A DNA stretch of 64,000 nt from NCBI GenBank assembly GCA_021648025.1, contig JAKITO010000006.1, positions 1-64,000 of the forward strand, given 5' to 3'. The notes under the pieces were generated by a model. The model was given only the letters and a program-made list of their open reading frames with translations. It had not been told where the DNA came from and ran no database searches. The position numbers and the translations under genes are program-made. The stretch comes from Paracoccaceae bacterium. Its GTDB lineage: Bacteria > Pseudomonadota > Alphaproteobacteria > Rhodobacterales > Rhodobacteraceae. Positions within the stretch are counted from its first letter, which is position 1. Every line of letters starts with the position of its first letter. Below, one piece after another: positions 1-64,000 of the stretch.

Positions 1-300
1 GATATCGATCTTCAGGCGTTTCATCTGCCGGGCGAAGCCGGTCAGCGCGGCGTCTGCTGTGCAGCCGTCCATTTTGCAAAGAATGACAAAGCGGGTTTTG
101 CCCTCGACCACCGTGCCAACCTCTCGGTGATTGCTTTGGCAATCACCTGTCGGCAGTGCATCGCAAGGCAATGCACGAGAGACGGAGCGGTTAAAGGCCC
201 CCTTAATCAGGTCGCCCTCCCAATGCCCTGGCACCAGGCGACCCTCGATCTCCTCGGGGCGGTGAATAATCCGTAATGATTCCGGTGCGATGGAACCACC
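1..300 (-). pseudogene. IS30-family transposase remnant
   Basis: Reading the minus strand from about 300 to 1 gives the IS30 catalytic-core region: RIIHRPEEIEGRLVPGHWEGDLI, then K-G-A-F-N-R-S, then VGTVVEGKTRFVILCKMDG. The GHWEGDLI segment carries the first acidic residue of the DDE transposase core. The N-terminal DNA-binding part is absent towards gap, and the C-terminal part would lie left of the window. The frame is interrupted, without being broken, by 21 extra codons after the N-R-S residues, caused by a palindromic insertion (listed separately). I infer a dead remnant next to the gap promoter; whether the left part is intact cannot be seen. Confidence 0.75.
121..181. repeat. 61-bp double-hairpin palindromic insertion element
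   Basis: The element has terminal CTCTC/GAGAG and two internal hairpins: GGTGATTGC/GCAATCACC (126-134 with 139-147) and GTGCATCGC/GCAATGCAC (156-164 with 168-176, one G-T pair). It is bordered on both sides by the dinucleotide AC (119-120 and 182-183). Removing the element plus one AC (63 bp) restores a normal uninterrupted IS30 transposase reading (N-R-S-V-G-T). It therefore looks like a small mobile palindromic repeat with a 2-bp target duplication. No second copy was noticed in this window. Confidence 0.6.
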
Positions 301-324
301 CGACGCAGTGGTGCGCCGTAACCC

Positions 325-367
325 CCGGCGCGGTTTCTGCTGCACAGTCAGGACCAGAAACCGCCGG
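325..367. repeat. Inverted repeat between the IS remnant and gap
   Basis: CCGGCG-c-GGTTTCTG (325-339) pairs with CAGAAACCGCCGG (355-367): a 13-14 bp stem with a one-base bulge and a 15-nt loop. There is no T-run, so it is probably not a Rho-independent terminator. It may be debris of the transposon arm or a processed RNA structure. The rest of 368-502 shows no convincing gene. Confidence 0.4.
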
Positions 368-502
368 GCGCTACCGAACGGGTGTTGGAATTTATTCGCG
401 CACAGAAAGACGGATTTCTGCCCAGATTGTAAGACTTTGCAACGAAACACAGGCCAATGGTCCCAAACCCACCAGAATCGAAAACGTGTGGCCCAGGGGT
501 CT

Positions 503-531
503 TTGAAAAGCCTTGCCCTCAGGAGTATGAT
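503..531 (+). promoter_or_regulatory. Sigma70-type promoter of gap
   Basis: TTGAAA at 503-508 and TATGAT at 526-531 are separated by exactly 17 nt. The predicted start near 538 gives a leader of about 50 nt before the gap ATG. An AGGA ribosome-binding site lies at 574-577. Confidence 0.6.
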
Positions 532-587
532 TTGATAGCGCTAACACAGCAAGCCGTACATGTATTCCAGCAAAGGAAACCATCAAA

Positions 588-1586
588 ATGCCGCATAAAA
601 TCGCTATCAACGGGTTTGGTCGCATCGGCCGCGGGATTCTACGCGCTTTGATCGAAAGCGGTAACCGCGATCTGGATGTGGTCGCGATCAACGATCTGGG
701 CACGCCCGAACAGCTGGCGCATATGTTGCAATATGACAGTGTGCACGGCGTGTTCAAAGCCGATATCAGCGCCACGGATGATGCGATTGTGGTAAACGGG
801 CAGACCATCAAGGTGTCAGCGGTTCGCGACCCTGACGCACTTGACTGGCAAGGCGTGGATGTGGCGTTTGAATGTACGGGGCGGTTCAACACCCAAGATC
901 AAGCCGCGCGTCACCTTAAGAACGGATCACGCAAGGTGCTGGTGTCCGCCCCGACCAAAGGGGTAAAGCACACGGTGGTTTACGGCGTCAATCATACCGA
1001 CCTGACACCCGGCGACGTGGTCGTTTCAAACGCATCCTGCACCACAAATTGTCTGGCTCCGGTGGCGATGGTGCTGGACCGCGAATTTGGCATCAAGACC
1101 GGTTATATGACCACCGTTCACGCCTATACCGGCAGTCAGCCGACGTTGGATTCCCAGAACAAAGATCCCTACCGGGGCCGTGCTGCGGCCCTGTCGATGA
1201 TCCCGACCACCACCGGTGCGACCCGCGCCTTGTCGCTGGTACTGCCGCAACTTGAGGGCAAAATTGAAGGGTCGGCCATCAGGGTGCCGACGCCCAATGT
1301 CTCGGTTATCGACCTTAGTTTTATGCCGGATCGCCCTGCCACAGTCGAGGCCGTCAACGCCGCAATGCAGGCGGCATCAAAGGGGCCGTTGAAGGGTGTT
1401 CTGTCGTATAGTGAGCGGCCTTTGGTGTCGATTGATTTCAATCATGACCCGCATTCGTCCTGTTTTGCCCCGGCCCAGACGGCGGTGACAAATCAGGGTA
1501 TGGTTCGGGTGCTTAGCTGGTATGACAATGAATGGGGTTTTGCCAACAGAATGATAGACACCGGGACATATTTGGCCAATCTGTAA
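588..1586 (+). CDS. gap: Glyceraldehyde-3-phosphate dehydrogenase, type I
   Basis: Cytoplasmic NAD(P)-dependent oxidation of glyceraldehyde 3-phosphate to 1,3-bisphosphoglycerate, used in glycolysis, the lower Entner-Doudoroff pathway and gluconeogenesis. At 332 residues it has full family length. The N-terminal nucleotide-binding motif is GFGRIGR (9-15), and the catalytic SNASCTTNCLAP motif puts the nucleophile at Cys151. The C-terminal half ends in the usual WYDNEWGFANRM helix region. The ATG follows AAAGGAAAC. A fructokinase gene follows 67 bp later, so the two may be co-expressed for sugar use. Cofactor preference cannot be decided from sequence alone; the residue after the second beta strand region is Asp36 (AINDL), common in NAD-preferring enzymes. 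Confidence 0.95.
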   Translation: MPHKIAINGFGRIGRGILRALIESGNRDLDVVAINDLGTPEQLAHMLQYDSVHGVFKADISATDDAIVVNGQTIKVSAVRDPDALDWQGVDVAFECTGRFNTQDQAARHLKNGSRKVLVSAPTKGVKHTVVYGVNHTDLTPGDVVVSNASCTTNCLAPVAMVLDREFGIKTGYMTTVHAYTGSQPTLDSQNKDPYRGRAAALSMIPTTTGATRALSLVLPQLEGKIEGSAIRVPTPNVSVIDLSFMPDRPATVEAVNAAMQAASKGPLKGVLSYSERPLVSIDFNHDPHSSCFAPAQTAVTNQGMVRVLSWYDNEWGFANRMIDTGTYLANL

Positions 1587-1653
1587 CCCAGGGCCATCCT
1601 GGTGCCCGGTCGTCTGGAGTTTCAAATCAGACACTGACAAGGGGCACATAAAT

Positions 1654-2592
1654 ATGATCCTGTGTTGCGGTGAAGCATTGATCGACATGATCCCGGTGCG
1701 GACCACCGGCGGGTCGCCGGGATTTGTGCCTTGCAATGGCGGGGCAGCATTGAACACCGCCATTTCCCTTGCCCGGATGGGTGCATCTTCGGGCCTGTTG
1801 ACGGGTCTTTCACACGATCCGTTTGGCCGCCAGATTGTTGCAGCACTGGACGCGGCCGGGGTCGACCGTTCACTGAGCGTGACAACGGGCCGCCCGACAA
1901 CCTTGGCGTTTGTGCATCTGGAGGCGGGCGAAGCCAGCTATACGTTTTACGATGAAAACTCGGCCATGCGGATGATGACGCCGGATGATCTGCCACCGCT
2001 TCCTGATCACGTCAGATGCCTGTTGCTGGGCGGTATCAGCCTGTGCCACACGCCCGGCGCGGATATGTTTGAGGCGCTGAGCAAACGCGGTGGGGGGCGT
2101 TTGATCATGTTTGACCCCAATGTACGGTCCAGCTTTATCGGCGATGAACCGGCTTACCGCGCCCGCTTGGGCCGGCTGATGGCACGCGCTGATATCGTCA
2201 AGCTCTCAGGGCCTGATCTGGATTGGATCGACGCGGGTGACGTCCCTTGGCAGGACAGGCTGGACAAGGTTCTGCATTCCGGCCCCTCATTGATCCTGTT
2301 CACCCGCGGCGCCAAAGGCGCGATTGCCTGCCACCGCGATGGCCGCCGCATCAAAGTTGCGGCGCCAAAGGTCGAGGTTCTTGATACGGTTGGTGCGGGG
2401 GATGCCTTTAATGCCGGATTTCTGGCGCGTTTGCAGGCGTTGGACCTGCTGAATCCAAAGAAGATCGAGACCATGAAAACAGACGTCCTGCGCGATTGCC
2501 TGACAGGCGCGAACAACGCCGCGGCCGCATCGCTTTCACGTTCCGGCGGGGCCTGGGGCAGTCCCATTGAGGGCATTTCGCCCTTGTCTTAA
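1654..2592 (+). CDS. PfkB-family sugar kinase, probable fructokinase
   Basis: Ribokinase/PfkB-fold kinase of 312 residues. The N-terminal segment CGEALIDMIP and the glycine pair in NGGAALNTA form the substrate side. The C-terminal signature DTVGAGDAFNAGF (244-256) contains the catalytic base Asp250 and the anion hole. The overall pattern matches fructokinases (EC 2.7.1.4). 2-keto-3-deoxygluconate kinase is an alternative that sequence alone cannot exclude. It sits directly behind gap and 48 bp ahead of the amidohydrolase operon. A purine-rich aagggg about 12 nt upstream of the ATG serves as RBS. Confidence 0.8.
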   Translation: MILCCGEALIDMIPVRTTGGSPGFVPCNGGAALNTAISLARMGASSGLLTGLSHDPFGRQIVAALDAAGVDRSLSVTTGRPTTLAFVHLEAGEASYTFYDENSAMRMMTPDDLPPLPDHVRCLLLGGISLCHTPGADMFEALSKRGGGRLIMFDPNVRSSFIGDEPAYRARLGRLMARADIVKLSGPDLDWIDAGDVPWQDRLDKVLHSGPSLILFTRGAKGAIACHRDGRRIKVAAPKVEVLDTVGAGDAFNAGFLARLQALDLLNPKKIETMKTDVLRDCLTGANNAAAASLSRSGGAWGSPIEGISPLS

Positions 2593-2640
2593 GGATACGC
2601 ATCTGTATCGCTTACCTGGACAGATAATTCTGGGGGCGGC

Positions 2641-4269
2641 ATGTCGGATACCACCATATTCAGCGCAAAAAAGATCATTACAATGGATCCGAATTTGCCA
2701 GAGGCAACCCATGTGGCCGTGCGGGATGGCAAGATTCTTGCCGTTGGTGGTGCGGATTGCGCGGATCAGTGGGGCGGAGGTGTTTTGGATAAATCCATGG
2801 AGGGCATGTTCCTTAGCCCCGGGTTTGTCGAAGGGCATGCGCATATGATGGCCGGGGCGATGTGGAATTACGCCTATGCCGGGTATCATGACCGGATTGA
2901 CCCCAAAGGTAAGCTGTGGCGTGGGATGACCACCATTGACGAGGTGATCGCCGGGCTGAAAGAATTTTGCGATACCCTGCCGGATGGCGCGCCATTGATT
3001 GGCTGGGGTTTTGATCCGATTTTCCTGACCACGCAGCGACTTAGCCGCGCCCATCTGGACCAGGTCAGCGCCGACCGCCCGATTGCCATCGTGTTTTCCA
3101 ATTTCCACCTGCTGTGCGTCAATTCCAAAGCGTTGGAGATGGCCGAATATTCCAGCGCCACCAATGTCGAAGGGGTGGTCAAGGGCGCGGATGGAAACCC
3201 CACCGGAGAGTTGCAGGAAATGGCCGCGATGTTCCCGGTGATGCGCCGCCTTGGCATCGAATTCGGGGCATTGTCCCAGACCGAGGACGCCATTCGCACC
3301 TATGGAGAGGTTGCCTGCCGGGCTGGCGTTACTACGGTGACGGACCTGTTTTCGATGATGCAGGACAGTGATCTGGACCTGATGTTGAAAGTGACCGGTG
3401 GCGCGGATTATCCGGTGCGCATTGTTTCGGTTCAGGGGGCGATGGGCACCAGTCCCGAAGACCTTGCCAAACGGGCGCTGGAGTTGCGTGGGAAATCAAC
3501 TGACAAGCTGCGGCTGGGTGCGGTCAAGCTGATGACTGACGGGTCCATTCAGGGCTGGACGGCGCGGGTCAAATGGCCCGGCTATATCGACGGTCAGCCC
3601 AATGGCATCTGGAATACCCCGCCCGAGTTGATCCGGGAACTTTGCCAGGTGATGCAGGCAAATGGCGTCCAGATGCATATCCATGTCAACGGTGATGAGG
3701 CGGCCGAGGTTTCCATTGATGCCATTGAAAAAGCAATCCAAAAGGCCCCCTGGGACGGCCACCGCCATGTGCTGCAACATTGCCAGATGATGAGTGCCGA
3801 TCAATATCGCCGCTGCGCCGAGATGGGTATTTGCACCAACATATTTTCGAACCACATCTGGTATTTTGGTGACCAGCACAGCGCCCGGACCCTGGGCCAC
3901 GAGCGCGCGCGCCGGATGAACGCCGCGCGCACCGCTTTGGATGCAGGCGTGCATATCGCCTTGCATTCGGACGCGCCTGTCACGCCAATGGGGCCGCTGT
4001 TCACCGCCTGGTGCGCCGTTAACCGCCGGACCATGACCGGCAAGACCCTTGGTGCCAATCAGCGCATTACCGTGCTTGAAGCGCTTTATGCGATCACTTT
4101 GGGCGCGGCCTTTACTCTGCGGATGGACGGCGAAATTGGCAGCATCGAACCCGGCAAAAAGGCTGATTTTGCCATTCTGGGTGATGACCCGACGGCGGTG
4201 GATCCAATGGCGCTCAAGGACGTGCCGGTGCTGGGCACGGTATCTGGCGGGATGGTGCATCTGCTATGA
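2641..4269 (+). CDS. YtcJ-type metal-dependent amidohydrolase
   Basis: Amidohydrolase-superfamily (YtcJ/exoenzyme-regulatory AepA-like) protein of 542 residues, the usual size. Metal-ligand motif GHAH has His66 and His68. Further probable ligands lie in MHIHVNGD (His346, His348), HVLQHC, and HSDAP (Asp444). These TIM-barrel enzymes hydrolyse C-N bonds of small amides or cyclic amides; the substrate is unknown here. It is the first gene of a chain in which each following gene overlaps its predecessor: G3E GTPase, pxpB, pxpC, pxpA, CoA transferase. A role in opening a cyclic amide or lactam related to 5-oxoproline is inferred only from that context. No signal peptide, so cytoplasmic. Confidence 0.85.
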   Translation: MSDTTIFSAKKIITMDPNLPEATHVAVRDGKILAVGGADCADQWGGGVLDKSMEGMFLSPGFVEGHAHMMAGAMWNYAYAGYHDRIDPKGKLWRGMTTIDEVIAGLKEFCDTLPDGAPLIGWGFDPIFLTTQRLSRAHLDQVSADRPIAIVFSNFHLLCVNSKALEMAEYSSATNVEGVVKGADGNPTGELQEMAAMFPVMRRLGIEFGALSQTEDAIRTYGEVACRAGVTTVTDLFSMMQDSDLDLMLKVTGGADYPVRIVSVQGAMGTSPEDLAKRALELRGKSTDKLRLGAVKLMTDGSIQGWTARVKWPGYIDGQPNGIWNTPPELIRELCQVMQANGVQMHIHVNGDEAAEVSIDAIEKAIQKAPWDGHRHVLQHCQMMSADQYRRCAEMGICTNIFSNHIWYFGDQHSARTLGHERARRMNAARTALDAGVHIALHSDAPVTPMGPLFTAWCAVNRRTMTGKTLGANQRITVLEALYAITLGAAFTLRMDGEIGSIEPGKKADFAILGDDPTAVDPMALKDVPVLGTVSGGMVHLL

Positions 4270-5156
4270 GGGACGACCGCCTGCCCATGACGGTGATCAG
4301 CGGCTATCTGGGCGCTGGTAAAACCACGCTGATCAACCGGATATTGTCCGAGGATCACGGGCTGCGCCTATTGGTGATGGTCAATGATTTTGGGGCGGTG
4401 AATATCGACGCCGCCCTGCTGGTGTCCGCCGAAGAAGACACGTTGACCCTGACCAATGGCTGTGTCTGCTGCACCATGGGCGCCGACCTTTTCATGGCGA
4501 TGGGCCGCGCATTGGACCGCACCCCGCGCCCCGACCACCTGATCGTCGAAGCCAGCGGGATCGCGGACCCGGTGCGCATTGCCAATGCCGCGATTGCCGA
4601 ACCGGACATGCGCTATGGCGGCATTGTCACGCTGGTTGACGCAGGCAATTTCGACGGGTTGATCAATGACCCCCAGATTGGCCCGCAGATCGTCGGGCAG
4701 GTGCAGCCGGCCGATACGGTTGTGGTCACCAAAACCGGCGAAATTCCCGGCCCCTTGCGCCAGCAACTGACCAAAATGGGCGTGCCGGTGGTGATCTGTG
4801 CCAATGATGACACCCCCATCACCGACCTGATCCTGTCGGGTGCCACCGAGCCGTTGATGGCCAAAACCCCTGGTAAGGCCCACGCGGCTTATGTCTCATG
4901 GTCCTATCAAGGTGACGCAACCCTTACCCGCGCCCAGCTTGATACCGCCCTGCGCCGCCGCCCCGACGCCCTGTTTCGCCTTAAGGGCATGATCGCCACC
5001 AGGGAACGCGGCACCTTGTTGGTGCAGGTGGTCGGGCGTAACGTGGACATGCGCCCAAGCCCCGAAGATGTCCCCACCCAACTTGTCGGCATCGGCCTTG
5101 CTGCGCGCATCACCCGGGCCGAGATTGACGCCTGGTGGCAGGAAAACACAACCTGA
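4266..5156 (+). CDS. G3E-family (CobW/YjiA-like) GTPase metallochaperone
   Basis: 296 residues. P-loop GYLGAGKTT (13-21); the hallmark metal-binding GCVCC motif (65-69); TKTGE in the place of the NKxD guanine-specificity motif, which is unusual; and a short CobW C-terminal domain. G3E proteins insert metal ions (Zn, Co, Ni, Fe) into target proteins with GTP hydrolysis. The start codon overlaps the amidohydrolase stop (ATGA), so the two are probably translationally coupled. The economical reading is a metal-loading factor for that amidohydrolase. It is not evidence for cobalamin synthesis: no cob genes are nearby. Confidence 0.85.
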   Translation: MRDDRLPMTVISGYLGAGKTTLINRILSEDHGLRLLVMVNDFGAVNIDAALLVSAEEDTLTLTNGCVCCTMGADLFMAMGRALDRTPRPDHLIVEASGIADPVRIANAAIAEPDMRYGGIVTLVDAGNFDGLINDPQIGPQIVGQVQPADTVVVTKTGEIPGPLRQQLTKMGVPVVICANDDTPITDLILSGATEPLMAKTPGKAHAAYVSWSYQGDATLTRAQLDTALRRRPDALFRLKGMIATRERGTLLVQVVGRNVDMRPSPEDVPTQLVGIGLAARITRAEIDAWWQENTT

Positions 5157-5941
5157 TGGCTGAACCTGCACCCCACTTTCCAGTCATCCGCAACATTGGT
5201 CTGGACGGCATGCTGGTCACCTTCGCCAGCCATCTAAGCGAGGCTTCGAACCGTGCTGCCCTGGCCTTTCACGCCCAATTGCAGCACCTCTTGCAAGACG
5301 GCATAGCCGAGACATCAACTTCACTGGCCTCAGCCTTTGTGCGCTTTGATCCGCTGTGCCTTAGCCACGCCGCCTTGAATGCCCGGCTTTCCGAGTTACT
5401 GCACTCGCGCGACTGGTTTGAGGCCGAAATGCCTGCCGGGCGCAAGTTCTGGCGCATCCCGTGCCTTTATGGCACCGATCTGGCCCCGCAACTGGCCGAA
5501 GCGGCGGACGCGGCGGGACTAAGTGAAACCCAAGCCATTGAACGGTTGGGTGGCTCAAGGGTGCGGGTTCTTGCAATCGGCTTTGCCCCGGGCCAGCCAT
5601 ACCTCGGGCCTTTGGCCGCCGAATGGAACCTGCCCCGCCTGAAAGCGTTGCAACAAGTCCCCGCAGGGGCGCTGGTTCAGGCAATCAGCCAGTTTGTCCT
5701 GTTCACTGGCCCGGCCCCGACTGGCTGGCGCCACGTCGGCCAAACCGCATTCAGCTGTTTTCGCCAGGGTGGTACACCGCCAATCCCCCTGACGCCGGGT
5801 GATGAAGTGGTTTTCGAACCGGTCTCGCGCGTTGATTTCCTGAAAATCCGCGGGTCGACCACCGATGGCTCCGGAGGAGCCATTGCCACAGAGATAGACA
5901 CAGAGATAGACACAGAGACAGACACAGAGATAATCCCATGA
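5156..5941 (+). CDS. pxpB: 5-oxoprolinase subunit PxpB (carboxyltransferase subdomain 1, KipI-like)
   Basis: Carboxyltransferase domain subdomain A/B protein: GFAPGQPYLG is the family signature, followed by GALVQA-type and GWRHVGQT segments. With PxpA and PxpC it forms the ATP-dependent prokaryotic 5-oxoprolinase, which opens pyroglutamate to glutamate. I start at the ATG at 5156, which overlaps the GTPase stop (TGATG) and follows GGCAGGAAAA; a GTG at 5135 is possible but lacks that RBS spacing. Oddity: the last ~16 residues (D-T-E-I repeats) are encoded by a 12-bp tandem repeat that looks recently added and is not part of the usual family C-terminus. Confidence 0.88.
   Translation: MAEPAPHFPVIRNIGLDGMLVTFASHLSEASNRAALAFHAQLQHLLQDGIAETSTSLASAFVRFDPLCLSHAALNARLSELLHSRDWFEAEMPAGRKFWRIPCLYGTDLAPQLAEAADAAGLSETQAIERLGGSRVRVLAIGFAPGQPYLGPLAAEWNLPRLKALQQVPAGALVQAISQFVLFTGPAPTGWRHVGQTAFSCFRQGGTPPIPLTPGDEVVFEPVSRVDFLKIRGSTTDGSGGAIATEIDTEIDTETDTEIIP
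5887..5932 (+). repeat. 12-bp tandem repeat in the pxpB 3' end
   Basis: CACAGAGATAGA is repeated about 3.8 times (5887-5898, 5899-5910, 5911-5922 with one change, 5923-5932 partial). As 12 is a multiple of three, it adds Asp-Thr-Glu-Ile units to PxpB without disturbing the frame. The pxpC start codon follows six bases later. Confidence 0.9.
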
Positions 5942-6963
5942 GCGGGCTTGTCGTTCATAACATCAGCCCCATCGCCTCACTACAGGACATGGGGCGGGCG
6001 GGCTATTTGAAACAGGGCCTGTCGCGCGGCGGGGCCGCTGACCGTCAGGCATTGGCAGAAGGGGCAGCTTTGCTGGGTCAAAGCCCAGGAATTGCGGCTT
6101 TGGAAATGGCCGGAACCGGCGGTGAATTCGAAGCAACGGGCGACCTGCGCATTGCCCTGACCGGCGCGCCGATGGTGGCAATGCTTGATGGCGTCGTGCT
6201 GGCATGGAATGCCAGTCACGCGCTGGTCAAAGGCCAGCGCTTGATCCTGGGTGCTGCCAAATCAGGCGTCTACGGCTATCTGCACTTTGGGGGTGGTATC
6301 GACGCGCCCGAATTCCTTGGCTCACGCTCGGCGCATCTGTTGGCTGGAATTGGCCGTAGGGTTCAGACAGGGGATCATCTGACATGTGGGCCCGATCAGG
6401 GTGAGGCAACCGGGCTGGGACTGAAGGTCTCGGACCGCTTTCACGGCGGCCCGGTGCGGGTTGTGCCCAGCGTTCAGACCAACCTTTTCGCGCCGGATGT
6501 GCTGGAACGGTTTCAGGTCACAAAATTCACCCGTGGCCCGCGTGCCAACCGGATGGGGGTCGAGATGCTTTCAGGCGGGGGTGGTTTCACTGCTGACGGG
6601 CAGCTCGACATCCTGTCCGAAGTCATTGTTCCCGGCGACATCCAGATGACCGGGGACGGCCTGCCGTTTGTTTTATTGCCCGAATGCCAGACCACAGGCG
6701 GTTATCCCCGCATCGCCACGGTGATCCCCTGCGATTTGGGACTGGTGGCGCAAGCCCCTGCCGGGGCGGCAATCACTTTTGAATTTGTCACGCTTGATCA
6801 GGCGCTTGCGGCGCAAGCGCGGTATGGCGCGACATTGAAAGGGTTGAAAAATGCCTGCCAACCGCTGATCCGCGATGTTGCGAATATGGGCGATCTGTTG
6901 TCCTATCAACTGATCAGCGGGGCCATTTCGGCGCATGACGACAAGGAGGACGGCAATGGCTGA
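5938..6963 (+). CDS. pxpC: 5-oxoprolinase subunit PxpC (carboxyltransferase subdomain 2, KipA-like)
   Basis: 341-residue biotin-dependent-carboxyltransferase-like protein. The N-terminal ...SLQDMGRAGYLKQGLSRGGAAD motif is the signature of the family, with ALEMAGTGG and the C-terminal PECQTTGGYPRIATVI. It is the partner of PxpB in 5-oxoprolinase. It overlaps pxpB by ATGA (5938-5941) and runs 8 bases into pxpA. Homologues include urea-amidolyase carboxyltransferase halves, but the neighbouring pxpA supports the oxoprolinase assignment. Confidence 0.9.
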   Translation: MSGLVVHNISPIASLQDMGRAGYLKQGLSRGGAADRQALAEGAALLGQSPGIAALEMAGTGGEFEATGDLRIALTGAPMVAMLDGVVLAWNASHALVKGQRLILGAAKSGVYGYLHFGGGIDAPEFLGSRSAHLLAGIGRRVQTGDHLTCGPDQGEATGLGLKVSDRFHGGPVRVVPSVQTNLFAPDVLERFQVTKFTRGPRANRMGVEMLSGGGGFTADGQLDILSEVIVPGDIQMTGDGLPFVLLPECQTTGGYPRIATVIPCDLGLVAQAPAGAAITFEFVTLDQALAAQARYGATLKGLKNACQPLIRDVANMGDLLSYQLISGAISAHDDKEDGNG

Positions 6964-7726
6964 CACAGTCGATTTCAACTCGGACATGGGCGAAAGCTTT
7001 GGCCCCTGGAAAATGGGCGATGACGCTGCCCTTCTAGAGATTGTTACCTCTGCCAATATCGCTTGTGGTTTTCACGCCGGTGACCCGGACGTGATGGCCA
7101 CAACCATGCGCAATGCCATGGCCAACAACGTCGGCATCGGCGCGCACCCCGGCTTTGCCGACTTGCAGGACTTTGGGCGTCGGCGAATGACCTTGCCCAA
7201 AGAGCGGCTGGAAAATCTGGTCCGCTATCAGTTGGGCGCGGCGATTGGCATGGCCAAAGGTTTGGGCTGCAAGATACGTCATTTCAAGTTGCACGGGGCA
7301 ATGTCAAACATGTCAGCCGAAGACGGCGACATGGCGCGAACCTTGTATGAGGCCGCCCTGTCGGTGGATCCGGATATCATCATCATGGTACAGGCAACCA
7401 CGGCGCAGCAACAGGTGGTTATTGATCTTGGTTGCGCCTGGGCGGGTGAGATATTTGCAGATCGCGCTTACAATGATAACGGAACACTGGTGGATCGCAG
7501 CCAACCGGGTGCTGTCATCCATGACGCCGAACTGGCCGGACAGCGCATCCTTGAAATGGTACAGGAAAGCGCGATCATCACGGTGTCCGGCAAACGCATA
7601 CCTGCGCCCATCGACACAATCTGCCTGCACGGAGACACGGCCGAAGCCGTCGCCATTGCCGCGTCTGTCAAACAAACCCTACTGTCAGGCGGTGTTGAAC
7701 TGGCGCAGTTTCAGGGCCGCAGATAA
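6956..7726 (+). CDS. pxpA: 5-oxoprolinase subunit PxpA (LamB/YcsF family)
   Basis: 256 residues starting at the ATG at 6956, chosen because a strong AAGGAGGA lies at 6943-6950; an upstream ATG at 6935 has no such site. The N-terminal DFNSDMGESFG (6-16) and the following SANIACGFHAGDP are diagnostic of the LamB/YcsF family. Its catalytic subunit role in ATP-dependent 5-oxoproline hydrolysis is known from the E. coli and Bacillus families. Its stop codon shares a base with the next start (TAATG). Confidence 0.92.
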   Translation: MADTVDFNSDMGESFGPWKMGDDAALLEIVTSANIACGFHAGDPDVMATTMRNAMANNVGIGAHPGFADLQDFGRRRMTLPKERLENLVRYQLGAAIGMAKGLGCKIRHFKLHGAMSNMSAEDGDMARTLYEAALSVDPDIIIMVQATTAQQQVVIDLGCAWAGEIFADRAYNDNGTLVDRSQPGAVIHDAELAGQRILEMVQESAIITVSGKRIPAPIDTICLHGDTAEAVAIAASVKQTLLSGGVELAQFQGRR

Positions 7727-8829
7727 TGCTTGGCGGGGTCCGTATTGTCGAAGTCGAAGGTCTGGGGCCGGGCCCGTTTGCGGCAATGCTGTTGGCGGAC
7801 CTTGGTGCAGATGTGATCGTGGTTCACCGTAAAGGCGGCAAGGGACTTGGCGCGCAACCGATCATCGACCGGGGCAAACGCTCAATCGCGCTTGATCTGA
7901 AAGACGCCGAAGACATCGCCATTTTCAAACAATTGATCCGGCGGGCCGACGGGCTGATCGAAGGTTTTCGCCCCGGTGTGATGGAACGCCTTGGCATCGG
8001 CCCTGATGACTGCCATGCCCTGAATCCTGCGCTGATCTATGGGCGCATGACCGGTTGGGGCCAGACCGGCCCTCTCAGCCGCGCGGCGGGCCATGACCTC
8101 AACTATATCGCAATGTCGGGCGCGCTTTGGTATGCGTCCGAACCGGGTCAGCCGCCATTGACCCCGCCCACTTTGGTGGGCGATATCGGTGGCGGGGCGA
8201 TGTATTTGGCGGTGGGGATGCTGGCGGGCGTGATCAACGCGCGCGCCACCGGACAGGGGAGTGTGGTTGACGCGGCGATTTACGACGGATCGGCGCATAT
8301 GATGAACCTGATCCTGACCATGCGCCAAATGGGTCAGTTTGAAAATACCCGGGGTGCCAGCCTTTTGGACGGGCCACACTGGTGCCGGTCTTATCGCACT
8401 TCGGATGGTGGGTTCATGGCCGTCCAGTGCCTTGAGCCCAAGTTCTACTCAGAATTCCTGAACCTTCTGGGCCTCGCAGAGGACGCCGATTTTGCGCAGC
8501 AAAATCAACAGGCACTCTGGCCCGTCCTGACCGACCGCCTGACCGGTATCTTCATCAGCAAAACCCGTGCGGAATGGAGCGATATTTTCCTTGGAACCGA
8601 CGCCTGCGTCGCCCCTGTCCTGAGTCCGGACGAAGCACTTGCCCATCCTCAAAACCTTGCCCGCAACACCTGGTCTTCGCCCGGTGGCGTCCTTCAGGCC
8701 GCCCCGGCCCCTCGGTTCGATGGGCAAACACCGTCGCAGCCCAACCCAATCCCAACCCGCGATCAACATCGTCAGGAAATCCTGGACGGCCTCAATAAAC
8801 CCCGCGAGGAAAGCCCCTCAAGGGCTTGA
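7726..8829 (+). CDS. CaiB/BaiF family CoA transferase or alpha-methylacyl-CoA racemase
   Basis: 367-residue class III CoA-transferase/racemase fold. The N-terminal GLGPGPFAAMLLADLGADVI is the CoA-binding signature. AGHDLNYIAMSG places His123, and LVGDIGGG places Asp153; this His/Asp pair corresponds in spacing to the proton-transfer pair of alpha-methylacyl-CoA racemases. It overlaps pxpA by one base as the last gene of the coupled operon. Whether it racemises a 2-methylacyl-CoA or transfers CoA to a product of the amidohydrolase/oxoprolinase steps is open. Confidence 0.82.
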   Translation: MLGGVRIVEVEGLGPGPFAAMLLADLGADVIVVHRKGGKGLGAQPIIDRGKRSIALDLKDAEDIAIFKQLIRRADGLIEGFRPGVMERLGIGPDDCHALNPALIYGRMTGWGQTGPLSRAAGHDLNYIAMSGALWYASEPGQPPLTPPTLVGDIGGGAMYLAVGMLAGVINARATGQGSVVDAAIYDGSAHMMNLILTMRQMGQFENTRGASLLDGPHWCRSYRTSDGGFMAVQCLEPKFYSEFLNLLGLAEDADFAQQNQQALWPVLTDRLTGIFISKTRAEWSDIFLGTDACVAPVLSPDEALAHPQNLARNTWSSPGGVLQAAPAPRFDGQTPSQPNPIPTRDQHRQEILDGLNKPREESPSRA

Positions 8830-8831
8830 GG
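8816..8831. terminator. Small hairpin at a convergent gene end
   Basis: CCTCAA-gggc-TTGAGG forms a 6-bp stem with a 4-base loop covering the stop codon of the CoA transferase (+) and lying 9 bp from the end of pcaG (-). There is no T-run on either side, so it is a weak terminator candidate at best. Confidence 0.3.
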
Positions 8832-8839
8832 AGCGGCCC

Positions 8840-9460
8840 TCAGATATCAAAAAACACCGTCTCATCCGGCCCTTGCAGGTAGATATCAAACCGGTACACC
8901 ACCTTGCCATCCTCCTCGGACCGCTTTGCAATCAATGTCTCTCGGCGGCGTTCCCACTCAATCCCCGTGATCACCGGATCGCTTGCATTGGCCGCATCCT
9001 CATCGTCAAAATAAACCCTGGTACTCAGCCCCACATTGATGCCGCGTGCCACCAGCCACAGGTTGATATGCGGTGCCATCATCTGGCCATTGCGCCCCAT
9101 TACCATTCCCGGTTTGACCGTATCAAACCCCCATTCACCCGTGTCAAAATCAGTAATCACCCGGCCCCAACCACGAAACCCTTCTTCGACGTCACCCTCA
9201 CTCTCTGGATGGGCGTAAACCCCGGCGCAATTGGCCTGCCATGCCTCAAGCAGTACGTCCTTGACCGGGCTGCCAACGCCGTCAATCACCAACCCTTCAA
9301 CCCGAATGCGTTCACCGGACGCATGCGGACCGGCGATATCCCAACCCAGTTCGCGGTTATAGATTTCGAACCCCGCCGCCCCCGGAGCCAACCCGATATG
9401 CACAAATGGCCCTGCGGTTTGTGACGGCGTTTCGCGCAGGTATTTCAAAGATTGTACCAT
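8840..9460 (-). CDS. pcaG: Protocatechuate 3,4-dioxygenase alpha subunit
   Basis: 206 residues, typical alpha-subunit length. Beta-sandwich intradiol dioxygenase fold: TPSQTAGPFVHIGL at the N terminus, RIRVEGLVIDGVGSPVKDVLLEAWQAN in the middle and APHINLWLVARGINVGLSTRVYFDDE towards the end. The alpha subunit lacks the complete Fe ligand set, as expected. With PcaH it cleaves protocatechuate to beta-carboxy-cis,cis-muconate. Its ATG overlaps the pcaH stop by one base, with the RBS inside the last pcaH codons. It is the last gene of the pobA-pcaC-pcaH-pcaG run. Confidence 0.95.
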   Translation of the reverse strand: MVQSLKYLRETPSQTAGPFVHIGLAPGAAGFEIYNRELGWDIAGPHASGERIRVEGLVIDGVGSPVKDVLLEAWQANCAGVYAHPESEGDVEEGFRGWGRVITDFDTGEWGFDTVKPGMVMGRNGQMMAPHINLWLVARGINVGLSTRVYFDDEDAANASDPVITGIEWERRRETLIAKRSEEDGKVVYRFDIYLQGPDETVFFDI

Positions 9461-10188
9461 CAGTTGCCCTCCAGCCGATTCTCAAACAAGGTCGATCGCC
9501 TGCCGCGCAAAATGATGTCGAATTTATAGGCGATACTGTCGAGCGGAATAGTCGCGTTCATATCCAGCGGTGCGATCAACTGATCAATTGCCGACTTGTC
9601 AGGGATTGCATTGACGATCGGGCACAGGGGGATCAGCGGGTCACCCTCAAAGTACATCTGGGTGATCAGGCGCTGGGCAAAACCGCAGCCGAACACCGAA
9701 AAATGGATGTGTGCGGGCCGCCAAGAGTTGATCCAGTTGCGCCAGGGGTATGCGCCAGGTTTCACGGTTCGGAAAAAGTAATAGCCGTCCTGGTCCGTCA
9801 AAGTCCGCCCACAACCGCCGAAATTCGGATCTATCGGTGCCAGATAGGTGTCTTTCTTGTGCCGATACCGCCCGCCCGCATTGGCCTGCCATATCTCCAC
9901 CAACGTGTTCGCAACGGGGCGTGCATTTTCGTCCAGAACTCGACCGTGAACAATGATCCGCTCGCCGATGGGCGATTGATCTTTGGCGGCAAAGTTCATC
10001 AAAAGATCATGGTCAAGTGCCGCAATATCACCGTGCCCAAACACCGGGCCGGTGATTTCACTGGACGTATTTTCCAATGATATCAGCGCCTTTTGCGGTG
10101 ATCGTGCCACCGAAGTCTTGTAGTTCCGCGAAAGGGCAGGCGGGTGCCAGTTGCGGTCACGTTGATAAAATTCACCTTGTTCCGGCAT
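9460..10188 (-). CDS. pcaH: Protocatechuate 3,4-dioxygenase beta subunit
   Basis: 242 residues. The four non-haem Fe(III) ligands are visible: Tyr108 (in GGRYRHK), Tyr147 (in GAYPWRN), and His160 and His162 (in [12 protein letters not shown]). Their spacing is that of characterised PcaH. This is the catalytic subunit for intradiol ring cleavage of protocatechuate. A GAGG lies 5 nt upstream of the ATG. The 62 bp between pcaC and pcaH hold a CCCCGGA/TCCGGGG palindrome. Confidence 0.96.
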
Positions 10189-10214
10189 TGGGGCCTCGTG
10201 CTGTTGAAACGTCG

Positions 10215-10233
10215 CCCCGGATCAGGTCCGGGG
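10215..10233. repeat. REP-like palindrome CCCCGGA-tcagg-TCCGGGG
   Basis: A perfect 7-bp inverted repeat with a 5-base spacer lies between pcaC and pcaH. A related sequence with the same GGTCAGGTCCGGGG core occurs at 18331-18354. Palindromes of this type are often dispersed in alphaproteobacterial intergenic DNA. Within the pca operon it could cause mRNA processing or partial termination. Confidence 0.5.
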
Positions 10234-10250
10234 TTGTGATGGCTAGGGGT

Positions 10251-10631
10251 TCAGACATCTTTTTCCATCTCGGCATAGGTTGTACGCGCCAGTTTCAGCG
10301 CGTGATTGGCGCGGGGCACCCCGGCATAGATCGCCACATGCTGGAACACTTCCATAACGTCCTGTTTGCTGGCGCCGGTGCGGGCAGTGGCGCGGATGTG
10401 CATGGGGATTTCGTCGAAATTGCCCAAGGCCGCCAACAAGGCAAGGGTCAACATCGAACGCTCGCGTGCCGGGATCGCGTCGCTGGCCCAGACATTGCCC
10501 CAGGCGGTTTCGGTGATCAGGGTCTGGAATGGTTCGTCAAATGCGGTCTTGCCCACCTCGGCCCGGTCCACATGGGCGTCGCCCAGCACCTGGCGGCGAA
10601 CCTTCATGCCTGTCTTGTAACGATCTGTCAT
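10251..10631 (-). CDS. pcaC: 4-carboxymuconolactone decarboxylase
   Basis: 126 residues with the ATG at 10631, giving the standard N terminus MTDRYKTGMKVRRQVLGDAH; an upstream in-frame ATG at 10667 would overlap pobA and add 12 atypical residues. AhpD-like all-alpha fold with the conserved VLGDAHVDRA start and HIRATARTGASKQDVMEVFQHVAIYAG core. It decarboxylates gamma-carboxymuconolactone to the beta-ketoadipate enol-lactone. It lies 16 bp downstream of pobA. The partner steps pcaB and pcaD are not in the window. Confidence 0.93.
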   Translation of the reverse strand: MTDRYKTGMKVRRQVLGDAHVDRAEVGKTAFDEPFQTLITETAWGNVWASDAIPARERSMLTLALLAALGNFDEIPMHIRATARTGASKQDVMEVFQHVAIYAGVPRANHALKLARTTYAEMEKDV

Positions 10632-10647
10632 CCAAGATCCCAATCCA

Positions 10648-11904
<1,257 letters not shown>

Positions 11905-11980
11905 GACCGGCGAACGTGTTTGTTGAGCATGTCGCGCTTTATTGAATTCAGATGGCAGGACCCGGGTTTTCAGGCCGACC

Positions 11981-14860
11981 TTAAAGAAGATCGGTGAACG
12001 ACACGGTTTGGTCGGCGAACACCAGCTGGTCGATATCAATCAACTTGTCCCGGCCCTCATAATTGCCATCGCTCCCGCCATCGGCACTGTCGGTGACAAT
12101 CAGCTCGATCACGTTTTCACCACGCGTGCTGTTGTAATAGGTGTGGGTTTCAAAGGTAAAGTCATCCAGATTGCCGTCAAAGAACGCCTTGTCATTTTTT
12201 GCTTTGCCTTTGTCGTTCCATTCGTTGCCCGAGATATAGTCATCACCAAGCCCGCCGTAAAACTTGTCACCGCCGGCACCGCCGTAAAGAACGTCGTTAC
12301 CGTTGCCGCCTTTTAATACGTCAAAGCCATTGCCGCCATATAGCCGGTCGTCCTGGCCCCCGCCCAGCAGTTTGTCATTGCCATCGCCGCCTTGCAGATT
12401 ATCCGCGCCAAGGCCGCCGATCAACAGGTCGTTGTTGTCATGGCCGTTCAGATCATCATCGCCCAGGCGGCCAATGATGATGTCGGATCCGTCCAGCCCG
12501 TCAATCCGGTTGCCGCCCCGTCCACCAAACAGAAAGTCATCGGTTCTGACCGTGAAATCCCGAAACTGGATAAATTCAACATCCTCGTCAAGGATGATGT
12601 TCTGCTGGCCTTTTGAGATTTCAAGCACGCCCTGACTGTTCCAGGAAAAGGAGTATCCAGACGCAGAGCCGTTCAAATAGGTATAATCATCCCGGGTATC
12701 CGAGCCAAAGATGTCTTTGCTGTCCAGCTGCGTGTCAAACACCATAAAGTTCGAAATCGTGCCGTCGAAATGGCTATTGATTTTGTTCACTTCGCCCGGT
12801 TCGTTGTTCCAGCCAGCAGCGCCAACGATCAAGGCCTCTTTGTTGACGCCCCAATTGACCTTGATATCCTTGTCATATGCGACCCGCGCGCCATTCAGAA
12901 AAAGCTCGGCACCTTGTGGGCCGAACGACAGGGCAAAATCATAAGACCCGCCCGCGGATATGGCATGCTTGACCTCAAGGTAATGCGATTGTTCACCATC
13001 CTGAATGCGCACCACCAGGTGGCCCAAGGGGTGGACATAGGCCGTCATATGCCCGCCTTCGCCATACCCGGATGCGTCTTTGGAAAACAGCGCCTGATAG
13101 CCGTCCAAACTGGTCGGGCTAAAGGAAAAGGCAATGGTTCCCTTGGTCAGGTCAACCTGCTTTGAGTGATCGAACACCAAAGCGATGCGGTCATCAGATG
13201 AAAATTCAGTGCTTCCGACAGTGGCCAGCACAGGATCGCCGGTGCCCTTGGCCAGGCCAAGATCCTCGGCCGTGGGCCGGCTGAGTGGGGGTTTGATAGT
13301 GCCGGTATCAGCAGAGATGTCAGTCGGCGCCAGCGCCTCTTTCAGGTTGTCGATTGAGTTGATGATTCCATAGGTTGGCGCGGCTGTATGTTCGATATCC
13401 GCCAAGGTGATCAGATCCCCATAGACGGTGACCGTCCCCAGCCGGTCATCATCATGCGCGCCCCCGCCATTGCCCTGATCGGAATACAACGAGATGATCG
13501 AGTGATCAATCACCCCGTCGCCATCGGCGTCACCGTACCTGATCGAACTGATTTGCGTGGTGTGACCCTCAAGTACAATCCGGTCGCCTTCGCCGCGCGA
13601 ATAATCGGTGATCACGTCATGGCCCAGATAGTCGACCCAATGGTCGTGCAGATATTGGTTCTCGCCCGCCACGCCGGCCCAGTTGATGGTGCCGTCGTCG
13701 CGGGTGTGCTTGGTGATAATGCGTTCCTTGGCATTGATAAGCGTTTGGAAGTAAAAGATATCCGCGCCGCTGCCACCCGTCAGGACATCATCCCCCGGAA
13801 TCGGCTGGTTGGGATAAACCTGCCCATCGGTCAGCTCGTTCACCGCATCGGTTTCGTCGCGGCCCGGCTGGTAGAAAATCTCAGGTTCGCGGGCATCGGC
13901 CTGACTGATCAGCAGGTCATTGCCGGCCCCGCCCCACAGGCGGTCTTCGCCGTGGCCGCCATCCAGGATGTCGTCGCCCAAACCGCCCCAAAGCCTGTCG
14001 TTGCCATAGCCGCCCTGCAACACATCATTGCCGTTAAGACCTTTGACCATGTCGTTGCCGCGCCCGGCATTGATACCATCATCCTCGGCGGTGCCGGTGA
14101 CAGTTGTGCCTGCCTGGCCTTTGATGATCATGTTCAGATCGCGTGACATTGTGCCATCTTGGTTGACGCCGAAATCGGCCAGAAGATCCAGCAGGGTATC
14201 CGAAGCCACGTCCAGTTGTTCAAACAATGGCACCAGATTGGCCATGTTGGCGTCGAACCGCGCGTCGCCGCCCAAGCCGGGTTCAATCGCGTTGGCCAGG
14301 GTGATCATGTTGTTGCCGCCCAGTTGCTGGTCATACATCTGAACATCGCTTACATGTCCCAGTAACAACGAATGCGCATCGTCTTCGTCCTTGTTCCAGG
14401 CATGGGTGCCACCAATCACCAGATCATTCTTGTTGGCTTCCAGGCCTTGGGTTATGCCCGGCTCAGAGGCGACCAACACGCCGTTCAGCCAGATATTCAA
14501 CCCGGCCTCGCCAAAGGAAAAGGCAAACTGATAGGTGGTGTGCGAAGACAGGATGACGTCCGGCACGGTGATGGATTCGGCGCCCTGATCGGTCTCGATC
14601 GACATGACAATCTGCCCGTCCTTGATCCAGACGGTAAAATCCCCGGCGGTGGTGCCCTCCTGATCTTTTGAGATCAGCGCATAGTTCCCTGCCAACCGGT
14701 CAATCGAAAAGCCAAGCGATATGGTGCCTGCCTCCAACGCCATCGCGCTTTTGTGATTGAGATCTTTGTAGTCGCCATAACTACCGGTATAGGTGTGTGA
14801 ACGGACGGATGAGTATACAGAATCTATGTTCAGCGGTTGCGAATTTCCGGCATCAGGCAT
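11981..14860 (-). CDS. Large secreted LamG-RTX-LamG-RTX calcium-binding protein
   Basis: 959 residues with no N-terminal signal peptide, as expected for a type I secretion substrate. Domain order: concanavalin-like/LamG (about 30-195); RTX block GGxGxD nonapeptides (about 256-316); a region with an EF-hand-like DADGDGVID (444-452); second LamG (about 550-715); second RTX block (about 775-880); and an acidic C-terminal region (880-959) that may carry the secretion signal. RTX repeats fold on Ca2+ outside the cell; LamG domains usually bind glycans or other surfaces. No catalytic domain was recognised, so an adhesin or matrix protein is likelier than an enzyme. The ATG is preceded by AGAGGA. 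No type I exporter genes are nearby. Confidence 0.85.
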   Translation of the reverse strand: MPDAGNSQPLNIDSVYSSVRSHTYTGSYGDYKDLNHKSAMALEAGTISLGFSIDRLAGNYALISKDQEGTTAGDFTVWIKDGQIVMSIETDQGAESITVPDVILSSHTTYQFAFSFGEAGLNIWLNGVLVASEPGITQGLEANKNDLVIGGTHAWNKDEDDAHSLLLGHVSDVQMYDQQLGGNNMITLANAIEPGLGGDARFDANMANLVPLFEQLDVASDTLLDLLADFGVNQDGTMSRDLNMIIKGQAGTTVTGTAEDDGINAGRGNDMVKGLNGNDVLQGGYGNDRLWGGLGDDILDGGHGEDRLWGGAGNDLLISQADAREPEIFYQPGRDETDAVNELTDGQVYPNQPIPGDDVLTGGSGADIFYFQTLINAKERIITKHTRDDGTINWAGVAGENQYLHDHWVDYLGHDVITDYSRGEGDRIVLEGHTTQISSIRYGDADGDGVIDHSIISLYSDQGNGGGAHDDDRLGTVTVYGDLITLADIEHTAAPTYGIINSIDNLKEALAPTDISADTGTIKPPLSRPTAEDLGLAKGTGDPVLATVGSTEFSSDDRIALVFDHSKQVDLTKGTIAFSFSPTSLDGYQALFSKDASGYGEGGHMTAYVHPLGHLVVRIQDGEQSHYLEVKHAISAGGSYDFALSFGPQGAELFLNGARVAYDKDIKVNWGVNKEALIVGAAGWNNEPGEVNKINSHFDGTISNFMVFDTQLDSKDIFGSDTRDDYTYLNGSASGYSFSWNSQGVLEISKGQQNIILDEDVEFIQFRDFTVRTDDFLFGGRGGNRIDGLDGSDIIIGRLGDDDLNGHDNNDLLIGGLGADNLQGGDGNDKLLGGGQDDRLYGGNGFDVLKGGNGNDVLYGGAGGDKFYGGLGDDYISGNEWNDKGKAKNDKAFFDGNLDDFTFETHTYYNSTRGENVIELIVTDSADGGSDGNYEGRDKLIDIDQLVFADQTVSFTDLL

Positions 14861-14874
14861 CGATTTTCCTCTTT

Positions 14875-14908
14875 GATTGGCAGTCGTCAGGGATTGGCAG
14901 TCGTCAGG
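14875..14908. repeat. 17-bp perfect tandem duplication upstream of the RTX gene
   Basis: GATTGGCAGTCGTCAGG occurs twice back to back (14875-14891 and 14892-14908), starting 15 bp in front of the RTX start codon. It lies within the 5' leader or promoter of that gene. Confidence 0.95.
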
Positions 14909-15321
14909 ATTTGAAGACTAAGGAACGATTAAGGGAGAATTGTGGCACTGCAAACGAATGGGACCAGATTAAGCCCGGGTCGGCGGTTAGTTGCGTAAAG
15001 TCGATTATAGCATTGAAAAAAAACGAAAAAACTTGCATTCGGCAATCAAGACTTGGACCGTCCGGTGGCGAAAATTCGCCGGAATTGTGGTTTTAAGGTG
15101 GCCTATTTCCGCTGACCAGGCCAACTTGGGTGGTTCCGTTTGCCCCTGGCAGGCCCCGGGTTTTGATGGCCCGGGAAAATACCCGGTAAGGTTTAGGCCA
15201 GACCGGACCTGTTTGAAAATCTTCGCTTGATACCGTGTGATGGGCCGGCAATCTCCGACCAGCAACTTGCGACCCGGCCAAAGAAATGTCGCGTCAATGT
15301 CATTGGTCGCGGGTGATAAAT

Positions 15322-15350
15322 AAAACAGCCCGTTTACCCGACGGGCCATT
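15322..15350 (-). terminator. Minus-strand Rho-independent terminator-like hairpin
   Basis: Read on the minus strand, GCCCGT-cgggtaa-ACGGGC is followed by TGTTTTATTT. Polarity and U-rich tail fit termination of leftward transcription, yet the nearest gene to the right (15394-16842) is on the plus strand. It may end an antisense or small RNA. Confidence 0.4.
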
Positions 15351-15393
15351 TACTGGTTTCATCTACTTGCCGCAGTTCGTATCATTTCCGTTA

Positions 15394-16842
15394 ATGATCC
15401 AGCAAACCGAACCATTGCGTGGCCGACAGATTGGCCGACAGATTGCCTTTGTGGCACTGATGTTGACCCTGATTCCAGGCGCCGCCCTTGCCCATGCATC
15501 CGAACAGGGGTTTGTGCTGCTGTTGCCCACTGGCGTTTATATTCTGGCCGGAACAACAGCTGTGGCATTGACGATATTTCTGGTGGCGGTTGTGCCCGGG
15601 GGTGCCTTGAAGGCTGCCTTCAGGCCCCGAAACCTGATGCGCGCGCGCGCCCACGTCTGGGCGCGTCATGCCGCCAGTTGCTTGTCCTTGGCGTTGTTGT
15701 CTTGGTTGATCTGGGTTGGCTGGACCGGTCCGGGCGATCCTTTGTCCAACCCGCTGCCGTTGTTTGTCTGGACATTGTGGTGGGTCGGCTTCGTCACGTT
15801 GCAGGGCCTGTTCGCCAACTTTTGGGCGTGGGTCAACCCGTGGACCGGGCCGGTCGCCGTGACTCGGGCTTTGTTGAACTTGCGCCCATTTTTGCGCTTG
15901 CCCGCGTCACTGGGGTCCACCCCGGCGCTGGTCACGTTTCTGGCGCTGGTTTCCATCCTTCTGGCCGACCCGGCCCCGGCTGACCCGCATCGGTTGGCGG
16001 GGTATGTGTTTGCCTATTGGCTGTTTACATATTTGGCGATGTTGGCGTTTGGGCCGCGCTGGCGGTATCGCGGCGACGGGATTGCCGTCTTGATGCGTGT
16101 CTATTCGCAGATGAACCTGTTCGGGCGCGCAGGGCCTGCTGGGCGCCACGTGGTCTTGGGCCTGCCCGGTTGGCAGGTTTCGCGGCGCGCAGCACCACCA
16201 TTCGGTGTGGCGGTTTTTATCCTGGTGTTGCTGGGAAGCGGCAGCTTTGACGGGCTGAATGAGACCTTCTGGTGGCTGGATATTCTGGGGCTTAACCCGC
16301 TGGAGTTTCCGGGGCGGTCGGCGGTGATCGGGCAAACACTAATAGGGCTTTTCGTTGCCAACCTGGCGTTGATCGCGGTGTTTGTCCTGTCCATTCGGCT
16401 GGGGCTGATGTTGGTACAGGAACGGGGGCAAGAGCGGATCGCACTGATGCCGGTCTTTTGCCTGTTTGCTCCGTCGATCCTGCCGATTGCGCTTGGTTAT
16501 CACATTGCCCATTATCTGCCCGGGTTTCTGGTCAATGCGCAATACGCCCTGGCCGCTGCAAGTGACCCGATGGGAACCGGCGCGGACCTGTTGGGGTTGG
16601 GACAGTTTTATGTCACCACCGGGTTTTTCAATTCGCAAAACTCGGTCCGGGTGATCTGGCTTTCTCAGGCCGGCGCCGTTGTCGGCGGGCATATTCTGGC
16701 GGTAATGCTCGCGCATACCCTGGCGGTGCGCCAATTCAGAGAGGGGCGCAAGGCGGTGCTGGTGGGGGTGCCATTGGCGCTGTTCATGGTGCTGTATACC
16801 CTGTTCGGCCTGTGGCTCCTGGCATCTCCGCGCGGAGTCTGA
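15394..16842 (+). CDS. Polytopic membrane protein of the family annotated as fenitrothion-hydrolase-like
   Basis: 482 residues from the ATG at 15394; the longer frame starting at 15286 would place the signal segment internally. The N-terminal hydrophobic segment ends in GAALAHA, and about ten further membrane spans follow. The C-terminal part with GYHIAHYLP and GQFYVTTGFF resembles membrane proteins that databases name fenitrothion hydrolase, a label of uncertain biochemical meaning. Function is unknown. It stands directly before the ABC importer and the dehalogenase. Its stop codon lies inside an 11-bp tandem-repeat array. The ribosome-binding site is weak. Confidence 0.6.
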   Translation: MIQQTEPLRGRQIGRQIAFVALMLTLIPGAALAHASEQGFVLLLPTGVYILAGTTAVALTIFLVAVVPGGALKAAFRPRNLMRARAHVWARHAASCLSLALLSWLIWVGWTGPGDPLSNPLPLFVWTLWWVGFVTLQGLFANFWAWVNPWTGPVAVTRALLNLRPFLRLPASLGSTPALVTFLALVSILLADPAPADPHRLAGYVFAYWLFTYLAMLAFGPRWRYRGDGIAVLMRVYSQMNLFGRAGPAGRHVVLGLPGWQVSRRAAPPFGVAVFILVLLGSGSFDGLNETFWWLDILGLNPLEFPGRSAVIGQTLIGLFVANLALIAVFVLSIRLGLMLVQERGQERIALMPVFCLFAPSILPIALGYHIAHYLPGFLVNAQYALAAASDPMGTGADLLGLGQFYVTTGFFNSQNSVRVIWLSQAGAVVGGHILAVMLAHTLAVRQFREGRKAVLVGVPLALFMVLYTLFGLWLLASPRGV

Positions 16843-16920
16843 GCGGAGTCTGAGCGGAGTTTGGGCAGAGTTTGGGCAGAGTTTGAGCAGAGTTTGAGTC
16901 TGAGTTGAGTCTGAGTTGAG
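16834..16920 (+). repeat. 11-bp degenerate tandem repeat, eight copies
   Basis: Units read GGAGTCTGAGC (16834, 16845), GGAGTTTGGGC (16856), AGAGTTTGGGC (16867), AGAGTTTGAGC (16878), AGAGTTTGAG (16889), TCTGAGTTGAG (16899, 16910). The array begins in the last codons of the membrane-protein gene, includes its stop codon, and ends about 105 bp before the binding-protein start. Confidence 0.9.
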
Positions 16921-17025
16921 TTTGATCGCGCTCAAAACACTGGACAAATGCGTTTATCGCTTGCACACTAACAAGTAATGAGGCCGCGAACTGGCCCGGA
17001 TGGCAACCAGCATGGGAGAAAAGCA

Positions 17026-18318
17026 ATGACCAACCAATCAACACCCCCTAAGGGGATTACCCGGCGAAATCTGATCAAGACCGTGGCTGCGGGTGCTGCT
17101 GTCACGTCGCTGCCGCTTTGGGCACGCTATGCGCAGGCACAAAGTTCAGAGCCGATTCGCATCGGTTTTCAGGCGCATAAGACCGGCATTGGAGCCGCCT
17201 ATGGCCGTTGGTATGACCGTACCACCATGGCAGCAGCCAAGGCGATCAACGATGCAGGCGGCATCAATGGCCGACCGGTGGAAATTGTACTGGAAGACGA
17301 TGGCACCGATCCCAAGCGCGGCGCAGAGGTGGTCGAGAAATTCGCCACTCAATTGAATTGCGACGTCGGCTTTGGCACCTTGTTCAGCCATGTCGTCATC
17401 GGTTCGGCCCCCCGCGCGGGCGAATTGAAACTGCCTTATTTTGTGGTTTCCGAAGGGCATCACGTGGCCAGCGGCATGCTTAATCGCTGGACCATCCAGC
17501 CCGGCATTACGGATGTGAAAAGCCAGGTTCAGGCGATGGCACCCTTTGTCAGTTCGACCCTTGGCAAGAAGGTCACGATGGTTTTCCCCGACTTTGCCTT
17601 TGGCCACGACCACCGCGACTTTTTCACCGCGGCGCTAGAGGCGCAGGGCGGCGAGGTTCTGGCCCATATCGCCATTCCGCCGTCCGAGACCAGTTTCACC
17701 AAGTATTTCCCGAAAATCCCCCGTGATACCGAAGTGATCTATCACGTCATGGTCGGCCCGGCGGTTCTGACATTCGTCAAGGAACTGGGCGAGTTCTTTG
17801 GCCCTTCGCGCCCTGAGATGTTCGGCTTTATCGACAGCCTTGAAGCTGTTGATCTGGCCAACCCCGGTCTTGAATACCTGGATGGCTCGTATTTCTGGGA
17901 AGGCATGCCCCGGTACGCGCAGGCTGATCAGACCTCGTTTGACAAGAATTTTCGCGCGGCTGTGGGGATTGATGCCAACGGAGCCTCTGTCAGCGATCCG
18001 GCGGATGTGTCGACCTATGCGCATATGTTCGGCTGCTGGGAGACGTTGTATGTGATCAAGGCGGGCATGGAATCGGCCGGTTATCAGGGCCATGGCGATC
18101 GCGGCAAACTGATCGAGGCAGTCGAGGCGATCACCGACATGCCCCATTCCAACGAACACCCGCAAGGGGCCAAATTGTTCAACGGCAAGACCCATCAGGT
18201 GTTCGGGCCGCAGTACATATCCAAGATGGAGGGTGGCAAGCTGAACGTGGTCCACACCGCGTCGATCGAAGACACGCTGTATCCGGACGAGGTAGATTAC
18301 ACCAAACAACCCCTGTAA
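17026..18318 (+). CDS. ABC transporter periplasmic substrate-binding protein, branched-chain amino acid/aromatic type
   Basis: 430 residues from the ATG at 17026, preceded by GGGAGAAAAG. The N terminus has twin arginines (13-14) and a hydrophobic stretch ending at AQAQ (about 36-39), so it is exported. The body is a type I periplasmic-binding fold: IRIGFQAHKTG...AAKAINDAGGINGRPVEIVLEDD. Members bind branched-chain amino acids, amides, urea or aromatic acids. It heads a liv-type importer set (permeases and ATPases follow) that lies between the pob/pca operon and the reductive dehalogenase. A halogenated or hydroxylated benzoate is therefore a plausible ligand by context only. Confidence 0.88.
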   Translation: MTNQSTPPKGITRRNLIKTVAAGAAVTSLPLWARYAQAQSSEPIRIGFQAHKTGIGAAYGRWYDRTTMAAAKAINDAGGINGRPVEIVLEDDGTDPKRGAEVVEKFATQLNCDVGFGTLFSHVVIGSAPRAGELKLPYFVVSEGHHVASGMLNRWTIQPGITDVKSQVQAMAPFVSSTLGKKVTMVFPDFAFGHDHRDFFTAALEAQGGEVLAHIAIPPSETSFTKYFPKIPRDTEVIYHVMVGPAVLTFVKELGEFFGPSRPEMFGFIDSLEAVDLANPGLEYLDGSYFWEGMPRYAQADQTSFDKNFRAAVGIDANGASVSDPADVSTYAHMFGCWETLYVIKAGMESAGYQGHGDRGKLIEAVEAITDMPHSNEHPQGAKLFNGKTHQVFGPQYISKMEGGKLNVVHTASIEDTLYPDEVDYTKQPL

Positions 18319-18330
18319 ACGGCAATGCTG

Positions 18331-18354
18331 CTCCGGGCCAGGTCAGGTCCGGGG
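18331..18354 (+). terminator. Hairpin after the binding-protein gene, REP-like
   Basis: CTCCGGGCC-aggtca-GGTCCGGGG forms a 9-bp stem in RNA with two G-U pairs, 12 bp after the stop codon. It lacks a T-run, so it more likely trims or stabilises the binding-protein mRNA than acts as a full terminator. It shares its right half with the palindrome in the pca operon. Confidence 0.45.
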
Positions 18355-18383
18355 CGGCGTAGTCTGTTGTATTGACGCCGCAC

Positions 18384-18604
18384 ATGGAAATTGCGACGCC
18401 GATGAATTTTCGCCTGGGTTTGGAATTAGACAGGACGTGACGACTTTGAATACCATTCTTTCAATCTGCCAAACCGGCGGGGCAACCGCGCCAACCGCGC
18501 CAGAGGGCATGGCGAAGATCGAGTCTGCTGGTGAGGCCACCCTTAAGGGGTTTCATGCGCCGGTTGATGATTTCCGCGTAAAAGATGTGATTGAGATTTC
18601 GTGA
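18384..18604 (+). pseudogene. Decayed class III adenylate/guanylate cyclase fragment
   Basis: Frame from the GTG at 18437 ends with GEATLKGFHAPVDDFRV, which matches the C-terminal end of class III cyclase domains (G-E-x-x-LKG-x-x-x-PV-x-x-[FY]-RV). In a different frame at 18402 the stretch MNFRLGLELDR resembles the upstream 'FRIGINLGD' strand of the same domain. The catalytic metal and transition-state residues between them are missing. I infer a gene relic with deletion and frameshift, stranded between the binding protein and livH. Only the C-terminal match is reasonably clear. Confidence 0.4.
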
Positions 18605-18652
18605 TGCCATTACTGAATTGCCCCTGGAATAACGTTGTGACAACCTGACCAA

Positions 18653-19579
18653 ATGGATTTTGTTCCCTACCTCATACTGGCCTCTCTTGAAGGCGCTGTG
18701 ACGGCCGCCGTGCTGGCATTGACGGCCGTGGGCCTGTCGTTGGTATTTGGGGTCATGCGGGTGGTTAATGTCGCCCACGGAGAGTTCTTCATGCTGGGCG
18801 CGGTGCTGGCCTGGTGGGTGACGCAAAGCATTGGCGGGCATCCGGCCATTGGCTTTGGCGTCGCGTTGCTGGTGGTGCCCGTGATGGTCGGGCTGATCGC
18901 TGTGGTGGCGGATTTGACGGTGTTGAAACGTATCAATTATGACCCCGAGCGGACGATCATTGCCACCATCGGCATCCTTTATATCCTGCAACAGGTCACC
19001 TTGATGACCTATGGGCCGGATGCAAGACCGGTTGAGCCGCCGTTCAATACCCGTCTGGCAATACCGTGGTTCGAATTTGCCGATGGCGGCTTGCAGATGT
19101 ACTGGCCCTGGGGGCTGAGCACCACCAGTTACAAGTTGGCCGTCATCGGTTCGGCTGCACTTGTGTTGCTGGGGGTCTGGGGGCTGATGGCGCGAACCAA
19201 AATCGGCCTGTTGATGCGCGCCACCCAGTTGGACCGTGAAATGGCGATGGCATTTGGCATCCCGGTCGAGCGGATTTATGCGGTTGTTTTCGGCCTTGGC
19301 GCCGGGCTGGCGGCGTTGGGCGCGGTGCTGATCGTGCCGATCCAGCAGGCGCATTATCTGATGGGGCATGATCCCTTGTTGCTGGCCTTTATCGTGGTGA
19401 TCATCGGCGGGCTGGGCAGCTTGCCGGGCACCGTGGTGGCCGCGATCCTGATCGGGTTAAGCGATGGCATCATCTCGGTGTTCTTTTCGCCGACCCTGGC
19501 CAAGATACTGGCCACCCTGTTGGTGGCGATGGTGCTGGTGTTTCGTCCGCAAGGCCTGTTTGGGGTGAAATCTTCGTGA
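18653..19579 (+). CDS. LivH-type ABC transporter permease
   Basis: 308-residue inner-membrane permease of the branched-chain amino acid family. The N-terminal ALTAVGLSLVFGVMRVVNVAHGEF and C-terminal VVIIGGLGSLPGTVVAAILIG are family hallmarks; about eight membrane spans. It forms the translocation pore together with the next gene, with which it overlaps (GTGA). The gap to the binding-protein gene is 334 bp and contains a cyclase relic, so permease expression may rely on read-through or its own promoter. Confidence 0.9.
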   Translation: MDFVPYLILASLEGAVTAAVLALTAVGLSLVFGVMRVVNVAHGEFFMLGAVLAWWVTQSIGGHPAIGFGVALLVVPVMVGLIAVVADLTVLKRINYDPERTIIATIGILYILQQVTLMTYGPDARPVEPPFNTRLAIPWFEFADGGLQMYWPWGLSTTSYKLAVIGSAALVLLGVWGLMARTKIGLLMRATQLDREMAMAFGIPVERIYAVVFGLGAGLAALGAVLIVPIQQAHYLMGHDPLLLAFIVVIIGGLGSLPGTVVAAILIGLSDGIISVFFSPTLAKILATLLVAMVLVFRPQGLFGVKSS

Positions 19580-20520
19580 CTGTTACGGCGCGGATATGGG
19601 CCTTGCATCTGGGTGTTCTGGGGCTGTTGTTTGCCTTGCAATTCATCCTGCCCGCCTATCACCATGGCAATCTTGCGCGGATCATGGTGCTGGCCTCATA
19701 CGCCATCGGCTTCAACATTGCGTTTGGGTACACTGGTCTGCTTAGTCTTGGTCATGCCCTGTTCTTTGCCGCTGGCATGTATGGGATGGGGCTGGCCATT
19801 CACCTGTTCGACGCGACCCCGGCACCGGCATTGATTGCCGGTCTTGTGGTTGGGATCATTGTTACCGGAGTGGTTGGTTTTCTGGCGCTGCGCACCGCCG
19901 GGGTGGCGTTCATGATCGTGACGTTGATGTTCGCGCAGGCCGGCTATCTGACGGTTCTGTACTTTGGCAAATACACCCGGGGCGACGAAGGTTTTGTCAT
20001 CCAACAGGCCGAACGTGTCCTGTGGGGCATTGACCTGTCCAACCCGACCAACCGCTATTTCGCGGCGTTCATCCTGTTTTCGTTCTGCCTGATATTCACC
20101 CTGAAACTGGTCCAGTCGCCGTTTGGCAAAACCCTGATCGCCATCCGCGAGAACGAGGAACGCGCGCGCATGCTGGGCTATGATGTTTTCGCTCGAAAAC
20201 TGGTGGCGTTGATTATGTCGGGGGCGTTATCGGCGCTGGCCGGGGCCAGCTATGGCTTGTTGTTCGGCTATGTCGGGGCCAGTTTTGCCACGGTGCAATA
20301 TTCGATCTTTCCGCTTTTGTGGGTGCTGCTGGGTGGGGCAGGGACCCTTCTGGGACCACTGGTCGGCACCCTGTTCATGTTCTATCTGATCGACCTCTCC
20401 AGCGGTATCACTTCGGCCTATATGCTGATCGCGGGCGTGGTTCTGGTGTTGTTGACCTTGTTTGCCCCCCAGGGACTGGTCGGGGAAATACGCGCCCGGA
20501 TTTGGCGGTGGTTGCCATGA
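19576..20520 (+). CDS. LivM-type ABC transporter permease
   Basis: 314 residues, GTG start overlapping the livH stop. Multiple membrane spans; GYTGLLSLGHALFFAAGMYG and the cytoplasmic SPFGKTLIAIRENEERARMLGYD loop (coupling to the ATPases) are typical of LivM, as is the LGGAGTLLGPLVGT segment. It partners the preceding permease. It ends in an ATGA overlap with the first ATPase gene. Confidence 0.9.
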   Translation: MTVTARIWALHLGVLGLLFALQFILPAYHHGNLARIMVLASYAIGFNIAFGYTGLLSLGHALFFAAGMYGMGLAIHLFDATPAPALIAGLVVGIIVTGVVGFLALRTAGVAFMIVTLMFAQAGYLTVLYFGKYTRGDEGFVIQQAERVLWGIDLSNPTNRYFAAFILFSFCLIFTLKLVQSPFGKTLIAIRENEERARMLGYDVFARKLVALIMSGALSALAGASYGLLFGYVGASFATVQYSIFPLLWVLLGGAGTLLGPLVGTLFMFYLIDLSSGITSAYMLIAGVVLVLLTLFAPQGLVGEIRARIWRWLP

Positions 20521-21224
20521 CGATCCTGTCAACACGCGGCCTTTGCAAGAACTTTGATGGTCTGACGGCAGTGCAGGATGTTGATTTTGACCTGCCCCAA
20601 GGGCAGATCAGGGCGCTGATTGGCCCCAATGGCGCCGGTAAAACCACCCTTGTTGGCCTGCTCTGTGGGCGGATAACGCCAACCGCAGGCAGCGTCACCT
20701 TTGACGGGCGCGACATTTCAAACCTGCCGGCCCACAAGCGCATCAACCTTGGCATCGCCTATACCTTTCAGGTCACGTCGGTGTTTGCCAACCTCAGCGT
20801 GACCGAGAATGTCGCCCTTGCCGCGCGTCGCCGGTTCAGCGGTGCGGATGTGGCCGGCGCGGTGCAGGAGGCCCTGGCCAAGGTCGGCCTGAATGCGCGC
20901 TCGGAGCAGAATGCGGGCGATCTCAGCTATGGCCACCAACGCCTGCTGGAAATTGCCATGGGGCTGGTGCAACAACCACGCCTGTTGATCCTGGACGAAC
21001 CGACGCAGGGGCTGGCCGACACCGAAGTGGCGGATTTCAAGGCATTGGTGCGCGAACTGGCGCGCACCGCAACGGTGTTGTTGATCGAACACAACATGAG
21101 CGTGGTGATGGAACTGGCCGATTATGTTACCGTCCTGAACTTTGGCCAGATACTGGCCGAAGGCACCCCCCAGGAGATACACGCCAACCCGGACGTGCAG
21201 GCCGCCTATCTGGGGACCAAGTGA
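20517..21224 (+). CDS. LivG-type ABC transporter ATP-binding protein
   Basis: 235 residues starting at the ATG overlapping the livM stop; the open frame extends upstream into livM but has no reason to start there. Walker A GPNGAGKTT (36-44); a modified signature LSYGHQRLLEI in place of LSGGQ, as is usual for LivG; Walker B LLILDEPTQGL; switch His in LLIEHNM. It powers import through the LivH/M-type permeases. Confidence 0.92.
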   Translation: MTILSTRGLCKNFDGLTAVQDVDFDLPQGQIRALIGPNGAGKTTLVGLLCGRITPTAGSVTFDGRDISNLPAHKRINLGIAYTFQVTSVFANLSVTENVALAARRRFSGADVAGAVQEALAKVGLNARSEQNAGDLSYGHQRLLEIAMGLVQQPRLLILDEPTQGLADTEVADFKALVRELARTATVLLIEHNMSVVMELADYVTVLNFGQILAEGTPQEIHANPDVQAAYLGTK

Positions 21225-21919
21225 TGCTGGCGTTGCAATCCCTGAATGTCGCATACGGCAAGGCGCAGGTGCTGCGAGATCTGTCTTTGCATGTCGATGC
21301 CGGTGAAATCCTTTGTCTGCTGGGGCGCAACGGGGCGGGCAAGACCACGACCATGAAGGCAATCATGGGCCTGCTGCCGCTGATGTCGGGTGCTGTGGTT
21401 CTGGAAGGGCAGGTGATCAGCAAATTACCGGCCCACAATGTGCCACGCGCCGGGATCGGTTACATCCCGCAAGGTCGGCGCCTGTTTGGCGAGCTAAGCA
21501 TCGCCCAGAACCTTGAAATTGGCCTTATGGCGCGCGGCTCTGGCCAGGAGGTTCTGGAAAGTGTGCTGGAATTGTTCCCCCGCCTGCGCGAACGCTATCA
21601 TCAGCGCGCCCAGACCCTTTCGGGGGGCGAACAACAGATGCTGGCCACCGCGCGCGCGCTGTGTCTGGAGCCGAAAGTTCTGTTGCTGGACGAACCGACC
21701 GAAGGATTGCAGCCGTCGATGATCGAGGCGATCCGGCAGGTGATCATGATCATGCGGGATCGCGGCGTGGCAATCATTCTGGTGGAACAGCGGGTTGATG
21801 CGGTGTTGTCAGTGGCTGACCGGGTGTCGTTCATCGAAAATGGTCGCAATCTTGAGACGCTGGAGGCCGCAGAGTTACGCGCTGACCCGTCTATTCTGAC
21901 CCGGCATCTTGGGGTGTGA
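21224..21919 (+). CDS. LivF-type ABC transporter ATP-binding protein
   Basis: 231 residues. Either GTG 21221 or ATG 21224 could start it; the ATG sharing a base with the previous stop is preferred. Walker A GRNGAGKTT (34-42), the LivF-typical GYIPQGRRLFGELSIAQNL, signature LSGGEQQMLATARAL, Walker B VLLLDEPTEGLQPSM. It is the second ATPase of the importer and the last gene of that set; the dehalogenase starts 274 bp later. That gap shows no ORF or recognisable regulator site. Confidence 0.92.
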   Translation: MLALQSLNVAYGKAQVLRDLSLHVDAGEILCLLGRNGAGKTTTMKAIMGLLPLMSGAVVLEGQVISKLPAHNVPRAGIGYIPQGRRLFGELSIAQNLEIGLMARGSGQEVLESVLELFPRLRERYHQRAQTLSGGEQQMLATARALCLEPKVLLLDEPTEGLQPSMIEAIRQVIMIMRDRGVAIILVEQRVDAVLSVADRVSFIENGRNLETLEAAELRADPSILTRHLGV

Positions 21920-22193
21920 GACTGGACGTTTCAGTCGAAAACCATCCATCTGGACATTAACCTGTTCGGCTGACGAAGGCGGTGCATTGGCGGTGATTTG
22001 ACCAGGCCGGTGGAAACGTCGACTCTGGCCCAACGGTTGTACCTGTTTCACCACCCTCTGCGGCGCTGGATAAAGGTCAGTCTTCGATCGCTACGGATTT
22101 ACCCGATCAGAACAATCGCGAACTATCCCCTTGCGAAGCCGGTCAGTTTCCGCTGTTCTTGCTCTCGACCTCTCCAAACCAACAAGGCAGCCC

Positions 22194-25100
22194 GTGCCCC
22201 TTCGCTTTTTCTCGGACAAAAACCGGCCGGTTCACCTCGGGCCCTTCCCTCTGGAGCGGCTGACCCGGTATGCTCCGGGCGTTCTGCCTGATTTGTCAGG
22301 GGTTCCGCCCTTCACCCCTTTGGATTTTTCCCGCCCGGACCGTGCGCAATCCATCGTTAACGCGATGGGTGAATATCAGGCGATGATGGACGCGATCCGC
22401 GACGGGTTGGTCAACAAAGCCCGGTCCAAAGGCCCGCACGACAAGGTGGTGCGCGCCAACCACATCAAAAGTTTCGGCTATTTCTCGGACGCGTCCATGG
22501 TTGGTATTGCTGAGCTACCGCAATCGGCTTTGCTGACCAACCCGGTCCGTAACCCCGATATTGACCGTCTGGCCGAAGACCTGCGCACCCGTCAAACCAA
22601 AACGCTGGCCTCGGGTATCGACATGATCATGGCCGACCTCAAAGAATCGATGGAGGCCCCGCCAGCTACGATTCATGCCCACACCCACGCCATCACCTTT
22701 CTTTACGACATGCCCCGCGACCCCAACGCCGATGAACCGGGCACCGATTGGCTAAAGGATGCACAAGCCCACCGCGCCTGTCTGCGCGCCACCGAAACGG
22801 CGGTGGTTCTGGCCAATTACATCCGCCTTCTGGGCTGGGACGCCAAGGCGCATACGGCCACCAGCACGGATGTCGACCTGAACCAATTGACCATTGCCAC
22901 CGGGTTGGCCAGTCTGGAACAAGGCCGCCTGGTCAACCCCTATCTGGGCACGCGGTTCGGTGTGGCGGTGGTGACCACCACCTATCAAATGGCCTGCGAC
23001 GCCGCCCTTGCGCCGCAATCGCAACAGCCACGGTGGCGCACTCACGGTCCTGCCTGGTGGCTGGGCACGGGGTTTGCCAAATCTGCCCTTAATCTTGATC
23101 CTTACAAAAACCGCAATTTTGCCGACGGCCCGCATCCGTTTGAAACCCTGACCCGGGTGGACAAACCCACCACCCACATAGACGAGGCCCGCGTCGCCCG
23201 CGTCCCCAAACGCGCCGACCTGTTTGCGCGCGCACAATTCGGCGACATGGGGGCCAAACTTCAGGATGGTGCGAAAGGCGGGCATTATGTGCGTAAATCC
23301 GCGCCTTCATGCGCGCAACGCCGCATGCTTGGCGCGTTTGTGCTGTTGCAGGATGGGGCGCGGGGGCGGGGTGCGAAACCCGACGATCCCGCCCGCAACG
23401 CCGCCAATATCAAGGCCGCCAGTTATTTTCTTGGCATTGACGCAGTTGGCCTGTCGCGCTGCCCCGACTGGAGCTGGTATAGCCACGACGCCACCGGAGA
23501 GGTGATCAACCCGCCCCACGACCAAGCCATTTCGATGATCATTGATCAGGGTTTTGAGACCATGGAAGGGTCTTCCGGCGATGATTGGATTGCCGTGGCG
23601 CAAAGCATGCGCGCCTATCTGCGGTTTTCCCTGTTGGGCGGGGTGATCGCCCAGCAAATCCGCAATCTTGGCTATTCTGCCAAGGCACATTCGGTGATGG
23701 ACGGCGAGGTGCTGCAACCACCGCTGTTGCTACTGTCCGGCCTCGGAGAGGTCAGCCGCATCGGCGAAGTCATTCTTAATCCGTTCCTTGGCCCGCGCCT
23801 GAAATCCGGCGTGGTGACCACGGATATGCCAATGACCCATGACAGGCCGATCGACTTTGGCCTGCAAACCTTCTGCGAATCCTGCAACAAATGCGCGCGC
23901 GAATGCCCGTCGGGGGCGATCACCGCCGGGCCAAAGCTGATGTTCAATGGCTACGAAATCTGGAAATCCGACAGCCAGAAATGCGCCACCTACCGCATCA
24001 CCACCACTGGTGGTGCGATGTGCGGGCGGTGCATGAAAACCTGCCCCTGGAACCTTGAAGGTCTGTTCGCCGAGAAACCATTTAGGTGGGCCGCCATGAA
24101 CATCCCCCGCGCCGCCCCCCTGTTGGCCAGGCTGGACGATGCGTTAGGCCACGGAGAACTGAACCCGATCAAGAAATGGTGGTGGGACCTGGAGTTGGCG
24201 GACGATGGCGGCTATCATCCGACCTTGCAACCGGTCAATAAACGCGGCCTGCAAAAGGACCTTGATCTGCGCTACTCAGACCAAACCCTCGCCGTCTATC
24301 CGGCCCCTTTGGCGCCGCATCCCTGGCCTTATCCGTTCCCAATGGACCGCGAGGCGGGGATCGAAGCCTATCAGTCGATGATCACCGCCAAAGTGTACAA
24401 ATCCCGCCGGGCTGTGGGTGAAACCGGGGATTGGGATCACACTTACACCAACGATGGCACCAGCCCGGTGATACAGGTCGAAATCACCCAGGCGCAGGAA
24501 ATGGCGAACGGCGTGACCAAATACGAATTCCGCCTGCCCGGTGGTGGCGACCTGCCCCCATGGCAGGCGGGTGCGCATCTGGATATTGTCGTCGCACCGG
24601 AATTCCTGCGCCAGTATTCCATGTCAGGTGACCCTTTGGATCGCTCAAAATACCAGATCGGCGTGTTGCGCGAAGATCTCGGTCGCGGTGGGTCCGCCCT
24701 TTTGCACCGCATATTCAACCAAGGGCGCAAAGTGTTCATCTCGCGCCCCATCAACCACTTTGCGCTGGACCCAAATGCGCAACACACCCTGCTGATGGGC
24801 GGGGGCATTGGCATTACACCGATGATTGCCATGGCGCATGAATTGCACGCGCAAGGTGCGTCGTTCGAAATGCACTATTGCATGTCGTCACGATCCTCGG
24901 CTGGATATATTGACGATCTGGCTGCCGCCGCCTGGGCCAACAAAGTATCGCTGCACATATCGGACGAAAACACCCGCGCCGACCTCGACATGCTCCTGTC
25001 CGGCTATGGGCCAGGCCACCACGTCTATACCTGCGGTCCCGACCGGTTCATGTCCGGCGTGGCCAAAGCGGCAGAACGTCAAGGTTTCCCGGAAGAGGCC

Positions 25101-25433
25101 TGCCACTTGGAGTACTTCTCGGTCCCCGAAATCCCCGAATACCAAAACCACACCTTTACCCTGCGCCTGACAGACGGTCGCGAATTTCAGGTCCCCGATG
25201 ATCAGTCGGCCACCGACATCCTGGCCCAAAACGGTATCCACATCGATGTCAAATGCGCTGACGGCCTCTGCGGTACTTGCAAATGCACCCTGACCGCAGG
25301 CCAGGTCGAACACCGCGATTTCGTTCTGTCCAACGCCCAGCGTCAAACCAACATCATCCTGTGCCAATCGCGCGCCGCCCAGGCCGGTGCCACCATCGAA
25401 ATCGACTTGCCTTCCCATACCAAAGCTAACTGA
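22194..25433 (+). CDS. Self-sufficient catabolic reductive dehalogenase fused to FMN/NAD/[2Fe-2S] reductase
   Basis: About 1079 residues from the GTG at 22194 (AAGG 7 nt upstream; a TTG at 22131 is possible). Positions below count from 22131. RdhA region: an internal duplication, where LGWDAKAHTATSTDVDL (234-250) with NPYLGTRFGVAVVTTT mirrors LGYSAKAHSVMDGEV with NPFLGPRLKSGVVTTD. Tyr450 (SWYSHDATG) and Lys518 (SAKAHS) are candidates for the catalytic Tyr/Lys pair of respiratory-independent RdhA enzymes. Two [4Fe-4S] clusters: C582-C585-C588-C592P and C618...C631-C634-C638P. The C-terminal part is a phthalate-dioxygenase-reductase type unit: FMN site RQYSMSG (827-833), NAD site GGGIGITPM (890-898), plant-type [2Fe-2S] with C1042-C1047-C1050 and C1078. 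No Tat signal, so cytoplasmic. Family members use cobalamin to remove halogen ortho to a phenolic OH, for example from dibromo-4-hydroxybenzoate. The product would enter the PobA/PcaHG route encoded 10 kb away. Confidence 0.9.
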   Translation: MPLRFFSDKNRPVHLGPFPLERLTRYAPGVLPDLSGVPPFTPLDFSRPDRAQSIVNAMGEYQAMMDAIRDGLVNKARSKGPHDKVVRANHIKSFGYFSDASMVGIAELPQSALLTNPVRNPDIDRLAEDLRTRQTKTLASGIDMIMADLKESMEAPPATIHAHTHAITFLYDMPRDPNADEPGTDWLKDAQAHRACLRATETAVVLANYIRLLGWDAKAHTATSTDVDLNQLTIATGLASLEQGRLVNPYLGTRFGVAVVTTTYQMACDAALAPQSQQPRWRTHGPAWWLGTGFAKSALNLDPYKNRNFADGPHPFETLTRVDKPTTHIDEARVARVPKRADLFARAQFGDMGAKLQDGAKGGHYVRKSAPSCAQRRMLGAFVLLQDGARGRGAKPDDPARNAANIKAASYFLGIDAVGLSRCPDWSWYSHDATGEVINPPHDQAISMIIDQGFETMEGSSGDDWIAVAQSMRAYLRFSLLGGVIAQQIRNLGYSAKAHSVMDGEVLQPPLLLLSGLGEVSRIGEVILNPFLGPRLKSGVVTTDMPMTHDRPIDFGLQTFCESCNKCARECPSGAITAGPKLMFNGYEIWKSDSQKCATYRITTTGGAMCGRCMKTCPWNLEGLFAEKPFRWAAMNIPRAAPLLARLDDALGHGELNPIKKWWWDLELADDGGYHPTLQPVNKRGLQKDLDLRYSDQTLAVYPAPLAPHPWPYPFPMDREAGIEAYQSMITAKVYKSRRAVGETGDWDHTYTNDGTSPVIQVEITQAQEMANGVTKYEFRLPGGGDLPPWQAGAHLDIVVAPEFLRQYSMSGDPLDRSKYQIGVLREDLGRGGSALLHRIFNQGRKVFISRPINHFALDPNAQHTLLMGGGIGITPMIAMAHELHAQGASFEMHYCMSSRSSAGYIDDLAAAAWANKVSLHISDENTRADLDMLLSGYGPGHHVYTCGPDRFMSGVAKAAERQGFPEEACHLEYFSVPEIPEYQNHTFTLRLTDGREFQVPDDQSATDILAQNGIHIDVKCADGLCGTCKCTLTAGQVEHRDFVLSNAQRQTNIILCQSRAAQAGATIEIDLPSHTKAN

Positions 25434-25523
25434 CACGCGCCCCTTTCCCGATTGCCTGGCCAAACCAGAAAGTTCAATCCAAACCCGGCCCTCTCTAAAA
25501 TTCCGAAAATCCGTCCCTGATAA

Positions 25524-25537
25524 TTGACCTCGCGCAA
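25524..25537. promoter_or_regulatory. FNR/NnrR-like box upstream of nnrS
   Basis: TTGACCTCGCGCAA fits the TTG-N8-CAA layout of CRP/FNR-family sites used by FnrL/NnrR in alphaproteobacteria. It lies 58 bp before the nnrS start, a position expected for activation. The inner bases are only partly symmetric. Confidence 0.4.
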
Positions 25538-25595
25538 AGACATCATCTTACGCAGCTCTAAAACCAAACCCAGCCGTTGCTTCAAGAATTGCCTC

Positions 25596-26780
25596 ATGCC
25601 TGACCCAACATCACCTCCGCCGACGAAGAACGCCAAGGCCACCGGGTTCCTGTCCCTGGGCCTGAAACCATTTTTTCTCGGCGTTGCCCTGTTCGCCATT
25701 CTTGCGATTGCCCTTTGGGCTTTGTCGTTGCAGGGGCTGAACCTGATCACCCCGACCTATGGCATGCACCTTTGGCACATGCATGAAATGCTGTTCGGCT
25801 ATGGTTCGGCCGTTCTGGCCGGGTTTCTCCTGACGGCTGTTCCCAACTGGACCGGGCGCAAACCACTGTCTGGTGTTGGCCTCGGAGCATTGTGGCTGGT
25901 CTGGCTGGCAGGACGCGTCGCGATGATGCTGGGCGCGCCGCCGCTGGAACTGGTAACACTGGATGTCAGCTTTTTGCTGCTGGTCATCGCGGTCGTCACA
26001 CGCGACATTGTCATTGCACGTAACTGGCGCAACTGGGTGGTGTTGGGGCCAATCGCGTTGATCGCCCTTGGCAACGCAACTTTCCACGTCGAAGCCATAA
26101 CCAATGGCGCACCGGACTACGGCCCAAGGATCGGGTTGGGCGGGTTGGTGTTTCTGGTCATGCTGATCGGTGGGCGCATCATACCGGCCTTCAGCCGCAA
26201 CTGGCTGGTCGCACAAGGGGCCACGCGCCTGCCCGCCGCATTCTCGCGGTTCGATGCCGTTGTCCTGCTGCTTTCACTGGCAGCCCTGGCGCTCTGGGTG
26301 CTGATACCATCCGGCCTTTTGACCGGCGCGGGCCTGGGCATGGTCGCCCTGTTACACCTGCTGCGACTTATGCGCTGGTGCGGGCTGGCCACCTTGTCCA
26401 ACCCTTTGTTGTTTGTACTGCATGCGGCTTACGCAATGATCCCGGCCGGTCTGGCCCTGCTGGGAGTGGCGGCTGGATTGGATGACCCGGCCCTGTACGT
26501 CGCCGCCCTGCACCTGCTGGGAATTGGTGTGATCGGTGCCATGACCCTGGCGGTGATGTCCCGGGCCAGCCTTGGCCACACCGGTCAGGCCTTGCTGGCA
26601 GACAGATGGTTGCAGGCCGGTCTGACGTCGATCTTTCTGTCGGCCTTCGTCCGGGTATTGTCGGTTTTCAGCGAATACCAACCCTCACTGATCGTGGTTT
26701 CAGCGCTGCTCTGGATCGCCGGTTTCAGCCTGTTTATCGCCCGTATCGGCCCCGGCCTGATTTCCCGGCAACCCAGGTGA
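25596..26780 (+). CDS. nnrS: NnrS family membrane protein
   Basis: 394 residues from the ATG at 25596. Polytopic inner-membrane protein with about twelve spans. The family-defining N-terminal pattern GLKPFFLGVALFAIL...YGMHLWHMHEMLFGYGSAVLAGFLLTAVPNWTG is complete, with its conserved histidines for haem/copper binding. NnrS proteins protect metabolism during nitric oxide stress and are often under NnrR control, consistent with the box upstream. No denitrification genes occur nearby. Confidence 0.88.
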   Translation: MPDPTSPPPTKNAKATGFLSLGLKPFFLGVALFAILAIALWALSLQGLNLITPTYGMHLWHMHEMLFGYGSAVLAGFLLTAVPNWTGRKPLSGVGLGALWLVWLAGRVAMMLGAPPLELVTLDVSFLLLVIAVVTRDIVIARNWRNWVVLGPIALIALGNATFHVEAITNGAPDYGPRIGLGGLVFLVMLIGGRIIPAFSRNWLVAQGATRLPAAFSRFDAVVLLLSLAALALWVLIPSGLLTGAGLGMVALLHLLRLMRWCGLATLSNPLLFVLHAAYAMIPAGLALLGVAAGLDDPALYVAALHLLGIGVIGAMTLAVMSRASLGHTGQALLADRWLQAGLTSIFLSAFVRVLSVFSEYQPSLIVVSALLWIAGFSLFIARIGPGLISRQPR

Positions 26781-26792
26781 AACACGCCAGGT

Positions 26793-27263
26793 CTAACCGC
26801 CCGTCGTGACAATCTGCCAACGACCGTCCTGATGGCGAATGGCACAGGTATCTTGCGTCAACTTTGGCAAAACACTGGTCTGCCCCGGCACAACTTGTGC
26901 CTTGGTTTTGCTGTCGCACAGCTCTAGCTCAACCGGGCGATAGCCTTTTTGCGCCATACATTGCCCTTCGACACGGGCGCGAAGCCCGGCATTGACGTCC
27001 ACTGTGTAAATCTGCCCCTGCGCCCAATACCCGGGAAAGACCGTGCATTTCGGCCCGTTGCAAACCCGCCGCGAGGGCATGAAAATCGGTGGATTCTGGC
27101 GAATCTGGTTGGCTACGGGTGCGTCTTTGACTGCGCGGACCTCGCAGGCCAGTTGATCGCTTTGCATCCGCGTTACCGAAACCCCGGCCCGGTGATAGAT
27201 CGAAAGCGGGGCGCATGCGGTCAGGATCAGGCCAAGCTGCACGAAATGGGCAATAAGCTTCAT
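26793..27263 (-). CDS. Hypothetical lipoprotein
   Basis: 156 residues from ATG 27263 (an ATG at 27272 is also possible). Signal peptide MKLIAHFVQLGLILTAC with a lipobox (LTAC), so anchored in a membrane facing the periplasm. Eight further cysteines would remain in the mature part, including CNGPKC, suggesting disulfides. No known domain recognised. It is convergent with nnrS (12 bp between stops) and divergent from trkA. Confidence 0.6.
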   Translation of the reverse strand: MKLIAHFVQLGLILTACAPLSIYHRAGVSVTRMQSDQLACEVRAVKDAPVANQIRQNPPIFMPSRRVCNGPKCTVFPGYWAQGQIYTVDVNAGLRARVEGQCMAQKGYRPVELELCDSKTKAQVVPGQTSVLPKLTQDTCAIRHQDGRWQIVTTGG

Positions 27264-27380
27264 ATCGCCCATCTTGCCTGACTTCGGTGATCAAGACAAT
27301 TGAATTGACCGTGCGGGGCGCATCTGTCAGTCTAGAGGCTGGTCAATGGCTGGCTAAAGGCGACCAAGGGTCAGAACCTC

Positions 27381-28757
27381 ATGAAGGTCATCATTTGCGG
27401 AGCAGGGCAGGTTGGCTGGCAAATCGCCAGGCATCTTTCAGGCGAACTGAACGACGTAACTGTGGTGGATTCCAATGCCGATCTGGTGCGCCGGGCCGCC
27501 GATTCACTGGACGTGCAAGGCATCGCCGGCTTTGCCAGCTATCCGGATGTTCTGGACCGGGCCGGTGCGCGCGACGCCGATATGATCATCGCCGCCACCC
27601 ACTCGGACGAAGTCAACATGGTCACCTGCCAGGTGGCCCATTCGGTGTTTGGCATCCAGCGTAAAATCGCCCGGCTGCGCTCGCAATCCTACCTTGATGT
27701 GATGTATTCCGACCTGTACCGGCGTGAACACATGCCGATTGACGTGGTGATATCACCTGAACGCGAAGTGGCCGCCGCTGCCATGCAGCGCCTGTCGGCC
27801 CCTGCCGCCTTTGACACCGAAACCTTCATGGGCGGCAAGGCGCAACTGTTGGGGATAACCCTGGAAGAGGATTGCCCGGTGGTCAACACGCCGCTGCGTC
27901 AGTTGACCGACCTGTTTTCAACCCTGCGGTCCGTGGTGGTCGGGGTGCGCCGCGAAGGGCGGCTGTTTGTGGCCAAATCCGGCGATCAGCTGTTTGTCGG
28001 CGACAGTATCTATATCCTGTGCCACGGCGATGATGTTTCGCGCACCCTGGAGGTATTCGGCAAAACCCAGAAGAAACAGGAACGTGTGGTGATTGTTGGC
28101 GGTGGCAATGTCGGCCTTGCGGTGGCCAAGGCGCTGGAAGCCGGCGAAGGCCGTATCCGCGCCAAGGTGATCGAGCGCGACCGCAAAATTGCCGAAGCTG
28201 CTGCCGAAGCATTGGAACGCACCATTGTGCTGATGGGTGATGGGTTGGACGCGGGCTTACTGAGCGAGGCGGGCATATCCCGGGCCGATGCGATGCTGGC
28301 GGTGACGGATGATGACAAAACCAACATGCTGGTGGCGGTGCGGGCCAAGGCCGAAGGCTGCTCGTTGGCAATTGCCCTGATCAACGACCCCACATTGGTG
28401 CCCCTGATGGAACCCTTGGGCATCGACGCCTATATCAATCCGCGCGCCACCACCGTCAGTTCAATTCTGCGCCACATCCGTCACGGCAGAGTGCGCCAGG
28501 TCTATTCCATCGGCGATGCCGAAGCCGAGGTGATCGAGGCTGAAATCCTGTCAACCTCGCCCATGGCCGGGCAACGTCTGCGTGACATAAATTTCCCCGA
28601 AGGGGTGATTGTCGGCGCGGTGCTGAAAGGCGACGAGATGCTGCGCCCGTCCGGTAGTACAAGAATTGAAGCCAAAGACATCGTAGCGATCTTTGCGATG
28701 ACCGAAGACGTGCCCGAGGTCGAGCGACTGTTGCAGGTCTCGATCGACTTCTTCTGA
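27381..28757 (+). CDS. trkA: Trk system potassium uptake regulatory protein TrkA
   Basis: 458 residues, tandem RCK domains. The first Rossmann unit begins MKVIICGAGQVG (glycines 7-12), and the second has VVIVGGGNVG (240-245). Each is followed by an RCK-C domain. It binds NAD(H)/ATP on the cytoplasmic face and gates TrkH. It is followed after 2 bp by trkH and then by hfq-hflX, a conserved alphaproteobacterial order. The ntrYX genes that often precede trkA in relatives are absent here. Confidence 0.95.
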   Translation: MKVIICGAGQVGWQIARHLSGELNDVTVVDSNADLVRRAADSLDVQGIAGFASYPDVLDRAGARDADMIIAATHSDEVNMVTCQVAHSVFGIQRKIARLRSQSYLDVMYSDLYRREHMPIDVVISPEREVAAAAMQRLSAPAAFDTETFMGGKAQLLGITLEEDCPVVNTPLRQLTDLFSTLRSVVVGVRREGRLFVAKSGDQLFVGDSIYILCHGDDVSRTLEVFGKTQKKQERVVIVGGGNVGLAVAKALEAGEGRIRAKVIERDRKIAEAAAEALERTIVLMGDGLDAGLLSEAGISRADAMLAVTDDDKTNMLVAVRAKAEGCSLAIALINDPTLVPLMEPLGIDAYINPRATTVSSILRHIRHGRVRQVYSIGDAEAEVIEAEILSTSPMAGQRLRDINFPEGVIVGAVLKGDEMLRPSGSTRIEAKDIVAIFAMTEDVPEVERLLQVSIDFF

Positions 28758-28759
28758 CT

Positions 28760-30298
28760 ATGGGCGCGCGTTCCATCCCCAATATTCTGGCCTCATTGCC
28801 GCTGTTCCTGCTGGTCTGGACAATCGGAGCATTGGCAATGTTTGTGCCGGCCATTTTTGCATTGGTGCAGGGAAATATGGCGGTGGCCCGCTCGTTCAGC
28901 TTTGCCGCCGGACTGGGGCTGACCCTGGTGATACTGGTGGCGCTGGCACGCGCCTCGCGCAAGTCGCGCCATGGCACCTTGGGGCAGTTGCTTGCCCTGC
29001 TGGGCATTTTCACGATTTTGCCGGCCTTTCTGGCGGTGCCTTTGCATGACGCCCTTGGCACCACCAGTTTCCTCAACGCCTATTTCGACATGGTCAGCGC
29101 CATCACCACCACCGGTGCCACCCTGTTTGATGACCCCACCAGGTTGCCGCCGTCGCTGCACCTGTGGCGTGCCTTGGTGGCGTGGCTGGGCGGGTTGCTG
29201 ATGTGGGTGGCGGCCTCGGCTATCCTTGCGCCTTTGTCGCTGGGCGGATTCGAAGTGACAACCCGCGGCCAGCCCGGTCGTTCGATGGTTACCCCGATGC
29301 ACATGACATCCGCCGACCCGCGCAAGCGACTGGCACGCATAACCGCAACCCTGGCACCGGTTTACACCGGCTTGACCCTGGCGCTTTGGGTTTTGCTGAT
29401 GATCGCTGGGGAAACTTCGCTTACCGGGCTGATCCACGCCATGTCGGTCATGTCCACATCAGGCATCTCTCCGGTTGGGGGGCTAACGCAGGCGCAGGCC
29501 GGGTTTCAGGGCGAAATGATCCTGTTCCTGTTCATGTTCTTTGCCCTGTCGCGCCTGACGTTTTCGAACGACACCGCCACCGCCACCTCCGGGTTTTCCC
29601 GCCTCGACAAAGACCCGGAATTCCGGATCGCCCTGTTGCTGATCATCGGCCTGCCGGTGATCTTGTTCCTGCGTCATTGGTGGGCGGCGTTCGATGTGGA
29701 AACCTCGCAGAATCTGATGCTGGCTTTGCGTGCCTTTTGGGGGGCGATGTTCACGGTCATGTCATTTCTCACCACCACCGGCTTTGAAAGTGCAGATTGG
29801 GAGGAAGCGCGCCAATGGTCCGGCCTTGGCACGCCGGGCCTTATCCTGATGGGGCTGGCGCTGATTGGCGGCGGGGTGGCAACCACCGCCGGGGGGGTGA
29901 AATTGCTGCGGGTCTATGCGCTTTACCTGAACGGCGTACGCGAGATGGAGCAATTGGTGCATCCTTCGTCGGTCAGCGGGGCCAGGGCGGGCAACCGGCG
30001 CATCCAGAAAAACGGTGCCTTCATCGCCTGGGTGTTTTTTATGCTGTTTGCCTTGTCTCTGGCACTGATTACCGTGACCCTGGCCGCTTTGGGTTCCAGC
30101 TTTGATCAGGCATTGGTTCTAAGCATTGCCATGCTGTCCACCACCGGGCCGTTGATAAACATTGCCGCGGAAACGCCGATCCATCTGGCGGAACTGGGTG
30201 ATACGGCCAAGCTGGTTTTGAGCGCTGCAATGGTGCTGGGACGGTTGGAGACTCTGGCGATTATTGCATTGTTCACGCCGGATTTATGGCGCAACTAA
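28760..30298 (+). CDS. trkH: Trk potassium uptake channel subunit TrkH
   Basis: 512-residue potassium-transporter membrane protein. Four pore-loop filters are recognisable: ITTTGAT, MSTSGIS, LTTTGFE and LSTTGPL. It forms the K+ pathway with TrkA, encoded 2 bp upstream. A second TrkH homologue is encoded at 60304-61752. Confidence 0.93.
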   Translation: MGARSIPNILASLPLFLLVWTIGALAMFVPAIFALVQGNMAVARSFSFAAGLGLTLVILVALARASRKSRHGTLGQLLALLGIFTILPAFLAVPLHDALGTTSFLNAYFDMVSAITTTGATLFDDPTRLPPSLHLWRALVAWLGGLLMWVAASAILAPLSLGGFEVTTRGQPGRSMVTPMHMTSADPRKRLARITATLAPVYTGLTLALWVLLMIAGETSLTGLIHAMSVMSTSGISPVGGLTQAQAGFQGEMILFLFMFFALSRLTFSNDTATATSGFSRLDKDPEFRIALLLIIGLPVILFLRHWWAAFDVETSQNLMLALRAFWGAMFTVMSFLTTTGFESADWEEARQWSGLGTPGLILMGLALIGGGVATTAGGVKLLRVYALYLNGVREMEQLVHPSSVSGARAGNRRIQKNGAFIAWVFFMLFALSLALITVTLAALGSSFDQALVLSIAMLSTTGPLINIAAETPIHLAELGDTAKLVLSAAMVLGRLETLAIIALFTPDLWRN

Positions 30299-30416
30299 AG
30301 GCCGCATTTGACCCCAGACCGTTTTATGGCTGGAAACTTGCGATACTTCACTTCATAATCACCTTAGGGGAGCGCGCCGATACGCGGCGTGTTGCAAGAA
30401 TAAAGGCGATATTACA

Positions 30417-30656
30417 ATGGCTTCGGACAGACAGAATCTTCAGGACGCGTTCCTGAATCATGTACGCAAAACCAAGGTCCCGGTGACGATTTTTCTGATC
30501 AACGGGGTAAAATTGCAGGGTGTGATCACCTGGTTTGACAACTTTTGCGTGTTACTGCGCCGCGACGGTCAGTCACAACTGGTGTACAAGCACGCGATTT
30601 CCACCATCATGCCGTCCCAACCAATAAGCCTGTACGAGGGCGAAGACGCCTCTTGA
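30417..30656 (+). CDS. hfq: RNA chaperone Hfq
   Basis: 79 residues. The Sm1 motif region ([36 protein letters not shown]) and the Sm2 motif YKHAISTI are intact. The short C-terminal tail ends at GEDAS, as in other Rhodobacterales. It forms the hexamer that pairs small RNAs with mRNAs. Upstream, 118 bp of non-coding DNA probably hold its promoter; CATAAT near 30352 is a possible -10 box but no clear -35 was assigned. Confidence 0.97.
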
Positions 30657-31927
30657 TGGAAAACGATCCAGTACGCACCCGGGCCTGGGTGTTGCACCCG
30701 GATATCAAATCTATCCGTAATCGCCGTGCGGCCACGCCTGCGCTTGCCGAAGGCGTGGCTTTGGCGGATGCCTTGCCCAATCTTGACGTGATCGGTTCGG
30801 ACATCGTGCCCCTGCCAAAACCCCACGCCGGGGCGCTGTTTGGCAAAGGCAAGATCGCCGAGATTGCCGGAAAACTGGCGGGCGAAGACATTGATCTGGT
30901 GCTGATCGACGGGACCGTAACGCCGGTGCAACAGCGCAATCTGGAAGAGGCGTGGAATGTCAAACTGCTGGATCGGACCGGGCTGATCCTTGAGATTTTC
31001 AGCGACCGGGCCCGCACCAAAGAAGGCGTGTTGCAGGTCGAAATGGCCGCCCTGTCGTACCAGCGCACCCGACTGGTGCGCGCCTGGACCCACCTTGAAC
31101 GCCAACGCGGCGGGCTTGGCTTTGTCGGTGGTCCCGGCGAAACCCAGATCGAGGCCGACCGGCGGGCGATTGACGACCAGTTGGTGCGCCTGCGTGGCAA
31201 GCTTGAAAAGGTGGTCAAGACCCGCACCCTGCACCGCGCGGCGCGGGCCAAGGTGCCGTATCCGATTGTCGCCCTGGTGGGCTATACCAATGCCGGTAAA
31301 TCGACGCTTTTTAATCGGCTGACCGGGGCAAAGGTGATGGCCAAGGACATGTTGTTCGCCACGCTGGACCCGACCATGCGCCGGGTCGAATTGCCGGACG
31401 GGCCCCAGATAATAATGTCCGACACGGTTGGCTTTATCTCGGATCTGCCGACTGAATTGGTTGCCGCCTTCCGGGCAACCCTAGAGGAAGTTCTGGCGGC
31501 TGACCTGATCGTGCATGTACGTGATATCAGCCACGCCGATACTGCGGCCCAGGCGCGCGACGTTGAGGCGATTATGACCACGCTGGGTGTCGATCCGGAC
31601 CGGCCCCGGATCGAACTGTGGAACAAGCTTGACCTGTTGGAGCCGGACGAAGCAGACGCGGCGCGCACCCGCGCCGCACGCGAGCCGGAAATTTTCGCCG
31701 TATCGGCGTTGAGTGGCGAAGGTTTGGATGATCTGCTGTTCGAAATTGGCAACATGGTGCAAGGTGTGCGCCATGAAGCCGAATTGCGTCTGAGCTTTGC
31801 CGAAGGTAGACAACGCGCCTGGTTGTTTCAGCAGGATATTGTGGAGCAAGAAACCCAGACCGAAAACGGATTCGAAATCACGGTGATCTGGAGTGCAAAG
31901 CAAGAGGCGCAGTTTCATGCCTTGTAG
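30656..31927 (+). CDS. hflX: Ribosome-associated GTPase HflX
   Basis: 423 residues; the ATG shares a base with the hfq stop (TGATG). N-terminal HflX domain with GFVGGPGETQIE (155-166), then G domain with P-loop GYTNAGKST (209-217), DTVGF (G3) and NKLD (G4). It splits stalled or hibernating 70S ribosomes in related bacteria. hfq-hflX coupling is widely conserved. Confidence 0.95.
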   Translation: MENDPVRTRAWVLHPDIKSIRNRRAATPALAEGVALADALPNLDVIGSDIVPLPKPHAGALFGKGKIAEIAGKLAGEDIDLVLIDGTVTPVQQRNLEEAWNVKLLDRTGLILEIFSDRARTKEGVLQVEMAALSYQRTRLVRAWTHLERQRGGLGFVGGPGETQIEADRRAIDDQLVRLRGKLEKVVKTRTLHRAARAKVPYPIVALVGYTNAGKSTLFNRLTGAKVMAKDMLFATLDPTMRRVELPDGPQIIMSDTVGFISDLPTELVAAFRATLEEVLAADLIVHVRDISHADTAAQARDVEAIMTTLGVDPDRPRIELWNKLDLLEPDEADAARTRAAREPEIFAVSALSGEGLDDLLFEIGNMVQGVRHEAELRLSFAEGRQRAWLFQQDIVEQETQTENGFEITVIWSAKQEAQFHAL

Positions 31928-31960
31928 CGATCATGAAACTATCAATATCGTTGCTGCGCA

Positions 31961-32356
31961 TTAACCTCCGTCAATCTGGCGCTGATAATCTTCAGCGTCA
32001 AACCAGCCGAGTGAATTGCGCACCTTATTGGCGCTGTCCAACTCCCATTCTTCCCAACCGGTGACAACCACGTGATTTTTGGTCTCAGCGTGGTGCCCCT
32101 CCAGGGTCCAGGCAAATAGGGCATGCACCCCGGCCCAGCGCATCAGATCGCAGCGTATTTCCAGATCAGGAAATTCGGCATGGAAACCGGCGGCCATTTC
32201 AGAGATGGCTTGGGTGCCCACCAACGCCTCGCCCCGGTTGATCGAGATCTTTCCGTCAGGGGTGAAAAAGGCGGCGACTTCGCTTGGGTTGCCAGAACTC
32301 CAGGCATTGGCATATTCGCTAGCCAATGTTTGCAGGATATCATTCTTGGTCGCCAT
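31961..32356 (-). CDS. SnoaL-like/NTF2-fold small protein
   Basis: 131 residues from the ATG at 32356, preceded by TTGGGGGC. The pattern EYANAWSSGNPSEVAAFFTPDGKI...RGEALVGTQAI followed by FAWTLEGHHAET is that of SnoaL-like polyketide-cyclase/steroid-isomerase folds. Catalysis is not predictable from sequence. It stands alone between hflX and the acylase gene. Confidence 0.7.
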   Translation of the reverse strand: MATKNDILQTLASEYANAWSSGNPSEVAAFFTPDGKISINRGEALVGTQAISEMAAGFHAEFPDLEIRCDLMRWAGVHALFAWTLEGHHAETKNHVVVTGWEEWELDSANKVRNSLGWFDAEDYQRQIDGG

Positions 32357-32454
32357 TATTGCCCCCAATGGTCGTTGGTCAGATCACGTTAACGTAATTT
32401 GCCATGTTCGTCGATATTTCTGGAAAGCCGGGGGGATTATCGCCGAAAGTTTGC

Positions 32455-34920
32455 TCAGGGTTGCGGCACCAGCCATGTCACCCCCACCGATGCGGCCCGC
32501 GCCAGATCAATGTCCAGCGACATCGGGATGTATTCGCCGCGCCGCCACAATTGCGCCAGATCGTCGTAATGACGCGACAGGAAATGCCCGGACTGGCCGG
32601 TTGAGGTCACAAACACCGAACTGTCGGGATCGGCAAAATCATAAACCCCGCGGTACCCCGCCCCATGTACGTTTTCATATGGATCAGGCCCCGTGCCTTT
32701 GGTTCGCCCCCGCAGCAGGGTATTGTCGCCGCCACTGGTGGATTGGCGGATGTTGACGAAATACCGCAACACCGGCACCCGGCCCAGCGTCGGATGATCA
32801 TGGGTCGCCTGATGTGCATCACCCCATCGCAGGGTTTCCAATGCGTGGCCATATTTTTCGCCGATCTGCACCAGGGCGTCATCCAGCGCCAGCCGGGCCA
32901 TATCGGTGCAGGTTTCCAACGGCGCGCTTTGACGAATATCACACCAGACTGACGCCCCGTCGATATCGCGATAAACCCGCTCGATGAACAACGGCTCCAC
33001 ATGGGTAAACTGATCGGCCAGTGCGCCCATTTCGTCGCCTATCAGGCGCTGCTGAAGCGCGCGCAACCAGGCCGCATAAATCAAGGGTTCGGGCAGGTGT
33101 TCGTTCATCTCGCCGTTCCAGTCGGCCAAAAGGGCCAGGGCAACCTCACGCTGGCGCGCGGGCGTGCCTTCGGGGGCTGATTGGCCGGTGAACCACAGAT
33201 TGGCACCGATCAAAGGCAGCAAGGACCGCGCGGTAACGGATACCGGATCAAGCTGTGCCTCGATGAAACTGTCACGTGTGTGAACCTGGCGCGACTGCAT
33301 CAGTCGCAGCCACCGGGTGACCCGCTGGGTATCGCCCCATTCGTATGACACATGGTTGGGAAACGGGCGATGCAGCACCTTGTTGTTGGTATTGCCCAAT
33401 ATGCCACCCTGGGGTGTCACAAACTCAGGATTGGCCGCATAAGGTGCACGCCCCAGCCAACGGTTTTGCGCCCGCCAGCCCTGGGTCGGCATCCGCCCCA
33501 TGCTTTGATGGCGCGGATCGCGGCGCGGCACCGACCCGATCAGCTTCATGGCGATGGTGCTTTGATCCACCAGCGACAGGTTCTGTGACGGTGCAAGATA
33601 GCTTTCGCTGATGGCGATCGCTTCGCGCACATCCGACGCCCCCATCAGCGCGATAACCGAGGTCATCGAGGTATCCACCGCACTCAAAGCGCTCCAGCTA
33701 AGCGCCACCACATGGCCCGCCGGGGTGATTGCATTAAGGCTGTAATGATGGCCGGGCAGAACCGGACCATTCTCGCTCCAACGCAGGGTAAGGGTGACGG
33801 GGGCGGCGTCTTTGACGGTGATGATTGAAGGCCGGGTTTTAAATGGCTTATAGCCGCGCGGTGTCAGGTATTCCTCGGGGTTGTCGGGGTTCAGCTTTTC
33901 GATAAACAGATCCTGGTCGTCCAGATACGACGCCGTGATGCCCCATCCCAGCCGGTCCGACCGCCCGGCCAGAACCGCGGGGATGCCGGGCACAGTCGCG
34001 CCAATTACCCCGCCGCGCGACAATCCCAGCCGCGCCAGATACCATATGGTCGGCGCACTCAGCGTCATATGCGGATCATTGGCCAGCAACGTTCCACCCG
34101 AAGCCGAACGGGAAGCGGCCGCACTCCAGGCATTTGATGCCCCCGCCAGCCCCCGGCGGGGGAACGGTGACAGGGGGTGATCAGGCAGGGGGGTCGTGGC
34201 GGTGTAGCGCGGCAGGCCGCCAATCAGGCTGGCATATTCGGGCAGGGCGGCAATGCCGGTACCGGGTGCATCCGGCAGGATATCGGCCAGTCGTGACGCA
34301 TCGTTCAGCAACAATGACGTACGCGCGCGCAGCACCTCGTTTTCCAGATGACCCGAGGCTTGCAACGCCATCAACTTGAGAATGGCAATCGAATCGGCCG
34401 GTTGCCAGGGCGCGACGGGGGCGTTGAACAGGAACATCTCTGGCGCACCCCGTCCCAGGGCCTTGGCGTTGATCTCGGCCAGGCGGGCATTGACCCCGGC
34501 GGAATAGGCTTCCAACGCGGCCAAGGCGGCACCTCCCTGGGCCTTTACCGAACTGGTGGCCAGACGGTACAGGTCCAACCGGCGCAACAGCCGGTCTACG
34601 GCCAGGGTGCGTGCGCCAAACACTTCTGACAGGCGACCCTGGACGGTGCGGCGCATGATGGTCATCTGCCACAGGCGATCCTGCGCATGGGCATAGCCCA
34701 GGCCGAAATATACGTCCCGGTCGGTGCGGGCCAGAATATGCGGCACATTGGCGTTATCGCGGACAATCTCGACCGGCGCACTCAGGCCCGCGACCTCCAG
34801 CTTTTGATCATATTCGGGCAGGGATTGCGAGGCCAGGAACCAGACAAACAATGTCACCACCACCACGATTCCAACCAGCCCGGCGGCAATCCGCAACAGC
34901 CAGCGAAACAGTAAGCTCAT
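32455..34920 (-). CDS. Penicillin acylase family (Ntn-hydrolase) protein
   Basis: 821 residues. An N-terminal membrane anchor or signal (about 8-30) leads into the alpha-chain region. The autoprocessing site is GASNAW with nucleophile Ser262, followed by LLANDPHMTLSAPTIWY, the usual start of the beta chain. These periplasmic enzymes hydrolyse amide bonds of acylated compounds, including beta-lactams and N-acyl homoserine lactones. The substrate is unknown here; quorum quenching is one possibility. It is monocistronic, divergent from the dehydrogenase at 35050. Confidence 0.88.
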   Translation of the reverse strand: MSLLFRWLLRIAAGLVGIVVVVTLFVWFLASQSLPEYDQKLEVAGLSAPVEIVRDNANVPHILARTDRDVYFGLGYAHAQDRLWQMTIMRRTVQGRLSEVFGARTLAVDRLLRRLDLYRLATSSVKAQGGAALAALEAYSAGVNARLAEINAKALGRGAPEMFLFNAPVAPWQPADSIAILKLMALQASGHLENEVLRARTSLLLNDASRLADILPDAPGTGIAALPEYASLIGGLPRYTATTPLPDHPLSPFPRRGLAGASNAWSAAASRSASGGTLLANDPHMTLSAPTIWYLARLGLSRGGVIGATVPGIPAVLAGRSDRLGWGITASYLDDQDLFIEKLNPDNPEEYLTPRGYKPFKTRPSIITVKDAAPVTLTLRWSENGPVLPGHHYSLNAITPAGHVVALSWSALSAVDTSMTSVIALMGASDVREAIAISESYLAPSQNLSLVDQSTIAMKLIGSVPRRDPRHQSMGRMPTQGWRAQNRWLGRAPYAANPEFVTPQGGILGNTNNKVLHRPFPNHVSYEWGDTQRVTRWLRLMQSRQVHTRDSFIEAQLDPVSVTARSLLPLIGANLWFTGQSAPEGTPARQREVALALLADWNGEMNEHLPEPLIYAAWLRALQQRLIGDEMGALADQFTHVEPLFIERVYRDIDGASVWCDIRQSAPLETCTDMARLALDDALVQIGEKYGHALETLRWGDAHQATHDHPTLGRVPVLRYFVNIRQSTSGGDNTLLRGRTKGTGPDPYENVHGAGYRGVYDFADPDSSVFVTSTGQSGHFLSRHYDDLAQLWRRGEYIPMSLDIDLARAASVGVTWLVPQP

Positions 34921-35049
34921 GGTGACGATCCTTGTCGTTTCCTATTTCGATAAATCGCAGCGCCGGATGCGGTCTGGCGATTTGCAATGCCTCAATTGCC
35001 TGCTAAGCAGCTACCCAAGTTAATGCAAGGCGGATCAAGGGGCAAGCAC

Positions 35050-35922
35050 ATGGCAAAACTGGCGTTTCTGGGACTGGGCGTAATGGGATACCCGATGGCG
35101 GGGCACCTGTCGGCGGCTGGCCACGATGTAACGGTGTATAACCGCACAACTTCCAAGGCCGAGGCCTGGGTGGCGCAACATGGCGGGGCGCACGCGACCA
35201 CGCCGCATGCGGCGGCGAAGGATGCGGATTTTGTCATGGCTTGCGTTGGCAATGACGATGATCTGCGCAGTGTTTGCCTGGGCGATACCGGGGCGTTTGC
35301 CGGCATGTCACCCGGCGCGGTGTTTGTCGATCACACCACGGTTTCGACCCGGGTCACCCGGGAGTTATCTGCCGCTTCTGACGCGCTGGGCATCAGTTTT
35401 GTCGACGCGCCAGTATCCGGGGGGCAGGCTGGTGCAGAAAACGGCGTGCTGTCGGTGATGTGCGGCGGCGAGGCCGCGACATACGAGCGGGCCGAACCGG
35501 TGATGGCCGCCTATGCGCGCATTTGCCGCCTTATCGGTGACAGTGGGGCCGGGCAAATGACCAAGATGTGCAACCAGATCGCCATTGCCGGATTGTTGCA
35601 GGGGTTGGGCGAGGCGCTGCATTTTGCCGAGACGGCGGGACTTGACGGGCGCGCGGTGGTTGAAGTGATCAGCCAGGGTGCGGCCGGCAGTTGGCAGATG
35701 TCGAACCGGTTTGAGACAATGATCGACGATGAATTCAATCATGGCTTTGCGGTTGACCTGATGCGCAAGGATCTGGGCATTTGTCTGAGCACTGGCGATG
35801 AGATTGGCGCCAGCCTGCCGGTGACCGCGTTGGTTGATCAGTTCTACAAAGACGTTCAGAAAATGGGCGGCGGACGGTGGGACACTTCAAGCCTGATCAA
35901 GCGACTGAACCCAAAACGCTGA
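35050..35922 (+). CDS. 3-hydroxyisobutyrate dehydrogenase-family NAD(P) oxidoreductase
   Basis: 290 residues from the ATG at 35050 (AAGGGG about 10 nt upstream). The N-terminal FLGLGVMGYPMAGHL is the beta-HAD nucleotide-binding signature. FVDAPVSGGQAGAENG is the substrate-binding motif, and the catalytic Lys lies in GAGQMTKMCNQ. Substrate could be 3-hydroxyisobutyrate, tartronate semialdehyde or a related beta-hydroxyacid. A strong hairpin ends the gene. Confidence 0.85.
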   Translation: MAKLAFLGLGVMGYPMAGHLSAAGHDVTVYNRTTSKAEAWVAQHGGAHATTPHAAAKDADFVMACVGNDDDLRSVCLGDTGAFAGMSPGAVFVDHTTVSTRVTRELSAASDALGISFVDAPVSGGQAGAENGVLSVMCGGEAATYERAEPVMAAYARICRLIGDSGAGQMTKMCNQIAIAGLLQGLGEALHFAETAGLDGRAVVEVISQGAAGSWQMSNRFETMIDDEFNHGFAVDLMRKDLGICLSTGDEIGASLPVTALVDQFYKDVQKMGGGRWDTSSLIKRLNPKR

Positions 35923-35926
35923 AATT

Positions 35927-35961
35927 GGCCGATAGGGTGAATTTCAGTCACCCTATCGGCC
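35927..35961. terminator. Bidirectional hairpin between convergent genes
   Basis: GGCCGATAGGGTGA-atttcag-TCACCCTATCGGCC is a perfect 14-bp stem with a 7-base loop, starting 4 bp after the dehydrogenase stop and ending 34 bp before the end of the SYLF gene. The stem is strong but T-tracts are short on both sides. It likely serves both converging transcripts. Confidence 0.75.
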
Positions 35962-35995
35962 CATTTGACAGGTCATTGTCTGGCCAAGTAGATCG

Positions 35996-36562
35996 TTACG
36001 GAATGATGCGATTATACTTTGACCCTTCCAGCGTCGCCCCAACCTGGAGCCCGGCCTGGGCAAAGATCGCCGCCAGCACCGGCGACAACAAGGTGTTGGT
36101 GTCCGCGCTGATGCTGTCACCTTTTTTGGATACCACATATTCAAGCCCGGCCCCGGCGGTCCAGCCACTGCTGCGACGGAAATCACGCAGGGCGTCTTCG
36201 GTCATGAAGAACAACACATGGGCATACTGCTGCGCGCCGATCTGAAGACCACCGCTGAGTTTGGTGGTCGAATAATAATCCACCGTGGTCCCGTCGACCT
36301 GCAACGCCCCACGCCCAAACCCGCCGCCAATGCCAAAACCGATCTTGGTCACCAACGGCATGATCAGCATGCCGGTGGCTTTTTCGGACAAAGTCACCGT
36401 GTTGGGAAACTCGCGGTACATTTCGTCCAATGTGGCCTCGACCCGTGCGTCGATCACCGACGCCCCGTTGCTGCCGACGCCATTGCCACAGGCTGCCGTC
36501 AGGCCAAGCCCAGCCAACCCCGAAAGGGCGAATCCACGCCGGGTAAATCTTGTACTTTTCAT
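35996..36562 (-). CDS. SYLF-domain (Ysc84-like) lipoprotein
   Basis: 188 residues. The N terminus has RRGFALSGLAGLGLTAAC: a twin-arginine-like motif followed by a lipobox cysteine. The rest is the lipid-binding SYLF domain with ATGMLIMPLVTKIGFGIGGGFGRG, SGGLQIGAQ and the conserved serine/aspartate-rich end. Such proteins bind phospholipids at the envelope; the precise role in bacteria is unclear. Confidence 0.8.
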   Translation of the reverse strand: MKSTRFTRRGFALSGLAGLGLTAACGNGVGSNGASVIDARVEATLDEMYREFPNTVTLSEKATGMLIMPLVTKIGFGIGGGFGRGALQVDGTTVDYYSTTKLSGGLQIGAQQYAHVLFFMTEDALRDFRRSSGWTAGAGLEYVVSKKGDSISADTNTLLSPVLAAIFAQAGLQVGATLEGSKYNRIIP

Positions 36563-36717
36563 GTTGATACCGCCTCGAATAGGTCACCTGATATGGCCGG
36601 TTAATCCGGCCTTGGCGCTACATATACGCCCATCCGCGCGTTCTGTCACGCGTCATACGTGAGGAATTCGGCAGGTTACCGCCGTATTCAATAAATTTGT
36701 CGGGCCTGACCCCGATA

Positions 36718-36741
36718 TCAACCCTGTGTTCAACCCTGTGA
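36718..36741. repeat. 12-bp tandem duplication after the metalloprotease gene
   Basis: TCAACCCTGTGT (36718-36729) is followed by TCAACCCTGTGA (36730-36741), 3 bp beyond the metalloprotease stop codon on the minus strand. Confidence 0.8.
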
Positions 36742-36743
36742 CC

Positions 36744-38312
36744 TCAGAGAATGAAATCGCCTTCGCCAATTTCATTTACCCCGTTCAGGATAATTCGCAT
36801 GTCGGCATTGCCGTCACCATCCACATCCACCAGCACGTTCAGTTTATTGGCGTTCCTGGATGTGGTCACACTTGGGCCGGTACCGGAAAAGCCGCTGGCG
36901 TCAAAGGTAAACGGGGTTGCTGTCAGTTTGGACAGGTCGATATGATCAACACCCCGGTTGAAATCCCTGATGATGTCACTTGAGTTGCCGGTTTTGCTGT
37001 CGCTGGTTTTGATAAACCGGAATGTATCGGCGCCACCACTGCCGGTCATGGTATCCTTGCCCTTGCCACCGGTCAGTTTGTCATTGCCCGCGCCGCCAAT
37101 CATCCTGTCTTTGCCGTTATCCCCGAACATCGCGTCGTTGCCGTTTTCGCCGTGCAATGTGTCGTTGCCATTGCCACCCCGAAGAATATCCTTTTTCGCG
37201 CCGCCCTTCAGCAAATCCTGGCCCCCCGCCCCTTTGAGGAAATCCTGACCAGCATTGCCGCGCAGTTCGTTGGCACCACGGTTGCCAAAAATTGTGTCAT
37301 GGCCAGATCCACCGATGCCATTTTCGATCAGTGAACGGGCATCATCCTGATATAGCAGTGCGTTATAGATATTGCCCTGGGCGTTTTCAATATTGCTAAG
37401 CCCGGCCAGTTGGGCATTGCTGAACAGCGAAATGGCCCCGGGGCGCAGATCAATAACCATATTGGTGGCATAGGCCGACAGGTCATAGGTGTCTGTACCG
37501 CCGCCATCCCAGATGGTGGCGAATATCGTATTGGCCCCGGGCGAGATCGCTGCCACGCCATTGACCAAAGTTTGGCCGGAATCGGGGTTCCAGGAATAGG
37601 TGGTGTTGCCGCTGTTGGTGGTGAAATCGGCCCCGTACATATGTTGCAGGGCGGCGATATCCAGCATCATATAGGATTGGGCAAAGCCATAGGTTTGATT
37701 GGTGTATCCGCCGGTTGCCGACGCGTCAACAAACGGACGATAAGACATGATGGTGTATTCCATCGCGTCAAATTGACTGGGAACAATGCCAAAGGTTCCG
37801 CTTTCCTGTGAATGTTCCAGGCCCATCGCATGGCCAATCTCGTGCATTATGGTGAAATGTGCGTAATCGCCCATTACCGGGGATGAAAAATAGTTAACCG
37901 TGCTGAACATCCAGATATCGCCGGCGGTGGTGGTATTGGCCGGGTAATAGCCGACAGCAGTGCCGAAATTGAAGGGGTCAACGCCCGACTGGGCCACGCG
38001 GATATGGGCGTTGGTGCCTGAGGTATACTGAACATCCAGATTGGTGAAACCTTCGATTGAAAACCCGTCGTTTGCAGTGCCATTTCCGGCGTTGGCGTTC
38101 AGGGAAAAGTCAATCACCACATCCATCGCATTGCTGGTGGCAAAAAACCCGTTGTTTTCGCCACTGCCATAATTGTTGCCGTATTCGTTGACGGAACGCG
38201 GCACGCTATAGAAAAGGGTGGCATCGGCCCAACTGTGTGCGGCCAGAATGCCGTCGATAAAATCGGCGCCGGTTGCGGTGACGTTTTTGATGATATGATT
38301 AATTCCGGTCAT
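36744..38312 (-). CDS. Serralysin-type RTX metalloprotease
   Basis: 522 residues, no signal peptide (type I secretion substrate). Metzincin zinc site HEIGHAMGLEH (His157, Glu158, His161, His167) and Met-turn IMSY (Met189, Tyr191 as possible fifth ligand) define an M10 serralysin-like catalytic domain. It is followed by RTX nonapeptide repeats (about 335-425) and a C-terminal hydrophobic/acidic secretion end (DFIL). It is an extracellular Ca2+/Zn2+ protease for protein degradation. AAGGA lies 8 nt before the ATG. No inhibitor or exporter gene is adjacent. Confidence 0.9.
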   Translation of the reverse strand: MTGINHIIKNVTATGADFIDGILAAHSWADATLFYSVPRSVNEYGNNYGSGENNGFFATSNAMDVVIDFSLNANAGNGTANDGFSIEGFTNLDVQYTSGTNAHIRVAQSGVDPFNFGTAVGYYPANTTTAGDIWMFSTVNYFSSPVMGDYAHFTIMHEIGHAMGLEHSQESGTFGIVPSQFDAMEYTIMSYRPFVDASATGGYTNQTYGFAQSYMMLDIAALQHMYGADFTTNSGNTTYSWNPDSGQTLVNGVAAISPGANTIFATIWDGGGTDTYDLSAYATNMVIDLRPGAISLFSNAQLAGLSNIENAQGNIYNALLYQDDARSLIENGIGGSGHDTIFGNRGANELRGNAGQDFLKGAGGQDLLKGGAKKDILRGGNGNDTLHGENGNDAMFGDNGKDRMIGGAGNDKLTGGKGKDTMTGSGGADTFRFIKTSDSKTGNSSDIIRDFNRGVDHIDLSKLTATPFTFDASGFSGTGPSVTTSRNANKLNVLVDVDGDGNADMRIILNGVNEIGEGDFIL

Positions 38313-38535
38313 ATCAATATCCTTGTGATCAATTGGTCGCCCAGAAGATGCTGGTTTGGAACCCGGCCCAAAGCCGGTTCAGCCTTACGCCGCACATGTT
38401 TGTTTTTGTGCCGCAAACCGCCCGCATATCCAAAAACACTCAGTTTGGTGGAATTATTTGCGCGGACCCTACCGGATTGTGGCGGTTCGGTCCACTGACG
38501 TTTTTGAGGGCAGCTTATTGGTCAAAACAGGTCGG

Positions 38536-39534
38536 TTAACCGTTCAACAGCCGCGCGGCTTGGGGCGCGAAATATGTCAGCACCCCGTCACAGCCGGCAC
38601 GTTTGAACGCCATCAGGCTTTCCAGCATCACCCTTTGTCCGTCGATCCAGCCGTTTTGGGCGCCCGCCTGGATCATCGCATATTCGCCGCTGACCTGATA
38701 GGCAAATGTCGGCGCGCCAAAGGTGTCCTTGACCCGGCGGCAGATATCCAGATACGGCATGCCCGGTTTGATCATCACCATATCCGCGCCCTCAGACAGA
38801 TCGCGCTGAACCAGCCGCAATGCCTCGTCCGAATTGCCCGGGTCCATCTGATAGGTGCTCTTGTCGCCGGTCAACGCGCCTGATGCCCCCACCGCATCCC
38901 GAAACGGCCCGTAAAACGCCGAGGCGTATTTGGCCGCATATGACAAGATCATTACATTTTGATGCCCTGCCGTCTCCAACGCGCGGCGCATCGCACCAAT
39001 GCGCCCGTCCATCATGTCCGACGGGCCAATAATGTCGGCCCCCGCATCGGCCTGCGCCAGCGTCATCTTGACCAGCGCCTCAACCGTGGCGTCATTGATG
39101 ATTTCGCCGTCAACTACAAACCCGTCGTGACCGTTGATATTGTAGGGGTCCAGTGCCACATCAGTCATCACCACCATATCAGGGGCGGCATCTTTGATCG
39201 CGCGCGTCGCCCGATTGCTAAGGTTGTCCGGATCCCAGGCCCCGGCGCAATCAGCGGTTTTCAGGGATTGGTCGATATAGGGAAATATGCAGATCGCCGG
39301 GATGCCCAGAGAGGCGGCCTCTAATGCGGCGTCGCCAATCAGATCAACGCTGCGCCGAACCACGCCGGGCATCGACGCCACCGGTTCTTCGACGCCAACG
39401 CCATCGCGCACAAACACCGGCCAGATGAAATCCTGTGGGCTTAAAGAATTCTCGCGCACCAGTGCACGGATTGCCCCCGATTGGCGGGTCCGGCGCAGCC
39501 GTGCTGCCGGGAAAGGCGCAACTGTGGGATTCAT
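38536..39534 (-). CDS. hemB: Delta-aminolevulinic acid dehydratase (porphobilinogen synthase)
   Basis: 332 residues from the ATG at 39534, preceded by AAGGAG; an upstream start at 39552 lacks this. Schiff-base lysines are Lys202 (AAKYASAFYGPFRDA) and Lys256 (VMIKPG). The metal loop reads TDVALDPYNINGHDG, with aspartates in place of the zinc cysteines, so it belongs to the Mg-stimulated, Zn-independent class. It condenses two aminolevulinates to porphobilinogen for haem, bacteriochlorophyll or cobalamin; the last is required by the dehalogenase. Confidence 0.95.
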   Translation of the reverse strand: MNPTVAPFPAARLRRTRQSGAIRALVRENSLSPQDFIWPVFVRDGVGVEEPVASMPGVVRRSVDLIGDAALEAASLGIPAICIFPYIDQSLKTADCAGAWDPDNLSNRATRAIKDAAPDMVVMTDVALDPYNINGHDGFVVDGEIINDATVEALVKMTLAQADAGADIIGPSDMMDGRIGAMRRALETAGHQNVMILSYAAKYASAFYGPFRDAVGASGALTGDKSTYQMDPGNSDEALRLVQRDLSEGADMVMIKPGMPYLDICRRVKDTFGAPTFAYQVSGEYAMIQAGAQNGWIDGQRVMLESLMAFKRAGCDGVLTYFAPQAARLLNG

Positions 39535-39659
39535 AACGCAGGCTCCTTGCACATCTCACCATTGGGTGGCATGGAATGGCACCGCTCACAAGGGGGCGAA
39601 TGGCCCCGGACAAGGGGCGTGGACCGGATAGATTACCGGACAAGATAAGGGTGCGGCTG

Positions 39660-40184
39660 TTGGACTTGTATTCTTCGATTCTCGAACTGATTGACCTCAG
39701 GTCGTTTTCCAACCTGTGGTTCTGGATCGCATTGGCCGTGGCCTGGTCATCGGTATCGCATTGGGTGCTGGGGGTGCCTTATGACATGATCACCCGCGCG
39801 CGCCGCAGCGGCGGTCAGGCGCAACAGGATTTCGAAGATATCACCCGGGTCAACGTCAACCGCCTGTTGTATATCACCCGGGTGTCCGGCACCTGGATGC
39901 TTGGGTTTGCCTGTTTTGCCCTGTCGGGACTGGTGATCCTGGGGTTCTGGTATGACGTGGAATTTGCCCAGGCCTTGTTTCTTTTGGGCTTTCCCATGTC
40001 GATGGTGTTCCTGCTGAACCTGTCCACGGCCCGCCGGATCGACGCCGAAGGCTGTCTGGGCGAAGCATTGGCCAAACGCCTTAGCCGCTGTCGCCTGTAC
40101 ACCCAGATGATCGGCATGGTGTCGATTTTTGCCACTGCCCTGTGGGGTATGTTGCAAAACCTGTCGATTGGCGCATTGGGTTGA
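39660..40184 (+). CDS. Conserved alphaproteobacterial membrane protein
   Basis: About 174 residues if it starts at the TTG at 39660, which has AAGG 9 nt upstream and gives MDLYSSILELIDLRSFSNLW. A GTG at 39651 or a longer frame from 39576 are alternatives. About four membrane spans with a conserved cytoplasmic GGQAQQDFEDITRVNVNRLLYI stretch. Homologues in Rhodobacteraceae are sometimes labelled a component of a Suf complex, a name I cannot support from sequence. mfd starts 1 bp after its stop. Confidence 0.65.
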   Translation: MDLYSSILELIDLRSFSNLWFWIALAVAWSSVSHWVLGVPYDMITRARRSGGQAQQDFEDITRVNVNRLLYITRVSGTWMLGFACFALSGLVILGFWYDVEFAQALFLLGFPMSMVFLLNLSTARRIDAEGCLGEALAKRLSRCRLYTQMIGMVSIFATALWGMLQNLSIGALG

Positions 40185-40185
40185 T

Positions 40186-43100
40186 ATGTCCAAGCCCGCC
40201 CCCAACCCCGGCCAAATTTCTGTTGGCGGTGCCCCCGAAGGTTTTGACGCCCGCCTGATCCTGAACGAAGCGGTCAGGTCCGGCGGTTCATCTGGCGGGC
40301 CGGTAATGCACATTGCCCGCGATGACAAACGCCTGGCCGCCACCCGCGCCGCCTTGGCATTTTTTGCCCCTGACATGCCGGTCTTTACCTTTCCGGGCTG
40401 GGATTGCCTGCCCTATGACCGGGTGTCGCCCAACGCCGATATCTCAGCCGCGCGGATGGCAACCCTGGCCGCACTGATCCACAAGATGCCGACGCAATTT
40501 GTACTGCTGACCACCCTGAATGCCGTCACCCAACGGGTTCCGGCGCGTGCCCTGCTGCGCCAAGCCGCGTTTACCGCCCGGGTCGGTGACCGTATCGACG
40601 AAGCGGGGCTGCGCAGTTTTCTGGTGCGGATGGGGTACGTACAAAGCCCAAACGTGGTAGAGCCGGGTGACTATGCCATTCGCGGTGGCATCATCGACAT
40701 CTTTGCGCCTGGTGAGGGCGGTCCGGTCCGGCTTGACCTGTTTGGCGACGTGCTGGACGGTGCGCGCCGGTTTGATCCGGCCACGCAACGCACCACACAA
40801 AAATTGGATATGATTGAACTGGCCCCGGTGTCCGAAGTGATCCTGGACGAAGCGGCGATAACCCGGTTCCGCCAGAATTACCGAATTGAGTTTGGCGCGG
40901 CCGGCACCGATGACCCGCTGTACGAGGCCGTCAGTGCCGGACGCAAACATGCCGGTGTCGAACATTGGTTGCCGTTCTTTCACGCCAAACTTGAAACCTT
41001 GTTCGACTATCTGCCTGACGCGACCATCACTTTGGACGACCAGACCACACCAACAAGGTTGACCCGTTGGGAAATGATCGAGGACCAGTACGAAACCCGG
41101 GCGCTGGCGATGCAGTCCAAATCGCGCATCGACAGCGTCTATAAACCTTTGCCCCCCGGTCAGTTGTATCTGGATGATGCGGCGTGGGAAGGGTGTGTAG
41201 CCGGTCGCCGCCTGTTGCAATTCAACCCTCTGGCTCAGGCCAGTGGTCCCGGTGTGACGGATGCGGGCGGGCGAATCGGGCGCAATTTTGCACCCGAGCG
41301 CCAGCAGGAAAGCATCAGCCTTTTTGGTGCCCTGGCAGACCATATCAAAGCAAAAACTGAACAAGGGCCGGTGGTTGTCGCCTCGTATTCCAAAGGTGCC
41401 CGTGAACGCCTGGCAGGGCTGATCGAAGACGAAGGCATCGGTGAAACCATTGCTGTGAGCGACGCCAAAAGGCTGGGAAAACGCGGGCTGTACCTGGCCG
41501 TTTGGGCGCTGGAACACGGGTTCGAGGCACCGGGCCTGACGGTGATTTCCGAACAGGACGTTCTGGGCGACCGCCTGATCCGCGCCCCGAAAAAACGCCG
41601 CAAGGCCGAGAATTTCCTGACCGAGGCGCAAAGCCTGTCGCCCGGCGATCTGGTGGTGCATCTGGATCACGGCATCGGGCGGTATCACGGGCTTGAGGTG
41701 ATCACCGCCGCGGGGGCCGCCTATGAATGCCTGTCGCTGGAATATGCTGACAATTCAAAGCTGTATCTGCCAGTTGTCAACATCGAACTGCTGTCGCGTT
41801 ATGGCCATGACGCGGGGCTTTTGGACAAGCTGGGCGGTGGCGCCTGGCAGTCGAAAAAGGCCAAGCTGAAACAGCGCATCCGCGATATGGCCGAACGTCT
41901 GATCCGTGTCGCCGCCGAACGTGCCTTGCGCCGCGCGCCCATTCTGGAACCGCCCCCCGGTGCCTGGGACGCGTTTTCGGCCCGGTTCCCGTACCAGGAA
42001 ACCGACGACCAGCTAAGTGCGATAAACGATGTGATCGACGATCTGACCTCTGGCCTGCCGATGGACCGGCTGATCTGCGGCGACGTCGGCTTTGGCAAAA
42101 CCGAAGTGGCGATGCGCGCCGCCTTTGTCGCCGCCATGTCCGGCGTGCAGGTGGCAATCGTGGCCCCCACCACACTGTTGGCGCGTCAGCACTTTGCCAC
42201 ATTTGCCGAACGCTTCCGGGGGTTTCCCATCGAGGTCCGGCAACTGTCGCGCTTTGTCAGTTTGGGCGACGCCAACAAAACCCGCGAAGGCATGTCGCGT
42301 GGTTTGGTCGATATTGTCATCGGCACCCATGCGTTGCTGGCCAAATCCATCCGGTTTCAAAACCTTGGCCTGCTGATCATCGACGAAGAACAGCATTTTG
42401 GCGTGACCCACAAGGAACGCCTGAAAGCTATGCGCACTGACATCCATGTCTTGACCCTGACCGCCACACCGATCCCGCGAACACTTCAACTTTCGCTCTC
42501 GGGTGTTCGGGATCTAAGTATAATCGGCACCCCTCCGGTGGACCGATTGGCGATCCGCACCTATGTTTCTGAATTCGACGGCATCACCATCCGCGAGGCG
42601 TTGTTGCGCGAACATTACCGGGGCGGGCAAAGCTTTTATGTGGTGCCCCGGGTCAGCGACCTGCCGGAAATCCAGGCATTTCTGGCCGATCATGTGCCCG
42701 AGGTAACGGTGGTCACGGCGCATGGTCAGATGGCGGCGGGGCAGTTGGACGAGCGGATGAATGCGTTTTACGATGGCAAGTATGACGTGCTTCTGGCCAC
42801 GACGATTGTCGAATCCGGGCTGGATATTCCCACCGCCAACACCATGATCGTGCACCGCGCCGATATGTTCGGCCTGGCGCAATTGTATCAGATCAGGGGC
42901 CGGGTGGGCCGTTCAAAAACCCGCGCCTATGCCTATCTTACAACCCGCCCGCGCAAGCCTTTGACGGTCACGGCGCAAAAACGTCTGCGCGTACTTGGGT
43001 CACTGGATCAACTGGGGGCGGGGTTCACTTTGGCGTCTCAGGATCTGGACATTCGCGGGGCTGGCAACCTGCTGGGCGAAGAGCAATCGGGGCAGATGCG

Positions 43101-43659
43101 TGACGTCGGCTATGAACTTTACCAATCCATGCTGGAAGAGGCGATTGCCAAGATCCGGGCCGGCGAAATGGAAGGGCTGGCCGAGGCGGACGGGCAATGG
43201 GCGCCGCAGATCAATCTGGGTGTGCCGGTGCTGATTCCTGAAAAATACGTGCCGGATCTGGACGTGAGACTGGGCCTGTATCGCCGTCTTTCATCGCTGA
43301 CCACCAAGGTGGAATTGGAAGGGTTTGCGGCAGAACTGATCGACCGGTTCGGGAGTTTACCGAAAGAAGTCAACACCTTACTGCTGGTCGTGCGCATCAA
43401 GGCGATGTGCAAGCGCGCAGGCATCGCCAAGCTGGACGGTGGACCCAAGGGGGCGACAATCCGCTTTCACAACGACAAATTCGCGTCACCCAAAGGGCTG
43501 GTGGAATTCATCGAAGATCAACGGGGGCTGGCGAAAGTGCGCGACAACAAGATCATCGTGCGGCGTGACTGGAAGTTGGACAGCGACAAGATCAAAGGTG
43601 CTTTTGCGATTTCGCGCGATCTGGCCGCTAAGGTCAAAGCCTCGGCTGGCAAGAGCTGA
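40186..43659 (+). CDS. mfd: Transcription-repair coupling factor Mfd
   Basis: 1157 residues from the ATG at 40186; the open frame extends 19 codons further upstream into the preceding gene. UvrB-homology module at the N terminus, RNA-polymerase-interacting domain (GDLVVHLDHGIGRYHGLE), then the RecG-like motor: Walker A GDVGFGKT (632-639), DEEQ box (733-736), motif RGRVGRS, and a C-terminal regulatory domain. It displaces stalled RNA polymerase and recruits UvrA. Confidence 0.96.
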   Translation: MSKPAPNPGQISVGGAPEGFDARLILNEAVRSGGSSGGPVMHIARDDKRLAATRAALAFFAPDMPVFTFPGWDCLPYDRVSPNADISAARMATLAALIHKMPTQFVLLTTLNAVTQRVPARALLRQAAFTARVGDRIDEAGLRSFLVRMGYVQSPNVVEPGDYAIRGGIIDIFAPGEGGPVRLDLFGDVLDGARRFDPATQRTTQKLDMIELAPVSEVILDEAAITRFRQNYRIEFGAAGTDDPLYEAVSAGRKHAGVEHWLPFFHAKLETLFDYLPDATITLDDQTTPTRLTRWEMIEDQYETRALAMQSKSRIDSVYKPLPPGQLYLDDAAWEGCVAGRRLLQFNPLAQASGPGVTDAGGRIGRNFAPERQQESISLFGALADHIKAKTEQGPVVVASYSKGARERLAGLIEDEGIGETIAVSDAKRLGKRGLYLAVWALEHGFEAPGLTVISEQDVLGDRLIRAPKKRRKAENFLTEAQSLSPGDLVVHLDHGIGRYHGLEVITAAGAAYECLSLEYADNSKLYLPVVNIELLSRYGHDAGLLDKLGGGAWQSKKAKLKQRIRDMAERLIRVAAERALRRAPILEPPPGAWDAFSARFPYQETDDQLSAINDVIDDLTSGLPMDRLICGDVGFGKTEVAMRAAFVAAMSGVQVAIVAPTTLLARQHFATFAERFRGFPIEVRQLSRFVSLGDANKTREGMSRGLVDIVIGTHALLAKSIRFQNLGLLIIDEEQHFGVTHKERLKAMRTDIHVLTLTATPIPRTLQLSLSGVRDLSIIGTPPVDRLAIRTYVSEFDGITIREALLREHYRGGQSFYVVPRVSDLPEIQAFLADHVPEVTVVTAHGQMAAGQLDERMNAFYDGKYDVLLATTIVESGLDIPTANTMIVHRADMFGLAQLYQIRGRVGRSKTRAYAYLTTRPRKPLTVTAQKRLRVLGSLDQLGAGFTLASQDLDIRGAGNLLGEEQSGQMRDVGYELYQSMLEEAIAKIRAGEMEGLAEADGQWAPQINLGVPVLIPEKYVPDLDVRLGLYRRLSSLTTKVELEGFAAELIDRFGSLPKEVNTLLLVVRIKAMCKRAGIAKLDGGPKGATIRFHNDKFASPKGLVEFIEDQRGLAKVRDNKIIVRRDWKLDSDKIKGAFAISRDLAAKVKASAGKS

Positions 43660-43875
43660 CAAAGATGTTCCAGACGGCCGTTTTTTGCATTTTGGCCCCC
43701 TAGCATCGGCTGAAATTGCCGTTTGGTACAATTTGTCCAGAAGTAGCCCAGCAATTGCCTTGTTTCGGGCCTATGGCGTCAGGTGGGGGCGCTGCCGAAA
43801 GATAAAATCATGAATTCTGCTCTGATCTCACTTTTGTTCGCAGGCTATGTTCTGGCCCCGGCGTTTGGCTAAAAG

Positions 43876-46662
43876 CTATTCTTCACTCACGGTTACTTCG
43901 GCCTCGGCCTCGGTCTCTTCCTCATCACCCTGATCGGCGATCCAGGCCACACTTACGACTTCTTCGCCCTTGCCAGTGTTGAACACATTCACCCCGCCTG
44001 CGCTGCGCGAGCGGAAGGAAATACCGTTTACCGGCACCCGGATTGATTGGCCCTTTGAGGTGGCCAGCATGATCTGGTCTTCCAATTCGACCGGGAAGGA
44101 CGCAACCAGTTCGCCGCCGCGCATCGCCTTGTCCATCGCCGCCACCCCCATGCCGCCGCGCCCGCGTACCGGATAGTCGTGGGATGAACTGAGTTTCCCA
44201 CTGCCACCTGTCGTGATGGTCAGGATCAGGTTTTCCTCGGCTGACATTTCGTCGTAACGCTCTTGCGACAGGGTGGTCTCAGCGGTGGGCACCTCTTCAT
44301 CCGCTGAAGCGGATTCATCGGACTCTTCCAGCCCGGCGGCGGCACGGCGCATTTTAAGGTAGGCAACCCGTTCATCCGACGTGGCCTTAAAGTGGTTGAT
44401 CACCGACATCGACACCACCCGGTCTGACCCGCTTAGACGGATGCCGCGAACACCCACAGACGACCGGCTGTTGAATACCCGTACCTCGGTGGTGGGAAAG
44501 CGGATGGCGCGGCCTGCGTTGGTGATCAGCATCACGTCTTCGTCCGGCGAACAAATACGCACATTGATCAGTTCGGTACCGGCGTGGTCGTCTTCGAACT
44601 TCATCGCGATCTTGCCGTTGCGTTTGACATTGGTAAAATCCGACAGCCGGTTGCGGCGCACCGTTCCGGCAGAGGTGGCAAACACCACCTGCAAATCGTC
44701 CCAGTCTTTTTCGTCCCGGTCCACCGGCATGATTGCGGCAATCGACACGCCCGGCGGGATTGGCAGGATGTTGACCACCGCCTTGCCTTTGGCGGTCCGC
44801 CCGCCCTGCGGCAAACGCCAGGTTTTCAGTTTATAGGCCATGCCATCGGTGGTGAAGAACAGCAATTGCGTGTGGGTATTGGCGACAAACAGGGTGGTGA
44901 CCACGTCTTCTTCTTTGGTGGCCATGCCCGACACACCTTTGCCGCCGCGCCGTTGGGCGCGAAAATCAACCAGCGGTGTGCGTTTGATATAGCCGCCCGA
45001 GGTCACGGTGACGACCATGTCTTCGCGTTCGATCAGGTCTTCGTCTTCCATGTCGCCGGACCAATCGACAATCAAAGTGCGGCGCGGCACGGCAAATTGT
45101 TCGCGTACTTCAGTCAGTTCATTACGGATTATCCCCATGATCCGCTCGCGCGAGCCAAGAATTTCAAGGTATTCCTTGATCTTGCCGGCCAGTTCCTGAA
45201 GTTCGTCCGTCACCTCTTTGACGCCAATCTGGGTCAGACGTTGCAGGCGTAGCTCCAATATGGCGCGGGCCTGAGTTTCCGACAGGTTATAGGTGCCATC
45301 GTCGTTCGCCGTATGGGTCGGGTCATCAATCAGGGCGATGTATTCCAGAATAGGTTGCGCCGGCCAGCGCCTTGTCATCAGCTTTTCCCGGGCCTCGGCT
45401 GCATCCGCGGACTGGCGGATGGTGGTGACAATTTCGTCAATATTGGTGACGGCGACGGCCAGACCGCACAGGATATGGCTGCGTTCGCGGGCTTTGCGCA
45501 ACTCAAACGCGGTGCGGCGCGCGACCACATCTTCGCGAAAATCCAGGAACGAGGTCAGGAACCGACGCAGGGTCAGGGTTTCGGGGCGTCCACCGTTCAG
45601 CGCCAGCATGTTACAGCCGAAATAGGTCTGCATCGGCGAGAACCGGAACAATTGGTTCATGACAACTTCGGCGGTGGCATCGCGCTTCAACTCGATCACC
45701 ACGCGCACGCCGTTACGATCACTTTCGTCCTGAACGTGGGACACGCCTTCGATGCGCTTTTCGCGCACCGCTTCGGCGATCTTTTCGATCATGGTCATTT
45801 TGTTGACCTGGTAGGGGATCTCATCGACGATGATGGCAAAACGGTCCTTGCGAATTTCCTCGACCCGGGTTTTTGAGCGGATGATGACACTGCCGCGCCC
45901 TTCAAGGTAGGCTTTGCGCGCGCCGGATTGGCCCAGCATGATGCCGCCGGTGGGAAAATCAGGGCCGGGAACGTAGTCGATCAACTGTTCACTGGTCAGG
46001 TCCGGGTCTTCGATCAGGGCCAGCGTGGCGTCGATTACTTCGCCAAGGTTATGCGGCGGAATATTGGTGGCCATGCCGACGGCAATGCCGCCCGCACCGT
46101 TGACCAGCATGTTGGGGAAACGCGCAGGCAGGACCGATGGTTCACGGTCCTTGCCGTCATAATTGTCTTGAAAATCGACGGTATCCTTGTCGATATCGGC
46201 CAATAGGAAGGCGGCGGGTTTATCCAGCCGCACCTCGGTATAGCGCATGGCAGCAGGGTTATCGCCATCCATCGAGCCAAAGTTGCCTTGCCCGTCAAGC
46301 AAGGGCAGCGACATCGAGAAATCCTGGGCCATGCGAACAAGGGCGTCATAGATCGCAGAGTCACCGTGGGGGTGGTATTTGCCCATCACGTCGCCGACCG
46401 CGCGGGCCGATTTGCGATAGGCCTTGTCGTGGGTATTGCCGGTTTCATGCATCGCATAAAGGATGCGCCGGTGTACCGGTTTCAGCCCATCGCGCAGATC
46501 GGGAATGGCACGCGAAACGATGACCGACATGGCATAATCCAGATAGGATGTGCGCATCTCGGATTCGATTGACACTGTGGGGCCGTCGTAAACGGGCCGC
46601 TCTGGCGGTGTTCCGTCAGGCGTTTCATCAGTGTTTTCAGGAGGTTCTGGCGTATCGTTCAC
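43876..46662 (-). CDS. gyrA: DNA gyrase subunit A
   Basis: 928 residues, GTG start. Breakage-reunion domain with catalytic Tyr141 (AMRYTEVRL). The quinolone-resistance region reads [17 protein letters not shown] with Ser102 and Asp106, the susceptible residues at the E. coli 83/87 equivalents. The C-terminal beta-pinwheel has the GyrA box-like QRRGGKG motif, and a long acidic tail ([15 protein letters not shown]) follows. With GyrB it introduces negative supercoils. Confidence 0.97.
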
Positions 46663-46894
46663 GTTGATTGCCTGTCTTGAGGGCTAAGTCTATATGTTGT
46701 GTGCCCACCTTAGCAGAGCGGGCATATAAGGTGCAATGGCAGGGATGGCCCCGCGTTGGCAGCCACGGCGCTATTCTGCTAATGCATTGTTTTGTTTGTG
46801 TTTTAATATTGTCCTGTCCGGCGCTGGAAAAGCAGGCAGAAAATGCCACCAGGCAGGGTGTGCTTTCAGCGCACCGCCCCCTGTCAATCATGCC

Positions 46895-47848
46895 CTACGC
46901 CGAGCAACTCGCGCCGCCAAGAACGCAGAACTTGGCGCAATGGGGGTGGTTCAATTTTACGTCCGCCTCGGCCTCGGCCAATGTTCGGCCCATCTCAAAC
47001 TCGGGCGAATAGGGCAGCAGGGTGCAGGCCAGAACCACCGGGGTGTCAGCGCCGCGCCGTTTGACCACCATGCGCGAACTGGAACACATCACGTCCCTGG
47101 GGGACTTGTTCAGGATGCCCCAGCAGTCGGTGGTAATCTCGGGGACCTCAACGGTTTCATCCATCTCGGGGAACAGCACGGTTTGGCCCGGATCGGCGGC
47201 GACAATGTCAAACCCGTGTCTGGCAAACAGTGCGCCAAATCCGGTGCGCGCCTGGGCCTCGCTTTCGGACCACTCGATGCGCCCGGCGACGGTCATGGTC
47301 AGGCCATTGTCGCGCAGCCACTTCATGCCGGTCAGAGTTTTGGCAAAGCTGCCCAACCCACGTTCGGCGTCGTGCCGCCGGGCGGTGAAATGATCCATCG
47401 ACACCCGCAACGTCAGCTTGTCGCCAAACTCGGCCTGCAATTCGATCAATCCGGCGCGCCGGTCGGGCCGCATCATCGGGCGCATGGCGTTGGTCAGGAT
47501 CAGCACGTCATAGCCGCGCTTTAGCGCCGCATGTGCCATCGTGATCATGTCGGGGTTCATGAATGGCTCACCCCCGGTAAAGCCAATTTCCTGCACCGGC
47601 CAGCCGCGTGCGGCGATCTGATCAAGATAGTCGTCCACTTCGGCCACGTTCAGATAGACCAGCGCGTCATTGGTCGGGCTGCTTTTGATGTAACAATTGG
47701 TGCAGGTGATGTTGCACAGGGTTCCGGTGTTGAACCAAAGGGTTTCCGGCTGGCTGAGCGCCACTGAGGCCCGCGCCGTTCCGTCAGCGGTCATATTGGG
47801 GTGTTGAAACTTGCCGGAATTGGCGACAGTTTGGGCAACATCTTTCAT
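46895..47848 (-). CDS. Radical SAM enzyme of unknown substrate
   Basis: 317 residues from the ATG at 47848 (a GTG at 47860 is possible). The SAM-cluster motif is CNITCTNC with Cys45, Cys49 and Cys52, then GFTGGEPFMNPDM for SAM binding. Towards the C terminus extra cysteines (DCWGIL, VMCSSSR, ACTLLP, HCAKFC and SCS at the end) may hold auxiliary Fe-S clusters, as in peptide-modifying radical SAM proteins. No precursor peptide or partner gene was found next to it, so the reaction is unknown. Confidence 0.8.
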   Translation of the reverse strand: MKDVAQTVANSGKFQHPNMTADGTARASVALSQPETLWFNTGTLCNITCTNCYIKSSPTNDALVYLNVAEVDDYLDQIAARGWPVQEIGFTGGEPFMNPDMITMAHAALKRGYDVLILTNAMRPMMRPDRRAGLIELQAEFGDKLTLRVSMDHFTARRHDAERGLGSFAKTLTGMKWLRDNGLTMTVAGRIEWSESEAQARTGFGALFARHGFDIVAADPGQTVLFPEMDETVEVPEITTDCWGILNKSPRDVMCSSSRMVVKRRGADTPVVLACTLLPYSPEFEMGRTLAEAEADVKLNHPHCAKFCVLGGASCSA

Positions 47849-47937
47849 TTTAGCGTCCACGTCGTTTGATATTGTGTTGTTCTAGCGTGATAAATGGGAA
47901 ATGTTAAAGGTGGTATGACGCGGCTGACTAAGATGTG

Positions 47938-47945
47938 AAGCGCTT
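47938..47945. promoter_or_regulatory. AAGCGCTT palindrome upstream of zwf
   Basis: The same 8-bp palindrome as in the pobA promoter pair lies 57 bp before the zwf start. A single 8-bp site can occur by chance, so regulatory meaning is tentative. Confidence 0.25.
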
Positions 47946-48001
47946 GTGTCATGCGGGTCAGATGGGGCCGCAAGCAGACAGTTGTAACAAGAGGAAAGCA
48001 G

Positions 48002-49468
48002 ATGGTTTCACGTGTCATCCCGGTAGAGCCGTTTGATCTGGTGATTTTTGGCGGCACCGGTGACCTGACCCGTCGCAAGATCCTGCCGGCCCTGTTCCGG
48101 CGGTATTGCGCTGGACAACTGCCGCCCACGGCGCGGATCATCGGCGCGGCACGGAGCGAATATGACCAGGCAGGGTATCGCGATTTTGCGGCAATCGCGA
48201 TTGCCGAGTTTTCCGATCTGACCCCCGCAAGCGAGGCCAAACTGGGACGGTTCCTGGAGTGTCTGGACTATGTGGCGATTGACGCCAAAGGCGACCGGGG
48301 TTGGCAAGAGCTGGCGCTCAAGGTGACGGGCAACCGGGTCAGGGCGTTTTATTTCTCGGTCGGGCCGGGGTTGTTTGGGGCGTTGGCGCAGCGGATACAA
48401 TCCAGCGGTATGGCCAATGAAACCTGCCGGATTGTGGTGGAAAAACCGTTTGGTCATGATCTGGCCAGTGCGAAGGCGCTGAATAAAACGCTGGCGGCAT
48501 ACTTTGACGAAGGTCAGATTTACCGGATTGACCATTATCTGGGCAAGGAAACCGTGCAGAACCTGATGGCGGTGCGGTTTGGCAATGTGCTGTTTGAACC
48601 GCTTTGGAACAGCAATTATGTCGATCACATCCAGATCACCGTGGCCGAAACCGTGGGTGTTGGTGGGCGCGGTGGCTATTACGACAAGGCCGGGGCGATG
48701 CGTGACATGATGCAGAACCACCTGATGCAGTTGTTGTGCCTGATTGCCATGGAACCCCCCGCCAAATTCGAACCCGATTCCGTGCGCGACGAAAAGCTGA
48801 AAGTGATCCGCGCGCTGGAACCGGTTGAGCCGCACCATATCGTGCGCGGTCAGTACCTGGCAAATGCCGATGACAAAGACGAACATCCCTCTTATCGCGA
48901 GGCGGTAGGAGATCCGCGTTCCAGCACCGAAAGTTACATTGCCCTCAAGACCCATATCAGCACCTGGAGATGGGCCGGAACGCCGTTTTATCTGCGCACG
49001 GGCAAGCGGCTGGTGGCGCGTTCGTCGGTGATAAATGTGGTGTTCAAAGAGGTGCCGCATGCGATTTTTGGTCAGGTGGCTGGCGATTATGCCAATATCC
49101 TGACGATCCGTTTGCAACCGGACGAAGGCATCACCATGACCGTGACCATCAAGGAACCGGGGCCGGGGGGGATGCGCCTGATGCATGTGCCGCTGGACAT
49201 GAGCTTTGCCGAGGCGCTGGGACCGGATGGGGAAAACCCGCCCGATGCCTATGAACGTCTGATCATGGACGTGATCCGTGGCAACCAGACCCTGTTCATG
49301 CGCGGCGATGAGGTCGAAGCCGCCTGGGCCTGGACCGATCCGGTCATTGCCGGGTGGCAGGCGCGGGGCGATGTGCCCAAGCCGTACGATTCGGGCGCGA
49401 TTGGCCCGGGGGATGCGGATCAATTGATGGCGCGTGACAATCGCGAATGGCGGGGGATCAAGCCATGA
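48002..49468 (+). CDS. zwf: Glucose-6-phosphate 1-dehydrogenase
   Basis: 488 residues from the ATG at 48002, preceded by AGAGGAAAGC. NADP-binding GGTGDL (17-22); the active-site signature RIDHYLGKE (175-183) includes the catalytic His and Lys. It oxidises glucose 6-phosphate to 6-phosphogluconolactone for the Entner-Doudoroff/pentose phosphate routes. It heads the zwf-pgl-pgi operon; edd and eda are not in the window. Confidence 0.97.
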   Translation: MVSRVIPVEPFDLVIFGGTGDLTRRKILPALFRRYCAGQLPPTARIIGAARSEYDQAGYRDFAAIAIAEFSDLTPASEAKLGRFLECLDYVAIDAKGDRGWQELALKVTGNRVRAFYFSVGPGLFGALAQRIQSSGMANETCRIVVEKPFGHDLASAKALNKTLAAYFDEGQIYRIDHYLGKETVQNLMAVRFGNVLFEPLWNSNYVDHIQITVAETVGVGGRGGYYDKAGAMRDMMQNHLMQLLCLIAMEPPAKFEPDSVRDEKLKVIRALEPVEPHHIVRGQYLANADDKDEHPSYREAVGDPRSSTESYIALKTHISTWRWAGTPFYLRTGKRLVARSSVINVVFKEVPHAIFGQVAGDYANILTIRLQPDEGITMTVTIKEPGPGGMRLMHVPLDMSFAEALGPDGENPPDAYERLIMDVIRGNQTLFMRGDEVEAAWAWTDPVIAGWQARGDVPKPYDSGAIGPGDADQLMARDNREWRGIKP

Positions 49469-50136
49469 AACTGATCGAATATGCAGACCGCGAGATATTG
49501 GCGATGGATGTGGCCAATGTACTGGCGACGGACCTTATGGAGCATCTGATCGCTTGCGAATTTGCGTCGTTTGCGGTGCCGGGCGGGACCTCGCCGGGGC
49601 CGATATTTGATATGCTGTGTGCTGTCGATCTTGACTGGAACAGGGTGCGGGTGTTCCCGACCGACGAACGCTGGGTGCCACAGGAACATGTGCGTTCAAA
49701 CGGACGTCTGATCTGTGATCGATTGTTGCGCGCGCGCGCAGCTTCGGCCACTTTCCTGCCGCTGTACGCGCCGGTTGGTGCGCCCGAGGATGTGCTGGCG
49801 GATATCGAGGCCATGTTGATGCCGGAATTGCCGATTTCGGTGCTGATGCTGGGGATGGGCGCGGATATGCACACCGCTTCGCTGTTTCCGGGGGCCGAAG
49901 GTTTACAGGCGGCGCTGGCACCGGATGCGCCGGTGCTGACGGCATTGCGGCCTGACGATATGCCCGAACGCCGGGTCAGCCTGACGGCGCGGGTGCTGGA
50001 CGGGGCACTGGCCAAGCATCTGGTGATTTATGGCGCGCAAAAACGCGCGGCATTGGAGCGGGCTTTGTCGCTGCCACCTGAATTGGCACCGATCAATGCG
50101 GTATTGACGCAAACCACTGTGCATTGGGCAGAATAG
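49465..50136 (+). CDS. pgl: 6-phosphogluconolactonase
   Basis: 223 residues. The ATG at 49465 overlaps the zwf stop (ATGA), and GGGGGA lies upstream. SugarP-isomerase/NagB fold: [32 protein letters not shown], and [14 protein letters not shown] are family motifs. It hydrolyses 6-phosphogluconolactone made by Zwf. Confidence 0.95.
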
Positions 50137-50138
50137 AC

Positions 50139-51734
50139 ATGTTTGAAACGTTGAAAGTGATGCAGGCGTCGTACGGTGATCGCCGGATTGAAGACCTGTT
50201 CAAAATGGACGCGACGCGGGCTGATGGATTTCAGGCCGAAACTGGCGAAATGCGGCTGGATTATTCCAAAACCAACATTGATACCGCCACGCGCAGCGCC
50301 TTGATTGAACTCTGCCACCGCGCCCATCTGCCCGAGCGAAGCGAGGCCATGTTCGCCGGCAGGCGAATAAACGCAACCGAAGGGCGCGCCGTTTTGCACA
50401 CGGCGCTGCGCAATCTTGATGGCGGCCCGGTGATGATGGATGGTGCGGATGTCATGCCGGGGGTGTTGGACACCCTGGCGCGGATGCGCCAATTTGCCGA
50501 ACGGTTGCGCGGCGATGGCGCGATCAGCGATGTGGTGAATATCGGCATCGGCGGGTCCGACCTTGGTCCGGCTATGGCGGTGCGGGCCTTAAGCCCCTAT
50601 CACGATGGGCCGCGCTGCCACTTTGTGTCGAACGTGGATGGCGCAGATATTGCCGATTGTCTGGCCGCGCTGGACCCCGGGCGGACCCTGGTGATTGTCG
50701 CCTCCAAGACTTTTACCACCGTTGAGACCATGACCAACGCCCGCACCGCAAGGGCCTGGCTGATCGACGGCGGAGGCGACCCAAGCCGCCAATTTGTCGC
50801 CCTGTCGAGTGCTGCGGAAAAGACGGCGGCGTTTGGCATTCCCGGGAACCAGGTGTTCGGATTCGAGGATTGGGTCGGCGGGCGGTATTCGGTCTGGGGG
50901 CCGATTGGCCTGTCCCTGATGATTGCCATCGGCCCTCAGGCGTTTGATGCGTTTTTGCGCGGTGGTCAGGCCATGGACCGGCATTTTCGCGCCGCGCCGA
51001 TGGGGGAAAACATGCCCGTCATGCTGGCGTTGACCGGGATCTGGCATCATCAGGTTTGCGGCTATGGCACACGCGCGGTGCTGCCGTACGATCAGCGGTT
51101 GGCGTTTCTGCCGCCTTACCTGCAACAGCTTGAGATGGAGTCCAACGGCAAATCTGTGGCGCTGGATGGCACGTTGCTTGACGTGCCCTCGGGTCCGGTG
51201 GTCTGGGGTGCGCCCGGCACCAATGGTCAGCACGCGTTTTACCAGCTGATCCATCAGGGAACAGACGTTGTCCCGTGTGAATTCATGATTGCAGCACAGG
51301 GCCACGAACCGGACCTGGCGCATCATCACCACCTTTTGGTGGCCAATTGTCTGGCCCAGTCCAAGGCGCTGATGCAGGGTCGTTCGCTGGACCTGGCGCG
51401 CGAAAAGGCGGCGGATTTGGGGTATCAGGGTGCCGAATTGGAGTGTCAGGCACGCCACCGGGTGTTTGCCGGCAACCGGCCTTCGGTGACGTTGGTCTAT
51501 CCGCAATTGACGCCATTTGTCCTGGGTCAGATCGTGGCGCTTTATGAACACCGGGTGTTTGTCGAAGGGGTGATCCTGGGGGTCAATTCATTTGATCAAT
51601 GGGGGGTTGAGCTGGGTAAGGAACTGGCATCCTCACTGGGTCCGGTGGTGGATGGGGATCAGACGGTTGAAGGTCTGGACGGGTCAACGGCCGCCTTGGT
51701 AGGCTTTGTTCACCGCCATAGCCGGGGTGGGTGA
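50139..51734 (+). CDS. pgi: Glucose-6-phosphate isomerase
   Basis: 531 residues from ATG 50139, 2 bp after the pgl stop. Two SIS domains: [13 protein letters not shown] and [13 protein letters not shown] bind the sugar phosphate. The C-terminal [17 protein letters not shown] signature is complete. Reversible conversion of glucose 6-phosphate and fructose 6-phosphate links fructose use (the fructokinase at 1654) to the Entner-Doudoroff route. An iteron array begins 24 bp after the stop. Confidence 0.96.
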
Positions 51735-51757
51735 TGTTCGCAAAAAGTGGGGGTGGA

Positions 51758-51841
51758 TTTGCGTCAAATGACGGTGCTTTTGCGTCAAATGACGGTGCTT
51801 TTGCGTCAAATGACGGTGCTTTTGCGTCAAATGACGGTGCT
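51758..51841. repeat. Four 21-bp iterons, each with a CGTCA-aa-TGACG palindrome
   Basis: Perfect copies at 51758-51778, 51779-51799, 51800-51820 and 51821-51841, then a partial TTTGC. Each unit contains the 12-bp palindrome CGTCAAATGACG. The 21-bp period is two helical turns, so all palindromes face the same side. It is located between pgi and the convergent thioesterase gene. All frames across it remain open only because 21 is a multiple of three; I do not call a protein. Confidence 0.97.
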
Positions 51842-51960
51842 TTTGCCCAACCTTACATCGCCGTTTTCCGGTCAACCTTTGAGCGGGCTGATAATATTGC
51901 GTTTTGACTGGACTTCGAAACGCTGTAGATTGCCGGCCACCCTGAAATTACCGCGAGACG

Positions 51961-52013
51961 ATACCCCTTTCTGATGACATGTCAAATATAACATGTCATG
52001 AGAAAAGGGGTAT
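51961..52013. repeat. 22-bp imperfect inverted repeat with AT-rich loop
   Basis: The left arm 51961-51982 starts ATACCCCTTTCTGATGACAT; the right arm 51991-52013 is its near-perfect complement (one extra base, one mismatch) around CAAATATA. The inner arm ends contain TGACATGTCA, itself a palindrome. It could be a terminator-like hairpin for the converging pgi and thioesterase transcripts, or a miniature transposable element. The remainder of 52014-52239 shows no recognisable gene. Confidence 0.8.
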
Positions 52014-52239
52014 TATGAGAAGTACCGTTTGGATCAGAGCGATACCAATCTGATCGGAATCGCGTATTTATCCCGCGGTCCGAGGCAGCGGTTGCACTTC
52101 CAAACGGCTTCGGGCCGCAGGGTGAATATAATTGGTTTCGCTAGTGAGCGCGCCCAGGCCCGTATCACCACCCGCTTTGGTGAAGCCGCCTATGAAATGG
52201 GTGTTCCGGCTGACAAAGGTCGTTGCCAGTCGCCGAACT

Positions 52240-52713
52240 TTAGGCGGGTATCGCGCCTTCAACATCCATAAAATACTGCTTTAGAGGTTCAGGCAGCGGA
52301 TACCGCCCGGACCCATCACCCCGCATCATCACCATGACGCCCGTCATCCGCGCCCGCAGACCATCCGACCAGATCATCTGTTCAATTGTGTAAGATGTGT
52401 GGCGAAAGGCAGTAACCCGCGCCGTGGCAACATAGCTTTGCCCGGCAACCATTTCTTTGACATAGTGAATATCGGCATTGCGCAGCACCGTGCGTGGTGC
52501 GTCCAACCCCGTGTAATATGGCGCGCACAGGCGAAAGAAATGTTCGGTCCGCAGGGTTTCGAACCATTCCATATAGGCTTTGTTATTGACGTGGTTCAGC
52601 ACGTCCAACTCAGAATACCGGACCCGGTCGGCCATCGCCAATGGCTGTGCTTCGCTCAGGCCCCGGGCCTTTTGCTGTTTAGCGTTCAGCGGGGTGAGAT
52701 AGGGTAAATCCAT
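52240..52713 (-). CDS. Hotdog-fold acyl-CoA thioesterase
   Basis: 157 residues from the ATG at 52713; the frame is open for 54 more codons upstream but that part looks non-coding. The 4-hydroxybenzoyl-CoA-thioesterase-like pattern is present: RVRYSELDVLNHVNNKAYMEWFE with Asp as catalytic residue candidate, then DIHYVKEMVAGQSYVATARV. It hydrolyses acyl-CoA; substrate undetermined. Confidence 0.75.
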   Translation of the reverse strand: MDLPYLTPLNAKQQKARGLSEAQPLAMADRVRYSELDVLNHVNNKAYMEWFETLRTEHFFRLCAPYYTGLDAPRTVLRNADIHYVKEMVAGQSYVATARVTAFRHTSYTIEQMIWSDGLRARMTGVMVMMRGDGSGRYPLPEPLKQYFMDVEGAIPA

Positions 52714-53174
52714 ATGCCAAGGGCTAGCCTTTGGCGGTTGCGGCTGCAACCCTGTGAAACCCTGAAACAAAAGTATATGTGTCCTGGTATCACTGCACCA
52801 GGCAAAGGCTGGGGCCAGGAAATCAGCAATTCCTTGAAAGAAAGAGACCCGGAAATGCCCCGGATCAAAGGCCATTACGCCCGGCGATTTGCAGCAGGCG
52901 CTTGAATGGCTGATGCTGAACCGGGACGGTCTGGTTGTCTTTGCCGATCCCGATACCGGCGAACATTTGCCGGATCACCGTGACCGGGGGATCTGGATGG
53001 GGGTATTTGCCGCTGGAGCTGTCGATATTTACCTGACCTTCCGCATTCTGGCGCGCTGGCTACAAATCAGATGCAGGTCGGTGGGAATTCCAATCTGGAA
53101 ACGAAGGAATCCCGGAACGGGTTGACCTGTCAGAGTTTGTATCGCAGGTACCCTGCCAACAAGCAGGAGCCGAA
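52714..53174. other. 461-bp gap with one doubtful small ORF
   Basis: The plus-strand frame open from about 52838 to 53125 reads ...ITPGDLQQALEWLMLNRDGLVVFADPDTGEHLPD, then a hydrophobic stretch. It has only a TTG (52889) as start and no clear RBS. It could be a 78-residue unknown protein or a gene remnant. No RNA gene or promoter was recognised with confidence. Confidence 0.3.
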
Positions 53175-54485
53175 ATGGCCAGAACCCCCGCTAAGACTTC
53201 CACAAAGACTCCGCGTGCCTTTGCCCCGTTTGAATGGATGATCGCCTGGCGTTATTTGCGCGCGCGCCGTGCCGAAGGCGGGGTCAGTGTAATGACCTGG
53301 ATCAGCCTGATCGGCATTGCCTTGGCGGTGTTTGCGCTGATTGCCACATTGGCGGTCCGTTCGGGTTTCCGGTCGGAATTTGTCGGCACGATCCTGGGCG
53401 CCAACGCCCATGTGACGGTTTACAGCGCCGGGGTGGTGAACGAACAGGGTAAGATCGACCGGTCGATCCCGAATTATACCGAAATGGCCGCGCGGGTGGC
53501 CGCACTGGAGGGGGTGACGCGCGCCGCCCCTCTGATCCGTTCGCAGGTGATGATTTCCAAGGCGCGGCGCAATTCCGGGGTCGAGGTACTGGGCATATCG
53601 GCGCAAAATCTTGCCACCTTGCCGGGCATTGCCGGGTCGGACCGGGCGATTGGCGATATCATGCGCTTTGATCAGGGGATCGCCATCGGCTCGGGTGTGG
53701 CGCGCCAGATCGGGGCGAATGTGGGCGACCGGATCAGGCTGATTTCACCCAACGGGGTCAAGACGCCGTTTGGCACCAAACCACGGATCAACGCCTATGA
53801 GGTGGTCTATATTTTCAGCGCCGGGCGCTATGATATCGACCGAACGCGGGTTTATATGCCGTTTGCCGAAGCACAGGCATTCTTTAACCGCGAAGGCGTG
53901 GCGGATGAACTTGAGGTGATGGTGGCCGACCCGGAAGCGGTGGATGGCATCGCCCTTGGTGTATTGCGCGCGGCGGGCGATAACACGCGCGTCTGGACCT
54001 GGCGGGATTCGTCGGGCGGGTTTCTGCGCGCGTTGGAGGTTGAGGACAATGTGATGTTTGTGCTGATGTCGGTGCTGGTGCTGATTGCGGCGATGAACAT
54101 CGTGTCCGGGTTGATCATGCTGGTCAAAAACAAAGGCCGTGACATTGGCATTTTGCGCACCATTGGCCTGAGCCAGGGGTCAATCCTGAGGATTTTCTTT
54201 ATTTGCGGGGCGTTTACCGGGTTGGTTGGGACCACTTTGGGCGTCATTCTCGGGTGCCTTTTCGCGATCTATATCGACCCGCTTTTCTCGCTGGTGAATT
54301 ATGTGGCGGGGGGCGGTGTCTGGGATCCGGCCATTCGCGGGATCTATGCCTTGCCTGCCGAGTTGCATCTGAATGATGTGTTAAGCGCGGTTGGGCTAAG
54401 CCTTGGGTTGTCGTTCATCGTCACCATCTTTCCGGCAAGGCGCGCGGCGCGGATGAACCCGGTTGAGGCATTGCGGTATGAATGA
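53175..54485 (+). CDS. Lipoprotein-releasing ABC transporter permease (LolC/LolE type)
   Basis: 436 residues. [18 protein letters not shown] is the LolC/E start, the first span follows, then a large periplasmic domain and three C-terminal spans with [24 protein letters not shown]-like FtsX features. A single permease of this kind probably forms the LolF-like homodimer of alphaproteobacteria. It extracts lipoproteins from the inner membrane for LolA. It overlaps lolD by 8 bases. Confidence 0.92.
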
Positions 54486-55161
54486 TCCGGTATTGTCCCT
54501 GAAAGGTATCACCAAGACCTACAAAGTCGGCAAACCGGGTGAGGTTCAGGTGCTGCGCGGTATCGACCTTGAGATTGCCCCCGGAGAGGTGGTGGCGTTG
54601 GTGGCCCCGTCCGGGGCTGGCAAATCCACCCTGTTGCATATTGCCGGGCTGTTGGACGCACCGGACAAGGGCCGGGTGGTCATTGGTGGGCAGGACATGA
54701 CCGGGCAGGGGGACCGCGTGCGCACGCAAACGCGGCGCCGCGATGTGGGGTTTATCTATCAGTTCCACCATCTGTTGCCCGAATTCAGTGCCGCCGAAAA
54801 TATAATCCTGCCGCAACTGGCCAACGGCACAAGTTCCGCTGATGCGGCGGCGCGGGCGTCAGAATTGCTGGGGCGGGTTGGCGTGGCGGCGCGTGCCGGT
54901 CATCGCCCGGCGGCCTTGTCGGGGGGGGAACAACAAAGGGTGGCGTTTTGCCGGGCAATGGCCAATGGGCCAAGCCTGTTGCTGGCGGATGAGCCGACCG
55001 GAAATCTTGATCCCAGCACCGCGGAACAGGTGTTCGAGACCTTGATGGAACTGGTTGCCGGCACGGGTTTGTCGGCGCTGATTGCCACGCACAACCCCGA
55101 TCTGGCGGCGCGCATGGACCGGGTGGTACGCCTTGACGGTGGTGTGCTGACGCAACAATAG
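54478..55161 (+). CDS. lolD: Lipoprotein-releasing ABC transporter ATP-binding protein
   Basis: 227 residues, ATG at 54478 inside the end of the permease gene. Walker [10 protein letters not shown], the LolD-typical [15 protein letters not shown], signature [11 protein letters not shown], and Walker [13 protein letters not shown]. It drives lipoprotein release with the preceding permease. Confidence 0.95.
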
Positions 55162-55279
55162 CGGGACTTGTGGTCACGGTTTGCGCAAGATCCAATTCAA
55201 ACGGTCACCCACAGTGCATTGGTCAGACATGGCGCGGCTGATTGATCCGGGTGCTGCTTCGGATTTTGGCAACAGCTGC

Positions 55280-55323
55280 GCCGGGGTTGGGCCGGGGTTG
55301 GGCCGGGGTTGGGCCGGGGATTG
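55280..55323. repeat. 11-bp tandem repeat, four copies
   Basis: GCCGGGGTTGG repeats at 55280-55290, 55291-55301, 55302-55312 and 55313-55323 (last copy with one change). It directly precedes the cyclase relic. Confidence 0.95.
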
Positions 55324-55329
55324 ATGAAG

Positions 55330-55560
55330 ACCGACGCATGTACTTTCGGGTTGGCATCAATTTTGGCGATGTGGTGACCGACGGCGGTGATATCCTTGGA
55401 GACGGCGTCACTATCGCCGCCCGACTTGACGGTCTGGCCCCACCCGGTGGCTCTGCATTTCCCGAACGGTCTGGACCACGCCTATGCCGTGTGGCCAAGA
55501 CGATTAGGCCTGCCTGCTTTTTGGCTCGTCTGTCCGGCGCACTTGTGACAATAGCTAACA
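55330..55560 (+). pseudogene. Class III adenylate cyclase fragment with frameshift
   Basis: 55330-55451 encodes RMYFRVGINFGDVVTDGGDI then LGDGVTIAARLDGLAPPGG, a clear central part of a class III cyclase catalytic domain (second metal Asp in the GD of INFGD; the G-D-x-V-N-x-A-A-R-L-E motif). Immediately afterwards the continuation LCISRTV appears in another frame, so a base has been lost or gained near 55452. The N-terminal third and C-terminal end are missing. It lies between lolD and the EamA transporter. It is a relic, not a functional enzyme. Confidence 0.7.
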
Positions 55561-55603
55561 GGCACAATTCAGTGCAACGATCCCGGAACAAGGCTGTACA
55601 GAC

Positions 55604-56506
55604 TTGAGCGATTGGCTGATATCCCTCGAAGGCACCGAGGCCGGAGAGCAACTGGCCCTGTACCTTGCAATTATGGCGGCGATTTTGCATGCGGTGTTTG
55701 GCGCGCTGCAAAAGGGGCGCCATGATCCGTGGCTGTCGCGCGGGGCGATTGATGCGTCTTATGCGTTGATGGCCGCACCCTTTGCGCTGTTTGTGGTGCC
55801 CTGGCCCGAGCCGCATATGTGGGCGATATTTGGTGCCGTCTTTGTGATCCATGTGGTCTATAAAATCTTGCAGGCGACGGCCTATTCCAAGGGGGCGTAT
55901 ACGGTGGTTTATCCGGTGGTGCGCGGCACCGGGCCGTTGTTTGCAGTAATCGGCGCGTGGTTGATCTTTGACGAGACATTTACCGGCGTGCAATGGCTGG
56001 GGCTGGGGGTGCTTTTGACCGGGATATTCGGCCTGGCGGCCTATAATCTGGCTTACCTCGAAACCGAGCGGGACACCTTGAAACTGGCGCTGGGGCTGGC
56101 GGTGATAACCGGGTTGTTTGTGGCGCTTTATACCACTTATGATGCATACGGCATTCGCGCCACCGCCGATCCGTTCACGTTTCTGGCGTGGTTTTTCATG
56201 ATTGACGGGCTGGTCATGCCAGTGATCGCGGCACGGCGATGGCGCGCGATGGCGCAACGCCCGGCGCTTGGCCCATTGATGCTGCGCGGGGTGATCGGCG
56301 GGCTGGTGGCATTCGCCAGCTTTGGCGCGATCATGCTGGCCACACGGCTGGGCAAGGTGGGCGAGGCGGCGGTGTTGCGCGAAACCTCGACCGTATTTGC
56401 CGCATTGATCGGCTGGTTGGTGCTGAAAGAAACCGTCGGGCCAAGGCGCATCATCCTTATGGGGTTGATTGCGCTGGGCGCGGTGATAGTGGAGATAGGC
56501 GGATAG
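55604..56506 (+). CDS. EamA/DMT-superfamily transporter
   Basis: 300 residues from a TTG start (MSDWLISLEGTEAGE), with AAGG about 11 nt upstream. Ten predicted spans in two EamA halves; the second half starts near residue 160. The HAVFGALQKGRHDPWLSR segment in the first span and loop is distinctive. It probably exports or imports small metabolites; substrate unknown. The yciB gene starts 8 bp after its stop, so they form an operon. Confidence 0.8.
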   Translation: MSDWLISLEGTEAGEQLALYLAIMAAILHAVFGALQKGRHDPWLSRGAIDASYALMAAPFALFVVPWPEPHMWAIFGAVFVIHVVYKILQATAYSKGAYTVVYPVVRGTGPLFAVIGAWLIFDETFTGVQWLGLGVLLTGIFGLAAYNLAYLETERDTLKLALGLAVITGLFVALYTTYDAYGIRATADPFTFLAWFFMIDGLVMPVIAARRWRAMAQRPALGPLMLRGVIGGLVAFASFGAIMLATRLGKVGEAAVLRETSTVFAALIGWLVLKETVGPRRIILMGLIALGAVIVEIGG

Positions 56507-56514
56507 GAGCAGAT

Positions 56515-57123
56515 ATGACCGAAACAAAAACCATCAACCCGTTTATCAGGCAGGGATTGGAACTGGGCCCGCCAATTGCATTCTTTGTGATCTATCTGCA
56601 AATCCGCGATAACGCCTATGAATTCATGGGCACCGAGTATTCCGGCTTTATTGTCGCGACACTGATATTTGTGCCGATACTGCTGGCGGCAATGGGCATG
56701 TTGTGGAAGCTGACCGGCAAACTCAGCCGGTTGCAGTTGTTTACCGCCTTTATGGTGATCTTTTTCGGCGGGCTGACGGCGTATTTCAACGATGAGAGGT
56801 TTTTCAAGATGAAAACCACCATTGTTTACGCCGTGTTTTCCGGGATTTTGGGTTTCGGGCTTTGGCGGGGCAAATCGTATCTTGCGTATGTGATGGGGGA
56901 TATGTTGCCGATGATGGACGAAGGCTGGATGATCCTGACCAAACGGCTGTGTCTGGGGTTTGTGGTCCTGGGCATCGTCAATGAATTGGTGTGGCGCAAT
57001 ATGTCGACCGATATGTGGGTCAAGATCGAAACGTTTGGCTTTCCGGTGGCGTTGTTCGGGTTCCTGTGGTGGCAGGTTCTGGCCTTGCAGAAATACATGA
57101 TTGACCCCGAGGGCCAGGTATAA
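56515..57123 (+). CDS. yciB: Inner-membrane intracellular septation protein A
   Basis: 202 residues from the ATG at 56515 with AGGAG just upstream. Family pattern: LELGPPIAFFVIY at the start, AFMVIFFGGLTAYFNDERFFKMKTTI in the centre, NELVWRN near the end. Five membrane spans. YciB/IspA proteins act in envelope maintenance and cell division; the mechanism is not settled. Confidence 0.92.
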   Translation: MTETKTINPFIRQGLELGPPIAFFVIYLQIRDNAYEFMGTEYSGFIVATLIFVPILLAAMGMLWKLTGKLSRLQLFTAFMVIFFGGLTAYFNDERFFKMKTTIVYAVFSGILGFGLWRGKSYLAYVMGDMLPMMDEGWMILTKRLCLGFVVLGIVNELVWRNMSTDMWVKIETFGFPVALFGFLWWQVLALQKYMIDPEGQV

Positions 57124-57177
57124 CAACGCATCCCGGACCTTTGTCTGGGTTTGAACAATACTGTTTACGCCTTTTTG

Positions 57178-57216
57178 TCGCGACGGCCCTGAAACTGTGT
57201 TTCAGGGCCGTCGCGA
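57178..57216. repeat. Perfect 18-bp stem hairpin upstream of the metZ riboswitch
   Basis: The left arm 57178-57195 and GTTTCAGGGCCGTCGCGA (57199-57216) are exact complements around a 3-base loop. It lies 55 bp after yciB and about 70 bp before the SAM-II aptamer. T-rich sequence precedes it on the plus strand rather than following it, so it is not a standard terminator for yciB. Confidence 0.85.
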
Positions 57217-57285
57217 TATTGTCATGGGTCAAAACAAGACAAGACTTGACGCGCACAGCACCCCGCCCTAAGCCAGCCATAGAAC

Positions 57286-57340
57286 GACGTGGCGATTTGT
57301 TACCGGATTGCGGGCCACGCTAAAAACTACGCTAAAAGGT
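57286..57340 (+). ncRNA. SAM-II riboswitch in the metZ leader
   Basis: Matches the SAM-II (metA-type) aptamer. P1 CGTGG (57288-57292) pairs with CCACG (57315-57319). Between them is the conserved CGATTTGTTACCGGATTGC block, and after P1 come CTAAAAAC and GCTAAAAGG, which form the pseudoknot side. It sits 84 bp before the metZ start, as in other alphaproteobacteria. S-adenosylmethionine binding should repress metZ. Confidence 0.85.
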
Positions 57341-57351
57341 CAGGATGAAAG

Positions 57352-57386
57352 CCCCCTTTCGCTTGACCCGCGTCTGGGGTTTTTTT
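57352..57386 (+). terminator. Intrinsic terminator between SAM-II aptamer and metZ
   Basis: CCCC (about 57353-57356) can pair with GGGG (57376-57379), or ACCC (57366-57369) with GGGT (57377-57380), followed directly by seven T's (57380-57386). The position suggests premature termination coupled to the riboswitch, in addition to or instead of translational control. It could alternatively be a constitutive terminator. Confidence 0.6.
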
Positions 57387-57423
57387 GTGCCCGCCACATG
57401 ATGGTATGGGCCCGGAGGTTATG

Positions 57424-58608
57424 ATGAACAAGAAGCGGAACAAGGCCACCAATGCGGTACACGGCGGCATCCGCCGGTCGCAATATGGCGAGGTAAGCGA
57501 GGCGATTTTCCTGACGCAGGGGTTTGTCTATGACAGTGCCGAAGCCGCACAGGCGCGGTTTATTCAGGCGGGTGAGGATGAATTCATCTATGCCCGCTAT
57601 GGCAACCCGACGGTGGCCATGTTCGAAGAACGCATCGCCCTGATCGAAGGGGCCGAGGACGGGTTCGCCACCGCGTCGGGCATGGCGGCGGTATCTGGTG
57701 CGTTGATGGCGATGTTGAAAACCGGCGACCACGTGGTGTCATCGCGGGCGTTGTTCGGGTCATGCCACTATGTGCTGGACGAGGTTCTGACCCGCTTCGG
57801 GGTCGAGGTTACGTTTGTCGATGGCACTGACTTAGAGGCGTGGCGCGGGGCAATCCGTTCCGACACCAAGGCGGTGTTTTTCGAATCCGTATCAAACCCG
57901 ACGTTGGAAGTGATTGATATTGTGGCCGTCAGTGAATTGGCCCACGCCGTGGGGGCGGTTGTGCTGGTTGACAACGTGTTTGCCACGCCGGTCTATTCAC
58001 GCGCCATCGAACAGGGCGCGGATGTGGTGATTTATTCGGCCACCAAACATATCGACGGGCAGGGTCGCACGCTGGGCGGGGTCATTCTTGGCACGCGCGA
58101 CTTCATTCGCAAGACCGTCGAACCCTACATGAAACATACCGGCGGCTCGATGAGCCCGTTCACCGCCTGGGTGATGCTTAAGGGGTTGGAAACGCTGGAA
58201 TTGCGGGTGCGCGCGCAGGCGGCGAATGCCTTGGCCGTGGCCAGGGCGGTTCAGGGGCACCAGGCTTTGGCGCAGGTGATATACCCCGGTCTTGAAAGCC
58301 ATCCTCAGCATGACCTGTGCAGGCACCAGATGACCAAGGGTGGCACGGTCCTGTCGCTTGACCTCAAAGGTGGGCAGGCGGCGGCATTTGTCTTTGTCAA
58401 CGCGCTGGAGATTGCGGTGATTTCCAACAATCTGGGCGATACCAAATCCATTGTCACCCACCCGGCGACAACCACCCATCAACGCCTGGCCGAGGAACAA
58501 CGCGCCGAATTGGGCATCACGCCGGGGCTGGTGCGCGTGTCTTTGGGGATCGAGGACAGGGATGACCTGATCGGCGATATCCTTCAGGCGCTGGACAAGG
58601 CGGCATAG
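57424..58608 (+). CDS. metZ: O-succinylhomoserine sulfhydrylase
   Basis: 394 residues; the ATG at 57424 has GGAGG 5 nt upstream (the adjacent ATG at 57421 is too close). Cys/Met-metabolism PLP enzyme: YARYGNPTVAMFEERIALIEGAE, then the PLP lysine Lys208 in YSATKHIDGQGR, then GGSMSPFTAWVMLKGLETL. It makes homocysteine from O-succinylhomoserine and sulfide. SAM-II control upstream supports the methionine-pathway role. Confidence 0.94.
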   Translation: MNKKRNKATNAVHGGIRRSQYGEVSEAIFLTQGFVYDSAEAAQARFIQAGEDEFIYARYGNPTVAMFEERIALIEGAEDGFATASGMAAVSGALMAMLKTGDHVVSSRALFGSCHYVLDEVLTRFGVEVTFVDGTDLEAWRGAIRSDTKAVFFESVSNPTLEVIDIVAVSELAHAVGAVVLVDNVFATPVYSRAIEQGADVVIYSATKHIDGQGRTLGGVILGTRDFIRKTVEPYMKHTGGSMSPFTAWVMLKGLETLELRVRAQAANALAVARAVQGHQALAQVIYPGLESHPQHDLCRHQMTKGGTVLSLDLKGGQAAAFVFVNALEIAVISNNLGDTKSIVTHPATTTHQRLAEEQRAELGITPGLVRVSLGIEDRDDLIGDILQALDKAA

Positions 58609-58642
58609 GCCCGTTCGGCACCCGGCATTGTTTCTTCACAAG

Positions 58643-58690
58643 TCCGTGAAAACCTGTGAAAACCCCTGCAAGCCCCTGAAAACCCTTGCA
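58643..58690. repeat. Degenerate ~10-bp tandem repeat after metZ
   Basis: Units resembling CTGaAAACCC recur: CCGTGAAAAC, CTGTGAAAACCC, CTGCAAGCCC, CTGAAAACCC, TTGCAAAACT. It begins about 35 bp after the metZ stop. The rest of the 216-bp gap before the oxidase shows no gene. Confidence 0.6.
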
Positions 58691-58824
58691 AAACTGCGCC
58701 AACGGGAAGAGTTGAAACTTTGATGTATTGATCTTACCTGTATTTGTGGGCGTGGCAAAATGCGCCTGACAATACCTGGTGGCTGATCCCTGCAACACCG
58801 CCTCTGAAATGGAAAGAATGACTG

Positions 58825-60216
58825 ATGTTTTCAAGACGACACTTTTTGGCAACGGCTGCGGCTGGTGCGATGGCCGGGGTTTCACATAAATCGTTTGCTG
58901 CCAACGGGGCTTATTCGCCCCTTGAAGCACGGGTTCAGAATGTTCAGCTGGCACCGGCCAGCTATGGGCAAACAGAGATCTGGGGGTACGGCGGGCAAAT
59001 GCCGGGCCCGGAAATTCGGCTGGCGCAAGGGCAAAGAGTGCAACGCACATTGCACAACAACCTGCCTCAGGCAACATCGGTTCACTGGCACGGCGTTCGC
59101 AGTGACAATGCGATGGACGGTGTGGCCGGCCTGACGCAGGAAGCTGTCGCCACCGGGGCCAGTTTTGATTATGACTTTCAGGTTCGCGACGCCGGAACCA
59201 ATTGGTATCACGCGCACAATCGTTCGGCAGAACAGGTTGCGCGCGGACTTTACGGAGCGCTGATCGTTGAGGAAAGCGATGCGCCCGATGTGGACCAGGA
59301 AGAGGTTCTGGTGCTGGATGACTGGCTGCTTAACCCGGAAACGGCGCAGATTGATCCGGAATTCACCGCCCGCCATGCGCGCAGCCATGCGGGGCGCCGT
59401 GGTAATTTTGTGGCCACCAACGGGCGCTATCAGCTCTCGGTTCCGGTGGTTCGAAATGAACGGCTGCGTTTGCGGCTGATCAATGCCGCCAATGCGCGGA
59501 TTTTCGTTTTGGAACTGTCCGGGCTTGAGGGCTGGATCGTTGCTTTGGACGGGATGCCGTTGCCAACACCGCAGCCGGTCCCAAAGGATATGCTGCTGGC
59601 ACCGGGGCAACGCATTGATCTGTTTGTTGATGTGACAGCCCAAGTGGGGGAAAGCGCGCATTTGCTGCGTGTCGAGGGCGGTAAAGGGTCTTCACAGGTC
59701 GCATTTCCGGTGACCAGCCCGGGCACACGGGCACGGCGCGGAACACCGACGCCATTGCCCCCGAACCCCGATCAGGCCGTAACAGGCCTGAAGAGTGCCT
59801 TGCGCGCCCGTCTGAACATGGCAGGTGGGGCGATGGGGTCATTGGACGCCGCCATCCTGGAAGGCGAGCGCAAAACGTTTCAACGCCTTGTTCAGGCCAA
59901 CCAGTTCTGGGCCTTCAACGGGATCGTCGGTATGACCGAAACGCCTTTGCTGAAAGCAGACCTTGGTCAGACGGTTCGTCTGGCGATATTCAACGACACG
60001 GCTTTTCCTCATGCAATGCACCTGCATGGCATGCACTTTCGTGAAGTTCTGAAAGGCGGCGCGCTTGGGCCACTGCGCGATACACTGCTGACATTTGCAG
60101 GCGAGGATCGGGAAATTGCCTTTATGGCAAACAATCCGGGGGATTGGCTTTTCCATTGCCACATGCTTTCGCACGCAGATTCCGGCATGATGACCTGGTT
60201 GAAGGTGAACGCATAA
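58825..60216 (+). CDS. Tat-exported multicopper oxidase
   Basis: 463 residues. N-terminal SRRHFLATAAAGAMAG is a twin-arginine signal. All four copper motifs are present: HWHG (His87, His89), YHAH (His129, His131), HAMHLHGMHF, and HCHMLSHADSGMM with type 1 Cu ligands Cys445, His450, Met455. Three cupredoxin domains; closest in style to CumA/CueO-like periplasmic oxidases. It may act on Cu(I), Mn(II) or phenols; there is no Met-rich insert of the CueO kind. It stands alone between metZ and trkH. Confidence 0.88.
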   Translation: MFSRRHFLATAAAGAMAGVSHKSFAANGAYSPLEARVQNVQLAPASYGQTEIWGYGGQMPGPEIRLAQGQRVQRTLHNNLPQATSVHWHGVRSDNAMDGVAGLTQEAVATGASFDYDFQVRDAGTNWYHAHNRSAEQVARGLYGALIVEESDAPDVDQEEVLVLDDWLLNPETAQIDPEFTARHARSHAGRRGNFVATNGRYQLSVPVVRNERLRLRLINAANARIFVLELSGLEGWIVALDGMPLPTPQPVPKDMLLAPGQRIDLFVDVTAQVGESAHLLRVEGGKGSSQVAFPVTSPGTRARRGTPTPLPPNPDQAVTGLKSALRARLNMAGGAMGSLDAAILEGERKTFQRLVQANQFWAFNGIVGMTETPLLKADLGQTVRLAIFNDTAFPHAMHLHGMHFREVLKGGALGPLRDTLLTFAGEDREIAFMANNPGDWLFHCHMLSHADSGMMTWLKVNA

Positions 60217-60303
60217 ACAAATCTTGTGCCGCAATTGCAGGGCCGGGTAGAAATATTGTTGTGGGCTTGACACTACCCGAACCCCACGCCAACGCTTTCC
60301 CTC

Positions 60304-61752
60304 ATGTTGGACATGCGCCCTGTTGGATATGTGATCGGCCTGCTGGTGGCCATTTTGGGCGCCACCATGGTGCTGCCCTTGCTGGTCGATCTGTCCGAAG
60401 GCAGCGGCGAGTGGCCGGTGTTCCTGCAAAGCGGGGTGATCACCATTCTGGCCGGCGGGTTGATCGCGCTTAGCTGCTCCAACGGCATCAAGGCCGGGCT
60501 GACCATTCAGCAGACGTTCCTGTTGACCACGGGCGTGTGGCTGGCCCTGCCGGTGTTTGGTGCCATGCCGTTCATGATGGGCGACACTGACCTGCGCTTT
60601 GTCGATGCGTTCTTTGAGGCCATGTCAGGATTGACCACGACCGGTTCCACCGTCCTGTCGGGGCTGGAAGAACTGCCGCGGGGGTTGCTGCTTTGGCGGG
60701 GTTTGCTGCAATGGCTGGGCGGGATCGGTATTATCGTGGTCGCCATGGTGTTCCTGCCGGAACTGCGGGTCGGCGGCATGCAGATTTTCCGTTCCGAAGG
60801 GTTTGATACTTTTGGCAAGATACTGCCCCGCGCGACCGAGATTTCCAGCCGTATCTCGGTGATCTATATCTCTCTCACCATGGCCTGTGCCATTGGTTAT
60901 GCGACCATGGGCATGGGCGCGTTCGATGCGAGCGTTCATGCGATGACCACCGTCGCCACCGGTGGGTTTGCCAATTACGACGCTTCGTTCGGGGGGTTCG
61001 GGCCGGGGGTGGAATATGTCGCCGTGGTGTTCATGATGCTGGCTGCCCTGCCGTTTGTGCGCTTTGTGCAAATGACGGCCGGAACCGCCAAGCCGCTGTT
61101 CAAAGACCCGCAGATACGCGGGTTTATGGTAACGGCATTTGTATTGGTCGGGTTGCTTTCCCTGTGGCAATTCACCCAAGGCGACGCGACCGGCGAGACC
61201 GGTTTTCGCAAGACGTTGTTCAACACCGTGTCGCTGCTGACCGGGACCGGCTATGCCAGCACGGACTACATGACCTGGGGCGCATTTCCGGTCTCGGTGT
61301 TGTTCTTTACCGGGCTGATCGGCGGTTGCGCCGGGTCCACCGCCTGTTCGATCAAGATATTTCGCTATCAACTGCTGTTTGCCTCGATCCGGGTGCAATT
61401 GCAGCGTATTCGCTCGCCCCACGGCGTGTTCATGCCGCGCTATGACGGGCGAAACGTGGGGCCGGATGTGCTCTCATCGGTGATTTCGTTCTTTGTGTTC
61501 TTCATTGTCACCATGGGGCTGGTGGCCTGGGGGCTGGGGATGACGGGGTTGAACCTGACCACGTCTGTATCGGGGGCGGCGGCGGCTTTGGCCAATATCG
61601 GGCCGGGTCTGGGGGATGAAATCGGCCCGGCGGGCAATTTTTCCGGGCTGACGGACACCGCCAAATGGATACTGATCGCCGCGATGCTGATCGGGCGGCT
61701 GGAACTTTTGGCGGTTTACGCCATTCTGACGATAAATTTCTGGAGAGCTTGA
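60304..61752 (+). CDS. Second TrkH-family potassium channel subunit
   Basis: 482 residues with the four pore-filter segments LTTTGST, VATGG, LTGTGY and ANIGPG, of which the last keeps only the glycine core. It is more typical of the TrkH class of 480-485 residues than the copy behind trkA. It probably uses the TrkA made from 27381-28757, since no regulator gene is adjacent. The ThDP enzyme gene follows 1 bp later. Confidence 0.92.
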   Translation: MLDMRPVGYVIGLLVAILGATMVLPLLVDLSEGSGEWPVFLQSGVITILAGGLIALSCSNGIKAGLTIQQTFLLTTGVWLALPVFGAMPFMMGDTDLRFVDAFFEAMSGLTTTGSTVLSGLEELPRGLLLWRGLLQWLGGIGIIVVAMVFLPELRVGGMQIFRSEGFDTFGKILPRATEISSRISVIYISLTMACAIGYATMGMGAFDASVHAMTTVATGGFANYDASFGGFGPGVEYVAVVFMMLAALPFVRFVQMTAGTAKPLFKDPQIRGFMVTAFVLVGLLSLWQFTQGDATGETGFRKTLFNTVSLLTGTGYASTDYMTWGAFPVSVLFFTGLIGGCAGSTACSIKIFRYQLLFASIRVQLQRIRSPHGVFMPRYDGRNVGPDVLSSVISFFVFFIVTMGLVAWGLGMTGLNLTTSVSGAAAALANIGPGLGDEIGPAGNFSGLTDTAKWILIAAMLIGRLELLAVYAILTINFWRA

Positions 61753-61753
61753 G

Positions 61754-63349
61754 ATGAAACAACCGCAGCAACGTCCACTGGGCGCGCAAATATCCCACAT
61801 GCTGAAAGATCGCGGGGTGGACGTGATATTTGGCATCCCCGGCGTGCATAACCAGGAAATGTACCGCGGCATCGAAGAGGCCGGGATCACCCACGTTCTG
61901 GCGCGCCACGAACAGGGGGCGGGGTTCATGGCCGATGGCTATGCGCGTGCGACCGGGCGGCCGGGTGTGGCGTATGTCATCACCGGGCCGGGTGTGTGCA
62001 ACATCATGACGCCGATGGGGCAGGCCTATTCGGATTCGGTGCCGATGCTGGTGATTTCGTCCTGTCTGGATGAGGTGGCGGCCAAAAAAGGCCAGTTGCA
62101 CCAGATGCTGGATCAGGAGGGTGCTGCGGCGTGTGTCTGTGATTGGTCCGAGACGGCGAGGACGGCGGAGGCAGCGTATCAGTTGATTGATCGCGCATTT
62201 CTGGAGATTTCAACCCAACGCCCGCGTCCCAAGCACATTCAGGTGCCAATTGCTGCATTGGTTTCACAGGCCGGGCAATGGAAGAAAATGCGCGCGCAAC
62301 CCCAAGCGCTGGATGAACCGACCATGGCAATTGACGCGGCCGAACGGTTTCTTGCAAATGCCAAGCGGCCGTTGTTCATTTTTGGCGGTGGCGTGTGGCA
62401 GAAAGATGCGCCGCGAAAGGTTGTTCGCCAGTCGGGGGCCGCCAGCTTTATCACATATGCCGGTCGCGGCGTAATCGCGGCGGAGGATCCTTTGCACTAC
62501 GGCGCCTTTCTTGCCCGACCGGACAGTGTCGCGGAAATATCCAAGGCGGATGCGGTGATTGCTGTTGGCACTACGCTGGCCGAGGTTGATCTTTGGCGAA
62601 CCAGCCTTGGCCAGAATGCGCCACTGCTGCGGATCGACATTGACCCTTCTGTTCTGGCTGATCTGCAAGGCGCGTCGATGGGGTATGACTGCAATTCGGC
62701 GTCATTTCTGACTGGTCTGGCCAGGCGCCTGGAGGCAAAGCCGCCCGCCGCTACCGACTGGACCCCCGAAGAAGTCGCCTTGGCGCGGGCCAAATGGCGC
62801 GCCGAGACCGACGCCGAACGCCCCGGGATTGTGCCGATCTGTGATGCCCTGCGCGCGGCTGTCCCGCCGGGCACGATGATCTATTCCGACATGACCCAGA
62901 TCGCTTACGTCGCCAAAGAGGTCTGGGATATGGATCGCCCCGGCCATTGGCACCACCCGTATGGTTTTGGCACGCTTGGCTATGCCTTGCCGGCCGGTAT
63001 CGGTGGCGCGGTGGGGCGTCCGGGCCTGCCGACCATGGTAATCGCTGGCGATTATGGCTTTCAGTACACCATGCAGGAATTGGGCGTGGCAGTAGAACTT
63101 GGCCTGCCGATCCCGATCATCCTGTGGGACAATGGCAAGCTGAAAGAGATCGAAGACAGCATGGTGCGGGCGCAAATTGCGCCCAACGCGGTGATCGCGC
63201 GCAACCCGGATTTTTGCAAACTGGCCGAGGCGTTTGGGGCGGGGTCAGCAGCACCTCAGACGCTTGCCGAAATGCAGGCCGCTGTACAGGCCGCGTTCAA
63301 GGCAGACGGGCCGACCCTGATACACATTACGCCTGAGATTGTGGCGTAG
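61754..63349 (+). CDS. ThDP-dependent decarboxylase, probable 5-guanidino-2-oxopentanoate decarboxylase
   Basis: 531 residues in three domains as in acetolactate-synthase-like enzymes. N-terminal Pyr domain with VIFGIPGVHNQEMYRGIEE and catalytic glutamate in ARHEQGAGFMADGYAR; central domain; C-terminal PP domain with ThDP motif GDYGFQYTMQELGVAVEL...DNGK. The GIPGVHNQE variant and overall pattern resemble AruI-type guanidino-oxopentanoate decarboxylases of arginine transamination catabolism; acetolactate synthase is unlikely without a small subunit. Its stop codon lies in a palindromic repeat. Confidence 0.72.
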   Translation: MKQPQQRPLGAQISHMLKDRGVDVIFGIPGVHNQEMYRGIEEAGITHVLARHEQGAGFMADGYARATGRPGVAYVITGPGVCNIMTPMGQAYSDSVPMLVISSCLDEVAAKKGQLHQMLDQEGAAACVCDWSETARTAEAAYQLIDRAFLEISTQRPRPKHIQVPIAALVSQAGQWKKMRAQPQALDEPTMAIDAAERFLANAKRPLFIFGGGVWQKDAPRKVVRQSGAASFITYAGRGVIAAEDPLHYGAFLARPDSVAEISKADAVIAVGTTLAEVDLWRTSLGQNAPLLRIDIDPSVLADLQGASMGYDCNSASFLTGLARRLEAKPPAATDWTPEEVALARAKWRAETDAERPGIVPICDALRAAVPPGTMIYSDMTQIAYVAKEVWDMDRPGHWHHPYGFGTLGYALPAGIGGAVGRPGLPTMVIAGDYGFQYTMQELGVAVELGLPIPIILWDNGKLKEIEDSMVRAQIAPNAVIARNPDFCKLAEAFGAGSAAPQTLAEMQAAVQAAFKADGPTLIHITPEIVA

Positions 63350-63419
63350 GGCGGGATAGATCCCGCCGCGCCGAGGGGTTTGAAAAGGGGGGAAGGCGGG
63401 GTGAACCCCGCCCTACGCC
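63343..63419. repeat. Nested palindromic element in a convergent gap
   Basis: The outer arms GGCGTAGGGCGGG (63343-63355) and CCCGCCCTACGCC (63407-63419) are exact complements. Inside each arm is a small hairpin, GGCGGGAT-ag-ATCCCGCC-like on the left and GGCGGGGT-ga-ACCCCGCC on the right. The element supplies the ThDP-gene stop codon and ends 1 bp before the next gene's end. It could act as a bidirectional terminator. It looks like a dispersed repeat type. Confidence 0.8.
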
Positions 63420-63420
63420 G

Positions 63421-64000
63421 TTATTCCCAGCAGCTGACCAGAACCGTCATGCCGCCAGCCATACTCACCAGATCGTTGGGTGACAACGCGCCGGTGGGCT
63501 GACTGGTGGCGGCATTGACGCCTGCACTGTCCAGCAAAGCGCGGATCGCGCCTGCGTCGGCGGCAAAGGCGACGTTGCCGGGCAATTGCCGGTCCCCGCC
63601 CGAGGCGGGCAGCAACATGCCAACCACACCGCCGCCGGCGTCAAATACCGGGCCGCCTGCGTCGCCCGGAAGGGTGGCCATGGCCAGGCGGGTCAATTCG
63701 GCCTCGCCACGCAGACCTTTGGTGTCTTCGAGTTTGCCAAAGGTCAGGGTTGGCGCCCCCAACACGCCTTCGTAGGAATAGCCTGAAACCGCCACATCTG
63801 TTTGCAAACGTGGCTCGCCCGCGCGCAGTTGCGCCACGGAAATTGGCGCCAGTGCATCACTTGGGCGCAGGACCGCCACGCCAAGGTTGGTATCCGTGGC
63901 CAGGACTTTGGCCTGGTAAGAATGATCCAGCGTGATACGTGTGCAGCCCTGAACTGCTTCGGCGGTGGTCACCACAACGCCCGACCCGTCAATGTAAAAG
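63421..64000 (-). CDS. Trypsin-fold serine protease homologue lacking the catalytic triad (partial, runs off the right edge)
   Basis: At least 192 residues, open to the window edge, so the N terminus is unseen. It reads FYIDGSGVVVTTAEAVQGCTRI at the edge, where active relatives have GSG..(T/N)..AHV; then TDTNLGVAVLRP, where they have NDLAVL; then LPGDAGGPVFDAGG, where they have GDSGGPV. Thus His, Asp and Ser all appear replaced (Glu, Gly, Ala). The fold-keeping glycines remain. I infer a pseudoprotease with a binding or regulatory role. The C terminus keeps a cysteine pair partner (VSCWE). Convergent with the ThDP enzyme gene. Confidence 0.65.
   Translation of the reverse strand, partial: FYIDGSGVVVTTAEAVQGCTRITLDHSYQAKVLATDTNLGVAVLRPSDALAPISVAQLRAGEPRLQTDVAVSGYSYEGVLGAPTLTFGKLEDTKGLRGEAELTRLAMATLPGDAGGPVFDAGGGVVGMLLPASGGDRQLPGNVAFAADAGAIRALLDSAGVNAATSQPTGALSPNDLVSMAGGMTVLVSCWE

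What the first reader, a model, noticed from the sequence alone, without database searches (positions are those of the whole stretch)
2641..8829. Overlapping operon coupling a YtcJ amidohydrolase and G3E metallochaperone to 5-oxoprolinase and a CaiB-type enzyme
Six genes are linked by stop/start overlaps (4266/4269, 5156, 5938/5941, 6956/6963, 7726). PxpABC alone opens 5-oxoproline. The additional metal hydrolase with a dedicated G3E GTPase and a CoA transferase/racemase suggest a longer pathway, for example opening or deacylating a cyclic amide and channelling an acid to CoA. I know of no defined pathway with exactly this set.
Basis: partly seen in the sequence, partly recalled or inferred. 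Interest (0 to 1): 0.6.

Follow-up and report, generated by a model that had tools for sequence, protein, structure and literature searches.

The report
Composite amidohydrolase-oxoprolinase operon, one roseobacter genus
The six overlapping genes are real, but they are three older gene modules (an amidohydrolase with its partner metal-chaperone GTPase, a three-gene pyroglutamate-opening enzyme, and a fatty-acid-type racemase) joined in a single marine bacterial genus, most likely to salvage nitrogen from amide-bound amino acids.

Summary
In detail: six co-directional, overlapping genes at 2641-8829 (YtcJ-type amidohydrolase, COG0523 G3E GTPase, PxpB, PxpC, PxpA, CaiB-family enzyme). The last is an alpha-methylacyl-CoA racemase (AMACR), not a CoA transferase. 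The order is conserved only within the window's genus. Elsewhere in the family the three modules sit apart. (1) YtcJ-G3E is a tight pair: adjacent in 74 of 80 named loci; all 31 family genomes with this YtcJ also carry the G3E, even when unlinked (Fisher 8e-34). It often lies divergent to a peptide-type ABC or TRAP transporter, sometimes with a D-aminoacylase-like amidohydrolase. (2) PxpBCA normally stands alone or follows a TRAP system of the pyroglutamate-binding type, which this genome keeps on another contig. (3) AMACR elsewhere has unrelated neighbours. The YtcJ clade occurs with PxpC in 30 of 31 genomes against 93 of 217 others; tree-aware tests are mixed (bootstrap about 0.001; independent pairs not significant). 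Best reading: a genus-specific operon for scavenging amide-bound amino acids, with metal-loaded YtcJ releasing acyl or pyroglutamyl units and PxpABC turning 5-oxoproline into glutamate; AMACR is probably unrelated chemistry. A single pathway ending in a CoA ester is not supported.

The parts
2641..4269 (+). YtcJ-type metal-dependent amidohydrolase, Amidohydro_3, 542 aa
   Evidence: Pfam PF07969 E 3.5e-79; predicted binuclear-metal ligands H66, H68, K296, H348, H380, D444 invariant in 35 orthologs; AF2 model pLDDT 89.5, nearest solved folds 3igh and 3icj, both uncharacterised
4266..5156 (+). COG0523/CobW-type G3E GTPase, putative metallochaperone for the amidohydrolase, 296 aa
   Evidence: Pfam cobW E 4.9e-40 and CobW_C 9e-9; Walker A GYLGAGKTT and CXCC metal motif GCVCC in the sequence; partner of YtcJ in 31/31 genomes
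5156..5941 (+). PxpB-like subunit (CT_C_D domain); alternative GTG start at 5135
   Evidence: Pfam PF02682 E 6.4e-43; TIGR00370 81.5 bits, below its cut-off of 145.6; nearest solved homologs 2phc_B and 5dud_B (YbgJ)
5938..6963 (+). PxpC-like subunit (CT_A_B domain)
   Evidence: Pfam PF02626 E 8e-65; NF045499 173.8 bits, below its cut-off of 500; nearest solved homolog 5dud_A (YbgK)
6956..7726 (+). PxpA subunit (LamB/YcsF family); alternative ATG start at 6935
   Evidence: NF003814 328.5 bits, above its cut-off of 226; Pfam PF03746 E 1.2e-90; solved homologs 1v6t and YbgL 1xw8
7726..8829 (+). CaiB/BaiF-family alpha-methylacyl-CoA racemase (AMACR) type, 367 aa; the only match at E<=1e-90 in this genome
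   Evidence: Pfam PF02515; 312 bits to M. tuberculosis MCR 1x74, aligned catalytic residues H123/H126, D153/D156, E237/E241 kept; one match in G000
1654..2592 (+). PfkB-family sugar kinase, 48 nt upstream of YtcJ; possibly co-transcribed, probably unrelated function
   Evidence: Pfam PF00294 E 2.3e-38; conservation of this neighbour untestable because the relatives' contigs end inside YtcJ, G3E or PxpB

Best explanation
The operon is a genus-specific fusion of three older modules. SHOWN: YtcJ and its G3E GTPase form a conserved partner pair; PxpBCA is the Rhodobacteraceae subtype that elsewhere often sits with a pyroglutamate-type TRAP transporter; the last gene is an AMACR by sequence. INFERRED: the G3E GTPase loads the binuclear metal site of YtcJ. 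YtcJ hydrolyses an amide bond in an imported N-acyl or peptide-like amino acid. Some of these products are 5-oxoproline or glutamate, and PxpABC opens 5-oxoproline with ATP to glutamate, using both this supply and the 5-oxoproline imported by the TRAP system encoded elsewhere in the genome (G000 contig 58). Co-transcription puts peptide-nitrogen salvage and 5-oxoproline opening under one control. AMACR is the genome's general 2-methylacyl-CoA racemase riding at the 3' end, not a step of the lactam chemistry.
For: YtcJ-G3E adjacency in 74/80 named loci, and 31/31 against 6/217 genomes, including three genomes in which the two genes are unlinked. Six-gene order in the genus: all six in G108, G3E to AMACR in G249, PxpB to AMACR in G248, the rest cut by contig ends. 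Metal ligands invariant. Neighbours of the YtcJ-G3E pair point to peptide or N-acyl amino acid substrates: divergent SBP5-DppBCDF cassette in 35 loci; divergent TRAP plus D-aminoacylase-like amidohydrolase (closest solved relatives D-aminoacylase 1m7j and N-acyl-D-glutamate deacylase 3gip) in about 16 others; M20 peptidase in the Ruegeria group. PxpBCA relatives often follow a DctPQM TRAP whose DctP is closest to 6wgm, 2pfz and 2pfy; two B. pertussis DctP receptors define a pyroglutamic-acid-binding subfamily (PMC5812351, PMC13274462). All four genus genomes keep this DctP but not the SBP5 cassette. YtcJ x PxpC co-occurrence 30/31 against 93/217, Fisher 1.8e-9; dependent-evolution likelihood ratio 17.5, reached by 1 of 1000 simulations; the paralogous YtcJ group shows nothing (Fisher 0.82, chi-square p 0.29).
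Against: No YtcJ of this clade has a known substrate, and the nearest solved folds are uncharacterised. Outside the genus YtcJ and PxpBCA are almost never neighbours (only L130, with a distant PxpBC 7 kb away). On independent tree pairs the co-occurrence is 2.7 to 0, not significant; the likelihood test is easily fooled by few origins. PxpB and PxpC fall below curated 5-oxoprolinase cut-offs, so their substrate could differ.
Confidence: 0.45

Rival explanations
1. Operon of convenience: the three modules share a transcript by chance of rearrangement and have no common metabolism; YtcJ-G3E acts on its own substrate and PxpABC works with the TRAP system elsewhere.
For: Linkage is confined to one genus; the three modules are separate everywhere else; AMACR and the upstream GAPDH/PfkB look unrelated; independent-pair test of YtcJ x PxpC not significant.
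Against: Overlapping starts are mostly kept across species whose proteins are 71-94% identical to the window's; YtcJ x PxpC co-occurrence 30/31 and 1/1000 in the parametric bootstrap.
Confidence: 0.35
2. One reading: one linear pathway that opens a cyclic amide, deacylates it and hands an acid to CoA.
For: Overlapping order suggests tight co-expression; lactam-type (Pxp), amide (YtcJ) and CoA-ester (CaiB-family) enzymes occur together.
Against: The CaiB-family enzyme resembles a racemase of existing 2-methylacyl-CoA esters, so it should not form a CoA ester; no CoA ligase in the operon; its close orthologs have unrelated neighbours outside the genus; order not conserved.
Confidence: 0.08
3. 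Zinc-starvation operon: the G3E GTPase serves general zinc allocation and the amidohydrolase is a backup or metal-sparing client.
For: Several COG0523 subfamilies are Zur-regulated (PMC2770081).
Against: No convincing Zur-like palindrome near the operon (4 weak matches in the whole window against 8.7 expected; the motif tested was from memory); neighbours are transporters and hydrolases, not zinc-stress genes; the G3E tracks one amidohydrolase clade.
Confidence: 0.07

Closest known systems
pxpABC / pxpTABC 5-oxoproline utilisation operon (E. coli, C. glutamicum)
   Same: Same three subunit families; a dedicated uptake system (APC transporter in C. glutamicum, PMC13274462; pyroglutamate-type TRAP in Rhodobacteraceae)
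   Different: PxpB and PxpC are a divergent subtype below NCBI cut-offs, and here the triad has left its TRAP locus and joined YtcJ-G3E and AMACR
COG0523 G3E metallochaperone paired with a metal-dependent client (for example CobW with cobalamin synthesis, Nha3 with nitrile hydratase)
   Same: G3E GTPase with CXCC motif tightly linked to one metalloenzyme, as in the subfamilies described in PMC2770081
   Different: Client is a YtcJ-type amidohydrolase; no such pairing turned up in the text searches made here, though the supplementary list of subfamilies could not be read
PF07969 amidohydrolases (NfdA, AtzC, D-aminoacylase, metalloBSH)
   Same: Same fold family and the same six metal-ligand types as predicted for metalloBSH (PMC13081902)
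   Different: Distinct clade of unknown substrate; about 21% identity to the nearest solved structure
Alpha-methylacyl-CoA racemase (M. tuberculosis MCR, 1x74)
   Same: Whole-length match, 312 bits, catalytic residues kept
   Different: Operon context only

Membership tests
PxpABC ATP-dependent 5-oxoprolinase | All three subunits, PxpA, PxpB and PxpC, encoded together | tested here: met
   Pfam LamB_YcsF, CT_C_D and CT_A_B
PxpABC ATP-dependent 5-oxoprolinase | Subunits reach NCBI curated 5-oxoprolinase cut-offs | tested here: not met
   PxpA above its subfamily cut-off, but PxpB (TIGR00370) and PxpC (NF045499, TIGR00724) below theirs; the same holds for PxpC of a TRAP-linked relative. It is therefore called a PxpABC-like subtype.
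PxpABC ATP-dependent 5-oxoprolinase | Hydrolyses 5-oxoproline with ATP | not testable with these tools
   Indirect only: relatives sit behind a pyroglutamate-type TRAP
COG0523 / G3E metallochaperone GTPase | Walker A, CXCC metal motif and CobW_C domain | tested here: met
COG0523 / G3E metallochaperone GTPase | Delivers metal to its client | not testable with these tools
   Only co-occurrence with YtcJ, 31/31
YtcJ-type amidohydrolase (PF07969) | HxH, Lys, His, His, Asp metal ligands in an amidohydrolase fold | tested here: met
   Invariant H66, H68, K296, H348, H380, D444; fold
Alpha-methylacyl-CoA racemase | His, Asp and Glu catalytic residues of MCR (H126, D156, E241; residue roles from memory) | tested here: met
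   H123, D153, E237 aligned
CaiB-type CoA transferase | Closest to, and over the cut-off of, a CoA-transferase model | tested here: not met
   All transferase models far below cut-off; at most 121 bits against 312 for MCR

The most novel reading that the evidence does not exclude
YtcJ of this clade is a GTPase-metallated amidohydrolase that releases 5-oxoproline (for example from pyroglutamyl peptides or amides), so that the operon encodes a complete, previously undescribed two-step route from amide-bound pyroglutamate to glutamate in marine bacteria.
Probability: 0.15. Interest if true: 0.6.

Novelty: new variant of a known kind. Interest (0 to 1): 0.38.

Why it matters
It isolates a strong, testable metallochaperone-client pair: a G3E GTPase that follows one clade of amidohydrolases of unknown substrate through a whole bacterial family, even when the genes are unlinked. 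It also narrows the likely substrate to peptide-like or N-acyl amino acids. If YtcJ feeds PxpABC, it would add a source of 5-oxoproline in roseobacters, which are abundant degraders of marine organic matter. The six-gene operon itself is a local rearrangement.

Tried and rejected
Long CoA-channelling pathway: rejected because the CaiB-family enzyme is AMACR-like and the order is not conserved. Zinc-regulated operon: no Zur-like site. Promoter and terminator scan: 8 promoter-like sites against 4.3 expected and 11 terminator-like against 8.9 expected, no help in defining the transcript. Structure search of the YtcJ model: nearest folds are uncharacterised. Independent-pair test of YtcJ x PxpC: too few informative pairs. 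A first bootstrap run timed out, a second failed to start, and it was redone. Paper searches for an amidohydrolase-CobW cassette found nothing. My first working summary that the Dpp cassette accompanies most YtcJ-G3E pairs was wrong: it is 35 of 73 informative named loci; in about 16 of the others a TRAP system with a D-aminoacylase-like gene takes its place.
Full report
Observation. Pfam and NCBIfam identify an Amidohydro_3 protein, a CobW/COG0523 GTPase, the CT_C_D, CT_A_B and LamB/YcsF subunits of PxpABC, and a CaiB-family protein. The last is an alpha-methylacyl-CoA racemase by similarity: 312 bits to M. tuberculosis MCR over nearly the whole length, with H123, D153 and E237 aligned to H126, D156 and E241; no CoA-transferase model comes near its cut-off. 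PxpB and PxpC lie below NCBI's curated cut-offs, PxpA above its own subfamily cut-off.

Conservation inside the genus. The window starts contig 56 of a 3.46 Mb, 67-contig genome. Three more genomes of the genus are held. G108 has all six genes in the same order (YtcJ cut by the contig end), G249 has G3E to AMACR and G248 has PxpB to AMACR; what is missing lies beyond contig ends. Most overlaps are kept. The operon is therefore not an assembly or annotation accident.

Module 1, YtcJ-G3E. A named-genome scan gave 80 loci at 59-74% identity, nearly all Rhodobacteraceae of the roseobacter group. G3E follows YtcJ in 74; of the six without it, two are cut short by contig ends. In a sample of 248 family genomes, about one per genus, all 31 with this YtcJ clade also have the G3E clade (one only as a contig-edge fragment) against 6 of 217 others, Fisher 8e-34. 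In G009, G052 and G070 the two genes are far apart and both present. The six genomes with the G3E but no YtcJ carry it at other loci, in several next to an iron-type ABC transporter. This is good evidence for a functional pair; that the GTPase loads metal is inference. Six predicted metal ligands of YtcJ are invariant in 35 orthologs, matching the ligand set described for the PF07969 enzyme metalloBSH (PMC13081902). The AF2 model is confident, but its best solved relatives, 3igh and 3icj, are uncharacterised.

What surrounds module 1 elsewhere. In 35 of 73 informative named loci an SBP5-DppBCDF oligopeptide-type ABC operon, usually with a LysR gene, runs divergently upstream. In about 16 others a TRAP transporter and a second amidohydrolase sit there; that amidohydrolase is closest to D-aminoacylase 1m7j and N-acyl-D-glutamate deacylase 3gip. 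In the Ruegeria group an M20 peptidase follows G3E. All three point to peptide-like or N-acyl amino acid substrates. The window's genus has no ortholog of the SBP5 protein (best 29%).

Module 2, PxpBCA. The closest relatives outside the genus (about 60-66%) are either stand-alone triads or follow MarR, a D-amino-acid-dehydrogenase-like flavoprotein, DctP-Q-M and a further transporter. The DctP is closest to 6wgm, 2pfz and 2pfy. Two B. pertussis DctP receptors were crystallised with pyroglutamic acid and define that subfamily (Rucktooa 2007 as cited in PMC5812351; also PMC13274462); that 2pfy and 2pfz are those proteins, and that 6wgm is a pyroglutamate complex, are from memory. All four genus genomes keep a 69-71% ortholog of this DctP, always beside the flavoprotein; DctQ and DctM follow as far as the contigs reach, and PxpBCA is not there. 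So in this genus the oxoprolinase genes left the TRAP locus, or never were there, and sit with YtcJ-G3E. Among the PxpC loci inspected with flanks, only the genus has G3E or AMACR next to the triad.

Module 3, AMACR. The genome has a single match at E<=1e-90, and orthologs at 58-77% identity in other genera have varied, unrelated neighbours. A general role is the simplest reading.

Are modules 1 and 2 linked in function? Thirty of 31 genomes with YtcJ clade A carry the PxpC clade against 93 of 217 others (Fisher 1.8e-9); the paralogous YtcJ clade B shows 10 of 19, no excess. On an rpoB tree of 90 genera the independent-pairs test is uninformative (2.7 to 0, p 0.25). A dependent-versus-independent trait model gives a likelihood ratio of 17.5, reached by 1 of 1000 simulations, against chi-square p 0.29 for clade B. 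I count this as moderate evidence: such tests exaggerate when origins are few, and I chose the score cut-offs after seeing the score distribution.

Mechanism. Shown: gene content, overlaps, pairings, metal ligands, transporter type. Inferred: metal delivery by the GTPase, YtcJ cleaving amide-linked amino acids, PxpABC opening 5-oxoproline to glutamate, AMACR apart. The chief rival is an operon of convenience without shared metabolism.

Novelty. All parts belong to known families. New are the six-gene arrangement, restricted to one genus, and the strength of the YtcJ-G3E pairing, which I did not find described (the supplements of the COG0523 survey could not be read).

Noticed in passing
G000 contig 58:164473-168655 (L242:7082-11264, - strand): Intact D-amino-acid-dehydrogenase-like gene plus DctPQM TRAP of the pyroglutamate-binding type, without the PxpBCA that follows it in many relatives; also a TPP enzyme, a protein of subfamily NF005679 and an agmatinase-family protein nearby.
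   Followed up: partly
window 8840-11841, - strand: Protocatechuate 3,4-dioxygenase alpha/beta, a carboxymuconolactone-decarboxylase-like gene and 4-hydroxybenzoate 3-monooxygenase lie tail to tail with the operon; the same order is kept in G108 and G249.
   Followed up: partly
L130:4438-8944 and about 16 other named loci: Divergent to YtcJ-G3E: a TRAP transporter plus a D-aminoacylase / N-acyl-D-glutamate deacylase-like amidohydrolase, a possible substrate clue.
   Followed up: partly
L351, L353, L354 (G200, G075, G238): A related G3E GTPase sits near an iron-type ABC transporter (binding protein and permease) and a gene that looks like an N-formylglutamate amidohydrolase, in a conserved order.
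   Followed up: no
L041, L088, L097, L112, L122, L125, L141: Tandem duplication of the YtcJ gene, the second copy 58-66% identical to the window protein; in some loci no G3E gene is adjacent.
   Followed up: partly
window 22194-25433, + strand: 1079-aa protein with 4Fe-4S, 2Fe-2S and DmmA-like domains directly after a Urt/Liv-like ABC transporter cluster (17026-21919); unusual multidomain redox protein.
   Followed up: no
window 11981-14860 (-) and 36744-38312 (-): Two RTX calcium-repeat proteins, one with Laminin-G-like domains and one with a serralysin-type C-terminus.
   Followed up: no

Follow-up and report, generated by a model that had tools for sequence, protein, structure and literature searches.

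Genes at the locus

The window (the whole stretch of 64,000 nucleotides that was analysed) carries ring-degradation genes, an ABC importer and a reductive dehalogenase gene within 16.6 kb. An earlier note had read these genes as a single catabolic island for halogenated hydroxybenzoates, and all the genes it named are present as open frames. Four ring-degradation genes lie on the minus strand, namely pcaG (protocatechuate 3,4-dioxygenase alpha, 8840..9460; TIGR02423, 247 bits, cut-off 126), pcaH (protocatechuate 3,4-dioxygenase beta, 9460..10188; TIGR02422, 365 bits, cut-off 296), pcaC (4-carboxymuconolactone decarboxylase, 10251..10667; TIGR02425, 192 bits, cut-off 156) and pobA (4-hydroxybenzoate 3-monooxygenase, 10648..11841; TIGR02360, 691 bits, cut-off 539). 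Judged by these equivalog models, all of which score above their cut-offs, pobA and pcaCHG are genuine. The best pcaB match in the same genome reaches 285.5 bits, below the cut-off of 355.75, and this model also gives sub-cut-off matches in unrelated control genomes. In the corresponding interval of a sister genome of the window's genus (G001), no pcaCHG genes were found. The GC composition has no clear step at either rdhA or pobA. On the plus strand, 2641..8829 is occupied by amidohydrolase, cobW, pxpB-like, pxpC-like, pxpA-like (YcsF) and CoA-transferase genes, a set of amide/lactam-type chemistry.

The pobA half and the importer half are separate, as the earlier note had stated in saying that they do not form one operon, and it can be added that an RTX-repeat gene (11981-14860, minus strand) and the gene of a conserved membrane protein (15286..16842, plus strand) intervene. 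The membrane protein has no Pfam or NCBIfam match, and its AlphaFold model (pLDDT 77) has no PDB match at E <=0.001 in Foldseek and gives no sign of a new fold. Because its gene stands upstream of the solute-binding protein (SBP) gene in 19 of 20 fetched relatives, we assign it to the importer as the first gene of the module. The relatives were fetched from 20 of the 73 other genomes with a match, hand-picked for long contigs, and their SBPs are 70-84% identical to that of the window, with matches running down to 61%.

The remaining parts of the importer follow on the plus strand. The SBP (16978..18318) is of the HAAT class, with a Peripla_BP_6 match and a twin-arginine signal that can be read off the sequence, and its best NCBIfam match, at 57 bits against a cut-off of 495, is a urea SBP model. 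It is followed by a UrtB-like permease (18653..19579; TIGR03409, 179 bits, cut-off 250), a UrtC-like permease (19576..20520; TIGR03408, 127 bits, cut-off 296), a UrtD-like ATPase (20517..21224; TIGR03411, 228.5 bits, cut-off 304) and a UrtE-like ATPase (21221..21919; TIGR03410, 245.8 bits, cut-off 285.8). Urt models are thus the top NCBIfam match for all five parts, none reaching its cut-off, and Liv models likewise stay below theirs. The importer is complete in its five parts, as proposed, but the label 'liv-type' was too narrow.

The dehalogenase

The dehalogenase gene rdhA (22194..25433, plus strand) encodes a self-sufficient catabolic reductive dehalogenase of 1079 amino acids from the GTG at 22194, at about which its relatives also begin in the alignment; translation might instead begin at the TTG at 22131. 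The protein scores 197 bits against the NCBIfam profile TIGR02486 (cut-off 160.35). This profile recovers both RdhA proteins of the genome, the second being an open frame of 424 amino acids on contig C63; a search of the same genome with PF13486 (Pfam) found only the second protein and did not report the window protein. The domain order is two cobalamin-type domains, two [4Fe-4S] clusters and then a flavin/NAD(P)H/[2Fe-2S] reductase. The best PDB match is NpRdhA (6zxu/4ras, E about 1e-158), and residues 22-130 and 183-757 align across nearly all of NpRdhA with phmmer, in keeping with a duplicated cobalamin-type domain. The next PDB match is phthalate dioxygenase reductase (2pia, E 3e-55), at residues 781-1088 of the 1100-residue reading, and the C-terminal part also has a Fer2 match (Pfam).

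Several details of the protein agree with this arrangement. The cluster motifs are CESCNKCARECP, CGRCMKTCP and CADGLCGTC, with the two [4Fe-4S] motifs at 582 and 631. Residues Y496, K558 and R622 (1100-residue numbering) align with NpRdhA Y426, K488 and R552, and NpRdhA S422, M423, Y426, K488 and R552 are kept in all 77 aligned sequences, which are the window and 76 of the best 80 of 335 loci. Direct inspection of the N-terminus found no twin-arginine motif. The domains, the cluster motifs, the active-site residues and the lack of a Tat signal bear out the proposal of a cytoplasmic cobalamin-type RdhA with its own NAD(P)H reductase. On its sequence, the rdhA product is a fused catabolic dehalogenase of an already published kind, and it probably strips bromine from phenol-like compounds.

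The likely substrates can be narrowed by comparison with JtRdhA of the marine bacterium Jhaorihella thermophila. According to the available text on this enzyme, its best substrate is 3,5-dibromo-4-hydroxybenzoate, and the reaction is driven by NADPH and coupled also in air (PMC10463259), which agrees with the earlier statement that catabolic RdhA relatives act on dibromo-4-hydroxybenzoate. Of the bromo- and chloro-4-hydroxybenzoates proposed as substrates for the window protein, the bromo compounds are supported by JtRdhA but the chloro compounds are doubtful, as JtRdhA refuses the chlorinated analogues tried, in the available text of the same report (PMC10463259). The same text lists bromophenols, bromoxynil, triiodophenol and bromo-hydroxyphenylacetate as further substrates (PMC10463259). 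This breadth would suit a general ortho-bromophenol debromination or detoxification enzyme, for which PobA would not be required and the nearness of pobA would be accidental; however, the rate of JtRdhA on 2,6-dibromophenol is some 15-fold below that on dibromo-4-hydroxybenzoate (PMC10463259, Table 1).

rdhA, pobA and the importer among relatives

Of the 295 family genomes sampled, 112 hold a gene closely related to the dehalogenase part of rdhA, in some cases partial or broken. For the comparison of neighbourhoods, the best 80 of 335 candidate rdhA loci were used. All 80 enter the tblastn counts. The alignment and tree cover the window and 76 loci, 77 rows in all, because the simple ORF picker did not assign L019, L024, L028 and L059 to the rdhA group; these four are also missing from the neighbour-family count. 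Absence from a locus refers to its DNA span, which is at least 23 kb in 47 of the 80 loci and 5.5 kb in the shortest.

The association of pobA with rdhA was found at two levels. First, pobA abuts rdhA in seven of these best 80 of 335 loci (L023, L042, L044, L055, L072, L076 and L079), whereas a density of one pobA per 4 Mb would predict about 0.1 loci. All four arrangements of the pair (rdhA-pobA, pobA-rdhA, convergent and divergent) were observed, and the adjacency needs at least four changes on the 77-row tree, also when only well-supported branches are used; the count is 4 over all 77 rows and 1 from the group table that omits ungrouped rows. Second, pobA is present in 89 of the 112 genomes with rdhA and in 110 of the 183 without it (odds ratio 2.57, p 0.0005, uncorrected for kinship and genome size). 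The expected linkage of pobA with rdhA in relatives is thereby supported. As pobA tracks rdhA and the two genes are repeatedly adjacent, a route that leads from bromo-4-hydroxybenzoate through 4-hydroxybenzoate and on to protocatechuate gains support at the level of the gene family, and the ring-degrading genes near rdhA probably work with the dehalogenase.

From these data, we tentatively propose that the fused rdhA joined pobA several times independently in marine and related Alphaproteobacteria, that its main natural substrate would be ortho-brominated 4-hydroxybenzoate from marine phenolics, and that this may constitute an aerobic, carbon-yielding debromination route widespread in the family. 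Some observations count against joining rdhA and pobA in one route. Four of the seven loci with adjacent pobA belong to a single Rhizobiaceae/Hyphomicrobiales clade, and the pobA and rdhA starts are within 12 kb in only 4 of the 69 genomes (of the 89) for which both places are listed, with the two genes on different contigs in 55 of these 69, where the distance is unreadable. In the window itself, pobA and rdhA are 10.4 kb apart on opposite strands, with the RTX gene and the importer in between.

The idea of a general debromination enzyme, which is partly compatible with such a route, gains from the variable rdhA neighbourhoods, in which the commonest neighbour family within 8 genes is found in 13 of 77 loci (from the best 80 of 335), and from the 23 of 112 rdhA genomes that have no pobA match at E 1e-90. 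Set against the recurrent pobA adjacency and the positive co-occurrence of the two genes across genomes, we regard this idea as rather unlikely. A purely oxidative route, in which PobA and protocatechuate dioxygenase act directly on 3-bromo-4-hydroxybenzoate and rdhA is dispensable, has a precedent in PHBH1/PHBH2 of Pigmentiphaga kullae, described in the available text as hydroxylating 3-bromo-4-hydroxybenzoate in the first step (PMC12016517), but it leaves the repeated pobA-rdhA adjacency unexplained and seems very improbable. Genes of the pxp type within 1 kb upstream of rdhA (12 loci among the best 80 of 335) were also considered as a lead and were dropped, as they need 2 changes only; they are found in 12 of the 13 members of one supported clade, which counts as about one event.

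The importer behaves differently among the same genomes. Importer and rdhA are unassociated over the 295 family genomes (odds ratio 1.07, p 0.89). Both occur in 29 genomes, on one contig in five, with only the window's own pair less than 100 kb apart, and on different contigs in 24, where a loose linkage may exist. No importer gene (45% identity, half length) was found in any of the best 80 of 335 rdhA loci, and the linkage was observed only in the window's genus (the window and G001), where the two share a strand and rdhA begins 275 bp and about 670 bp, respectively, after the last importer gene. Between importer and rdhA in the window there is no terminator-like site on the plus strand, in a scan whose promoter and terminator counts were close to those of shuffled sequences. 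Given the shared strand, the short gap and the lack of such a site, the importer and rdhA may be co-transcribed.

The neighbours of the SBP point to another kind of substrate. Among 21 orthologues that share 70-93% identity with the SBP, 20 have no rdhA nearby, and rdhA, pobA and pcaGH are absent near the SBP in all 20 fetched relatives. Of the 20 fetched SBP loci, 16 hold hydantoinase, molybdenum-hydroxylase or allied genes, and a matching cluster of this type lies on the window's contig at about C56:97.3-104.5 kb, 75 kb away; relatives of some of the genes at 2641..8829 are near the SBP in three of the 20. A point against this assignment is that the search of the window's genome for hydantoinase A of the usual kind turned up no close match (best 34%). 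The fold comparison for the SBP is equivocal. The nearest folds to the predicted SBP include 4-hydroxybenzoate binders (RPA0668, Z 32.0; RPA0985, Z 31.8), and by sequence its best match in the PDB is 4ey3, whose title names a complex with p-hydroxybenzoic acid. Both again count against our assignment, but urea and amide binders tie with the 4-hydroxybenzoate binders at Z 31-32 in a comparison based on a model of pLDDT 73 with low-confidence loops.

These structural matches, together with the position and strand of rdhA, would fit a single island, in which an importer newly recruited in this genus takes up halo-4-hydroxybenzoate, rdhA dehalogenates it and PobA with PcaHGC opens the ring. Against the missing association, the SBP neighbours and the Urt-like parts, we consider such an island quite unlikely, and we rejected the importer as a halo-hydroxybenzoate transporter. 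Of the 16.6-kb island and of the conserved linkage sought for it, the rdhA-pobA side is therefore supported, and the importer, which had been placed in the pathway, probably does not belong to it beyond the proximity seen in the window's genus. The importer is probably a separate module serving other nutrients, with an amide, ureide or N-heterocycle as its most likely ligand.

Proposed route and known systems

Taken together, the rdhA product is likely a cytoplasmic, self-sufficient dehalogenase of the JtRdhA/BhbA kind acting on bromo-4-hydroxybenzoates, whose product passes to PobA, PcaHG and PcaC, with the Urt-like importer separate; we hold this with reasonable, though not high, confidence. 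By homology with what is known or proposed for JtRdhA and NpRdhA, NAD(P)H would reduce the flavin of the C-terminal reductase, and electrons would pass from the flavin to the [2Fe-2S] cluster, the two [4Fe-4S] clusters and the cobalamin. An ortho-bromine (or iodine) would then leave the phenol held by the Tyr-Lys/Arg site, with bromo-4-hydroxybenzoates as most likely the main substrates. The resulting 4-hydroxybenzoate would be handed to PobA and further to PcaHG and PcaC, a step suggested by the rdhA-pobA adjacency in other genera, with no operon here, and the importer would stand apart from the route.

If this is true, a large share of the family could debrominate natural phenolics in air with NADPH, feeding central metabolism. 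The loci with neighbouring rdhA and pobA are ready genetic test cases, and the importer should not be labelled a halo-aromatic transporter by position alone. By its domain architecture, the window RdhA is another member of the published fused-dehalogenase kind, and the rdhA-pobA pairing is seen here in relatives; judged by titles and abstract openings, none of the matches listed from the open-access literature describes this union.

Among the closest known systems is JtRdhA, also marine, which like the window protein has in the available text a phthalate-dioxygenase-reductase-like fusion, no Tat signal, a duplicated cobalamin domain and identical active-site residues; the activity of JtRdhA was measured (PMC10463259), whereas the window protein is known from its sequence. 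BhbA of Comamonas sp. 7D-2 is likewise described there as a fused catabolic RdhA on a route to ring cleavage, but its plasmid cluster holds the bromoxynil pathway (PMC10463259), unlike the window with its distant pobA on the other strand. NpRdhA of Nitratireductor pacificus (4ras, 6zxu) is homologous over nearly all of the dehalogenase part and shares the catalytic Tyr, Lys and Arg, but has no fused reductase according to the same text (PMC10463259). Ros_A3X954 of Roseobacter sp. MED193 (PMC13101508) resembles the second RdhA of the window's genome, with near-identical cluster motifs, and not the window gene; the same strain also has a fused rdhA of the window type (L020). Finally, the importer shares with the Urt/HAAT ABC importers the five-part architecture and the Urt models as best match for every part, but differs from Urt in the sub-cut-off scores of all its parts and in the familyless membrane protein that precedes the SBP.

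Gene content and the fused dehalogenase

The earlier note treated an importer, rdhA, pobA and pcaCHG as one candidate island for halo-hydroxybenzoate catabolism, and its reading of the genes was accurate when judged by family models and solved relatives. The genes pcaG, pcaH, pcaC and pobA (8840-11841, minus strand) all score above curated family cut-offs, gene calls and family matches show that 16978-21919 on the plus strand encodes a solute-binding protein (SBP) carrying a twin-arginine signal along with a pair of permeases and a pair of ATPases, and rdhA (22194-25433, plus strand) reaches 197 bits against TIGR02486 (cut-off 160). The nearest solved relative of the rdhA product is NpRdhA (E about 1e-158), and residues 781-1088 match phthalate dioxygenase reductase (E 3e-55). 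In the alignment, the cluster motifs of the product are intact, and S422, M423, Y426, K488 and R552 of NpRdhA are conserved in all 77 sequences, the window counted. Since the aligned relatives start near GTG 22194, a product of 1079 aa is the likelier one. The domains, motifs and residues of the enzyme and the gene order are established at the level of sequence. By analogy with its homologues, electrons would pass from NAD(P)H through flavin, [2Fe-2S] and two [4Fe-4S] centres to cobalamin, and the enzyme would remove bromine at the ortho position; the comparative context suggests that the debromination product may be 4-hydroxybenzoate, which would feed PobA. For the lower pathway, a pcaB-like match in the same genome scores under the family cut-off.

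Recurrent union of rdhA and pobA

The most useful outcome of this analysis is the recurrence of rdhA-pobA unions. Among the best 80 of 335 candidate rdhA loci, whose flanks vary in length, pobA adjoins rdhA in seven, and an eighth has the two genes 5.6 kb apart; with pobA occurring once per 4 Mb, about 0.1 adjacent cases would be expected. Gene order varies among these pairs. Four loci of Rhizobiaceae/Hyphomicrobiales (L042, L044, L055 and L079) have pobA following rdhA at a spacing of 10 bases, and the same order is seen in L076 (counted once with L154, which is probably the same contig). In L023, pobA overlaps the rdhA start by one base, the two genes are convergent in L072, and a further, divergent pair occurs in L153, from a genome of the family. 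On a quick tree of 77 rdhA sequences, the adjacency label changes at least four times, gains and losses pooled, and likewise when well-supported branches alone are used. In L152, a TRAP transporter and other genes separate rdhA from pcaGHC and pobA, at a distance of about 9.6 kb. A survey of 295 genomes of the family found the SBP in 74, the dehalogenase part of rdhA in 112 and pobA in 199; pobA was present in 89/112 genomes with rdhA versus 110/183 without it (odds ratio 2.57, p 0.0005, from raw counts that ignore phylogeny and genome size). However, among the 69 genomes with both places listed, the two genes are within 12 kb in four and on different contigs in 55, which counts against the link. 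The proposed linkage of pobA to rdhA gains support from the adjacency, the tree and the co-occurrence, and a shared pathway is reasonable but unproven. Judged by titles and abstract openings, none of the papers listed by searches of an open-access library describes repeated rdhA-pobA unions.

Within the window's genus, genome G001 (locus L149, G001:C33) keeps the order of pxp genes, CoA-transferase, pobA, RTX, membrane protein, importer and rdhA, without pcaCHG between the CoA-transferase gene and pobA; pcaH was not found in this genome, which is about 76% complete. The pcaCHG difference is a gain or loss inside the genus. In G002 and G003, two further genomes of the genus, pcaGHC-pobA adjoins the CoA-transferase gene. 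From these gene orders, proximity of pobA and rdhA is common to the window and G001, and pcaCHG is variable. Between pobA and the importer, a 959-aa RTX-repeat protein with laminin-G-like domains is encoded (11981-14860; G001 counterpart 81%). An NnrS-family membrane protein gene lies 3' of rdhA (25524-26780) and occupies the same place in G001 (87%) and G002 (54%); the 80 other rdhA loci gave no match at E 1e-8. In addition, pxpA-/pxpC-like genes stand shortly upstream of rdhA in 12 of the 13 members of one supported clade that includes Phaeobacter and Pseudophaeobacter (L003, L008, L010-L013, L015, L017, L018, L020, L021 and L081); their window orthologues are about 14 kb upstream of rdhA.

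The importer and its usual partners

A role of the importer in the dehalogenation pathway, as the earlier note proposed, was not supported across genomes. SBP and rdhA are unassociated (odds ratio 1.07, p 0.89), 29 of the 295 genomes carrying the two together. They share a contig in five of the 29 genomes and are on different contigs in 24, and their spacing is 5.2 kb in the window's genome and at least 132 kb in the other four. Importer genes at 45% identity over half the length were found in 0/80 rdhA loci of varying flank length, and rdhA, pobA and pcaGH in none of 20 SBP loci (19.5 kb each, from the 73 other genomes with SBP), although 11 of the 20 genomes behind these loci have an rdhA match elsewhere. 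The mean column identity of 79% over 22 SBP sequences shows no hint of an altered function. Counting against a separate role, importer and rdhA are same-strand neighbours in both genus members showing them (window and G001), and the importer may have been recruited to the pathway of rdhA within this genus alone.

In 19/20 SBP loci, the SBP is preceded by a relative of the 15286-16842 membrane protein, and a set of two permeases and two ATPases comes after it, again in 19/20. Genes for hydantoinases A and B occur in 11 of these loci, a molybdenum hydroxylase pair in 10, and at least one hydantoinase, molybdenum hydroxylase, enamidase-like, cl11, cl12 (both uncharacterised proteins) or AA_synth (PF06684) gene in 16; cobW with an amidohydrolase is found in one and pxp genes in two. 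All five importer parts match urea-transporter (Urt) models best, each under the cut-off. Fold comparison of the SBP, with several model loops poor, gives a tie: proteins that bind 4-hydroxybenzoate (Z 32.0 and 31.8) stand level with those that bind urea (31.6 and 31.2) and with AmiC, an amide receptor (31.1). The simplest reading of these sequences is a transporter of amides, ureides or N-heterocycles, most likely serving something other than dehalogenation, and such chemistry is in keeping with the amidohydrolase, cobW and pxp-like genes found at 2641-8829.

The window's own contig also carries a cluster (G000:C56:97300-104500; L156:8814-15983) of relatives of the importer's frequent companions elsewhere, with identities of 55% (FAD subunit), 67% (molybdenum hydroxylase), 65% (cl11), 49% (cl12) and 59 and 43% (two AA_synth), possibly an N-heterocycle route; a search of the same genome gave no close hydantoinase A (best match 34%). 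The 15286-16842 protein, which belongs to no Pfam or NCBIfam family, is a conserved unnamed partner of the Urt-like importer (window and L129-L148) in which an alignment of 15 sequences shows invariant His, Trp, Pro and Gly positions, and Foldseek against the PDB returned nothing at E 0.001.

Comparison with known debrominases

A second, unfused reductive dehalogenase is encoded elsewhere in the genome (G000:C63:163908-164726; L128:8894-10165, minus strand; TIGR02486 163 bits, cut-off 160.35), near a Tad-pilus-like gene. Its motifs, CDICSKCADACP and CAICMRVCP, are almost the same as the published motifs of Ros_A3X954, a debrominase from Roseobacter. As for the window's enzyme, the fused JtRdhA from a marine bacterium is described as debrominating ortho-bromophenols with NADPH, in air too, with 3,5-dibromo-4-hydroxybenzoate as its top substrate, and the chlorinated compounds tried are described there as giving inhibition only (PMC10463259). 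The same source names BhbA of Comamonas sp. 7D-2, from a plasmid-borne bromoxynil-breakdown cluster, as the first catabolic RdhA (PMC10463259), and putative bhbA homologues are reported to be widely distributed in the Roseobacter clade (PMC13101508). Because these are already published, neither the enzyme nor its presence in the group is new, and the window's rdhA is a further member of a known enzyme kind.
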